Source of the DNA: Silvibacterium sp.
GTDB lineage: Bacteria > Acidobacteriota > Terriglobia > Terriglobales > Acidobacteriaceae
Assembly: GCA_019234945.1 (NCBI GenBank)
Contig: JAFAKX010000149.1
Coordinates: forward strand, 1-41,472
Length of the DNA stretch: 41,472 bases
Reading direction: 5' to 3'
In this document: in pieces, positions 1 to 41,472 of the stretch
Position numbering within the stretch: position 1 is the stretch's first letter
Layout: each line of letters opens with the position of its first letter
The notes under the pieces: model-generated
The model's database searches: none
What the model saw: only the letters and a program-made list of their open reading frames with translations
What the model was told of the DNA's origin: nothing
Translations under genes and position numbers: made by a program

Positions 1-1341
1 GACCGGCGCGGCAGTTCGTGCCCGGTCCTGTTTGCCTGGGATGGCAAGCAGTATCAGTTTATCTCTGATGTGATTGGCGCCGCCGTTGTTGGTCACTGGG
101 TCTCGCCGACTGCGACGAACAAAGCCGATCCTGACGAATGGATCAAGGTCGATGGCTCACAATTGAAAGCTAGCAATGGATACCTGAGCCTGCGATTCGG
201 CGAGCCGATGGAGGAAATCAACTACGTCGACCAGGTGCGGCTGGTGGCGGTGGATCATCCGGAGGGAACAGAGGTCTATCCTGACGAGCGCTTCCTTAGC
301 GAGCCGCCGTTTGCATCCGGCAAGACGGTGGTTGCATCCCCGCAGACGCATCCGCTTGCAGGCGCGTGGGACGACAAGGGAAATGATGTGCTGGCTCTGC
401 TCGCGGTGCGCGATCACAAATACGTGCGCGACTTTACCAACATGACCTATGCGGGCTATGCGAACATGCACACGCTTACGCTCGACCTGGGAGACTGGAC
501 ACCGCATAATCCGCTGCGGCTTTTCCTGCACGGATTTATTGAATACTTCAGCGCAAGTTCGATGTATGCGGCCTGGCAGGCTGGGCTGGAGCCCGTGCCG
601 CCTTACGTCGAGGTGCAGATGCCGGACGGAAGCTGGAAGCGAATCATCGATGACATGGGCTTCCCGGCGGGGTTGCCCCGGACAATCGTAGTCGATCTGA
701 CGGGCAAGATACCTGTAGGTGCGCGGCGCATCCGCATGACGACGAACCTGCAGATCTATTGGGACCAGGTGCTCGTCGACAACGGGCCAGATGGTTCGAG
801 CGAGCTGCGGCAGACGGAATTGCCGCTGGACATGGCGCATCTTGCGTTTCGCGGATATCCGCAGCAGGTGGATGGGGAGACGCCAGGGGATCTGACGTAT
901 CACTACGACCAGATCAGCACGTCGGGGCCGTTCCAGTGGCAGCGTGGAAGCTATACGCATTACGGCGATGTGACTCCGCTGCTGAAGGAACCGGATAACC
1001 ACTACGTGATCTTCGGAAGCGGCGAGGAGATCGATGCGGAGTTCAGCGCGGCGCCATTGCCGCCGCTGCCGGCGCACTGGAAGCGCGATTACTTCTTCTA
1101 TGTGAACGGATTTGTGAAGGACATGGATTTCTATGAGGCCATGCCCTTCACGGTCGCACAGATGCCGTTCCATCAGATGACCACGTATCCGTATCCGGAG
1201 GGCGAGCATTATCCAGACGGCGATGCTGGGCTGAACTATAGGCTCGACTGGAACGACCGCTTCGAATCCGGGCAGCGGGTGCAGAGATTTCAGTTCAATT
1301 ACCAGCTCACAGTCTCGCAGCCAATCACCGGGCAGCCATGA
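1..1341 (+). CDS. CRTAC1-like (FG-GAP/ASPIC-UnbV) protein, C-terminal part
   Basis: The reading frame is already open at the first base, so the gene begins before the window; the GTG at 70 is only an internal codon. The visible 446 residues match my recollection of the conserved tail of large FG-GAP/ASPIC-UnbV (CRTAC1-type, often TPR-containing) proteins common in Acidobacteria. Hallmarks are CPVLFAWDGKQYQFISDVIG at the start, then DQVRLVAVDHP, VYPDE, the DMGFPAGLPRTIVVDLTGK block, NLQIYWDQ, YGDVTPLL and a FVKDMDFYEA block. No membrane segment is visible in this part. Its function is not established; such proteins are thought to be extracytoplasmic beta-propeller or adhesion-like proteins. 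The stop overlaps the start of the next gene (ATGA), so the two are probably translationally coupled. The family call rests on recalled motifs and has not been searched. Confidence 0.75.
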   Translation, partial: DRRGSSCPVLFAWDGKQYQFISDVIGAAVVGHWVSPTATNKADPDEWIKVDGSQLKASNGYLSLRFGEPMEEINYVDQVRLVAVDHPEGTEVYPDERFLSEPPFASGKTVVASPQTHPLAGAWDDKGNDVLALLAVRDHKYVRDFTNMTYAGYANMHTLTLDLGDWTPHNPLRLFLHGFIEYFSASSMYAAWQAGLEPVPPYVEVQMPDGSWKRIIDDMGFPAGLPRTIVVDLTGKIPVGARRIRMTTNLQIYWDQVLVDNGPDGSSELRQTELPLDMAHLAFRGYPQQVDGETPGDLTYHYDQISTSGPFQWQRGSYTHYGDVTPLLKEPDNHYVIFGSGEEIDAEFSAAPLPPLPAHWKRDYFFYVNGFVKDMDFYEAMPFTVAQMPFHQMTTYPYPEGEHYPDGDAGLNYRLDWNDRFESGQRVQRFQFNYQLTVSQPITGQP

Positions 1342-2726
1342 GCGTCACGTTGCTGCCTGCGGTAGAGCAACTGCGGCTACTCGAACAGAGGAAGATTTCA
1401 GCGGCGGAGCTTGCGGAGGAACACATCCGTCAAATCGAGCGCTTCAACCCGCGGCTGAATGCGCTGATCGAGTTCGAGCCTGATCTTGTCCGCGCTGAAG
1501 CACGCGCGCCAAAGAGCGGACCGCTGGCGGGTTTGCCCATTACTGTGAAGTCATCCATTGAGGTAATGGGATACAAGTGCGAGATCGGCAGCGTGCTCAA
1601 TCGCGGACACGTTGCTCATGAGGACGCGGAGGCAGTAGCACGGCTGCGACAGGCTGGCGCAACCGTGCTTGGAACGACGAATTGTCCCGAATTTCTGATG
1701 GCGTATGAGACGGACAACGTGCTCTACGGCCGGACAAACAATCCGTGGAATCTGGAGCATTCAGCGGGAGGATCGAGCGGTGGCGAAGCCGCGGCAATTG
1801 CGGCGGGGCTCTCCGCGTGCGGCTTGGGCAGCGACAGCGGCGGGTCGGTGCGAGAGCCGGCGCACTTCTGCGGGATCGCTTCGCTGAAGCCCACGCCGGG
1901 CCGGGTGCCAGGACGCGGGCACCGTCCCTCTTCGGTGGGGCCATTTTCGATTCTTGGCGCGGTTGGACCAATGGCGCGCACGATCGCAGATGTCGCACTG
2001 CTTTTCCGGATACTGTGTGCGCAGGACCCCCTCGATCCGGAGAGCGCGCCAATCAGATTCCGCGACATTCCTGCGAATGAAGTGAAACCGATTCCGATCG
2101 GATGGTTCGATGATGATGGACTGACGCCGGTTACGCAGGAGACAAGGCAAGCTGTTCGCGATGCGGTGGGCGCGCTGCAACGGCAGGGCTTTAACGTGCA
2201 GCATTTTCGCCCCGTAGCGCTCGAAGAGGCGCGACGGCTGTGGTCGATCTTCTTTGTTCAGTGTGGCGAGATGTTCTATCGGGAAGTGATCAACGGGCGC
2301 GAGCATGAGCTCAGTCCTGTGTTTCGCGGATTCCTTGAACTCGCTCGCGCGGAGCAGCCATTAACGGCGGACTCGCTGCTGGGGGCGTGGGCGGAGTGCG
2401 ACATGGTCCGTCATAGACTGCTGGCGGAGATGCAGCAGGTTCCCATTCTGCTGTGTCCTGTAAGCGCTGCGCCTGCATTCCGTCATGGTGAACGAGAGTG
2501 GATGATTGAAGGGCAGGTAGTGCGCTATCTCGATGCGATGCGGTACACACAGTGGTTCAATCTTTTTGCAGCGCCCGCGGCGGTTGTGCCTGTAGGAAGA
2601 TCCGCAGATGGCCTGCCGATCGGAGTGCAGATTGCTGGGCGGCCGTATGAGGACGAAGCGGTACTGGCGGTTGCAGCGGCTGTCGAACGCGAATTCGGAT
2701 ATCAAACACCGACGATCTGTCGCTAG
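1338..2726 (+). CDS. amidase-signature family hydrolase
   Basis: This 462-residue protein is the normal length for the amidase-signature family (GatA, fatty-acid amide hydrolase, nylon amidases). The Lys-cisSer-Ser triad is visible: K71 in LPITVKSSIEVMG, S146 in GGSSGGE, and nucleophile S170 in GSDSGGSVREP. It hydrolyses an amide bond in an unidentified substrate, probably in the cytoplasm because no signal peptide is present. It is unlikely to be GatA of the tRNA amidotransferase because no gatB or gatC is adjacent and the sequence looks like a stand-alone amidase. The ATG overlaps the stop of the preceding gene by four bases. At the other end its TAG shares a CTAG palindrome with the stop codon of murF on the opposite strand. 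Confidence 0.88.
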   Translation: MSVTLLPAVEQLRLLEQRKISAAELAEEHIRQIERFNPRLNALIEFEPDLVRAEARAPKSGPLAGLPITVKSSIEVMGYKCEIGSVLNRGHVAHEDAEAVARLRQAGATVLGTTNCPEFLMAYETDNVLYGRTNNPWNLEHSAGGSSGGEAAAIAAGLSACGLGSDSGGSVREPAHFCGIASLKPTPGRVPGRGHRPSSVGPFSILGAVGPMARTIADVALLFRILCAQDPLDPESAPIRFRDIPANEVKPIPIGWFDDDGLTPVTQETRQAVRDAVGALQRQGFNVQHFRPVALEEARRLWSIFFVQCGEMFYREVINGREHELSPVFRGFLELARAEQPLTADSLLGAWAECDMVRHRLLAEMQQVPILLCPVSAAPAFRHGEREWMIEGQVVRYLDAMRYTQWFNLFAAPAAVVPVGRSADGLPIGVQIAGRPYEDEAVLAVAAAVEREFGYQTPTICR

Positions 2727-4120
2727 CTTTCAATGAGGGCATCAAGGGCTCGTTCAAGCTTTACGCCGCGCGAAGCCTTGAGCAGCACGATGTCGCCGCA
2801 ACGGAGAGTTTCTCTCAACCAACGTCCGGCATGCTCCGGCGATTCGAAAAATCGGGTTTCGGTTGAGCCGTGATCTTTCGCAGCTTCGATGATGTGCAAT
2901 GCGTTTCCCCGGACACCGGTGACAACGTCGATTCCGGCTTCCGCTGCCGCTTTTCCGCAGGCAGCGTGCAGCGCCGCCGATTCGGCTCCCAGTTCAAGCA
3001 TCTCTCCGGCGATGAGGATGCGGCGGCCACCATCACCTACGGGCATCGAGGCGAGAGTGCCGATCATCGCCTTGAGGGCTTCGGGGTTGGAATTGTAACT
3101 GTCATTGATGACTGTCGCGCCGCGCAACCTCAGGATTTGCCCGCGCCCGTCTTCCGGACGAAGTTCGGCGAGGGCGTCGCAGCAGGCGGCGAGTGGAATA
3201 CCGGCCTCTACCCCAACTGCAACGGCCGCGAGCGCGTTCGAGACGTTGTGTTCTCCGAGAAGGTGAAGATAAAGGCTCGCGCGTTCTTCTCCCGCGCGGA
3301 CAACGATACGCTGACCGTCAGCGCCGAGCGATTCGATGCTTTCTGCCTTAGGGTCGGCGCAGGGACCGCGTCCGAAATAGACGGCTTTGCCGCGAAAGTC
3401 GCGCCCGAACTGGGAAACATAGGCGTCATCGCAATTCAAAAAGGCGACACCGTGTAGTGGCAGCGACTCGATGAGCTCGTATTTCGCGCGGGCGATACCG
3501 GCTATGCCGTCCGTGAAGAACTCTGCGTGCGCGTTTCCGACGTTTGTAACGACTCCCCAGTCCGGAGCCGCGATGGCGGCTAGAGCGGCGATCTCTCCCG
3601 CACTCGACATGCCCATCTCGATGACAGCGATCTCGTGTTCGGGCTCGAGCTTCAGCAGTTGCAGGGGAAGGCCATAGCCGTTGTTCAGGTTACCCTGAGA
3701 CTTGAGCACCCGGAAGACAGCACTGAGGACCTTTGCGATGGCCTCTTTGGTGGTGGTTTTCCCGGCCGATCCGGTGACGCCCACCACACGCCTGGCCCAA
3801 TGTTTTCGAACCGCGGTTGCAAGCTGCTGCAAGGCGGCGAGCGGAGAATCTACCAAGAGCAGCGGACGCTCGCGCACCTCCTGCGCAAGGGTGGCCACTT
3901 TGTCGCGAGCCACCATCGCGGCGACGGCTCCCCGTTCAAATGCTGAGGCGACAAAGTCGTGCCCGTCGAAGCGCTCTCCCTTGATGGCAATGAACAAATC
4001 GCCGGGCTTAAGGGTGCGCGAGTCGATGGAGTATCCGGTAGCGTGGATTGCGGAATTGTTGTCGGCACGCGGCAGATCGGCGCCAGCCCAGAATGCAATC
4101 TGCTGCAGGTCGAGTTTCAT
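2723..4120 (-). CDS. murF: UDP-N-acetylmuramoyl-tripeptide--D-alanyl-D-alanine ligase
   Basis: MurF performs the last cytoplasmic step of the peptidoglycan monomer, adding D-Ala-D-Ala to UDP-MurNAc-tripeptide with ATP. The 465-residue length is typical. The N-terminal Mur domain carries YSIDSRTLKPGDLFIAIKG. The ATPase P-loop is GVTGSAGKTTTKEAI near residue 115, followed by GNLNNGYGLPL and the conserved INDSYNSNPEA in the substrate region. The last domain has ILIAGEMLELG and LLKASRGVKLE. Its ATG overlaps the murE stop (ATGA), so it is coupled to murE. No mraY, murD or ftsW follows; the next gene is the convergent amidase, so the division cluster ends here. Confidence 0.96.
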   Translation of the reverse strand: MKLDLQQIAFWAGADLPRADNNSAIHATGYSIDSRTLKPGDLFIAIKGERFDGHDFVASAFERGAVAAMVARDKVATLAQEVRERPLLLVDSPLAALQQLATAVRKHWARRVVGVTGSAGKTTTKEAIAKVLSAVFRVLKSQGNLNNGYGLPLQLLKLEPEHEIAVIEMGMSSAGEIAALAAIAAPDWGVVTNVGNAHAEFFTDGIAGIARAKYELIESLPLHGVAFLNCDDAYVSQFGRDFRGKAVYFGRGPCADPKAESIESLGADGQRIVVRAGEERASLYLHLLGEHNVSNALAAVAVGVEAGIPLAACCDALAELRPEDGRGQILRLRGATVINDSYNSNPEALKAMIGTLASMPVGDGGRRILIAGEMLELGAESAALHAACGKAAAEAGIDVVTGVRGNALHIIEAAKDHGSTETRFFESPEHAGRWLRETLRCGDIVLLKASRGVKLERALDALIES

Positions 4121-5628
4121 GCGCTCACTCCGGTGCGCTTCAGTTGGCGCAGGATTTCGGTTGCAACCTCAACATCATCAAAAGGGATGATTCCACTCCT
4201 CAGCGTCTGCGTTTTCTCGTGGCCTTTGCCGGCTATAAGAACTATGTCGCCGCAGTCCGCTGCTTCGAGCGCCAGGCGTATCGCTCGGGAACGATCAACT
4301 TCCGATAAGAACGGCGTACCGGTTTCGCTCAGGCCAGGCAGAACTTCCTGAAGAATAGCCTCGGGATCTTCGCTGCGCGGATTGTCCGACGTAAGCACAA
4401 CGAAATCACTGCCTTCGCCGGCTGCTAGCCCCATGAGCGGACGCTTGGTTTTGTCTCGGTCGCCTCCGCAGCCGAAGAGGGTAATGACTTTCCCACAAGT
4501 CTCAGTTACAAAGTCGCGAGCCAGTGCGATGAGATTGCGAAGTGCGTCATCGGTGTGTGCGTAATCGACGACCACCGTGAAGTCCTGGCCGGCATTGACG
4601 GTCTGAAAACGGCCCGGCACGCATAAGAGTGAAGCTACCCCCGTTCGGATCTCGTCGAGTGACAAGCCGCGGGCGTACGCACCCGCGCAGGCGGCAAGGA
4701 GATTGTAGACGTTGACTTTCCCTGTCAGGCGCGTCTCCAACGGGATGGCTCCGGTAGGCGTCAGGAGAGTAAATCTCATACCCATGGGTGACATCTGGAT
4801 GTCCTCCGCGCGGAACTCGCCGACACCGAGGCCGTAGGAGAAGATTTCCGAGCCGGCTTCACGGGCGACCAGGGCAAGCTGCGCGCCGTGGATGTCTTCG
4901 ATATTCACAACGGCCACGCGTGGCGGGTCAAGTAGACTGCCATCGAAGAGCTGTCGCTTGGCGGCGAAGTAATTCTCCATCGTGCCGTGGAAATCGAGAT
5001 GGTCGCGTGTGAGGTTGGTAAAGATGGCCACATCGAAAGGCAGGCCATAGACGCGGCCCTGGGCGAGTGCGTGCGATGAGACCTCCATAATGGCTTCGCC
5101 GGCTCCTGCGTCAATGCCTTCGCGAAAGAGTTGCAGCAGGTCGCGCGACTCAGGCGTGGTGTGCGGGGATGAACGGACGGCTCCGGCGACGTGGTACTCA
5201 ATCGTGCCGAGCAGGATGGTCTTTCGGCCGGCGCGGTTCAGCATGCCGTCGAGCAGGAACGCCGTGGTTGTCTTGCCATTGGTTCCGGTTACACCGCTGA
5301 GGGCAAGCTGCCCTTCGGGATGTCCGAAGAAGTTGGCTGCGATGAGAGCTAGCGCGTTGCGGCCGTGTGGCACCTCGGCGATACCGATTTCGGGGTGGCT
5401 CAGCGCGAGTTCGTTGAACGTTGTGTGGGAGTCGGTGACGATTGCGGATGCGCCCGCCGCAATGGCATTTGCTACATACCGATTACCGTCGGTGGTCCCG
5501 CCCTGCATCGCCACAAAAAGGGAGTCGTTCACGACAGCCCGCGAGTCGTACTCGACGCTGGTGACTTGCATGTTGGGTCCCGAGCGGCGGATGCACGAAA
5601 CTCCGCGTAAAACCTCTTCAAATCGCAC
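4117..5628 (-). CDS. murE: UDP-MurNAc-L-Ala-D-Glu:meso-diaminopimelate ligase
   Basis: MurE adds the third peptide residue of the cell-wall precursor. The 503-residue protein starts at GTG 5628. It has VTSVEYDSRAV in the UDP-binding domain, the P-loop GVTGTNGKTTTAFLL near residue 115, and MEVSSHAL and FTNLTRDHLDFHG in the central domain. In the C-terminal domain TSDNPRSEDPEAI contains DNPR, the motif that in characterised MurE enzymes marks meso-diaminopimelate rather than lysine specificity. That predicts a DAP-type peptidoglycan. The ribosome-binding site before the GTG is weak. It lies 29 nt after ftsI and overlaps murF, so the three are almost certainly one transcript. Confidence 0.96.
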   Translation of the reverse strand: MRFEEVLRGVSCIRRSGPNMQVTSVEYDSRAVVNDSLFVAMQGGTTDGNRYVANAIAAGASAIVTDSHTTFNELALSHPEIGIAEVPHGRNALALIAANFFGHPEGQLALSGVTGTNGKTTTAFLLDGMLNRAGRKTILLGTIEYHVAGAVRSSPHTTPESRDLLQLFREGIDAGAGEAIMEVSSHALAQGRVYGLPFDVAIFTNLTRDHLDFHGTMENYFAAKRQLFDGSLLDPPRVAVVNIEDIHGAQLALVAREAGSEIFSYGLGVGEFRAEDIQMSPMGMRFTLLTPTGAIPLETRLTGKVNVYNLLAACAGAYARGLSLDEIRTGVASLLCVPGRFQTVNAGQDFTVVVDYAHTDDALRNLIALARDFVTETCGKVITLFGCGGDRDKTKRPLMGLAAGEGSDFVVLTSDNPRSEDPEAILQEVLPGLSETGTPFLSEVDRSRAIRLALEAADCGDIVLIAGKGHEKTQTLRSGIIPFDDVEVATEILRQLKRTGVSA

Positions 5629-5657
5629 AAGCCTATTTTACGGGTGACAGTCGTGAA

Positions 5658-7976
5658 TCAGCGCCCGAAGCGAATGACGACTTCTGTGCCGGAGGGCACC
5701 ATGGTACCGGCTGGAGGCGCCTGCTCCCGCGCAATTCCGCTGCCGAGCACCTGCACGGCAAGCCCGGAGCTACCGGCCTGCTCGATAACCTTGCGCACCG
5801 GTTCCCCGACAAAAGATGGAACAGCCACACGCTCTGCGGAGGCGACGACGATCGAGCCCTTGTCCGGAGATGACGGTGCCGGTCGCACGGTCAGAGGAAC
5901 TGTCCCTGCGACGGGCGGAGGAAGCGGGCCTGATACTGTGCGCTCAGTGACAACCTCAAGGGGCGAGGTGACGGGGGAGGGCAGTGCAGGCTGGGGCGTC
6001 TGCGAACTGCCTTGCGTCTTCGATTCAGGAACCCGCTCCTGCGCTGCAGTGTTCGCACGGAGAGGATCGTCGGCGGGAAGATTGTTTACCTCGGCAAACA
6101 GCGCGTTAAGGTCGCCGACATTGTCGTCAGGCTCGTCCTGCGGGCCGATCTCCTGCGCCTTCTCCATTGCAGCGGGGATTTGCATCGGCTCATCGTGTTG
6201 TACGCCCAGATATTCGAGTATCTGCTGTGCCAGATCCTGGAAAACGGGCGCGCTGGCCTGTGCCCCAAAGTGCATGCTGTGGTCGGGCGAATCCATCACA
6301 ATCGCCATGGTGATGGCGGGATTGTTTACCGGAGCAAATCCTACGAATGAAGCCACAAATTTCGTTTTGGAATAAGTATGGGTGTGGGGATCAATCTTCT
6401 GCGCGGTCCCGGTTTTGCCTGCCGCGCTGTATCCGTTGAGATGAACAGCCCCGTGCGCTGTGCCCATGAGCACCACATCCTGCATCATCTTTCGCATCTG
6501 GGCCGCGGTCAGCTCAGAAATGACGCGATGGGCGCCGTCAGGCAGCGGATTGGGCAGTTCCGTGGCCGGATGGAATGTCGCCGGCTGAAGTTTTCCGCCG
6601 GCCTTGGTATCGTCAGTGCTCTCCAGCAGAATGTGGGGAGACAGGTAGACTCCGCCATTGGCAATGGTTGAAACCATGGTGGCGATCTGAACGGGCGTGA
6701 CGGCAATTTCCTGACCCATGGGAATGGCGCCCATGGAAGCCGGACCCCAGTGCTTCAAGGGCTCCAGCAGTCCTCTTGTTTCGGCAGGAAGCTCGATGCC
6801 GCTGCGGTCACCAAAGCCAAAGGCACGGATGTATTTGTAGAGGTGTTCGGCCCCCACGCGCTGGCCTACACGGATAGCGCAGACATTGCTTGAAACCGCA
6901 AGGGCCTTCCACGCTGGAAGCAATCCAAAATGCTCGCCGGGAGCATCGTGCACCGTGTGGCCGGCGATGTTGAGCGCTCCACCGCCGCAATCTACCATGG
7001 TGTCCGGAGTGATGTCCTTTTCTTCCAGCGCTGCCGCATAGGTCACCGGCTTGAATGTAGAGCCGGGCTCGTAGACATCGCTCACCGCGTGGTTTTTCAG
7101 CAGACCCGTCGTGGCATGGCGAAAATCATTTGGATTAAAGGTAGGCCGGACAGCAAGCGCAAGAATCTGCCCGCTGTGCGGATCCTGGACCACAATCGTG
7201 CCGTATTCGGCATGTGTCCGCGCCATGTTCCGGTCGAGGGCTTGCTCGGCCATGAACTGAATGTTTTCATCGATGGTGAGGACGAGATTCTCACCCGGCA
7301 GAGGCTCGCGCTCGGCGCTGCCCAGCACGTGCCGGCGCGCGTCGAGAGCAGTCAACATGTGGCCGGGCGTGCCGTGCAGGTCTTCGTCGAAATTCTGTTC
7401 CAGGCCGCCAAGTCCGTTGTCGTCGATGCCGACGTAGCCAAGCACCTGCGCAGCGATCTGATTGTCGGGGTAGAAGCGCTTGAACTCTTTCTGGATATAA
7501 ACGCCTTTGAGGCTGAGAGCTTTCACCTTGTCAATGATGGCCGGGTCCTGTTTGCGGGCGACCCAGGCAAAGTTACGCGAGGCGTTCAGACGGGCGAGAA
7601 TCTGTTGCTCGGATGTGAAGCTGTCCGTCGGGTCTGTGTGGACGATTTTCGCGAGCGCGGCTGCTGTCCGAGCCCGCGCGTCGCCGATCTCCTTCGGGAC
7701 GGCGTAGACGGAATCGACAAGCACCGTCATCGCCAGTTCATGCAGGTTACGATCGTATAGGATTCCTCGGCGCGGAGCGACGTCGAAGCCGCGCTCCTGC
7801 TGCATCGCTGCGCGCTCCACCCAGTCCTGATGACGGAAAACCTGCAGCCAGACAAGGCGGCCGCAGATCAGGACAGACCATATCGCGAAGAAGGCCAGGA
7901 TATTGAGCACGCGCATGCGGCTCATGGGGGTGACAATGCCGGTCTTCGCTACCGGGGCCGGAATTGCGGGATTCAC
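5658..7976 (-). CDS. ftsI: division transpeptidase FtsI/PBP3-like with C-terminal PASTA domain
   Basis: This is a class B penicillin-binding protein of 772 residues that cross-links septal peptidoglycan. One membrane anchor spans about residues 22-47, followed by the dimerisation domain with RRGILYDRN. The transpeptidase motifs are all visible: S306-T-F-K309 in YEPGSTFKPVTY, SSN in VSSNVCAIRVG, and KTGTAQ. After the enzyme domain comes a Pro/Ser/Thr-rich linker and one PASTA repeat (about residues 715-772, starting VPSFVGEPVRKVIEQAG). PASTA domains on this enzyme are familiar from Gram-positive bacteria and also occur in Acidobacteria. The start is GTG 7976 with AGAGGA about 10 nt upstream. 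An ATG at 7925, just before the anchor, is a less supported alternative. Confidence 0.93.
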   Translation of the reverse strand: MNPAIPAPVAKTGIVTPMSRMRVLNILAFFAIWSVLICGRLVWLQVFRHQDWVERAAMQQERGFDVAPRRGILYDRNLHELAMTVLVDSVYAVPKEIGDARARTAAALAKIVHTDPTDSFTSEQQILARLNASRNFAWVARKQDPAIIDKVKALSLKGVYIQKEFKRFYPDNQIAAQVLGYVGIDDNGLGGLEQNFDEDLHGTPGHMLTALDARRHVLGSAEREPLPGENLVLTIDENIQFMAEQALDRNMARTHAEYGTIVVQDPHSGQILALAVRPTFNPNDFRHATTGLLKNHAVSDVYEPGSTFKPVTYAAALEEKDITPDTMVDCGGGALNIAGHTVHDAPGEHFGLLPAWKALAVSSNVCAIRVGQRVGAEHLYKYIRAFGFGDRSGIELPAETRGLLEPLKHWGPASMGAIPMGQEIAVTPVQIATMVSTIANGGVYLSPHILLESTDDTKAGGKLQPATFHPATELPNPLPDGAHRVISELTAAQMRKMMQDVVLMGTAHGAVHLNGYSAAGKTGTAQKIDPHTHTYSKTKFVASFVGFAPVNNPAITMAIVMDSPDHSMHFGAQASAPVFQDLAQQILEYLGVQHDEPMQIPAAMEKAQEIGPQDEPDDNVGDLNALFAEVNNLPADDPLRANTAAQERVPESKTQGSSQTPQPALPSPVTSPLEVVTERTVSGPLPPPVAGTVPLTVRPAPSSPDKGSIVVASAERVAVPSFVGEPVRKVIEQAGSSGLAVQVLGSGIAREQAPPAGTMVPSGTEVVIRFGR

Positions 7977-8006
7977 TGCTGCCGGTTCCTCTCGCGAAAA
8001 ATGAAA

Positions 8007-8519
8007 TCAGCGAATAGCCGGAAGCACAGGAGTCGCTTCAGCCAGCGCGGGAGCATTGGGATCGGCGGTGGCATCGGGATGAACCACCTGACCGGGACGC
8101 GGCGACGCGAGCCCAAGCCGGCGAGCCATCTGGTCGATGCGCGCTGGATCTCCGAGCTGGGCTTCGGTCAGGCGAAGCTGGCGGTTCTGCTCCTCGAGCT
8201 GCTGGATCTGTTGCTTCTCAGACTCGATACGATAGCCGTATTCGATGGAGCTGAGGTGCTGCCACCCGTAGATCATGATGAGGCCAAAGAGCAGGGCCAT
8301 CGCGCACGCGAAGGTGCGCATCTCCCTTGCGCGCGTGGGGTCGGGAGCCTTTACAAGGCGCGAGTTGTCGAAGCGCTTGACGAAGAAGATCTCAGGCGTG
8401 GGGCCGCGGCGCGCCCGCTGTTGTGCCGCGAGAAGCACCATGTTGTGCTCCATGATGCGGTCATAGCTGCTGCGGCCTGTGTCGATGCCGGGATGTGCTG
8501 CGATTGCCTGCGTTGCCAT
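8007..8519 (-). CDS. ftsL: FtsL-like division protein
   Basis: The gene sits between rsmH and ftsI, exactly where ftsL is found in division clusters. The protein of about 170 residues has a basic cytoplasmic N-terminus and one membrane segment (roughly residues 70-90, CAMALLFGLIMIYGW). A short coiled coil with repeated Gln/Glu/Leu heptads follows (EKQQIQQLEEQNRQLRLTEA). It ends in an Ala/Pro-rich tail after the conserved-looking ARRLGL. This is the architecture of FtsL/DivIC bitopic septum proteins that bind FtsB and FtsQ. Sequence conservation in FtsL is low, so the call rests on position and topology. ATG 8519 was chosen because AGGAGAG lies at an ideal distance; the frame stays open to 8543 but that extension has no such site. 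Confidence 0.82.
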   Translation of the reverse strand: MATQAIAAHPGIDTGRSSYDRIMEHNMVLLAAQQRARRGPTPEIFFVKRFDNSRLVKAPDPTRAREMRTFACAMALLFGLIMIYGWQHLSSIEYGYRIESEKQQIQQLEEQNRQLRLTEAQLGDPARIDQMARRLGLASPRPGQVVHPDATADPNAPALAEATPVLPAIR

Positions 8520-8769
8520 GGGTCTCTCCTCAAATCCAGCCAATAGCTATGAGGGGTAGCCATCAGACTGCCTATGCCGTACCGCTTACAACTTCTTCCT
8601 TCTCCCTCCAACGACCGGGCCTGGGTCGCTGTGTTTAGGAGGGGAGTCTTACGAGTGTCGTCTTGAACTACTTTCGCCGTTTGCTGCGGTGGGACGACCC
8701 CGGCCCGATGTTTAGGGATTTGGAATTAAGCCATTACCGATTAGGAAGACCACGTCTAATCGCTAATCC
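8520..8769. other. spacer between ftsL and rsmH
   Basis: About 250 bases separate rsmH from ftsL, unusually long inside a division cluster. Apart from the ftsL ribosome-binding site (AGGAGAG, 8524-8530) and the GATTAG repeat cluster next to the rsmH stop, no gene or clear promoter was recognised in it. Confidence 0.5.
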
Positions 8770-8776
8770 CTAATCG
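8738..8776 (-). repeat. GATTAG direct/inverted repeat cluster at the rsmH 3' end
   Basis: Read on the minus strand, GATTAG occurs three times in close succession (8775-8770, 8768-8763, 8761-8756). The first copy includes the rsmH stop codon. An inverted copy, CTAATCG, follows at 8744-8738. The last pair forms a perfect 7-bp stem (8738-8744 with 8756-8762) and an 11-nt loop, so the transcript could fold just after rsmH. No T-run follows, so it is not a standard terminator. It could be a processing or stabilising hairpin, or a genome-dispersed repeat. Confidence 0.5.
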
Positions 8777-9681
8777 CTGTTCCCTGCCTTTCTTTCCGCT
8801 GCCCGCAGCTTCGCGCTGCGCGCCCGCGGGTTGCGATCCGTTTCCTCGGCGTCGGCCCTGACTGGCTTTCGCGTGAGTACCTCATATATTCCCTGCAGCG
8901 CGCCTTCGCGCAGGGCGTCTTTTGCCAGCCTGTCTTCGAGAGAGTGGAAGGTGATCACCACCAGCCTTCCTCCTGGCTTCAGCAGCCCGGGCGCGGCGTT
9001 CAGCAGAGCCCTGATCTCGTCGAGTTCGGCATTGACGTAGATTCGAAGAGCCTGAAAGGTCCGCGTTGCCGGATGAATCCTGTCGGATTTCATTGCCGGG
9101 GCCGCGGCCGCTACGGTTCTGGCCAGTTGTGCCGTCGTCGTAATCGGCCGGGCCCTGACAATGGCTCTGGCGATTCTCCGCGACCTCCTTTCCTCTCCGA
9201 ATTCGTAAATCAGGTCGGCGAGCTCTTTTTCGCCGAACTGGTTTACCACTTGTTCGGCGGTCAACCCCCGACGAGGATTCATCCTCATGTCCAAGGGGCC
9301 TTCCGCCTGAAAACTGAATCCTCTGTGCGCCTCGTCGAAGTGCATCGAGCTGGCTCCGAAGTCGGCCAGCAAGCCGTCGAGGCTCGTCGGTTCGAGCAAG
9401 TCGGCCATTTCGGAGAACTCCACGTCATGCAGGATGACTTCAGGCATCTCCGGCCCAAGCTCTTCACGCAGGGCGTCAAGCCGTTGCTTTGCAAGCGCCA
9501 TGGCGTCGGGATCGCGGTCGAAGGCGATCAGCCTGCCTTCCGGTCCGAGCTCCCGCGCGATTGCGCTCGAATGCCCTGCGAATCCCAGGGTGGCGTCTGT
9601 GTAGGTGCCGCCCCGGCGCACATTCAGGTATCGGATCGCTTGTTGTAAAAGAACCGGCACATGCCGCTCATGCTCGCTCAT
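8770..9681 (-). CDS. rsmH: 16S rRNA (cytosine(1402)-N4)-methyltransferase
   Basis: RsmH (MraW) methylates C1402 in the decoding centre of 16S rRNA using S-adenosylmethionine. The 303-residue length is normal. Visible motifs are HVPVLLQQAI at the start, the SAM-binding YTDATLGFAGHSSAIAREL with FDRDP, DFGASSMHFDEAHRGFSF, GPLDMRMN and the C-terminal VVITFHSLEDRL. It follows mraZ by 21 nt. A minus-strand hairpin of four C and four G with a 3-nt loop (9689-9699) overlaps the G-run that serves as ribosome-binding site, so translation could be modulated by folding. The GATTAG repeats begin at its stop codon. Confidence 0.96.
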   Translation of the reverse strand: MSEHERHVPVLLQQAIRYLNVRRGGTYTDATLGFAGHSSAIARELGPEGRLIAFDRDPDAMALAKQRLDALREELGPEMPEVILHDVEFSEMADLLEPTSLDGLLADFGASSMHFDEAHRGFSFQAEGPLDMRMNPRRGLTAEQVVNQFGEKELADLIYEFGEERRSRRIARAIVRARPITTTAQLARTVAAAAPAMKSDRIHPATRTFQALRIYVNAELDEIRALLNAAPGLLKPGGRLVVITFHSLEDRLAKDALREGALQGIYEVLTRKPVRADAEETDRNPRARSAKLRAAERKAGNSD

Positions 9682-9702
9682 GTGCTCCCCCCTGAGGGGT
9701 GG

Positions 9703-10143
9703 TTACAACTTGAAGCTTTCGAGCTCCCGCTCGTCCGCCTCGGTCATCGGCTCGAGGGTTGCTACGAACGCCTCGCGGTTGATGACCTTCAAAAACGTCT
9801 GCATCCCGAAAACCAGGACATCGCCGACTGTGTTCGTCTTCTCGCGCAGGATCTGCGGCAGCAGTACCCGCCCTTGTGCATCCATGTCGGTCGTCTGGCC
9901 GTAGTAGTTCACGTAGTTCAACAACTTCTTTTTGGCAGGATTGAAGTTGGGAATTTCAGCCAGCTTCTCTTCGAATTTTTCCCATTCCTGCATCGGATAA
10001 ATCTCCGCGTCGTTGCCATCACGGCTAGTGATGTAAAACTGCGTTCCCGTTCCGTAATTCTCCTCAACCACGCGCTTGAACTCGGCGGGAAGCTTGAGCC
10101 TCCCCTTCTCGTCAACCCGGGTTGGGTGATTTCCACGGAACAT
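9703..10143 (-). CDS. mraZ: transcriptional regulator MraZ
   Basis: MraZ is the DNA-binding first gene of the division/cell-wall cluster and autoregulates it in the bacteria studied. The 146-residue protein has two SpoVT-AbrB-like halves, each with the family's hallmark. The first is VDEKGRLKLPAEFKRVVE near residues 10-27; the second is MDAQGRVLLPQILREKTN near residues 92-109. It begins FRGNHPTRVDEKGR, as MraZ proteins usually do. The start is ATG 10143 with GGGA four bases upstream. Direct repeats with 10-nt phasing lie about 95-130 nt before the start and are likely its own operator. Confidence 0.95.
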   Translation of the reverse strand: MFRGNHPTRVDEKGRLKLPAEFKRVVEENYGTGTQFYITSRDGNDAEIYPMQEWEKFEEKLAEIPNFNPAKKKLLNYVNYYGQTTDMDAQGRVLLPQILREKTNTVGDVLVFGMQTFLKVINREAFVATLEPMTEADERELESFKL

Positions 10144-10236
10144 CGGTTCCCATTTCGGTCATTTTGGCGGCAAGTTCCCGGATCTGCCGGTTTATCGTTC
10201 GATTGGGATTATGCCGACCCAAAAGCAAACCGCTTA

Positions 10237-10270
10237 CTCCCTTTTGGACCTTTTTTGACCGCTTTCGACC
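10237..10270 (-). promoter_or_regulatory. predicted MraZ-binding repeats
   Basis: On the minus strand GGTC occurs at 10270-10267, 10260-10257 and 10250-10247, followed in the same phase by GGAG at 10240-10237. The unit is nGGTC-N5 repeated with a 10-nt period and A-rich spacers. Established work on E. coli MraZ describes three TGGGN boxes separated by 5 nt, the same 10-nt spacing. Position just before mraZ supports an autoregulatory operator, although the core is GGTC rather than GGG. Binding by this MraZ is inference. Confidence 0.6.
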
Positions 10271-10349
10271 ACAATCGTAACGTACGAAAGAAGCACCTCC
10301 AAGTGGAAAAACGAGACAATTTCGGGCCAACTGATAGGAACGAGAAGGG

Positions 10350-10377
10350 CTAATAGGGAGGCCGAGCTAAATACCAA
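10350..10377 (-). promoter_or_regulatory. possible promoter of the mraZ-murF operon
   Basis: On the minus strand TTGGTA (10377-10372) and TATTAG (10355-10350) are separated by 16 nt. Each matches the vegetative consensus at four of six bases. Transcription would start near 10343, upstream of the MraZ-type repeats. This is the best candidate seen in the 380-nt gap between the DUF2127 gene and mraZ, but it is weak. Confidence 0.3.
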
Positions 10378-10522
10378 TAGGTTGCGACAGGAAATCTGAG
10401 CACGCCCAATATGTAGTGTTGTCAAGAAAGATTCCGGATTTGAATATCGCCCTTGCAAGATTGAAGCGCTCAAGGTAAAGCGAAAATTTGGCGATAATAC
10501 ATAGCTTGGGGCCGCGCAAAGG

Positions 10523-11035
10523 TCAGGAATCCTGCTGCGCTCCGTGTTGCCGAACCTTTGACTGAACATAAAAGGCCAGATAGATGACAACTGCGAGATT
10601 CAGAAGCAGAAGTACGAATTTGATCCATGTGCTGTGCCGAAGGATTTCAATGACTTCCCAGGGCAGGAAGGATGCGGTGAGAATCAAGGTGATGTATTCG
10701 GCCCAGACCTTCCTCAGGACCAGTCCGACTCCCTCAATGATGTGAAGCCCCGCTCCAGCGAAAACGGCGATGCTGATCTGCTTGAGTCGGTGGGGATCGA
10801 TCAGCGCGACTTTGTCGAGGATAAGGTTGGCGAAGTGTCCCTCAGGGTCCCGGCCGATGTCGATGATGAAGCGGGTGACGACATCCACCAGGTCCCTGTG
10901 CAGCAGTTTGAGTGCTCCGATCCCGAGTATCAGCAGTAAGGTTGCTTCAAGCAGTTTCCACACGCCAATGGCTACGATCCATTGCTCGCTGGCGGATACA
11001 TTGGGACGTTTTTTGACGGTGGCCGGAGTAGACAT
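10523..11035 (-). CDS. DUF2127-type integral membrane protein
   Basis: The 170-residue protein has about four hydrophobic helices. After a short polar N-terminus comes WIVAIGVWKLLEATLLLILG, then an amphipathic stretch with LIDPHRLKQISI, two further membrane helices and a final FVLLLLNLAVVIYLAFYVQ. This pattern resembles the DUF2127 family of small uncharacterised membrane proteins. No catalytic residues or partner genes are apparent. It is flanked by dxs (same strand, 261 nt upstream) and mraZ (380 nt downstream), so it is probably its own transcription unit. The family assignment is from recall. Confidence 0.7.
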   Translation of the reverse strand: MSTPATVKKRPNVSASEQWIVAIGVWKLLEATLLLILGIGALKLLHRDLVDVVTRFIIDIGRDPEGHFANLILDKVALIDPHRLKQISIAVFAGAGLHIIEGVGLVLRKVWAEYITLILTASFLPWEVIEILRHSTWIKFVLLLLNLAVVIYLAFYVQSKVRQHGAQQDS

Positions 11036-11245
11036 TACTGATGCATTTCTCCCCGCGTCCGCCTTGAAGTTTCCGTTTCGGCAAGCAATGGGATTCTTCT
11101 ACAGGATACCTGCTGGGTCGGGGTCTTGCGGAGAAATCAACGTTCTGTCCCGGTTCTTCGTTCCCATAAAAGGCAGGAACAAATCCAAACCGCGTGATCC
11201 ACGTAGTTGACGCCGTGCTGATGCCGTACAGGCTGGCGCTCCTGT

Positions 11246-11257
11246 GAGCCCGGGCTC
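11246..11257. repeat. 12-bp perfect palindrome between dxs and DUF2127 gene
   Basis: GAGCCCGGGCTC is a perfect palindrome downstream of the dxs stop on the minus strand. It has no following T-run, so it is at most a weak or Rho-type termination or pausing element. The rest of the 261-nt gap showed no gene. Confidence 0.35.
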
Positions 11258-11296
11258 CGGTAGGAACCTGCGCGTTCTTGCAGCACGCGAAGTCGT

Positions 11297-13186
11297 TTAG
11301 CGGGCGACCAGCCGTCGCCGGCTCTCGGTTTTGAGGTATGGCGCGAGCTTCTCCATCGCGGCTTCTACGCTGATTCCGTATCGAGCCCGTAACTGATCCA
11401 CCTTGCCATGCTCGATGAAGCGGTCCGGCCAGCCGATGCGAATGACGGGCGTGCTGAATCCCATTTCGCTCAGCGCTTCAAGAACGGCGCTGCCGAAGCC
11501 GCCCATCAGAACGTGATCCTCGAACGTGACGATAGCAGTTACATGCTTCGCATACGATGCCAACAGCTCGCGGTCGAGCGGCTTGACAAAGCGTGGATTG
11601 ATCACCGCTGCGGAATATCCCAGTTGATCGAGATTGTCGGACAGTTCCACGGCCATGGGCAGCAGCGCGCCGAGACCGAAGATGGCGAACTGCTCTCCAT
11701 CACGCACTACCTCGGCTTTGCCGATGGGCAAGGCGGCGGGATGGGCCTTCATGGTAGCTCCAGGTCCGGTTCCTCGCGGGTAGCGCACCGCAGCCGGCCC
11801 ATCGTGCAGCATGGCTGTATAAAGCATATCCGCGAGTTCATCCTCATCCTTGGGGACCATGTGGATGATGTTCGGGATGCCGCGCAGGTAACTGATGTCG
11901 AACAGGCCGTGATGCGTCGCTCCATCGTCGCCGCTAAGGCTGCCGCGATCCATGCAGAAAACCACGGGGAGATTCTGCAGGCAGACGTCGTGCACGACAG
12001 GGTCGAAGGCCCGCTGCAGGAATGTGGAGTAGATCGCACAGAATGGCTTGTAGCCTTGCGTGGCCATACCAGCGGCAAAGATGACCGCGTGCTCCTCGGC
12101 GATGCCGACATCGAAGTATTTCTTCGGATGATGCGGCCTGAAGAGATCCAGCGCCGTGCCGTTGGGCATGGCTGCGGTGATGGCGACCAGCTTGTCGTTT
12201 TCGTTCGCCAGCTTGACCAGTGTTTCGGCGAAGACCTCCGAGTACGTGCGCTGGCCGGCGGGTTTGGTTTCGCCTGTCTCGGGATCGTAGGGTCCGAGGC
12301 CGTGGAACTTCTTCTGCTTGTCGAGAGCAGGCTGGAAGCCGCGCCCCTTTTGCGTAATGGCATGGAGGATTACGGGCTTGTCCTGCTGCTTGAGGAACCT
12401 GAAGGTTTCGACCAGAAGCGCGATGTTATGGCCGTCAAGCGGACCGTAGTAGGTGAGGCCGAACTCCTCGAAGAAAACAGAGGGCCAGAGCAGACCTTTC
12501 GCGGCTTCCTCGGCGCGGCGGACGACGTTCAGGGCTGTTTTGCCGCCGACACGCTCAAGCAGGCGTGCAGCGCTGTCATGCAGGTGCGATACGTGCTCGT
12601 TGGTGACGATCTTGTGCAGATACCGGGCAATGGCGCCCACGTTGCGGTCGATCGACCATTCGTTGTCGTTGAGGATGAGGATGAGGCGCTTCGTCTGGTC
12701 GGCGATGTTGTTCAGGGCTTCGAAAGAGATGCCGTTGGTGAAGGCCGCGTCTCCAGCAAGGGCGACGATGTGCTCCTTGCCTCCGGCCAGATCGCGGGCG
12801 ACGGCCATGCCCAGCGCCGCTGAAAGCGCTGTCCCGGCATGCCCTGCGCCGTAGGAGTCGTGCTCGCTTTCCGTGCGAAGCATAAAGCCGTTCAAGCCGC
12901 CAGCTTGACGAATGGTCTCGAAGCGTTCGCGGCGTCCGGTAAGGAGTTTGTGAACGTAAGCCTGATGGCTGACGTCGAACACGAAACGGTCTTTCGGAGT
13001 ATCGAAGACGTAATGCAGCGCCAACGTCAATTCGACGACGCCGAGGTTCGGCCCAAGATGTCCCCCGGTTTTGGAGAGTGTAAGAATAAGGCGCTCGCGA
13101 ATTTCCTGCGCAAGGGTTTCAAGCTGAGGGATCGAGAGCTTTTTGATATCTGCCGGAGAGTGGACGGTGTCGAGTAGTTTGCCCAT
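11297..13186 (-). CDS. dxs: 1-deoxy-D-xylulose-5-phosphate synthase
   Basis: Dxs condenses pyruvate and glyceraldehyde-3-phosphate, using thiamine diphosphate, at the entry to the MEP isoprenoid pathway. The 629-residue length is standard. Visible are GGHLGPNLGVVELTLALHYVFD at the N-terminus, HQAYVHKLLTGR, the cofactor-binding GDAAFTNGISFEALNN with LNDNEWSI, YYGPLDGHN, the transketolase-type DVGIAEEHAVIFAAGMA and the C-terminal FEDHVLMGGFGSAV. The usual GDG of the thiamine-diphosphate motif reads GDA here, a variant I also associate with Chlamydia-type enzymes. No Shine-Dalgarno sequence is visible before ATG 13186. The leader contains a terminator-like hairpin 63-88 nt upstream, suggesting transcript-level control. 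Confidence 0.92.
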   Translation of the reverse strand: MGKLLDTVHSPADIKKLSIPQLETLAQEIRERLILTLSKTGGHLGPNLGVVELTLALHYVFDTPKDRFVFDVSHQAYVHKLLTGRRERFETIRQAGGLNGFMLRTESEHDSYGAGHAGTALSAALGMAVARDLAGGKEHIVALAGDAAFTNGISFEALNNIADQTKRLILILNDNEWSIDRNVGAIARYLHKIVTNEHVSHLHDSAARLLERVGGKTALNVVRRAEEAAKGLLWPSVFFEEFGLTYYGPLDGHNIALLVETFRFLKQQDKPVILHAITQKGRGFQPALDKQKKFHGLGPYDPETGETKPAGQRTYSEVFAETLVKLANENDKLVAITAAMPNGTALDLFRPHHPKKYFDVGIAEEHAVIFAAGMATQGYKPFCAIYSTFLQRAFDPVVHDVCLQNLPVVFCMDRGSLSGDDGATHHGLFDISYLRGIPNIIHMVPKDEDELADMLYTAMLHDGPAAVRYPRGTGPGATMKAHPAALPIGKAEVVRDGEQFAIFGLGALLPMAVELSDNLDQLGYSAAVINPRFVKPLDRELLASYAKHVTAIVTFEDHVLMGGFGSAVLEALSEMGFSTPVIRIGWPDRFIEHGKVDQLRARYGISVEAAMEKLAPYLKTESRRRLVAR

Positions 13187-13248
13187 GAACGATGCGAAGG
13201 CATCCGCCGGGATTAAACCCGGAAGACGCGACCGAGTTGCCCGATATC

Positions 13249-13274
13249 AAAAAAGACCCCTAGGACGGGGCCTG
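13249..13274 (-). terminator. intrinsic terminator-like hairpin in the dxs leader
   Basis: Read on the minus strand, GGCCCC, loop GTCCTA, GGGGTC and then TTTTTT form a stem of about seven pairs (one G-U) followed by six T. This is a textbook intrinsic terminator shape. It lies between a putative promoter (13317-13309) and dxs, so it would end a short leader RNA or act as an attenuator. No minus-strand gene lies immediately upstream for it to terminate; the neighbour is on the plus strand. Confidence 0.55.
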
Positions 13275-13308
13275 TCTTCCGGCGGGCGACGGCTATCTTC
13301 CTGTAACC

Positions 13309-13317
13309 ATCATAACA
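13309..13317 (-). promoter_or_regulatory. extended -10 promoter candidate for dxs
   Basis: The minus strand reads TGTTATGAT, a TGn extended -10 with TATGAT (five of six bases of TATAAT). No good -35 is seen, which is tolerated by extended -10 promoters. A start about 7 nt downstream would give a leader of roughly 50-55 nt ending at the terminator-like hairpin, then continue to dxs on readthrough. Confidence 0.4.
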
Positions 13318-13399
13318 ACTGCCCAGTGTATCTCTTTTGAGAGAAAGCGGAACAGCGTCGCCCGGGGGTGCGTAAGCGTCCACAAATGAGGTCACCTGT

Positions 13400-14233
13400 G
13401 TGGGATTTGCGGACCGCATGAGAAGAACTGGCGTCAGCCCCAACCGGATCGTTGCGTTCTTCGCCCTGGCATTCGCAATTTCATGGAGCGCTGCATTCGC
13501 GGTTGCCGCTCCTCGCCTCCTTCGTCATGACCAGATGACGCAGCTGATCGGCATTCTGATGTTTCCGGCAATGCTTCTTGGTCCAAGCCTCAGTGGACTC
13601 ACCTTCACCGCTTCTACAGCGGGAAGGGCTGGCCTGCGCGATCTCTGGACTCGAATGACGCGATGGAGATTTTCCGCGCGCTGGCATGCGCCGCTCCTGC
13701 TTCCTCCGGTTCTCATTCTGAGCATTCTGCTCGCCCTGAAGACGTGGGTGTCCCCCGCCTACACTGCCAACTTCTTTCTTCTGGGCGTGCTCTTCGGCGT
13801 GCCTGCAGGCTTTCTGGAGGAAATTGGCTGGACCGGATTCGCGTTTGAAACAATGCGGGCGCGCGGGAATGCCGTCGCTGCTGCGGTTCTGCTCGGCCTA
13901 CTGTGGGTAATGTGGCATATCCCGGTTATCAATTACCTGGGAACCGTCACGCCGCACGGCTCTCACTGGCTTCCGTTTTTCGCAGTATTCGGCCTGGCAA
14001 TGACCGCCATGCGCGTGCTCATCTGCTGGATGTACGTCAACACGAGAAGCGTGCTGCTCGCGCAACTGATGCATGTTATTTCGACCGGATCGTTGGTAAT
14101 CTTCAGCCTTCCGCACGTGAACTCACGGCAGGAAGTGCTCTGGTACGGTCTTTACGGGGTGGCTCTGTGGATTGTCGTGTCGGTCGTGTATGCGGTATTT
14201 GGAAGGCAGCTCTGCCGTCGAGCAGCCTCTTGA
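13400..14233 (+). CDS. CPBP-family intramembrane metalloprotease
   Basis: The 277-residue multi-helix membrane protein (about seven or eight hydrophobic segments) belongs to the CAAX protease and bacteriocin-processing (CPBP/Abi) family. The glutamate motif EEIGWTGFAFE is near residue 140 and the histidine motif LLWVMWHIPV near residue 170. Family members usually have EExxxR, often as EEIGWRG; here the arginine position is threonine. Substrate is unknown; relatives process peptides or confer bacteriocin self-immunity. GTG 13400 is preceded by GAGG at good distance; ATG 13418 is an alternative. It converges on the symporter gene with one base between stops. Confidence 0.8.
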   Translation: MGFADRMRRTGVSPNRIVAFFALAFAISWSAAFAVAAPRLLRHDQMTQLIGILMFPAMLLGPSLSGLTFTASTAGRAGLRDLWTRMTRWRFSARWHAPLLLPPVLILSILLALKTWVSPAYTANFFLLGVLFGVPAGFLEEIGWTGFAFETMRARGNAVAAAVLLGLLWVMWHIPVINYLGTVTPHGSHWLPFFAVFGLAMTAMRVLICWMYVNTRSVLLAQLMHVISTGSLVIFSLPHVNSRQEVLWYGLYGVALWIVVSVVYAVFGRQLCRRAAS

Positions 14234-14234
14234 G

Positions 14235-15656
14235 TCAGGATTGGCCCAGTGCTATCACCGCCTCGTCGGCTGCCGGCTCTGACCGGAACTGACCCTCCCA
14301 TTGCGCGACTACCGCCGAGGCCAGGCAATTCCCTACCACATTGACAGTGGTGCGGCCCATGTCCATCAGGGCATCGATGCCTAGCAGGACAAAGATCGGC
14401 TCTTCGGGTAATCGGAAGATGGATGCGGTGGCGAGAAGCACAACCAGCACTGCCCGGGGCACGCCCGCCACGCCCTTGCTCGTAAGCATGAGCGTGCCGA
14501 GCATGACGATCTGCTGCGTAATACTCATGTGGATTCCCGCAGCCTGCGCAACGAACAGCGACGCCACCGCGAGATAGAGGGCCGATCCGGCGAGATTGAA
14601 ACTATAGCCGGTAGGAATGACGAATCCGACGATATTCCGCGGCACACCAAACGCCTCCATCGATTCGATGGCGCGCGGCAGAGCGGCCTCGGACGTACTG
14701 GTAGCGAAGGCGATGGTCGCGGGCTCTGCGACGGCGCGCAGAAATTCGCCAACCGGAATGCGCGCGAAGAGTGCGGCTGGAACCATCCCGATGAGAGCAA
14801 ATGCAACAAGCGCCGCGTAGAGCGTGACCAGCAGCTTGCTTAGATTCACCATCACGCCAACTCCGGAGTGCGCCACGGTATACGCGAGCGCAGCGGCCAC
14901 GCCGACCGGGGCAAAGTACATGACCAGGTTGGTGAAGGCGAACATGGTCTCGGTCAGCGATTCACAGACACGCATCATAGGCGCGCGCTTTTGTTCGCTG
15001 AGGCGGCCAAGCGCGAGTCCGAAGAGAATGGCGAAGACCGCAACCTGGAGGATCTGGTTATCCGCAACAGCTTTCGCGATGTTCTCGGGAAAGATGCGCA
15101 ACAAAAACTGCTGCCAAGAGAGTGCGGGTTCATGCTCTTCGCCAGGTTGAAGCTGGGCCTGATGAGCGCCAATAACAGTTACGGTCTGGGCGGTGTTCAG
15201 TCCGACTCCGGCCTTCGAGATGTTAATCGCAATGAGGCCGATGATCAGAGCGATCGTGGTCAGTACCTCGAAGTAAATGATGGACTTCAGCCCGAGACGG
15301 CCGACTGCGCGCAGTTCTCCATGGCCGGCAATGCCGGTGACAAGAGTGCCGAAGATCAGCGGCGCAACGATAACCTTGATGAGGCGCAAAAAGATATCAC
15401 TGAGGACCTTGATGGATAGGGCTGCGCGCGGCGCATCTAGGCCCAGTTCCACACCGGCAAGCATGCCGAGAAAGATCCAACCGGTAAGCGAACGCCTTAG
15501 CAACGCGGCAGCGCCCAGAAACAACAATCCGGCGATGCGCAAAGCCACAGCCACGTACAGGTGACTCATTGCAGCTAAACCGATGCCCGCCGCGTACATG
15601 GCGATGCCGGCTGCTATCCACATTGTTAAATTGCGCTTGCGTGCGTTTGCGCTCAT
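14235..15656 (-). CDS. dicarboxylate/amino acid:cation symporter (DAACS family)
   Basis: A sodium- or proton-coupled importer of glutamate, aspartate or C4-dicarboxylates in the inner membrane. The family hallmarks are clear: KVIVAPLIFGTLVTGIAGHG, the serine-rich hairpin ATSTSEAALPRAIE, GFVIPTGYSFNLAGSALYLA and MLTSKGVAGVPRAVLVVL. The usual NLDG appears as NLAG; in characterised relatives the acidic residue here contributes to transport, so ion or substrate coupling may differ. About eight membrane helices and two re-entrant loops are expected. ATG 15656 was chosen; a TTG at 15671 in frame is possible and neither has a strong ribosome-binding site. Confidence 0.9.
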   Translation of the reverse strand: MSANARKRNLTMWIAAGIAMYAAGIGLAAMSHLYVAVALRIAGLLFLGAAALLRRSLTGWIFLGMLAGVELGLDAPRAALSIKVLSDIFLRLIKVIVAPLIFGTLVTGIAGHGELRAVGRLGLKSIIYFEVLTTIALIIGLIAINISKAGVGLNTAQTVTVIGAHQAQLQPGEEHEPALSWQQFLLRIFPENIAKAVADNQILQVAVFAILFGLALGRLSEQKRAPMMRVCESLTETMFAFTNLVMYFAPVGVAAALAYTVAHSGVGVMVNLSKLLVTLYAALVAFALIGMVPAALFARIPVGEFLRAVAEPATIAFATSTSEAALPRAIESMEAFGVPRNIVGFVIPTGYSFNLAGSALYLAVASLFVAQAAGIHMSITQQIVMLGTLMLTSKGVAGVPRAVLVVLLATASIFRLPEEPIFVLLGIDALMDMGRTTVNVVGNCLASAVVAQWEGQFRSEPAADEAVIALGQS

Positions 15657-15738
15657 AGGAGAAAACAGCAAATAAACGGTATAGCATAATGTTTCACTGC
15701 GGCATTCCTGCAGCGTAGTTCGGAGGCATCTGGAAGCG

Positions 15739-16269
15739 ATGGTTCGCGCGGTTTGTCTGTTGATCGCTGGTTTCGTCGTGTGGGTTTCCGCGGCAGCTCA
15801 GACGCTCGAGCCCGCAAAGCCGGGGACGAGCGCGGACGCCCTTACGAACCCTGCGTATTCGCCGGGCGTGTCGTTCCTGTTCGACCTGGAAGCAAAATTC
15901 GCAGCCGATGCGGCAAAAGGCGGAGGTGCCGCATTCGCAAAGTGGTTCGCCGACGATGCGGTTACGCTGTCGAACGGACAGGCACCTGTTATCGGCAAGG
16001 CCGCGATCGCTGCGAGCACGACCTGGTCACCGGCGGACTACCTGTTGACGTGGAAGCCCGACGGAGGCCGCATGAGTCCTGCTGGCGATATGGGCTTTAC
16101 CTGGGGACACTACGAGGGGCACTTCAACAAGCCGGACGGCTCCGCAGGTATAACGAGCGGCCGCTATATGACAGTCTGGAAGAAGCAGTCCGACGGCTCG
16201 TGGAAGGTCGCGCTCGATGCGAGCAATAACGAGCCGCCGAAAAAGGAAGACTGCTGCAAGCTGCCGTGA
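15739..16269 (+). CDS. exported DUF4440/SnoaL-like (NTF2-fold) protein
   Basis: The 176-residue protein starts with a Sec signal peptide (MVRAVCLLIAGFVVWVSAAAQ, cleavage likely after residue 20). It continues with a single alpha+beta domain resembling DUF4440/SnoaL-like NTF2-fold proteins: LEAKFAADAAKGGGAAFAKW, FADDAVTLSNG, VIGKAAI, GFTWGHYEG and GRYMTVWKKQSDGSWKVA. The role is unknown; the fold commonly forms a small-molecule pocket. It ends with CCKLP. ATG 15739 follows a GGAGG 12 nt upstream and a nearer GGA. Its stop abuts the stop of the convergent gabD gene with no intergenic base. Confidence 0.72.
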   Translation: MVRAVCLLIAGFVVWVSAAAQTLEPAKPGTSADALTNPAYSPGVSFLFDLEAKFAADAAKGGGAAFAKWFADDAVTLSNGQAPVIGKAAIAASTTWSPADYLLTWKPDGGRMSPAGDMGFTWGHYEGHFNKPDGSAGITSGRYMTVWKKQSDGSWKVALDASNNEPPKKEDCCKLP

Positions 16270-17787
16270 TTAGCTGAGCCCGCCAAGGCACAAATACTTG
16301 GTCTGCAGATATTCGTCCATGCCGTACGGCGAGCCCTCGCGCCCGTAACCTGAGTCTTTCACGCCGCCGAACGGAGCGACTTCCGTGGAGATTGCCGCCT
16401 CATTGATCCCGACCATTCCCGATTCGAGCGCAGCGGAGACCCTCATGACACGAGCGATATCGCGCGAGTAAAAATACGCGGCGAGGCCGAACGGCGTACT
16501 GTTGGCAGCAGAAATGGCTTCTTCTTCGGTGTGAAAGCGAAAAAGCGGCGCGACGGGCCCGAAGGTTTCTTCACAAGAGAGGACCATGCTGGAATCCACG
16601 TCGACAAGAACCGTTGGCTCGTAGAAATACCGCCCGAGGGCGTGCCGCTTCCCGCCAATGAGCACGCGGGCACCGTGTTCGACTGCATCGGCAACATGGC
16701 GTTCGACTTTCACGAGAGCACGCGCATTGATAAGCGGCCCGATCTCAGCGTCACCTCCAGCCGGACCGACGCGCAGGTTTGCCACAGCCTGCACAGCGCG
16801 CTCCGCAAATTCGTCATAGATTGCGTCGGCGATGTAGATGCGGTTGGCACAGATACAGGTCTGGCCTGCGTTGCGAAACTTGGCGGCGATCATGCCTTTA
16901 ATAGCCCGATCGAGGTCGGCGTCTTCAAAGACTATGAAGGGCGCGTTTCCTCCGAGTTCGAGGGAGAGGCGTTTCAGCGTTGATGCCGAGGCCTGAGCGA
17001 GGTGCTTGCCAACAGCTGTCGATCCGGTAAAGGACAACTTGCGAACGCGCTCGTCATTGAGCCATACGTCAGCCACCGCTCCGGCATTCTTACGCGAAGC
17101 AGGGACGACATTGACCACACCTTCGGGAATGCCCGCTTCAGCCGCAAGCAACGCCAGAGCGAGCGCCGAGAGAGGAGTGTCCTCGGCGGGCTTGGCCACG
17201 ATCGTGCAACCGGCGGCGAGCGCAGGCGCAATCTTGCGGGCGAGCATGGCAATGGGAAAATTCCAGGGAGTGATGGCGGCCGCCACGCCAACTGGCTCCC
17301 TGGTGACGATGATTTTGCGCCCCGGAGCAGTTTCGGGAATGATATCGCCGTAGGCGCGTTTGGCTTCTTCCGCAAACCACTCGATGTAAGCGGCCCCGTA
17401 AGCCACCTCGGCGCGGCTCTCGGTCAGGGGCTTGCCCTGCTCGATAGAGATTAAGCGGGCCAAGTCCTCCTGATTCTTTTTGACCTGCGTGAGCCACGAC
17501 TGCAAGTGCGCGGCACGCTCCTTGGCGAGAATCTTGCGCCAGGAAGCAAAGGCGCGATGCGCCGCATCTGCAGCGGCCTTGGCTTCGGCAGATCCGCAGT
17601 CGGCGACTTCAGCAATCAGCGAACCATCGGCTGGATTCTCTACGGGGAAGGTGCGGGCGTCGCTCGACTGAACACGCTTGTTCGCAATCCATGCACGAGT
17701 AACGATCAGGTCGGACCGATCGAGCTGCAGCACCTGTTTCTCTGCTGCGGACGTGGAGTGATTCTGTATTTCAGCTGGGGCTGCCAT
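16270..17787 (-). CDS. gabD: succinate-semialdehyde dehydrogenase
   Basis: This aldehyde dehydrogenase of 505 residues oxidises succinic semialdehyde to succinate with NAD(P)+, the exit of GABA catabolism into the TCA cycle. The ALDH core is complete: ITPWNFPIAMLARKIAPALAAG, FTGSTAVGKHLA, the catalytic glutamate in LELGGNAPFIVFEDADLD, and the catalytic cysteine in NAGQTCICANRIYI. Then come EETFGPVAPLF and the C-terminal GVKDSGYGREGSPYGMDEYLQ, which resembles GabD more than betaine-aldehyde enzymes. ATG 17787 has GGGAG seven bases upstream. It lies next to the shared regulatory element at 17848-17877 and fits the adjacent gabT as the following step. Confidence 0.9.
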   Translation of the reverse strand: MAAPAEIQNHSTSAAEKQVLQLDRSDLIVTRAWIANKRVQSSDARTFPVENPADGSLIAEVADCGSAEAKAAADAAHRAFASWRKILAKERAAHLQSWLTQVKKNQEDLARLISIEQGKPLTESRAEVAYGAAYIEWFAEEAKRAYGDIIPETAPGRKIIVTREPVGVAAAITPWNFPIAMLARKIAPALAAGCTIVAKPAEDTPLSALALALLAAEAGIPEGVVNVVPASRKNAGAVADVWLNDERVRKLSFTGSTAVGKHLAQASASTLKRLSLELGGNAPFIVFEDADLDRAIKGMIAAKFRNAGQTCICANRIYIADAIYDEFAERAVQAVANLRVGPAGGDAEIGPLINARALVKVERHVADAVEHGARVLIGGKRHALGRYFYEPTVLVDVDSSMVLSCEETFGPVAPLFRFHTEEEAISAANSTPFGLAAYFYSRDIARVMRVSAALESGMVGINEAAISTEVAPFGGVKDSGYGREGSPYGMDEYLQTKYLCLGGLS

Positions 17788-17847
17788 AGCGCGACTCCCA
17801 ATCTCCGCGGAGGAACCTACCAGAAGAATTTGGATGCCAAGTTTTCC

Positions 17848-17877
17848 TTGACAGTCATCAAAATTTCACTAATCTTG
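17848..17877 (+). promoter_or_regulatory. shared promoter/operator element, copy A
   Basis: On the plus strand TTGACA (17848-17853) and TAATCT (17870-17875) are 16 nt apart. The 19-mer CAAAATTTCACTAATCTTG (17859-17877), an imperfect inverted repeat, covers the spacer and the -10. The same arrangement recurs at 30697-30666 on the minus strand. The element lies 230 nt before the Oar-type receptor gene and 72 nt before the divergent gabD, so it could control both. Promoter strength and the binding protein are inferred. Confidence 0.6.
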
Positions 17878-18104
17878 CTGAATATATGTAAGGTTTTTCG
17901 AGCATTTTCGGAATACTTGCGTGTCTGATTTGCATGGTACACCGTCACGCTACACTCGCGTTGACGCAACGATAGCCGCCTCCGGGACAGCATTTTCAAG
18001 ATGCTGTAGCTCGCCGCGATCCATCAGCTTTGCAGGGATGCAGTCCATCCGAGTTCACTTCGTACAGAACGTTGGCTTGATCCTCCGCTCATGAGGTGTA
18101 GAGA

Positions 18105-21100
18105 ATGCTGTCTATCGCAGGTCGGTGTCGCCCCGTCCCCTTTACGCTTTCCTCACTGCTAATTCTTGTGCTCTTCACGCCTCTCTATGCGCAATCGACG
18201 GGCGGCCGGGTTCTTGGCCGGGTGCTCGATCCCAGCGGAGCCCTCGTGCCGGGCGTAACACTGACGCTCACCAACTCCGAATCGGGCATCGTGCAGAAGG
18301 CTGATTCCAGCAAGGGCGGCGACTATATTTTCCTGACTGTGCCGGTGGGAACATACCGGCTGCAGGCGGAAATGTCAGGGTTCAAATCGTTTATTGCGGA
18401 TGGAATCAACGTACAGCTGAATGCGACGGTGACGTACGATGTGCATCTTGTAGTCGGGACAAGCGCGCAGTCGGTCGAGGTGACGGCTGCTCCGCCGATC
18501 GTCGACACTACTACCACGCAGCTTGGAGCCGTCGTCAATTCGCGAGCGGTCGAGAATCTTCCGCTGAACGAGCGCAATACCTACCAACTGTTGCAGCTTC
18601 AGCCCGGTGTGACCGGCGTGAGCGGCTCAGATCTCTTCTATGGAAGCGACCAGGCGGGCGCGGTTTCGGTCAACGGTGGACGCGGCCGTTCGAACAATTT
18701 CAGCGTGAACGGGGGCGACGCGAACGATCTCTTTGTAAATTCACCGGGTATTGAGCCGTCTCCCGACGCGATCGACGAGTTCAAGGTCATCACCAATACT
18801 TTCGATGCTGAGTACGGACGCAATTCCGGCGCGGTGATCAACGTCGTCACGAAGAGCGGCACGAACGATCTTCACGGCAGCATTTACACCTATGTCCGCA
18901 ACCAGGCAATGGACTCGAAGGGCTATTTCGACCTTACGACCCCCGACGATAACCAGCTGCAGTTCGGCGCTACTATCGGCGGCCCGATACGCAAGGACAA
19001 GACTTTTTTCTTCGTTTCGTATGAGGGGCGGCAACTTCGGAAGGGCATCAGTTCGGACCGGGTTCGTGTGCCGACTCAAAACGAGCGCAATGGAGTTTTT
19101 GATGATACTGCGCCGTTTTCTGGAAACCTGACGGACGCAACGGTTGCCTCCATTATTCAAAACCGGCCCGGTTGCGCGCAGGCCATTACCACAGCGGGGG
19201 GGACAGTCCCCGATCCTGCTTCAGTCGCACAGGGTAATGCTCTGCCCTGGAGCCAGGTGTTCCCGGGCAATGTGATTCCCACAAGCTGCTTCGATCCGGT
19301 CGCAGCAAATATCGTCAACAACTACGTTCCAATGCCCAATGTGGCGGGTAATCAGTTTCAGGGCGCACCCAACCAGCATGTACGTGAGAACCAGGGGACG
19401 GTGCGCATCGATCACACATTCAGCCCTAAGAACTCGCTCAGCGCCTTCTACTACGTTGATGACGGCTGGGATGCGAGCCCGTTCACGCGGTTCCAGGCTG
19501 AAATTCCGAACCTGCTGCCGGGGTTCGGCAGTGATAACGCCACGCGGAACCAGCAAATCAACATTGCCGAAACGTGGACCATCACCCCAACGATGCTGAA
19601 TGAGGCGCGCGCCACATATTACCGTGAAGGCCAGCGGACCTTCCTGCACCCTCAGCACACAAATCTGGTGACCTCTTCGTGCTCCGGAGCGGCTGCGGCG
19701 TTTTGCTTCAATGGAAACACCGACACCCCTCTTTACTCCTACGACAATCTGGGAAATGCGACTCCTATTCCGAATAACGCGAAGCTTGGAATCACACCAG
19801 GCCTGACGGCGGAGCACGAGGGGGTTCCTTATGTCAGCATTAGTGGCGGATTCACGGTCGGCAATGACTATGAAGGAGAACTGCCGCAGGTAGGCAACAC
19901 ATACGCGTTCATGGATAACCTCTCGAAGACTGTCGGACGCCATTCGATGAAGTTCGGCGTCGACGTACGCAACCAGCGATTCGATCAGACGCTCTATTAC
20001 AACCTCAACGGCTTCTACACCTATACAGGAGGCAGCGAAAACGACCTGGGCGCCTCGAATCTTTTCGGCAATTACTTCCTGGGCCTGCCGGACCTCTATT
20101 CTCAGGGCTCACCGCAAACGGAGAATATCCGCGCCTGGGCTGTCTATCTGTTCGCGCAGGACAGCTTCAAGATCAAGCCATCTCTGACTATGAACTATGG
20201 GCTGCGCTGGGAGCTGAACCAGCCTCTAGCGGATGTCTCGCACCGGGTTCAGACATTTCGACCGGGGCAGGCCGATACTGTCTTTCCGTGCCAGCTCTCA
20301 GCGGATAGCCAGGCTTCACTGGGCACAAACACGGCAGACTGCGGTCCGGGAAGTGCGAACCAGGCAGTCTTTCCGCTCGGATTGGTTGTACCCGGCGACA
20401 AGGGGATTCCGGCCGGATTGACCGCGACCTACTACAAGGCATTCGCGCCGCGGGTCGGCATAGCGTGGAGCCCCGAAAAATGGCAGGGCAAGCTGGTCAT
20501 CCGCTCCGGTTTCGGAATCTTTTATAACCCGATGGAGCAGCTTGTGATGGAGCAGTTCCAGGGCGAGCCTCCCTTCGGCGGAAGCAACAGCCTCTCGGTG
20601 CCATTGTTCCAGACCCCCTTCGTAAGCCAGACGGGCACAGTCGCGCCGAATGCCTTTGGCGGCTTTATAACTCCGAAGCCCGGCGAGGCGGTCGACTGGT
20701 CGAGGTTCCGTCCCATCCTGATGTTCGGGGAACTCGAGCCCAATCTAAGGACGCAGTACACCACGCAATACAATTTCCAGGTCCAGCAACAACTCGCTCC
20801 GAACCTGGTGATGACGCTGGGGTATGTCGGCTCGCAGGGTCATCGGCTTCTCGCGACGTACGACCTGAACCATGGCAATCCGCAGACATGCCTCGATCTG
20901 GCGGCGACATCCGCCTACAACAACGATGCTAGCTACAACTGTGGACCTTTCGGGGAAGACTCGGCATATATGATCCCCGGCGGAGAAACGATCGCTCCCC
21001 AGGGCCTTCATCTGCCCTACGGATCGACGACGTTCATCCCGGGCGGCACCGTATTACAGAGCCCCATCACACTCGTCGGCATCAGAAAGTATTCCTCGCC

Positions 21101-21944
21101 GTACTGCGATCCTATCTCCGGCACGGATTGTCCGCCGGATGGAGTGCCGGTGTTCTCCAACATCTTTGCGCAGAATGTGGTCGCGAGCTCGGCGTACAAC
21201 TCACTTCAGGCGTCGCTGGAGAAGCGTTTCTCCCAAGGCCTGCAGTTTCTGGCTTCCTACACATGGAGCAAGTCGATGGACAGCGCGTCCAGCTTCGAGC
21301 AGAGCCTTAATCCGCTCGACCTCCGTAGCAATTACGCTCTCTCGCTCTTCGACGCGCGAAACCGGTTCGTCTTCAGCGGGGTGTGGGACCTGCCGGTCCG
21401 CAAGTACTCCGGCACACGCGGCGTGTTGCTCGATGGCTGGCAGGCCTCGGGAATCCTCACTATCCAGACGGGATTCCCGATACGCATGGGCTCGAATCTC
21501 GACCAGGAACTACAGGGCAGCGCAGACTTTGAAAGTCCCGGACGGCCCGATCAGATCAGGCCATTCAGGCATCGCAACCCGCGCACACCCCTGAACGGAG
21601 CAACTGGATACTACTTCGACCCGTCGATCTTTGCAGTCCCAGCTCTCGGGTCGGGCGGTAATGCTCCACGGAGCATCTGCTGCGGTCCGCCAATCGACAA
21701 CACGGACCTCGCGGTGCAGAAGCTGACGCCTGTTGGAGACCGGGGCACGCTCCAGTTCGTCTTCCAGGTCTTCAATGTCTTCAACCACACACAGTTTCTG
21801 AATCCCGACGGCCAGTTGGGCGATGCCCAGTTCGATTACAGCAGCAATCCGAATGGAACGCCCGTAGCAGGCGGCTTGTTTGGCGAAATCACGCGCGCAC
21901 GCGAGCCCCGGCAGATTCAGCTGGCAATTCGCTTCAGAATGTGA
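18105..21944 (+). CDS. Oar-type TonB-dependent receptor with carboxypeptidase-regulatory domain
   Basis: This outer-membrane protein of 1279 residues has a signal peptide ending near residue 30 (LFTPLYAQ). A carboxypeptidase-regulatory-like beta-sandwich follows at about residues 33-120 (GRVLGRVLDPSGALVPGVTLTL, GTYRLQAEMSGFKSF). Then comes a plug-like region with NERNTYQLLQLQPGV, INVVTKSGTNDLHGSIYTYVRN and RKDKTFFFVSYEGRQ. The long barrel contains repeated Tyr/Asn/Asp-rich strands, YNFQVQQQLAPNLVMTLGYVGSQG, and ends IQLAIRFRM with the usual hydrophobic C-terminus. Such Oar/SusC-like receptors are abundant in Acidobacteria and usually import unknown ligands by TonB energy. Location beside gabD and the shared element makes a polyamine- or peptide-related ligand possible, but this is inference. 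GAGG precedes ATG 18105 by eight bases. Confidence 0.9.
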   Translation: MLSIAGRCRPVPFTLSSLLILVLFTPLYAQSTGGRVLGRVLDPSGALVPGVTLTLTNSESGIVQKADSSKGGDYIFLTVPVGTYRLQAEMSGFKSFIADGINVQLNATVTYDVHLVVGTSAQSVEVTAAPPIVDTTTTQLGAVVNSRAVENLPLNERNTYQLLQLQPGVTGVSGSDLFYGSDQAGAVSVNGGRGRSNNFSVNGGDANDLFVNSPGIEPSPDAIDEFKVITNTFDAEYGRNSGAVINVVTKSGTNDLHGSIYTYVRNQAMDSKGYFDLTTPDDNQLQFGATIGGPIRKDKTFFFVSYEGRQLRKGISSDRVRVPTQNERNGVFDDTAPFSGNLTDATVASIIQNRPGCAQAITTAGGTVPDPASVAQGNALPWSQVFPGNVIPTSCFDPVAANIVNNYVPMPNVAGNQFQGAPNQHVRENQGTVRIDHTFSPKNSLSAFYYVDDGWDASPFTRFQAEIPNLLPGFGSDNATRNQQINIAETWTITPTMLNEARATYYREGQRTFLHPQHTNLVTSSCSGAAAAFCFNGNTDTPLYSYDNLGNATPIPNNAKLGITPGLTAEHEGVPYVSISGGFTVGNDYEGELPQVGNTYAFMDNLSKTVGRHSMKFGVDVRNQRFDQTLYYNLNGFYTYTGGSENDLGASNLFGNYFLGLPDLYSQGSPQTENIRAWAVYLFAQDSFKIKPSLTMNYGLRWELNQPLADVSHRVQTFRPGQADTVFPCQLSADSQASLGTNTADCGPGSANQAVFPLGLVVPGDKGIPAGLTATYYKAFAPRVGIAWSPEKWQGKLVIRSGFGIFYNPMEQLVMEQFQGEPPFGGSNSLSVPLFQTPFVSQTGTVAPNAFGGFITPKPGEAVDWSRFRPILMFGELEPNLRTQYTTQYNFQVQQQLAPNLVMTLGYVGSQGHRLLATYDLNHGNPQTCLDLAATSAYNNDASYNCGPFGEDSAYMIPGGETIAPQGLHLPYGSTTFIPGGTVLQSPITLVGIRKYSSPYCDPISGTDCPPDGVPVFSNIFAQNVVASSAYNSLQASLEKRFSQGLQFLASYTWSKSMDSASSFEQSLNPLDLRSNYALSLFDARNRFVFSGVWDLPVRKYSGTRGVLLDGWQASGILTIQTGFPIRMGSNLDQELQGSADFESPGRPDQIRPFRHRNPRTPLNGATGYYFDPSIFAVPALGSGGNAPRSICCGPPIDNTDLAVQKLTPVGDRGTLQFVFQVFNVFNHTQFLNPDGQLGDAQFDYSSNPNGTPVAGGLFGEITRAREPRQIQLAIRFRM

Positions 21945-21978
21945 GGCTCTGATCGGGCCGAGTGCCAACTGCTCCGCC

Positions 21979-22830
21979 TCAAAACGTCGGTGGAGTATTG
22001 ACCCAGAGCAGCACTGCCTGTTGCTTGTAGGGATTGCTCCAGCGGTGTGTCTGCGAGCTCGAGAAATAGAGGCTGTCGCCAGGGCGAAGCCGGTAGTACT
22101 CCACCTCATCGAGCCACACGTCACAGCTGCCGCTGATGACAAAGATAAACTCCTCGCCTTCGTGATGATACGAGCCGCCGCTCGATGTTCCCGGGGCAAG
22201 GCGGAACAGATGCGGCTCCATTGCGGTGGAACCGTGTGCCAGCAACTCGAGATGCACGCCGGGTTCATTTGAAAGTTCGATGCGCTGGTTTGGCCGCACC
22301 AGCTTGCCGTTCTGGTCCGCTCCACCAAAAAATGACAGCACATTGGTGTCGTAGAAGACAGCCAGCCGCTGTAGCGCGGCAATCGAAGCGTGTGCCTGCC
22401 CGCGCTCAAGGCAGCTTAGAAAACTTACCGACAGATCCGTACCCTTCGCAGCCTCCGATAGAGTCATCGAACGCTCGCGGCGAAGCTGGCGAAGGCGCTT
22501 TCCAATGGGCAGGCTGCCGCCTCCGTTCGTCGCAGCTGAAACCCCGTTCGACAGTGAACGATGGGTCTTTCTGCCAGCCATCCAATGACGGATAGCGTCC
22601 ACGTTGAGATTCTTTTCTAATCTGAGATGCTGGATCGACTTCAGCCGCTCGACTTCTTCGAGGAAGTAGGTGCGATACCCGCTCTTCGTCCGGCGCGGAT
22701 GCGTGAGTCCGGCATTCTCCCACTGGCGGAGCGTGGATGAGCTGACGCCAAGCATCTCCGACACTTCGGAGATGCGGAAAGCCAGATGATTCCCGAGCGA
22801 CGATTTCCTGGATTTTGTGTTTTTGGGCAT
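21979..22830 (-). CDS. MerR-XRE-cupin three-domain transcriptional regulator
   Basis: From ATG 22830 the protein has 283 residues and three recognisable domains. Residues about 17-85 form a MerR-type winged helix (FRISEVSEMLGVSSSTLRQW, GYRTYFLEEVERL). Residues about 108-165 form an XRE/Cro-type helix-turn-helix (LRQLRRERSMTLSEAAKGTD, FLSCLERGQAHASIAALQRL). Residues about 207-280 form a cupin ligand-sensing barrel with YHHEGEEFIFVISGS and RPGDSLYFSSSQTHRW. XRE-cupin proteins include PuuR, the putrescine-pathway repressor, which fits this locus; the additional MerR domain is unusual. The frame stays open to 23187 but that stretch lies inside the divergent mmsA gene, so 22830 is preferred; no clear ribosome-binding site is visible. 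It most likely controls mmsA and possibly the whole polyamine cluster. Confidence 0.87.
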   Translation of the reverse strand: MPKNTKSRKSSLGNHLAFRISEVSEMLGVSSSTLRQWENAGLTHPRRTKSGYRTYFLEEVERLKSIQHLRLEKNLNVDAIRHWMAGRKTHRSLSNGVSAATNGGGSLPIGKRLRQLRRERSMTLSEAAKGTDLSVSFLSCLERGQAHASIAALQRLAVFYDTNVLSFFGGADQNGKLVRPNQRIELSNEPGVHLELLAHGSTAMEPHLFRLAPGTSSGGSYHHEGEEFIFVISGSCDVWLDEVEYYRLRPGDSLYFSSSQTHRWSNPYKQQAVLLWVNTPPTF

Positions 22831-22861
22831 CAGGGGCAAGGTCAGGCTACAGTGATTCAAA

Positions 22862-22872
22862 ACTATCTTAGT
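22862..22872. promoter_or_regulatory. weak inverted repeat between regulator and mmsA
   Basis: ACTATCTTAGT is an inverted repeat with 4-bp arms, within CAAAACTATCTTAGTAG (22858-22874). It partly resembles the shared element at 17859 and 30666 (about 9 of 19 positions). Its place in the divergent regulator/mmsA intergenic region makes it a possible operator, but similarity is low. Confidence 0.25.
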
Positions 22873-22969
22873 AGCAGCCAATGATGTGGAGAGCAATGAG
22901 TTGATCAGGGTTACATGATTTCTGTAGGCTTTTCTTTGTTGAATTAACCTTTCATTCAGGAGACTCGCC

Positions 22970-24460
22970 ATGAGTACAGCCGTTGCCAGCTCAGTACAGT
23001 TGCCGCACTTCATCAATGGAGAGTGGGTAGAGTCCACCGCGAGCGAGTGGCTGGACGTGCCGAATCCCGCAACCGGCGAAGTGCTGGGGCGGGTACCGAT
23101 GGCTGGCACCGATGAGGTGAATCGTGCGGTTGAGTCTGCCGCTGCAGCTTTTCCTTCATGGCGCAGGACGCCTCCCGAGGACCGCATTCAGCCGCTCTTC
23201 AGAATGAAAGCGCTGCTCGAAGAGCACATCGACGACCTGAGCCGCACCATCACCCTGGAAAACGGCAAGACGTTTGCCGAAGCCAAAGCCGAAATGCGGC
23301 GGACCATCGAAAATGTCGAGGTGGCCTGCGGGATCCCGATGATGATGCAGGGTCACAACCTCGAAGACGTGGCTCGCGGCATCGACGAAACAATGATTCG
23401 CCAGCCCCTGGGAGTGGTCGCGGTCATCACGCCGTCAAATTTCCCCGGAATGACTCCGTTCTGGTTTCTGCCTTATGCCATTGCGACCGGTAACACTGTG
23501 GTTCTGAAGCCGTCGGAGCGGGTGCCCCTGACGATGCAGCGCGTTCTGCCGCTGTTTGAAAAAGCCGGCCTGCCGAAAGGCGTGCTGAATCTTCTGAATG
23601 GCGGGCGTGTAGCGGCGGAAACGCTCATTGATCATCCGAAGGTGCGTGCAGTCAGCTTCGTTGGATCGACGCCTGCTGCACGAGCCGTCTATGCCCGCGC
23701 TGGGGCGAGCGGCAAGCGTGCGCAATGCCAGGGTGGCGCGAAGAACCACGTTATCGTGCTGCCTGATGCAGACATGGAGATGGCTACCCAGATCATCAGC
23801 GACAGTGCCTTTGGATGCGCGGGGCAGCGGTGTCTTGCGGTGTCGGTCGCTGTCACGGTGGGCGAAGCGCAGCGCAGCTTCCGTGATGCCATCGCCGCGT
23901 CTGCTTGCAAACTGAAGGTAGGCTACGGTCTTGACGAAGGCGTTCAGATGGGCCCTGTGATCACGAAGCAGAGCAAGTCGCGCGTCGAGTCATTGATTGG
24001 CCGAGGAAAGGATCAGGGGGCAAAGGTCCTGCTCGATGGCCGGGGAGCAAAAGTTTCAGGCTACGAACAGGGCAGCTTTGTGAAGCCTACGATCCTCGAT
24101 GCAGTGCCCGCGACCAGCGAGCTCACCGACACGGAAATTTTCGGCCCGGTACTCAGCCTTGTTCATGCGAACGATCTCGACGAGGCGCTGGCGTTTCTGG
24201 AGCGCAGTCCTTACGGCAACCAGGCATCCCTGTTTACGTCCAGCGGCGCGGCTGCACGGCGTTTTCGATACGAAGCCCCGGCGGGCAATATCGGCATCAA
24301 TATTGGAGTGGCCGCACCGATGGCGTACTTCCCATTCAGCGGCTGGAAGGACAGCTTCTTCGGTATCATGCACGCACAGGGGCACGATTCCGTTGAGTTC
24401 TTCACGGAGAAGAAGGTCGTCGTGGAGCGTTGGGCCAAGGAGCACTCGCGCAAATTCTGA
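22970..24460 (+). CDS. mmsA: CoA-acylating (methyl)malonate-semialdehyde dehydrogenase
   Basis: This 496-residue member of the MmsA/IolA aldehyde-dehydrogenase branch converts methylmalonate or malonate semialdehyde, NAD+ and CoA to propionyl- or acetyl-CoA, CO2 and NADH. Signs are [11 protein letters not shown] at the start, [34 protein letters not shown] and the catalytic cysteine in [11 protein letters not shown]. The usual ALDH LELGGK, whose glutamate activates hydrolysis, is replaced by CQGGAKNH, as expected for CoA-dependent members. The C-terminus has [25 protein letters not shown] (split by me into GWKDSFFG and [12 protein letters not shown]). ATG 22970 has AGGAG seven bases upstream. 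In this locus malonate semialdehyde from beta-alanine is the likely substrate. Confidence 0.9.
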
Positions 24461-24476
24461 GCGGCGAAAGCTAACT

Positions 24477-24490
24477 CGTCGCAGGCGACG
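24477..24490. terminator. hairpin between convergent mmsA and gabT
   Basis: CGTCGC-AG-GCGACG is a perfect 6-bp inverted repeat in the 37-nt gap between two convergent stops. The position suits a bidirectional terminator, but the two-base loop is tight and no T-run follows on either side, so this is tentative. Confidence 0.35.
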
Positions 24491-24497
24491 CAAGCAG

Positions 24498-25856
24498 CTA
24501 CGACGTTGTATCGACCAACTCGCCCAGTTCGGCTGTGACGGTATTCAGACCCTTCTCTATAACTTCGAGTGCTTCACCGAACTGCTCGTCTGAAATCACG
24601 AGCGGCATCAGAAGGCGTATTACGTTGTCGTAGGTTCCCGCCGTAAGAATCAGCACGCCCTGGTGCAGGCAATAATGGGCCAGCTTCTTCGCCGGCGCGG
24701 AAAAGGGCGCGCCGTCGCGATCCACGAACTCCATAGCCTGCATTGCGCCCAGTCCGCGGACGTCCCCGACGAATGCGTGTTGCCGCTGCCACGCATATGC
24801 CCGGTGCTGGAAGCGCTCCCCGAGTGTCCGCGCGCGAGCCAGCAGCCCTCCGTCAGCAAATTCTTCAATCACAGCGAGAGCGGCAGCGCACGAAGCCGGG
24901 TTACCGCCAAATGTACCGCCGATGCCGCCAGGGACGGGCGCATCCATGATTTCGGCGCGACCGGTCACGGCGGAGATAGGCAAGCCTCCGCCCAGCGATT
25001 TAGCAGTGATGATCAGATCCGGTTCAATACCAAAGTGCGAGCATGCGAATAGTTCTCCGGTTCGGCCGAAACCTGTCTGAATTTCGTCGGCGATGAAGAC
25101 CATGCCGTGCCTGCGGCAGATCGTCGACAAAGCAGGAAGGAAGCCCGCGGGCGGGACCACGAAGCCTCCCTCGCCTAGAACCGGCTCGACGATCACCGCC
25201 GCGACGGATTCGGCCGCGACGAGCCGGCGGAAAGCTTGGTCGAGCAACTGCTCGACGTCTTCGTGGCTCATCGGTACACGACCCCCGAGACGCGAGCTTG
25301 CGGGCTCACCGTAGGGAATGCGGTAAATGTCCGGCAGAAACGGCCCAAAGCCCTGCTTGTATGGGTGCGTCTTGCTCGTCAGCGACATGCCGAGCATAGT
25401 TCGACCGTGGAATGCGTCTTCGAAGCAAAGTACAGCCGGCCTGCCCGTATGGGCACGAGCGATCTTCACCGCGTTCTCTACACCTTCAGCGCCGCTGTTC
25501 ACGAAGAAAGTTTTCTTCGCGAAATGACCCGGCGTGATCGCGTTGAGCTTCTCCGCGAGCTGCACGTAGCTCTCGTATCCGGTAACCGAAAAGCAGAGGT
25601 GCAGAAATGCATCCAGTTGCCGACGCAGGGCGGCGAGCACTCGCGGGTTGCGATGGCCGACATTGATAGTTCCAATGCCGCCGGCCAGATCGATGTAGCG
25701 GTTCCCGTCCACGTCTTCGAGGACAGCGCCCTCGGCATCACGAATAAAGATGGGGGCAGCAGAACTAAGTCCGCGTGGAACAGCGTGCGACCGGCGCTCC
25801 GTCAGCGCGCGCGATGCCGGTCCGGGGATTTCTGTATTCAGTCTGATGGTGGACAT
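24498..25856 (-). CDS. gabT: 4-aminobutyrate aminotransferase
   Basis: A class III pyridoxal-phosphate aminotransferase of 452 residues that transfers the GABA amino group to 2-oxoglutarate, giving succinic semialdehyde. GabT features are ALTERRSHAVPRGLSSAAPI, VLEDVDGNRYIDLAGGIGTI, VNSGAEGVENAVKIAR, FHGRTMLGMSLTSK, FIADEIQTGFGRTG, the cofactor lysine in TAKSLGGGLPISAVTGR, and GGTFGGNPASCAAALAV. ATG 25856 is preferred; a TTG at 25865, inside the stop of the upstream aldehyde dehydrogenase gene (TATTGA), would add three residues. Tight coupling to that gene is evident, and gabD nearby provides the following step. It is last in the four-gene minus-strand operon. Confidence 0.93.
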   Translation of the reverse strand: MSTIRLNTEIPGPASRALTERRSHAVPRGLSSAAPIFIRDAEGAVLEDVDGNRYIDLAGGIGTINVGHRNPRVLAALRRQLDAFLHLCFSVTGYESYVQLAEKLNAITPGHFAKKTFFVNSGAEGVENAVKIARAHTGRPAVLCFEDAFHGRTMLGMSLTSKTHPYKQGFGPFLPDIYRIPYGEPASSRLGGRVPMSHEDVEQLLDQAFRRLVAAESVAAVIVEPVLGEGGFVVPPAGFLPALSTICRRHGMVFIADEIQTGFGRTGELFACSHFGIEPDLIITAKSLGGGLPISAVTGRAEIMDAPVPGGIGGTFGGNPASCAAALAVIEEFADGGLLARARTLGERFQHRAYAWQRQHAFVGDVRGLGAMQAMEFVDRDGAPFSAPAKKLAHYCLHQGVLILTAGTYDNVIRLLMPLVISDEQFGEALEVIEKGLNTVTAELGELVDTTS

Positions 25857-25861
25857 GGCGT

Positions 25862-27334
25862 TCAATACCAGCCGATCGGTTGTTCGTTGAGGTTAATGTG
25901 AACCTGCTTGGTTTCGAGATATTCGTCGATGCCGTGCACTCCGAGTTCGCGGCCGAACCCTGACTGCTTGTAGCCGCCCCACGGAGCTTCCACATACGTG
26001 GGCTGCATGTGGTTGACCCAGACAATGCCGGCTCGGATGGCCTTGACCATCCGCAGCGCGCGATAGATGTCGCGGGACCACACTGCAGCCGCAAGGCCGA
26101 ACGGCGAGTCATTGGCGATTCTCACGGCATCGGCCTCGTTATCGAAAGGGATGACGGCAGCCACAGGGCCGAAGATTTCCTCTCGGGCAATTCGAGCTGA
26201 GTTATCGACGTCGTAGAAAATGGTCGGCTCGACGTAGTAGCCGCGGCCGAACGACTTAGGCTGACCGCCGCCAATAGCCAGCTTCGCTTCGCTCTTGCCG
26301 ACAGTCTGGTACTGGCGGACGCGGTCGAATTGTTCGCGGCTCACCAGGGGGCCCATCTTGGTCGTGCGATCGAGCGGTGCGCCCAATTTGATGGCTCGGG
26401 CTTTTTCGGTCATCGCATCCACGAATTTTGGATAGATCGAGCGTTCCACCAGGATGCGGCTGCCCGCGGAGCAGACCTCGCCCTGGTTGATGAAGACGCC
26501 AAAGAGCGCGCCGTCGATGGCTGCCTCAAAATCTGCATCGGCGAAGAAGATGTTCGGCGATTTGCCACCCAGTTCCAGCGTGACGCGCTTGAGCGTGTCG
26601 GCGGCGGACTTCATGATAACCTTTCCGACGGCGGCGGAGCCTGTGAAGGCAATCTTGTCCACCTGTGGATGAGCGACGATATGAGCGCCCACACTTTCGC
26701 CAAGGCCCGTGACTATGTTGACTACGCCCGGAGGCACGCCGCATTCGGCAAGCCATCCGGCGAGCTTCAGCGCGGTCAGCGGGGTCTGCTCTGCTGGCTT
26801 GAGCACGCAGGTGCAGCCTGCAGCCAGCGCGGGTGCGAGCTTCCACGCCGCCATGAGCAGCGGGTAGTTCCACGGAATGATCTGCCCAGCCACGCCGACG
26901 GGTTCTTTAAGCGAAAGGCTCAGAGCGTTGTCCGGAACAGGATTGACGCTTCCAGAAATCTTCGTCGCCAGGCCGCCGTAGTATTCGAAACATGTCGCTG
27001 CGTCTGCCATGTCGAACTCCGCCTCCACGATCGGCTTGCCGGAGTTGCGCGATTCGAGTTCAGCGAGTGAAGCAGCTTCGGCGCGAATCTTGTCCGCGAT
27101 GCGAAACAGGATGCGTCCGCGCTCATGCGCTGTGGTTTGCGGCCAGCCGCCCTCATCGAAGGCGTGCCGCGCGGCTGCAATCGCGGCATCAACTTCGGCA
27201 GGGCTCGCATCGGGAATCTCAGCGATGACCTCCTCGGTCGAGGGGTCGTACACGGGTATGCGGCTGGCTGAGGCGCTTTCGGTCAGTTCACCGTTGATGA
27301 GCATAGCTTCAGGCTTGCTTTGCGTTACGGGCAT
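25862..27334 (-). CDS. aldehyde dehydrogenase, likely 4-aminobutanal/3-aminopropanal
   Basis: This 490-residue NAD(P)+-dependent aldehyde dehydrogenase has IPWNYPLLMAAWKLAPALAA, FTGSAAVGKVIM, the catalytic glutamate in LELGGKSPNIFFADADFE and the catalytic cysteine in NQGEVCSAGSRILV. It ends PWGGYKQSGFGRELGVHGID and PIGWY, a tail typical of the betaine-aldehyde/PuuC/aminoaldehyde group. In context the most sensible substrate is 4-aminobutanal made by polyamine oxidation, giving GABA for the coupled gabT; 3-aminopropanal is also possible. ATG 27334 has AGGA seven bases upstream. The specificity cannot be read from sequence alone. Confidence 0.85.
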   Translation of the reverse strand: MPVTQSKPEAMLINGELTESASASRIPVYDPSTEEVIAEIPDASPAEVDAAIAAARHAFDEGGWPQTTAHERGRILFRIADKIRAEAASLAELESRNSGKPIVEAEFDMADAATCFEYYGGLATKISGSVNPVPDNALSLSLKEPVGVAGQIIPWNYPLLMAAWKLAPALAAGCTCVLKPAEQTPLTALKLAGWLAECGVPPGVVNIVTGLGESVGAHIVAHPQVDKIAFTGSAAVGKVIMKSAADTLKRVTLELGGKSPNIFFADADFEAAIDGALFGVFINQGEVCSAGSRILVERSIYPKFVDAMTEKARAIKLGAPLDRTTKMGPLVSREQFDRVRQYQTVGKSEAKLAIGGGQPKSFGRGYYVEPTIFYDVDNSARIAREEIFGPVAAVIPFDNEADAVRIANDSPFGLAAAVWSRDIYRALRMVKAIRAGIVWVNHMQPTYVEAPWGGYKQSGFGRELGVHGIDEYLETKQVHINLNEQPIGWY

Positions 27335-27355
27335 GGTTCCATCCTTCCGATTTCT

Positions 27356-28801
27356 TTATTCACGAGACCCGGTGAGTGCTGCGGCAGTGTCGGCCACCTC
27401 TTCCGCACTCGGCGCGGTCCGAAGCGCATTGCGATAGAACAGATACGCCGATCCGAAGACCAGCACGCATCCAATGACAAGCTTGATTTCATAAAGCCAG
27501 ATGGAGTTCACCTGACGCGACGGAACAAACGCTACGATCAAGCCGACGGTCGCCGCAGTGAGGCCGGCGGCCCCGTTGGTCAAGAGGTACGTCTTTGGCG
27601 CGTTGAGGGAGCTTTGCTCATCGAGGGTGTGCTTGAGAAGCGCGCCGAACATGTAGCAGGTAGGCAGCAATTGCAGAATCACCGCAAGATCGAGAAGCGT
27701 GAGATACGCCTCGCCAACCGAGACTCCGAGGAAACTCATGAGTGTAAGCAGCGAGGAGAGGACGGCATAAACGATCAGGCTGACATACGGCGTCTGATAG
27801 CGCGGGTGAATCCTTCCGATGATCGGTGGAAGATAGCGGTCGATCCCGGCGACGAAGGGCAGCCGCGCCGCACCGCTGAACCACGCTGACGCTGTGCCGA
27901 GAATTGCCAGGCATTCAAGGAACGCAAGAGGAGCCACGACAACCAGGAGTCCATTGTGCCGCGCCATCACGTTAATGGCCTGCAGAATGCCCGAGAGGAT
28001 GCCGATCTCCTTGTGCGGCACGGCGATCAGCATCGCCGCTGTCGTCCCCACATAGATAAGCGCCGCAGCCAGGCCGCCCCAGAAAATCGCCACTGGGAGA
28101 TTTCGTTTCGGCTCGCGAATTTCGTCACCCATAATGGACGCGATATCGAGGCCAACCAGGCTGTAGCAGATCGTCCCGAAGACCGCAATCAAGCGCCAGT
28201 CGAACTGCGGATGCAGGTCGGCACGATGCAGCACGCTTCCATGGTGATGCAGAGTGAGCGCGGCAAGCAGGACAACGACTGCAGCGCCACCGATCGTACC
28301 CACACCGCCGAGATTGTTGATCCACTTGCCGAGTGAGAGACCACGAATGTTCAGAACAAGCAGGAAGAGCAGGATGCCGATCGCCATGCTCGACGTGAAG
28401 AAGGGGTTGCTCTCGAGGTGCTGAATGCGGGGGCCAAAGACATACAGGCCCACGCCAACGCAGGAGAGCACCACCGTGGGCAGATAGAAGACGTTGGAAA
28501 GCCAGTAGCACCAGCCGGCAATGAAGCCGTGCTGCTCGCCGAAGCTGCGCTTGGCCCAAAGATAGATGCCGCCTTCGCCGGGCCACTTCTGCGACAGTTC
28601 TGTAACGGTCGCTCCTTGCGGCCAGAAGTAGAAGACCAACGCCGCAAGCCACAGCCACAGCGAAATGGGACCGGAGGCGGAGATGGGCGGCACCATGTTG
28701 AGGTTCGAGACCGCAACGATGAACAGCAGGATCAGGTCTCCGCGCCCCAGCACGCGTCTGAGGCCCGGAGTGTGATTGCCGCCCGGAACTATCTTCGCCA
28801 A
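27356..28801 (-). CDS. APC-superfamily amino acid/polyamine permease
   Basis: A 481-residue inner-membrane protein with about 12 hydrophobic helices. The first helices carry LGRGDLILLFIVAVSNLNMV, ISASGPISLWLWLAALVFYF and GATVTELSQKWPGEGGIYLW, the last resembling the conserved E-x-P-x-x-GG-x-Y region of APC transporters. Helix 6 has GLDIASIMGDEIREPKRNLP, matching the conserved E-x-x-P-R/K-x-x-P segment. The operon suggests uptake or exchange of putrescine, GABA or a related amine; sequence alone does not distinguish these. Translation begins at TTG 28801 with an ideal GGAGG six bases upstream. It ends 21 nt before the aldehyde dehydrogenase. Confidence 0.87.
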   Translation of the reverse strand: MAKIVPGGNHTPGLRRVLGRGDLILLFIVAVSNLNMVPPISASGPISLWLWLAALVFYFWPQGATVTELSQKWPGEGGIYLWAKRSFGEQHGFIAGWCYWLSNVFYLPTVVLSCVGVGLYVFGPRIQHLESNPFFTSSMAIGILLFLLVLNIRGLSLGKWINNLGGVGTIGGAAVVVLLAALTLHHHGSVLHRADLHPQFDWRLIAVFGTICYSLVGLDIASIMGDEIREPKRNLPVAIFWGGLAAALIYVGTTAAMLIAVPHKEIGILSGILQAINVMARHNGLLVVVAPLAFLECLAILGTASAWFSGAARLPFVAGIDRYLPPIIGRIHPRYQTPYVSLIVYAVLSSLLTLMSFLGVSVGEAYLTLLDLAVILQLLPTCYMFGALLKHTLDEQSSLNAPKTYLLTNGAAGLTAATVGLIVAFVPSRQVNSIWLYEIKLVIGCVLVFGSAYLFYRNALRTAPSAEEVADTAAALTGSRE

Positions 28802-28831
28802 CTGCCGCCTCCGCTCTGGACTGGGCCTGCC

Positions 28832-30202
28832 CTAAGCGACCACCGGTGTCGAACTCTCCTGCTGGGCCTGCGCGATCGATGGAGCAAGCTCTTCAAATGC
28901 TGAAAGATGCCGGTCGACATCGCCACGCGTGTGCGCGACGGAGAGCGTCCACTGCTCATCCCACCAATAGGGCTGAGGCATCACGCCGCGGTTAACCATT
29001 CCAAACCAGTAAAGCCGCCACAGGTCCGTATCCACCGTGAGCCATTCGCGGTAGTTGCGGATCTTCTTGGCATAGAAGAGCAAGGCCCCGTTTGCGCCTG
29101 CACTTTCCACGTAGCCCTCGATGCCGTGGGTCTTCACGATCTGCCTGTACCCTTCGACCAGCGCGCCGCCGATCTTGCCGATGTGCGCATACCCTTCGGG
29201 CGTCAGCACTTCGCGGAAGACCGCGAGGCCAGCGGCCATTACCAGCGGGTTCGTCGCATACGTGCCGGCATGGAAGACCTTGTGATGGGCGATCAGGTCC
29301 ATCACTTCCTTGCGGGTGGCGAAGGCCGCGAGCGGGAAACCTCCGCCGATCGACTTGGCCAGTGTAACGATATCCGCTTTGATGTTGAAATACTCGCAGG
29401 CGCCCCCGCGACCCAGCTTGGCGCCGGTTTTCACCTCATCGAAGATAAGAAGAGCACCTTCCCTGGTGCAGATTTCACGCAGGCCCTCGAGGTATCCGGG
29501 CTCGGGCATGCAGATGCCGATGTTCATCATGATCGGCTCGACGATGATGCAGGCTATTTGGCCGGGGTTTTCACCAAAGAGGCGCTTTACCGCGTCGAGG
29601 TCATTGAACTGCGCGATCAGCGTGTTCTTCACCGTATCGGCGGGGACGCCTCCACCCGCCGGCACCTGCGTGGGATGGTGAGGATCGCCATAGAGCGCGG
29701 CTGAAGGCTTCATGCTCACCATAACGGAATCGTGCACCCCATGGTAGCCGCCTTCCATTTTGATGATCTTGTCGCGGCCGGTGAATCCGCGCGCCAGGCG
29801 GACGGCATGCATGGTCACCTCAGTTCCGCTGCTGCCGAAGCGTGCCTGCTCGACCGGGAAACGCTGACATATCTCCTCAGCAAGTTCGTATTCGAGCGTG
29901 TGGGGCATGCCATACATCGTGCCGACTTCCAGCCGCTGCTGCACGGCTTTTACAACGGCAGGATGGCAGTGCCCGGCCATCAAAGCACCGAAGCAAAGAT
30001 TGAAATCAACGTACTCGTTGCCGTCGAGGTCGTGGAAATGCGTGCCTTTTGCATCTTTCACAAACAGCGGCCATGGCTCATAGCTTCGAAAATTGCTGGC
30101 AACCCCGAGAGGAAGGCGTGGCTCGGCCTTCTTAAGTGCGGCGCGCGATGACGGAGTGCGGGATTCAAACGTCGACAATTCTTTTTCAAGAAGCGGATGC
30201 AT
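28832..30202 (-). CDS. class III aminotransferase (glutamate-1-semialdehyde aminomutase-like)
   Basis: A PLP enzyme of 456 residues and first gene of the operon. Motifs are PLGVASNFRSYEPWPLFVKD, FHDLDGNEYVDFNLCFGALM, GHCHPAVVKAV, FGSSGTEVTMHAVRLARGFT, GYHGVHDSVMVS, LLIFDEVKTGAKLGRGG, and the cofactor lysine in TLAKSIGGGFPLAAF. Overall it is like glutamate-1-semialdehyde 2,1-aminomutase, but context argues against a haem-synthesis role. In a polyamine locus it may transaminate 1,3-diaminopropane, beta-alanine or putrescine, steps otherwise unassigned here. ATG 30202 has AAAGGA seven bases upstream. It is followed by the permease gene after 30 nt. Confidence 0.85.
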   Translation of the reverse strand: MHPLLEKELSTFESRTPSSRAALKKAEPRLPLGVASNFRSYEPWPLFVKDAKGTHFHDLDGNEYVDFNLCFGALMAGHCHPAVVKAVQQRLEVGTMYGMPHTLEYELAEEICQRFPVEQARFGSSGTEVTMHAVRLARGFTGRDKIIKMEGGYHGVHDSVMVSMKPSAALYGDPHHPTQVPAGGGVPADTVKNTLIAQFNDLDAVKRLFGENPGQIACIIVEPIMMNIGICMPEPGYLEGLREICTREGALLIFDEVKTGAKLGRGGACEYFNIKADIVTLAKSIGGGFPLAAFATRKEVMDLIAHHKVFHAGTYATNPLVMAAGLAVFREVLTPEGYAHIGKIGGALVEGYRQIVKTHGIEGYVESAGANGALLFYAKKIRNYREWLTVDTDLWRLYWFGMVNRGVMPQPYWWDEQWTLSVAHTRGDVDRHLSAFEELAPSIAQAQQESSTPVVA

Positions 30203-30261
30203 ACGATTTTCCTTTGCCCCACGTCGGGGCGGTCAAAGATTCACGCGGCAGAAGCGGCGGC

Positions 30262-30290
30262 GTCATAAATCGAACCAGATTGCTCGTCAA
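30262..30290 (-). promoter_or_regulatory. sigma70-like promoter for the aminotransferase-gabT operon
   Basis: Read on the minus strand, TTGACG (30290-30285) and TATGAC (30267-30262) are separated by exactly 17 nt. They match the consensus at five and four of six bases. The start would be about 50 nt before ATG 30202. It is a second promoter candidate in addition to the shared element at 30697-30669. Confidence 0.5.
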
Positions 30291-30664
30291 AACGGATCGC
30301 TCATCCCCTGCAAGTCTTACGTCAGGGTCGGCAGGCACAGAAGCGACTCACTGCGGGCATAACGCGCAAACCAGCGTTGGCGGCAAAACGTGCCCGCGAT
30401 GCGAAACCGGCGGAAAAGTATCTGCGGAAAGATGCGATCCGGGCTCTTGAGATAACCAGCCTCTCGGCGAAAGGGACGAAGACGCGAAGGCGGGGTGATG
30501 CCGCGCGCAAATCGACAGTCGCCGGAATTCGATTCAGAAGCCATTGCCGCCCCTTCTTTTGAGCCGTTCTCGCCTGTTCAGGGAATCGGAGTTCCGCTGA
30601 CTTGCGGCCTCGTTTCAGTTTGTCAGGAAAGACGTTGCCACGCGGACAACCTTGTAGTAATTTT
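30291..30664. other. divergent intergenic region, no gene recognised
   Basis: These bases lie between the promoter-like elements of the two arms. Several short open frames exist on both strands but none has a convincing ribosome-binding site or familiar sequence. A further plus-strand promoter candidate is TTGCCA (30635-30640), 17 nt, TAATTT (30658-30663), with a poor -10, which would serve the transport arm. No known riboswitch class was recognised. If the minus-strand promoter at 30697 is used, this becomes a long leader of the aminotransferase operon. Confidence 0.45.
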
Positions 30665-30697
30665 GCAAAAATTAGTAAATTTTGCTTCTCGTGTCAA
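30665..30697 (-). promoter_or_regulatory. shared promoter/operator element, copy B
   Basis: The minus strand reads TTGACA (30697-30692), 17 nt, TAATTT (30674-30669). The spacer and -10 are covered by CAAAATTTACTAATTTTTG (30684-30666). In either orientation 30665-30685 is a 21-bp palindrome with nine of ten arm positions paired, and TTTTGCAAAA (30661-30670) adds a second, overlapping palindrome. The same compound element is at 17848-17877. It stands 97 nt before the PotD-like start and 464 nt before the aminotransferase start, so it may govern both arms. Confidence 0.62.
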
Positions 30698-30739
30698 GCC
30701 AGACAGACTCCAGTTTAGTCTTCTCTGACACATCCTTAC

Positions 30740-30759
30740 GAGGCCACTCAAGCGGCCTC
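30740..30759 (+). promoter_or_regulatory. hairpin in the leader of the transport operon
   Basis: GAGGCC (30740-30745) and GGCCTC (30754-30759) pair over an 8-nt loop, about 10 nt before the ribosome-binding site of the PotD-like gene. No T-run follows, so it is not a terminator. It may affect message stability or ribosome access. Confidence 0.35.
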
Positions 30760-30780
30760 TGCGATTCCGAGGGACGGCAC

Positions 30781-31875
30781 TTGTTCAGTCTGCGAAGGAA
30801 TGCCCTGCGAACCACTCCCGGGAGGCTCTTCCTTCTCTTGGTTTTCGCGTCGCTCTGTTTTCTTTCAAGCTGCGGCAAGCCGGCGCCCACCCTGAGCCTG
30901 CTGGTCTGGGAAGGCTATGTCGATCCTTCATTCATTCAGGGCTTCGAGGCGACATGCCACTGCAAGGTAGTCGCCGCTTATATGGGATCGAGCGATGAAC
31001 TCGTTGCCAAGCTGCGCGGCGGCGCGTCCTCAAATTACGACGTGATTTCACCATCGAGCGATGTCGCGACGAGCCTCTCGCGCTCGGGACTGGTCGCGCC
31101 GCTCGATCTGTCGAAGATTCCGAACTACGCCCAGGTCTCGCCGAAGCTCACCAGCATGGCACTGGTAAAGAATGACGGAAAAGTTTTCGGTGTTCCGCTG
31201 ACGTGGGGGCCCAATCCCCTGCTCTACGACAAGACGGCGTTTGCAAACCCGCCTGCAGCGTGGGCTCAACTCTGGGACCCAAAATACAAAGATAAGCTCT
31301 CTCTCTGGGACGATCTCTCGTCTGTCTACATGGCTGCGCAGGTTTTGGGTTTCGGCAAGCAGGATCCGACTGCAATCTACAACCTCAGCGACGAGCAGCT
31401 GGAGCAGGTGAGGGCGAAGCTGATTGCACTCAAACCAAATATTCGCAAGCTGTGGAGCACGGGGGGCGAGCTCACCAACCTCTTTCAGAATCACGAAGTG
31501 ATCGCCGCGATGGGATGGCCGCTGATTACAAACCAGGTGCGCAAGGCCGGCCTGCCGATCGAAGAGGAAATTCCGGCGGAGGGCACAACCGGCTGGATCG
31601 ACCATCTGATGATCACCTCGTCTAGCGACAACAAGGATCTCGCTTACTCGCTGCTGAACTACATGATCTCCGCGCAGACGCAAAAGCGGCTCAGCGATGT
31701 GACCGGATACATCCCGGCGAATCCGCAGGCCGCCGCGCTCATGACACCCGACCAGCGGCGCGGACTGCACCTGGATGATATCGACAATTACCAGAAGCAG
31801 ATCGTCTTTTGGCAGGACGTGCCCCGCCGCGCGAAGTATACCGAGATATGGAACGAAGTGAAGGCCAGCCAATGA
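30781..31875 (+). CDS. polyamine ABC transporter substrate-binding lipoprotein (PotD-like)
   Basis: From TTG 30781, which has GAGGG seven bases upstream, the protein has 364 residues. The frame stays open to 30682, but that longer start lies inside the operator palindrome. A lipoprotein signal (basic start, LFLLLVFASLC, lipobox FLSSC with Cys31) tethers it to the membrane. The mature part resembles the PotD/PotF family: LSLLVWEGYVDPSFIQGFEA, YDVISPSSDVATSL, GVPLTWGPNPLLYDKTAF, WAQLWDPKYKDKLSLWDD and GTTGWIDHLMI. It would deliver spermidine, putrescine or a product to the adjacent PotABC-type importer. Confidence 0.88.
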   Translation: MFSLRRNALRTTPGRLFLLLVFASLCFLSSCGKPAPTLSLLVWEGYVDPSFIQGFEATCHCKVVAAYMGSSDELVAKLRGGASSNYDVISPSSDVATSLSRSGLVAPLDLSKIPNYAQVSPKLTSMALVKNDGKVFGVPLTWGPNPLLYDKTAFANPPAAWAQLWDPKYKDKLSLWDDLSSVYMAAQVLGFGKQDPTAIYNLSDEQLEQVRAKLIALKPNIRKLWSTGGELTNLFQNHEVIAAMGWPLITNQVRKAGLPIEEEIPAEGTTGWIDHLMITSSSDNKDLAYSLLNYMISAQTQKRLSDVTGYIPANPQAAALMTPDQRRGLHLDDIDNYQKQIVFWQDVPRRAKYTEIWNEVKASQ

Positions 31876-31903
31876 GCGGTCATTTCCAAAGGCGGGAGGT
31901 CGA

Positions 31904-32998
31904 TTGAACGGCAGTCCCGCGTCCCTTGAAAATACCGCCGCTCCACCGACGGTTGAATCCGCTTTCCTGCGGATCGAACACGTAGGCAAAAGCTTTGGGG
32001 CACAGCGCGTACTTGAGTCGATCTCGCTCGATATCGAGCGCGGTGAATTTCTTACCTTGCTTGGCGAGAGTGGCTCCGGAAAAACCACGCTGCTGCGAAT
32101 TATCGCCGGATTCGAGCAGGTTTCCGCGGGCCAGGTTTTTCTTGAAGGTCAACGGCTCGATAATCTGCCGCCGCACCGTCGCCCTGTGCACACCGTCTTT
32201 CAGAGCTATGCACTCTTTCCGCACATGAACGTGTTCGACAACGTGGCCTATGGGCTGCGTGTTCGCGGCGTCAGCGCGGCCGAGACGAAATCACGCGTGC
32301 ATGCTGCCCTCGCGAAGGTCCGGATGGAAGCCTTTCTGGCGCACTATCCTCGACAGATCAGCGGAGGCCAGAAGCAGCGCGTCGCGCTGGCTCGCGCGCT
32401 GGTCAACCAGCCAAAGGTACTGTTGCTCGATGAACCGCTCTCGGCACTCGACGCAAACCTGCGTGTCGAAATGCAGCGCGAACTCAAGCTGCTGCAACAG
32501 GACCTGGGCATCACGTTCCTCTTTGTGACACACGACCAGAGCGAGGCATTGGCCATCTCCGATCGCGTTGTGCTGCTCCATCGGGGACGCATCGAGCAAT
32601 GCGGATCGCCGCGCGAGATTTACGCTCGGCCACGCACGGCTTACGCCGCGAATTTCCTTGGCAAGAGTAATCTCGTCAGGGGTGTGGTGAGGCGCGGCAT
32701 CGCCGAGTGTGGAGTCTTTTCGATTCCGGTACAGCTTCCGGACGGACCAGTCGTATTCTCATTGCGGCCAGAGGCGATTGCTCCAGCTTCCTCGCTTAGC
32801 GACGATAGCGTCGTCCGTTTTACCGCTCGAGTCATCGCCGGGCAGTTTCACGGCGCAAACACGCTTCTCACCTTGCACTGTTCCGGGGAAATCGAACTGA
32901 CGGCGCGCGTTGCCCTTCCGATCGGCCTGGCTGAAACCCTTGAATTCGCATTCCGCGCAGAAGAATGCGTTCCACTCGAAGGTGGGGAGCAGGACTAA
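31904..32998 (+). CDS. potA: polyamine ABC transporter ATP-binding protein
   Basis: The 364-residue ATPase has Walker A GESGSGKTT at residues 54-62, the Q-loop in TVFQSYALFPHM, signature ISGGQKQRVALARAL, Walker B VLLLDEPLSALD and the switch histidine in FVTHDQSEA. It ends in a TOBE-type domain (FLGKSNLVRGVV, FSLRPEAI) as in PotA and other MalK-branch importers. It powers uptake through the two membrane subunits. Translation starts at TTG 31904 with GGAGG only four bases before it; no ATG fits the frame better. It lies 28 nt after the binding protein and two bases before the next gene. Confidence 0.92.
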   Translation: MNGSPASLENTAAPPTVESAFLRIEHVGKSFGAQRVLESISLDIERGEFLTLLGESGSGKTTLLRIIAGFEQVSAGQVFLEGQRLDNLPPHRRPVHTVFQSYALFPHMNVFDNVAYGLRVRGVSAAETKSRVHAALAKVRMEAFLAHYPRQISGGQKQRVALARALVNQPKVLLLDEPLSALDANLRVEMQRELKLLQQDLGITFLFVTHDQSEALAISDRVVLLHRGRIEQCGSPREIYARPRTAYAANFLGKSNLVRGVVRRGIAECGVFSIPVQLPDGPVVFSLRPEAIAPASSLSDDSVVRFTARVIAGQFHGANTLLTLHCSGEIELTARVALPIGLAETLEFAFRAEECVPLEGGEQD

Positions 32999-33000
32999 CC

Positions 33001-33852
33001 ATGCAACCTGCGCGCCGCAATGCGTTGCTCGCAACACTCCCACCCTTCGTCTGGATCGCACTCTTTCTTTTTCTGCCATACTGCCTGCTCTTCTGCTACA
33101 GCTTCTGGAGCCTCAGCGAATTTCAACAGATTCTGCACCACCCGGCGCTGGCCAACTATGCGCATCTGTTCTCCAATCCGCTCTATCTCACGGTAATCCT
33201 GCGCTCGCTTCGCATCGCGTTCTCAGTTGTAGGGCTCTCGCTCCTGATCGGCTATCCGCTGGCCTTCTTCCTTGTCTTTCATGCCGGGCGCCGTCGCTAC
33301 TTGCTCTATCAGGCAGTCATTATTCCGCTTTGGGTCAGCTACCTGGTGCGGGCATATGCATGGAAGGTCATCTTCGGCAACGAAGGAGTATTCAATACAC
33401 TTCTGCTGTGGTCCCACGCAGCGTCGCATCCGCTCAGCTTCCTGCTGTACAGCCCTTTTGCCGTAATTGTTACCCTCACCCACATCTACGTGCCCTTTGT
33501 TGTGCTGCCGGTTGTTGCTTCGCTCGAAAAGATTCCGCGCGAGCTGATCGAATCGTCGAGTGACCTTGGGGCTCGGCCCGGGCAGACCTTTCTGCGCGTG
33601 ATTCTTCCCCTTTCGCTGCCCGGAGTCATCTCGGGAGCCACGTTCGCTCTGCTGCTCAGCTTCGGAGATTTCCTCGCGCCGCTGCTGCTCGGCGGCCCAA
33701 GCAGCGTGATGATCGCGAATATCGTCGCTAATCTTTTCGGAGCCGACTACAACTGGCCCCTCGGAGCGGCCGTTGCCGTTGTGATCATGGTCATGGTTGT
33801 GGTCATCCTGACCGTCACACAAAGGCTGGAAAAGCGCTGGAGAACAGCATGA
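33001..33852 (+). CDS. potB: polyamine ABC transporter permease (PotB-like)
   Basis: The 283-residue inner-membrane permease has six predicted helices. Its cytoplasmic EAA-type loop reads ELIESSSDLGARPGQTFLRV followed by ILPLSLPGVISG, which contacts the ATPase. ATG 33001 is preferred: AGGA lies six bases upstream, right after the potA stop. An in-frame ATG at 32965 would overlap potA and gives an unlikely N-terminus. LGGPSSVMIANIVANLFG near the end matches PotB-type subunits. Its stop overlaps the next start (ATGA). Confidence 0.92.
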   Translation: MQPARRNALLATLPPFVWIALFLFLPYCLLFCYSFWSLSEFQQILHHPALANYAHLFSNPLYLTVILRSLRIAFSVVGLSLLIGYPLAFFLVFHAGRRRYLLYQAVIIPLWVSYLVRAYAWKVIFGNEGVFNTLLLWSHAASHPLSFLLYSPFAVIVTLTHIYVPFVVLPVVASLEKIPRELIESSSDLGARPGQTFLRVILPLSLPGVISGATFALLLSFGDFLAPLLLGGPSSVMIANIVANLFGADYNWPLGAAVAVVIMVMVVVILTVTQRLEKRWRTA

Positions 33853-34670
33853 ATCCAGTCCGCAGGCCTACAATGCTCATCGGACTTGCTGCCTTCTCCT
33901 ATGCGTTCCTGTACTTCCCTATCGTCATCCTGGTTCTCTACTCATTCAATCGCGACGGAGTCGGTGGATTTCCTCCGCGCCACCTGACGTTCGAGTGGTA
34001 TCGCGCGCTTTTCGCTGATGCATCTATGTGGAGCGCAATCGGGAACAGCGTCATCGTTGCATTGGCCGCAGTCGTCATCTCTATACTGATCGGATTTCCC
34101 GCTGCTTACGCCCTCGATCGGTATAGCTTCCCCGGCAAAGCCGCATTCCGGCGGTTTATTTTGCTACCACTCATTGTGCCTGGAGTGATTACCGGCATTT
34201 CTCTGCTTCTGCTTGTTGTAAGCGCTGGAATTCACCTGAGTCTCGTTACAGTCGCGTTGGGGCATGCAACCGCGCTTACCGCGGTCGCCACTACGGAGAT
34301 CTTTGCTGGGTTTTCCAGGCTCGACCGATCCTACGAGGAAGCTTCCGCTGATCTTGGCGCAAGCGGATTACAGACCCTGCGCCGCATTATCCTGCCCCTG
34401 ATGCGCACTTCCCTGCTTGGTACGGCGCTTCTTGTCTTTACGCTCTCCATGGATGAAATCGCCGTCACGTTTTTCCTGATTGGCCGTGAGAACACGCTGC
34501 CGCTCGAAATATGGTCGCGGCTGCGGCGCGGCGCAACTCCGGAGATGAATGCCATTTCCACGCTGATATTTGTATTTTCGGTCGTAACCATATTCATTTC
34601 ACAACGGCTGATTACGGATCGCGAGACGGACCTTAGTCCCACTCCAGAGATCTCAGGAGCAGCGCAATGA
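33849..34670 (+). CDS. potC: polyamine ABC transporter permease (PotC-like)
   Basis: The second membrane subunit, 273 residues, begins with an uncleaved helix (FSYAFLYFPIVILVLYSFN). It has the EAA-type loop SYEEASADLGASGLQTLRRI followed by ILPLMRT. The segment FTLSMDEIAVTFFLIGRENT is characteristic of PotC/PotI proteins. GGAG lies six bases before ATG 33849, which overlaps the potB stop. Its own stop overlaps the amine-oxidase start, so transport and oxidation genes are translationally coupled. Confidence 0.93.
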   Translation: MNPVRRPTMLIGLAAFSYAFLYFPIVILVLYSFNRDGVGGFPPRHLTFEWYRALFADASMWSAIGNSVIVALAAVVISILIGFPAAYALDRYSFPGKAAFRRFILLPLIVPGVITGISLLLLVVSAGIHLSLVTVALGHATALTAVATTEIFAGFSRLDRSYEEASADLGASGLQTLRRIILPLMRTSLLGTALLVFTLSMDEIAVTFFLIGRENTLPLEIWSRLRRGATPEMNAISTLIFVFSVVTIFISQRLITDRETDLSPTPEISGAAQ

Positions 34671-36073
34671 ACACCAGCGCGCTGAGCAAGTACGCTGGAC
34701 CCGCTCCAATCACACGGCGACTCTTTCTTGCCAATGCAGCTCTGGCCGCGTTTGGACTACCCCTTTACGCGCAGGTCAAAGCGGCGAAGCCCACCCACTC
34801 GTGCATCGTTGTCGGGGCCGGGTTCGCCGGGCTGGCCGCGGCATACCGCCTCACAGCTGCCGGATGGAACGTCACAGTGCTTGAGGCGCGGAATCGCACT
34901 GGCGGCCGCGCCTGGTCGTACCGCTTTCCGCAGGCTCCGGAGTTGGTCTGCGAGATGGGCGGCGAGTGGATCGGCAAGGATCATCCACGTATCTTGGCGC
35001 TCGCAGAGGAGCTTAACGTACCGCTTGAGCCTCACGCATACCGTGTTTGGCTGCTGCAGCACGAGGAATTGCATGCGCCGGGAAGCTGGAATTTCTCCGC
35101 CGAATCGCAAGCCGCATGGAAGCGATTCATGGACAAGTACAAGAGTTCCACCGAACAGGAGAGGCGCCGCCTCGACGACTACGACTGGTGGACTTGGCTC
35201 GGAAAGATTGGCATCACTGACGGCGACCGCCGCATTCGCGAAATCATGGATTCGACCGACTACGGCGAGTCCATCCGGCAGGTCTCGGCCTACGTCGCCG
35301 CAGATGAATACGTCGACACCGACTACATCAACCCTAACAGCACTGACGAAATGGACTTTCACGTACGCGGCGGCAACAGCGTGCTTATCGATGCGATTGC
35401 GGCGCGCCTCGCGCCAGGCGCGTTGCACCTGAATTCGCCAGTGAAGTCAATTACGGAGCGCGCCGGTCGCGTGACCGTCGCAACAGCAAATGAAAGGTTC
35501 ACCTCCGACTCCTGCATCTTCACTGCTCCAGCTTCGGTGCTCAACTCGATCCAGTTCGATCCGCCGCTTTCATCCGCAAAGGCCCTCGCTGCCGATGAGC
35601 TCGAGTATGGACGCATCATTAAGTCGCAGATGCTGTTCGACCGCCGATTCTGGCCGGCGGAAGATTTCTCGCTAATGAGCGACGAAACCTCGCAGCAGTA
35701 TTTTCACAGTACACAAGGACAGCCGGGACCGCGCGGCATTCTTTGCTCTTATGCGATTGGAGACAAAGCCGACGTACTTTCTTCGCAATCCAAACCGGAT
35801 CGCCAGGCGCAGTTGATGCGCGATCTCAAGGCAGTATGCCCCGACGCTGCTGCGGCGCTTATCGACACCTTCGATCAGCCCTGGCAGTACGACCCGCTGG
35901 CGCATGGCGCTTACGCGATCTACCGCCCTGGGCAGTGGTTCCGCATCCGCCCGCTGCTCGAGCAGCCTCACGGCAAGGTGCTCTTTGCGGGCGAGCACCT
36001 CGGTGAATGGCAGGGCTTTATGGAAGGTGCGGTCAGCACAGGCGAAATCGCCGCCCAGCATCTTCTGCGTTGA
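34667..36073 (+). CDS. Tat-exported flavin monoamine/polyamine oxidase
   Basis: This 468-residue FAD enzyme starts with a twin-arginine-like signal: R17-R18 in ITRRLFLANAALAAFGLPLYAQ (quoted part: ITRRLFLANAALAAF). The dinucleotide fold has GAGFAG at 50-55, E73 in VLEARNRTGGRAWSY, and the C-terminal FAD motif VLFAGEHLGEWQGFMEGAV. This is the monoamine/polyamine oxidase (MAO/putrescine oxidase) architecture, oxidising a primary or secondary amine to aldehyde, ammonia and reduced flavin. Export would place it in the periplasm. Overlap with potC (ATGA, AGGAG seven bases upstream) ties it to polyamine uptake. Substrate preference is inferred from context; L-amino-acid oxidase activity cannot be excluded. 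Confidence 0.85.
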   Translation: MNTSALSKYAGPAPITRRLFLANAALAAFGLPLYAQVKAAKPTHSCIVVGAGFAGLAAAYRLTAAGWNVTVLEARNRTGGRAWSYRFPQAPELVCEMGGEWIGKDHPRILALAEELNVPLEPHAYRVWLLQHEELHAPGSWNFSAESQAAWKRFMDKYKSSTEQERRRLDDYDWWTWLGKIGITDGDRRIREIMDSTDYGESIRQVSAYVAADEYVDTDYINPNSTDEMDFHVRGGNSVLIDAIAARLAPGALHLNSPVKSITERAGRVTVATANERFTSDSCIFTAPASVLNSIQFDPPLSSAKALAADELEYGRIIKSQMLFDRRFWPAEDFSLMSDETSQQYFHSTQGQPGPRGILCSYAIGDKADVLSSQSKPDRQAQLMRDLKAVCPDAAAALIDTFDQPWQYDPLAHGAYAIYRPGQWFRIRPLLEQPHGKVLFAGEHLGEWQGFMEGAVSTGEIAAQHLLR

Positions 36074-36089
36074 GCTATAGATAGGATCA

Positions 36090-38066
36090 ATGGCCTTTAC
36101 CGACAAAGAACTCGGCATGGATCGCAAGATCACCCGGCGCGATTTCATGAATGGCGCGGCCATGGCGATCGGCGCTGCTGCCGTATCGCGACCAGCGGTG
36201 CTCTTTGCACAAGAAGCCTCTGCACCGATTCAGGAGGCGCAAAATAAGCCGGGATACGATCCGCCCGCGCTCCATGGCATGCGCGGCAGTCACGAAGGAG
36301 CGTATGAAATTGCGCACAGCCTGCGCGACGGCAACTTCTGGCGAAATGCCGGTCAGCCGATCGACACTGAGGAAACCTACGATCTTGTTGTCGTTGGAGG
36401 CGGCATCAGCGGGCTCTCGTCTGCCCGGTTCTTTCATGAGGCGGCAGGCAGACAGGCGCGTGTATTAATTCTTGAGAATCACGATGACTTCGGCGGTCAC
36501 GCGAAACGCAACGAATTCGAGGTTGACGGCGCTTTCCTCCTTGGCTATGGAGGGACCTATGCGATCGAGAGCCCCGCTCCGTACAGCCCCGTCGCCAAAC
36601 AAGTGATCCGCGAACTGGGTATTGATGTTGCTTCCTACAGCTCGCATAACAACGCTGCGCTTTATGGCTCGCTGGGGCTCAAACAGAAAATATTCTTCGA
36701 CCGCGAGACCTTCGGCGCGGACGGTCTTGTCACGAGCCCCTATTCACGGTGGGGTGCGGCCGAGCCCGATCCTTCCAGTCAGAAATGGAATGAGTTCGCC
36801 ACGCAGGCTCCATTGTCCGCAAAGGCAGTAGCGGATGTGAAGCGCCTCTACACACTGAAGGAAGATCTGTACCCGGCTCTCACTTCCGACCAGAAGAAAG
36901 CAAAGCTGGCCCACATGAGCTACGCGAATTACCTGCTGAGGGACGTTAACGTCGATCCACAGGTGGTTGCTTTGCTTCAAGCGCATCCGCAGCCGCTCTA
37001 CGGCCTTGGCATCGATGCGGTCTCCGCGCAGGACGCCTGGGGGCTCGGACTGCCGGGCTTCGACGGTCTCAAGCTGTCTCCCGAACCAGGCCCCGGCATG
37101 GGCCGCGATGCGATCCGCAACGAGGAGGCGGAAGCTTACTTCTTTCACTTCCCCGACGGAAACTCGTCCATCGCGCGCCTGCTCGTCCGCTCTCTCATCC
37201 CGGATGCCGTTCCTGGCAGCTCTGCTTCAGATGTTGTCACAGCTGACATTCACTACGACCAGCTCGATCGGCCCGGCAATGCCACGCGCATCCGGCTCGA
37301 CAGCACGGTAGTTCGCGTTCGCCACATCCCCGATGTCGCGAATGCAAAGGAAGTTGAGGTCGCGTACGTGGAGCAAGGCAGACTCTTTACACTCAAGGCA
37401 TCGTACTGCATCCTCGCCTGCTGGCACGCAATGATTCCGTACCTTAGCAAGGAACTGCCGCCCGAACAAAGGCAGGCTCTCCATTCCGCCGAGAAAGTTC
37501 CCATCGTCTACACAAATGTGGCCCTTAGGAACTGGCAGAGTTTCCAGAAGCTTGAGACATCCAGCATCTACTCACCCGGATGCTACTTCAGCGAAACCAG
37601 TCTCGATCACCGTGTCAGCATCGGCAGCTACCACTGCACCACGAAACCGGCACTGCCTATCGTGCTCACCATGCACCGTTATCCCTGCTCACCCGGACTG
37701 TCCAGCCGCGAGCAGCATCGCGCGGGCCGGCAGGAACTCTATGAGACACCCTTCGAAACCTTCGAGCGCAACATCCGCGAGCAATTGGCGCGCAGCGTGG
37801 GCTCGGGTGGCTTCGATCCCGCGCGCGACATCGCGGCAATCACGGTCAACCGCTGGCCGCACGGCTACGCGTACCAGTACAACTCGTTGTGGGATCCGTT
37901 CTGGCTCGAAGGCGGTCCGCTGCCCTGCGTCGCTGCGCGCCAGCCGTTCGGTCGGGTGGCAATTGCCAATGCCGATGCCGACGCCTACGCCTACTCCGAC
38001 TGTGCCATCAACCAGGCCAACCGCGCAGTCAGCGACCTGAATGTGGGGAAGTTATCTAAGACCTAG
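36090..38066 (+). CDS. spdH: spermidine dehydrogenase-like Tat-exported flavoprotein
   Basis: The 658-residue protein has a classic twin-arginine signal, R16-R17 in KITRRDFMNGAAMAIGAAA. It is followed by YDPPALHGMRGSHEGAYEIA, closely resembling what I recall of Pseudomonas SpdH. An FAD-binding fold has VVVGGGISGLSSARFF (residues 99-114), an acidic LENHDDFGGHAKRNEF and a long substrate domain ending VNRWPHGYAYQYN and FGRVAIANADADAYAY. SpdH-type enzymes cleave spermidine to 1,3-diaminopropane and 4-aminobutanal in the periplasm, passing electrons to an acceptor through flavin and haem. It follows the amine oxidase by 16 nt (AGGA near ATG 36090) and is the last gene of the arm. The haem ligands were not identified. 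Confidence 0.85.
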   Translation: MAFTDKELGMDRKITRRDFMNGAAMAIGAAAVSRPAVLFAQEASAPIQEAQNKPGYDPPALHGMRGSHEGAYEIAHSLRDGNFWRNAGQPIDTEETYDLVVVGGGISGLSSARFFHEAAGRQARVLILENHDDFGGHAKRNEFEVDGAFLLGYGGTYAIESPAPYSPVAKQVIRELGIDVASYSSHNNAALYGSLGLKQKIFFDRETFGADGLVTSPYSRWGAAEPDPSSQKWNEFATQAPLSAKAVADVKRLYTLKEDLYPALTSDQKKAKLAHMSYANYLLRDVNVDPQVVALLQAHPQPLYGLGIDAVSAQDAWGLGLPGFDGLKLSPEPGPGMGRDAIRNEEAEAYFFHFPDGNSSIARLLVRSLIPDAVPGSSASDVVTADIHYDQLDRPGNATRIRLDSTVVRVRHIPDVANAKEVEVAYVEQGRLFTLKASYCILACWHAMIPYLSKELPPEQRQALHSAEKVPIVYTNVALRNWQSFQKLETSSIYSPGCYFSETSLDHRVSIGSYHCTTKPALPIVLTMHRYPCSPGLSSREQHRAGRQELYETPFETFERNIREQLARSVGSGGFDPARDIAAITVNRWPHGYAYQYNSLWDPFWLEGGPLPCVAARQPFGRVAIANADADAYAYSDCAINQANRAVSDLNVGKLSKT

Positions 38067-38074
38067 GCGACGGC

Positions 38075-39766
38075 TCAGTAGTGCCAGATCAGGTCTCCTG
38101 CAAAAGTCAGTTGGGTTGTCTTCGTCGGTGGACCGTTCGCTCCATTGATGAACGGCGCATCGTATGCAGGCTTGTTATAGGCGTGTTCGAAGCGTAGCTC
38201 CGGCCGGAATGTAATCGTACTACCGACCCAGAAGTTGAACCCGAACAAGTGCTCGGAATATGCAGTCTTAGTTCCGGTGCGCTGGCCGGCAAAGTCGTTG
38301 AAGTATTCGTTGCGAATCGTGAAAGATGAGTGGTGATTGTTGAACTCGTGCTCGATGTAGTTCACGATGGCGTAATCGGGGGCATAGCAATGCGTCTGCG
38401 CCGGATTGCATTGTGCTCCGTTGGCGCCGGTAATCAGCGACGGAGAAGTAATCGACCCGGCAAACTGGCCGATATTCGCATTCGACCCGTAACTGATACA
38501 TGGATTCAATTGATAACAAAGATTCGGCACAACTGACTCCCACTGGTACCAGGTCTCTGTGTCCATGTGCCACGTAGCATTGAACTTGTGGTACCAGGTC
38601 AGATAGTACGCAGCTAAATTATTGTAGGCATACTTGCCCGAATTGACCGAGTTAGCGCAAGCATAGAGAGCATCGCCTCCGTCGGACCACGAGTACTGCG
38701 CGCAAAACGTTCCAGTCAGCTTGGCATTGGAAATCCACACAGCCGATTCGCAGCCGCCTGAGACACCCGCCTGAAAAGTCCAGTGATCGCTGTATTTCAC
38801 CGTGTCGACGATGCCGTTTTGTGTATAGCAGTCAAAGGTATAGAGAAGAGAGTGGCTGTAGGTGTAGTTATTCGGCGCTAACTGAGCTTCGATATCCGGC
38901 AGCGAGATATAGCGGCCAACTCGAATGTTCATCCCCTTGCGGACCTTAGGGACGTAAAAGTCGAAGTAGTACATCACTGGGTCGTAGCCGTATTGCTGGC
39001 CGCTCGGTCCAGAAAGCAATTGCTGGCTGAAGATGCCTTTCGCTGTCGTATAGCGATAGTCGAGGCCGTAAAGGTTCGCAAGCCGGAATCCCCAGTCGAA
39101 ATGGTCCGTCTGCACCGTGTCCGGCAGGCGCTCGAGATAAAGTACAGCCTGATCGAGTTGAATCGAGTTGGGAATCACATCGTAGGCAGTTGGAGCGTTC
39201 GCGTACTTGCCTTTGTTGGAAGTGCTCGCGTTGTAGCCTATACTTACCCAGCCATACATCTTGAATCGTGTCTTGTTCTCGTTGATGGCTTGCATCAGCG
39301 GATAGGTCTGTCCATCCGGTTCGCCGATGACGGGAGTGCCACCGATCGGCCAATCCGATGAAGGAAACGGCGGCGAATTGAGCGGGGCCGGATAGCCACG
39401 CCGGGCAGGTTCAGGCCCCGGCAGAACACCGCTGTACTCCGGCGCCCAGTCCTCCAGATACGCATGGCCGAGACGCGAAAAGAAGCCGCGCTTAACCGGC
39501 GGACTGGGAGCAGCGGGAGCAGCGGGCGCATTTTGTGCGCTGTCGGTTGCGAGGCTTGCAAAATAACGCTTCAGATCCATCAAATCGGCAAGCTGGTCTG
39601 TCCCCGTCACAGACGCTGTCGAAGCAGCCGGGTTATCTGACGGAGCGCTTTCCTGCCCTGTTCCGGCAAACGCCGCCCAGGGCTTCGCAACCGCTAAGAG
39701 AAGTACCAGAATGAGGAAACGGCTCGACCCATTCTTGCAATTGCGCTGTACGGTCCAATCGAGCAT
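38075..39766 (-). CDS. outer-membrane beta-barrel porin (BBP2/OmpL-like)
   Basis: The 563-residue protein begins with a signal sequence (RFLILVLLLAVAKPWAAFA, cleavage near residue 35). A Pro/Ala-rich linker follows, then a barrel of alternating aromatic strands: FKMYGWVSIGYNASTS, IQLDQAVLYLERLPD, FDWGFRLANLYGLDYRYTTA, PKVRKGMNIRVGRYISLPD and a last strand TTQLTFAGDLIWHY. The pattern fits the putative beta-barrel porin-2 family. Cysteines are unusually frequent in the middle of the barrel (e.g. TFDCYTQNG, NAKLTGTFCAQYSW). It converges on spdH with eight bases between stops. It may let small cations or amines through the outer membrane, but that is only context. Confidence 0.7.
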   Translation of the reverse strand: MLDWTVQRNCKNGSSRFLILVLLLAVAKPWAAFAGTGQESAPSDNPAASTASVTGTDQLADLMDLKRYFASLATDSAQNAPAAPAAPSPPVKRGFFSRLGHAYLEDWAPEYSGVLPGPEPARRGYPAPLNSPPFPSSDWPIGGTPVIGEPDGQTYPLMQAINENKTRFKMYGWVSIGYNASTSNKGKYANAPTAYDVIPNSIQLDQAVLYLERLPDTVQTDHFDWGFRLANLYGLDYRYTTAKGIFSQQLLSGPSGQQYGYDPVMYYFDFYVPKVRKGMNIRVGRYISLPDIEAQLAPNNYTYSHSLLYTFDCYTQNGIVDTVKYSDHWTFQAGVSGGCESAVWISNAKLTGTFCAQYSWSDGGDALYACANSVNSGKYAYNNLAAYYLTWYHKFNATWHMDTETWYQWESVVPNLCYQLNPCISYGSNANIGQFAGSITSPSLITGANGAQCNPAQTHCYAPDYAIVNYIEHEFNNHHSSFTIRNEYFNDFAGQRTGTKTAYSEHLFGFNFWVGSTITFRPELRFEHAYNKPAYDAPFINGANGPPTKTTQLTFAGDLIWHY

Positions 39767-40030
39767 AAGACCTATTCCTGTTTATCCCGCTCTTTAGAAT
39801 GAGACTCTTACTGGATCCATGACCTATCGAACGGACACGAAAAACAGGCCGACAAGATCGATCGAATCCTATAAATGTGGATGATTGTAGGAACTCACGC
39901 GGGGCATCAAAATTACATAAAGAAACCAGAATGAGAACGTAAGCGTCATAGCTGTACTCCTCCTCATTCAGCTCCTGCTCATCGAATCCCGGAGTTTTCG
40001 CGAATGTGACGTCCGGCGATACAATTCGCC

Positions 40031-40480
40031 ATGGCCGTCGAGCCAGAAAGCGGTCCTCGCGAGGTGTTGGCGCGCCTCGAGCGGGACATGGCGAACGTGA
40101 AGGATGCCCTTGGCCTGCTCGGGGCAAAGCCGTGCACAATTTGCGGGAAGTTCTACCTCCGTTCCAATCCCGGCGACCTTTTCAAGGCCTGTGGAGATTC
40201 TGTCTGCTACGCCTGCTTTTCAAGCTGGTGGTCGGACGCCTGCCCAAAACTCCCTGTCCATGACAGAGAGGCAATCGAACACAAGCTCATGCGTTGGCTG
40301 ATCGATCATCACCATGCCACAGTATTTCGCGAATTTTCAGAACTCCCACCCAGGGAACTTCAGGACCTCCACATAGTCGTCGGATGCCAGGAGTGCAAGG
40401 GCTCAGGCAAGCAGTACGGCACCGAGCGCTGCCGCTGTTGCCACGGAAACGGCACAGTCTGGGTCGTCACGCTGAAGTAG
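40031..40480 (+). CDS. cysteine-rich zinc-finger protein with two CxxCxGxG motifs
   Basis: A 149-residue cytoplasmic protein with a short coiled-coil-like N-terminus (VLARLERDMANVKDALGLLG). A cysteine cluster follows: C35-x2-C38, C54, C59, C62, C71. The C-terminus has two DnaJ-type motifs, C119-QE-C122-KGSG and C134-RC-C137-HGNG. The two CxxCxGxG motifs can form one zinc site, as in DnaJ; the first cluster resembles a treble-clef or RING-like finger. No function is recognised. The ATG follows TTCGCC with no clear ribosome-binding site, but codon use and motifs argue that it is real. It might be a small RNA- or protein-binding adaptor. Confidence 0.68.
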   Translation: MAVEPESGPREVLARLERDMANVKDALGLLGAKPCTICGKFYLRSNPGDLFKACGDSVCYACFSSWWSDACPKLPVHDREAIEHKLMRWLIDHHHATVFREFSELPPRELQDLHIVVGCQECKGSGKQYGTERCRCCHGNGTVWVVTLK

Positions 40481-40633
40481 CGGTGATTCCCATCGGAGTA
40501 CGGATTTCCGTCGAAGGATATAAGGCCGAAATCCTTGAAGATTGAGAGCGTTGTCTGTCGGTACCGCCGAGTTGCCGGAATCCGGGTCCCGGGTGTAAAG
40601 TCCGCTGCTAGACGCGCTCGACGGAGGTGCATC

Positions 40634-40927
40634 ATGCCGAAGAGACGGATATTCGTATGGACAATGGAAGCCGTGTTCGCGGCCGGAATAGTCGCTGGAA
40701 CCGCGATTGCCGCTGATAACACTCAGAAGGTCGATGCCGGAATACCAGCGACCAAACAATTATTGCTCCTGATGGATACAGACAGGAATGGGAAAGTCTC
40801 CAAGCAGGAGTTTATGAACTTTATGGAGGCAGAATTCAACAGACTCGACATTAATCACGACGGAGAGCTGGACGTTCACGAATTGACGCAATTGCAGGTG
40901 CGGCCAAAGGGCGGATATCACCGCTGA
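40634..40927 (+). CDS. small exported EF-hand protein
   Basis: From ATG 40634, preceded by GGAGG six bases upstream, the protein has 97 residues. A signal peptide ends near AIAA (residue 27). Two calcium-binding EF-hand loops follow: D48-T-D50-R-N52-G-K-V-S-K-Q-E59 and D72-I-N74-H-D76-G-E-L-D80-V-H-E83, both with all coordinating positions filled. It should bind calcium outside the cytoplasm. The upstream open frame to 40535 lacks a ribosome-binding site. No partner gene is apparent. Confidence 0.82.
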   Translation: MPKRRIFVWTMEAVFAAGIVAGTAIAADNTQKVDAGIPATKQLLLLMDTDRNGKVSKQEFMNFMEAEFNRLDINHDGELDVHELTQLQVRPKGGYHR

Positions 40928-41372
40928 GGGGTTGTGCTTCTCCCTTTCTTCTTTGGATAACGCAATATCTTTGCTCTATCGTTTTCTCTTGAGCTCTCAG
41001 GCGCCTTTCCTTTGCGGCGTTGCGCATTAACCTGAACGCGTCGCACCCATCCCACACTGAGGAAACCTCATGCAGCTGCGCCCCGGTCTGCTCTGGGATC
41101 TCGTTCGAAGCCGTCGAACTCGCGAGAGCAATCAGGGAGAGAACGGCTGTGGTCCGGACCGACACATTCATCACACTTCCTGTCGCCTTTGTAGACGCAG
41201 ATCGAGTTGTTGCTGATTTGCTGCAGCAGGCTAGAGCCCTCGCACACTCGACCCGTTTGTGAACGATGAAGTGCTCGATCCGGAAGGGGTCGCCGCTTTC
41301 GATCGCCCTTCCTATAGGAGACTCACTCCGGACATTAGGAAATCGTAAAGATTTCTTCCAGGGGAACATAAA
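40928..41372 (+). other. region without a convincing gene; weak candidate reading frame
   Basis: About 445 bases. A plus-strand frame from 41020 to 41262 (80 residues, ending ADLLQQARALAHSTRL) and a minus-strand frame from 41381 to 40851 overlap each other. Neither has recognised motifs or a good ribosome-binding site, and the minus one runs into the EF-hand gene. I do not annotate either as real. GGGGA at 41361-41365 is the ribosome-binding site of the following gene. Confidence 0.4.
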
Positions 41373-41472
41373 ATGGGCCATTTTGGCGTGTTCAAGCGCG
41401 ATCTCCCAGCGAAGCTCTATTTGACGCTGGCCGGCGCGCGCTACAAACTTGCCCCCGCTCTTACGCCTTCCT
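41373..41472 (+). CDS. start of an unidentified gene, cut by the window end
   Basis: ATG 41373 follows GGGGA at a distance of seven bases and opens a frame that runs to the last base (MGHFGVFKRDLPAKLYL and on, 33 complete codons). The N-terminus is basic and amphipathic without an obvious signal peptide. Too little is visible to name a family. Confidence 0.5.
   Translation, partial: MGHFGVFKRDLPAKLYLTLAGARYKLAPALTPS

Follow-up and report, generated by a model that had tools for sequence, protein, structure and literature searches.

The window analysed here is a 41,472-nucleotide stretch of DNA from Silvibacterium sp. (contig JAFAKX010000149.1). According to the original prediction, its positions 16270-38066 encode a nearly complete locus for polyamine import and degradation with both C4 and C3 branches. 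A gene-by-gene check located all the listed genes in this region, together with three that had been overlooked: those for an Oar-like barrel, a MerR-XRE-cupin regulator and a BBP2 porin. The features are as follows:

16270..17787, minus strand: GabD-type succinate-semialdehyde dehydrogenase (TIGR01780)
17868..17894, plus strand: candidate operator/promoter element before the outer-membrane protein gene, between it and gabD; related to the palindrome described below
18105..21944, plus strand: Oar-like outer-membrane protein, proposed polyamine importer (CarboxypepD_reg and OMP_b-brl_4 barrel, 661.6 bits, Pfam)
21979..22830, minus strand: MerR-XRE-cupin regulator of 283 aa (domains; start at ATG 22830)
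22970..24460, plus strand: MmsA-family CoA-acylating (methyl)malonate-semialdehyde dehydrogenase (TIGR01722, solved relatives)
24498..25865, minus strand: GabT, 4-aminobutyrate transaminase (TIGR00700)
25862..27334, minus strand: betaine/aminoaldehyde-type aldehyde dehydrogenase, candidate for an aminoaldehyde dehydrogenase (profile matches)
27356..28801, minus strand: APC-family permease (AA_permease_2)
28832..30202, minus strand: AT3, a HemL-like aminotransferase of class III, suggested to act on diamines (profile matches, solved relatives)
30649..30676, minus strand: candidate operator element before at3, in the at3/potD intergenic region; related to the palindrome
30682..31875, plus strand: PotD-type binding lipoprotein (profile match; true start probably 30781 or 30838)
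31904..32998, plus strand: PotA-type ATPase (profile match)
32965..33852, plus strand: PotB-type permease (profile match)
33849..34670, plus strand: PotC-type permease (profile match)
34667..36073, plus strand: Tat-type flavin amine oxidase (domain, twin-arginine motif, solved relatives), hereafter the 34667 oxidase
36090..38066, plus strand: SpdH, a predicted spermidine dehydrogenase that keeps the two heme-b ligands (homology to Pseudomonas aeruginosa SpdH, heme ligands, twin-arginine motif)
38075..39766, minus strand: BBP2 beta-barrel porin that may belong to the locus

Most of these genes recur together in relatives, and their grouping is therefore more than chance. The cluster marker AT3 was present in 53 of the 200 sampled genomes of the family, 24 of whose neighbourhoods were read. 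The recurring cluster consists of AT3, the APC permease (22/24), the aldehyde dehydrogenase, GabT, MmsA (16/24), PotDABC, the Oar-like protein (20/24) and the MerR-XRE-cupin regulator, and its recurrence was also seen across 80 named loci. The porin was found in a single neighbourhood (genome G544). SpdH lies inside the cluster in 3 of the 24 neighbourhoods and outside it in 21, and was rejected as a member of the recurring core. The expected co-conservation in related Acidobacteriota thus held for most genes and failed for SpdH and the 34667 oxidase, which stand behind potC in the same number of neighbourhoods (3/24) and look like a local addition; the single locus originally described mixed a recurring core with this addition.

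SpdH itself is a convincing relative of the Pseudomonas enzyme, as had been predicted. Its full-length match to P. aeruginosa SpdH (PDB 7d9f-7d9j) scored 475.6 bits over residues 14-650 of 658 and includes the FAD region, the next other PDB protein reaching 19.8 bits. Residues H76 and H591 correspond to H54 and H562, named as the heme b ligands of the Pseudomonas enzyme in an excerpt of PMC12564564, and both positions are histidine in 31 of 31 aligned rows. A twin-arginine motif was read by eye in SpdH and also in the 34667 oxidase. On this homology, the protein would act as a spermidine dehydrogenase; it differs from its Pseudomonas counterpart in being joined to the pot operon and a second oxidase.

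AT3 and SpdH tend to be present in the same genomes whether or not they are linked: both were present in 46 of the 200 genomes, AT3 only in 7, SpdH only in 10 and neither in 137, the corresponding numbers by genus (n=79) being 30, 4, 2 and 43. One genome outside the 24 (G511) has an at3 fragment, potDABC and spdH on one short contig, without a 34667-type oxidase. Across the phylum, 31 SpdH neighbourhoods, covering part of the SpdH-bearing genomes found, were scanned with 18 window queries; neither the window arrangement nor a match to the window regulator was found among them. Four genomes of another family (f25) have spdH adjoining apc, gabD and gabT, and three further neighbourhoods contain a weak (24-25%) relative of the oxidase.

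For the second flavoenzyme, listed originally as an amine oxidase, action on polyamines gained no support from its relatives. Among solved proteins it comes nearest to a bacterial monoamine oxidase (8p84, 136.7 bits) and to an oxidoreductase (7eme, 136.6 bits) that has no named substrate; putrescine oxidases scored lower, at 92.6-95.8 bits, leaving an assignment as putrescine oxidase unsupported. Elsewhere in the phylum sample, the 34667 oxidase occurred only in family f22, in 17 genomes besides its own (E 1e-50), and no pot, gabT, aldehyde dehydrogenase or spdH gene was seen near it in the 8 neighbourhoods scanned in that family.

All four Pot proteins fell under the curated polyamine-transporter cut-offs (PotA 366.5/482, PotB 193.3/348, PotC 183.2/326 and PotD 114.7/582 bits), while their best or near-best matches were polyamine types, so that PotABCD works, at most, like a polyamine importer. 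In the Oar-like protein, CarboxypepD_reg and OMP_b-brl_4 were accompanied by no reported Pfam plug domain at E 0.001. The Pot scores below the cut-offs fit an alternative in which the substrate of the recurring core is some other amine or an omega-amino acid (beta-alanine, GABA or N-acylated amines), SpdH and the 34667 oxidase being later neighbours in one lineage. Also in its favour are the 21 of 24 neighbourhoods with an SpdH-free cluster, and the presence of an amidohydrolase in 11 of them and of a different amine oxidase in 9. It is, however, opposed by the unlinked co-occurrence of AT3 and SpdH, and by the PotD-type protein, whose best matches, behind one unnamed solute-binding protein, are polyamine-binding proteins; a non-polyamine substrate is considered unlikely.

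Of the two branches of polyamine catabolism, C4 is well supported and C3 plausible. GabT exceeded its curated cut-off (562.2 vs 506.65 bits), in agreement with the predicted C4 branch, and GabD was just under its own (639.1 vs 646.35 bits). The aldehyde dehydrogenase reached no equivalog cut-off among the matches listed, and was below those of aminobutyraldehyde dehydrogenases (NF010000, 519.8/615; TIGR03374, 414.4/909.3 bits). MmsA was over its cut-off (570.1 vs 448.5 bits), with methylmalonate-semialdehyde dehydrogenases as best solved relatives. The predicted C3 branch gains from the place of MmsA in the recurring cluster, the enzyme starting on 1,3-diaminopropane being a guess. For that step AT3 is proposed as a diamine aminotransferase on the basis of gene context, and this is the weakest step of the scheme. 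Its best solved relatives are glutamate-1-semialdehyde aminomutases, and it scored over the subfamily model NF000818 (414.6 vs 398 bits) and under the HemL equivalog TIGR00713 (393 vs 527.3 bits). A role as the cell's HemL was rejected, another gene passing the HemL cut-off in 4/4 genomes searched.

An alternative is that the locus protects against polyamines, or balances them, rather than feeding on them. SpdH and amine oxidases are able to lower polyamine levels, and XRE-cupin regulators such as PuuR control these levels in E. coli. On the other hand, GabT and MmsA, both over their cut-offs, represent routes to succinate and acetyl-CoA, and the uptake genes argue for feeding, which makes a protective or balancing role very improbable.

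The start of the regulator was set at ATG 22830; the longer open reading frame overlaps mmsA and, in G544, is interrupted by an in-frame stop. The protein scored 61.4 bits against the PuuR model NF007408 (cut-off 211) and possesses an extra MerR domain. A 19-base core, tried first as the operator, matched the at3/potD regions of G515, G544 and the window but did not match the other regions. The second pattern, CACTAAYCTTGC, matched 20/25 regions compared to 24/880 random stretches, and led to the palindrome ACCTTGC-N9-GCAAGGT. It lies between the outer-membrane protein gene and the regulator, exactly once per genome, in 19 of the 24 genomes (12 genera), these 19 being the ones with this gene pair; the control gave 0. 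Of the related window elements, that at 17868-17894 has a core of 23 bases identical in G515, and that at 30649-30676 recurs in L194 and G544, the G515 copy having one change.

The MerR-XRE-cupin regulator probably controls the gene set through this palindromic candidate operator. Alternatively, the palindrome might be no more than a strong promoter element, or might be bound by a different regulator, and define no polyamine regulon: it includes a TATAAT-like hexamer, occurs in degenerate form in 16 of 54 named loci, and is kept in G515, where the regulator was not found; moreover, both window sites were already known when the window pattern was drawn up. Against this stand the exact (33/54) or one-mismatch (5/54) copies in the remaining named loci, its single occurrence per genome across 12 genera, and related sites upstream of 7/27 spdH genes, five of them in a single genus, compared to 2.6% of 1200 random stretches. 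A palindrome that defines no polyamine regulon is regarded as somewhat unlikely.

Overall, the gene content, cluster recurrence, SpdH co-occurrence, kept heme ligands and shared promoter element, all read directly, support the predicted polyamine import and degradation, and the region is interpreted, with a probability of roughly 60% and with all chemistry inferred, as a polyamine catabolic regulon. Entry of polyamines, small nitrogen-rich molecules that cells release, would be by way of the Oar-like barrel or of the porin, and the bacterium would use them as a source of carbon and nitrogen. In the periplasm, Tat-exported SpdH would cleave spermidine to 4-aminobutanal and 1,3-diaminopropane, with electrons presumably passing from FAD to heme b as in its homologue, and the second Tat-type flavoenzyme may oxidize a further amine. 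PotDABC and the APC permease would transport both polyamines and products to the cytoplasm, where AT3 might convert diamines to aminoaldehydes and the aldehyde dehydrogenase would yield GABA and beta-alanine. GabT and GabD would then lead GABA to succinate, and an omega-aminotransferase with MmsA would lead beta-alanine through malonate semialdehyde to acetyl-CoA, the whole set being under the probable control of the regulator and its palindromic operator.

Several observations count against the regulon reading. Apart from the location of SpdH outside most clusters, a periplasmic SpdH would mean that aminobutanal and diaminopropane have to be taken up. The window locus has no beta-alanine aminotransferase beside mmsA, where relatives have a further aminotransferase. 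In G515 and G455, both carrying the SpdH version, the regulator was not found; mmsA is on another contig in the former and represented only by a 43% relative in the latter. Neither G455 nor G494 has the element, and G494 has kept at3 without the rest of the cluster and without SpdH.

The P. aeruginosa bauABCD genes are a route for beta-alanine from polyamines and resemble the locus in the MmsA-type dehydrogenase, the APC-type permease and, in relatives, the omega-aminotransferase beside mmsA. In contrast to them, the window locus lacks a BauA-like gene and adds the HemL-like aminotransferase, SpdH, PotDABC and the outer-membrane protein. With the E. coli Puu pathway it shares the XRE-cupin part of the regulator and the GabT and GabD end, although the regulator here has the added MerR domain and falls far below the PuuR cut-off. 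PuuA, PuuB and PuuD were not among the best NCBIfam matches listed for the locus proteins. Bacterial polyamine pathways outlined in an excerpt of PMC8437039 include the spdH, gabT, gabD and mmsA steps and Pot-type uptake, all common to the window locus, whereas the two SAR11 strains studied there are given in that excerpt as being without spdH homologues. SpdH-like oxidases in acidobacteria (PMC7576179) and the abundance of APC-superfamily transporters in them (PMC5900883) have already been noted, and the enzyme kinds are already known. In the titles and abstract openings searched, no description of the assembly, its outer-membrane partner or its operator was found. Tentatively, and with less confidence than the regulon itself, the region may represent an undescribed polyamine island of Acidobacteriota with its own Oar/TonB-type outer-membrane importer, periplasmic oxidation before uptake, a new class of diamine aminotransferases with the HemL fold, and a double-HTH (MerR + XRE) cupin regulator acting on a once-per-genome 23-bp palindrome.

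How acidobacteria, which abound in soil, make use of organic nitrogen is little understood. If polyamine import by the Oar-like protein and the diamine aminotransferase role of AT3 are true, functions would be given to large, mostly unassigned families. The once-per-genome palindrome permits a direct test of the regulator, and the polyamine question is testable since the proposed recurring regulon has a cultured carrier, Silvibacterium bohemicum S15.

The finding of a putative polyamine locus is real and more coherent than the original prediction could see. Gene counts in family neighbourhoods and named loci resolve what had been read as a single locus into a recurring core, which stands, and an addition. 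Relatives of AT3, the HemL-like class III aminotransferase (28832-30202, minus strand), were found in 53 of the 200 genomes of the family sample, and the neighbourhoods of 24 of these were examined, with genes counted at identities of at least 35%. The APC permease gene (apc) was present in 22, the genes of an Oar-like outer-membrane protein (OMP), an aldehyde dehydrogenase (aldh) and gabT in 20 each, potD and a regulator gene in 19 each, potA, potB and potC in 18 each, mmsA in 16 and an amidohydrolase gene in 11; SpdH and the flavin amine oxidase encoded from 34667 occurred in three each. A second aminotransferase was recovered with its own query in 7/24, and a weaker gabT-like gene (37-39%) lay beside or near mmsA in eight further neighbourhoods. 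The same cluster appeared in the top 80 named AT3 loci, of which many are short: apc 75, OMP 69, aldh 67, gabT 62, regulator 55, potD 49, mmsA 32, gabD 13 and spdH 5. Of the 396 genomes in the phylum sample, 33 encoded a relative of SpdH (E 1e-30), 18 a relative of the 34667 oxidase (E 1e-50) and 15 a relative of AT3 (E 1e-120). Each enzymatic step belongs to a familiar kind. What is new is the recurring cluster together with its outer-membrane protein, the architecture of the regulator and the palindrome found once per genome; no description of any of them was found in the literature searched. Three genes were absent from the original list:

18105-21944, plus strand, Oar-like outer-membrane protein
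21979-22830, minus strand, MerR-XRE-cupin regulator, its start most likely at 22830
38075-39766, porin

In 11 of the 24 family clusters, an Amidohydro_3-family gene is located between the regulator gene and potD (e.g., L102:10463-12223 and L105:1219-2952); as a guess, its product may release polyamines from N-acyl conjugates.

The listed genes were scored against curated models and their cut-offs. The GabT and MmsA assignments held, both exceeding the cut-offs, GabD fell 7 bits short, and neither the Pot proteins nor the aldehyde dehydrogenase (25862-27334), which is closest to betaine and aminoaldehyde dehydrogenases, reached the cut-offs set for the families most like them. The SpdH identity of the 36090 protein was supported by a full-length match of 475.6 bits to Pseudomonas aeruginosa SpdH among PDB proteins, the next-best other protein reaching only 19.8 bits. 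Heme b in that enzyme is reported to be held by H54 and H562 (PMC12564564), corresponding to H76 and H591 here, and the pair is histidine in all 31 aligned rows, including the window and P. aeruginosa proteins. SpdH-like sequences of acidobacteria have been noted earlier (PMC7576179). A flavin amine oxidase is encoded from 34667; among solved structures it comes nearest to the monoamine oxidase 8p84 (136.7 bits) and to 7eme, an oxidoreductase with no named substrate (136.6 bits), followed by monoamine oxidase A (104 bits) and putrescine oxidases (92.6-95.8 bits). In 9/24 family neighbourhoods potC is followed by an amine oxidase distinct from this one, in which an RR motif was recognized by eye; one example, L101:5622-7166, has only weak solved relatives.

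AT3 and SpdH tend to occur together, with p-values overstated because related genomes are not independent: in the family, 46 genomes carried both, 7 AT3 only, 10 SpdH only and 137 neither (Fisher p 7e-28); by genus, with both genes in the genus and not necessarily in one genome, the counts were 30, 4, 2 and 43 (p 4e-15), and in the phylum sample 7, 8, 26 and 355 (p 6e-5). SpdH lies inside the AT3 locus in five of the best 80 named loci (L195, L206, L239, L258, L273). In four genomes of family f25 (G355, G107, G391, G213) spdH adjoins apc, gabD and gabT, a grouping that fits conversion of 4-aminobutanal through GABA to succinate and is missing from the f25 neighbourhoods of G191 and G333. An array of three tandem spdH genes was observed in each of G399, G500 and G503 (L180:6712-12668, L181:4445-10842, L182:7795-14224), and a conserved F11 family gene, by eye resembling gamma-glutamyltransferase, adjoins spdH in G403, G500 and G503.

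From its gene context, AT3 is a putative diamine aminotransferase: in the family, as in G026, its gene is grouped with aldh and apc; it also lies near aldh in both f19 genomes examined (G153, G019) and follows potDABC in G110. A role as the cell's HemL was rejected, another gene exceeding the HemL cut-off in all four genomes searched. We infer an order of steps in which polyamines would cross the outer membrane and be oxidized in the periplasm, with uptake by PotDABC or the APC permease; AT3 would then transaminate diamines and the aldehyde dehydrogenase would oxidize aminoaldehydes, after which the four-carbon part would go to GabT and GabD and the three-carbon part to an omega-aminotransferase and MmsA. 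The second-type aminotransferase of relatives was not found beside mmsA in the window; a 43% relative is encoded on another contig of the source genome (3.5 Mb, 72% complete), of which the window is one entire contig. In Silvibacterium bohemicum S15, mmsA is on a separate contig (77%), and in genome G455 the search gave only a 43% relative.

The OMP and regulator genes are divergent, and the intergenic region that separates them contains the palindrome ACCTTGC-N9-GCAAGGT, whose spacer includes TATAAT. The exact form of this palindrome occurred once per genome in 19 of the 24 genomes, the same 19 that carry the OMP/regulator pair, and the reversed control pattern gave 0 matches in the genome scan. 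Of 54 such intergenic regions scored in the named loci, with one skipped, 33 had the exact form, 5 one mismatch and 16 three to five mismatches, random stretches of the same loci reaching three in 1.3% and four in 12%; GATTATAGTAAGGT was kept in 8 of the 9 regions with four or five mismatches. In the window, a variant with two mismatches precedes the OMP gene (17872-17894), the identical 23 bases standing upstream of the OMP gene in S. bohemicum S15; the other two-mismatch match, at 6883 with a spacer of 8, is far from the locus. The wider pattern ACTAA-N2/3-TTGC-N11-AAGGT matched twice, before the OMP gene (17868-17894) and before at3 (30649-30676), and its 0 matches in 100 shuffles are descriptive only, since the pattern was drawn up after both sites had been seen. 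It had six full matches across the 24 family neighbourhoods (856 kb). The at3 element recurred in L194 and G544 and, with one change, in S. bohemicum S15, and was absent from G455 and Acidobacteriaceae bacterium ZG23-2. Upstream of spdH, 7/27 cases had a related palindrome with no more than one mismatch, five of the seven from one genus, versus 2.6% of 1200 random stretches. The pairing of the regulator with the palindromic element is an inference, since a search at E 1e-20 found no regulator in S. bohemicum S15 or G455.

The nearest named relatives of AT3 are from a Silvibacterium MAG (93%), S. bohemicum S15 (89%) and Acidobacteriaceae bacterium ZG23-2 (84%). In the last (G494; L139 and L140), at3 stands without the remaining cluster: it adjoins dctA-type and DUF4440 genes related to the window's left flank, and neither SpdH in the genome nor other cluster genes beside at3 were found. 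AT3 sequences sharing 64-65% identity come from MAGs that carry the labels Gemmatimonadetes, Gemmatimonadaceae and Betaproteobacteria (L258, L262, L243), which could reflect either gene transfer or mislabelling/misbinning. The left part of the contig (2723-9681 and 11297-13186) holds apparent cell-wall genes (murF, murE, ftsI and rsmH by eye) and dxs, and an SDF-family dicarboxylate/glutamate symporter (14235-15671), which could serve C4-acid uptake or export, adjoins gabD.
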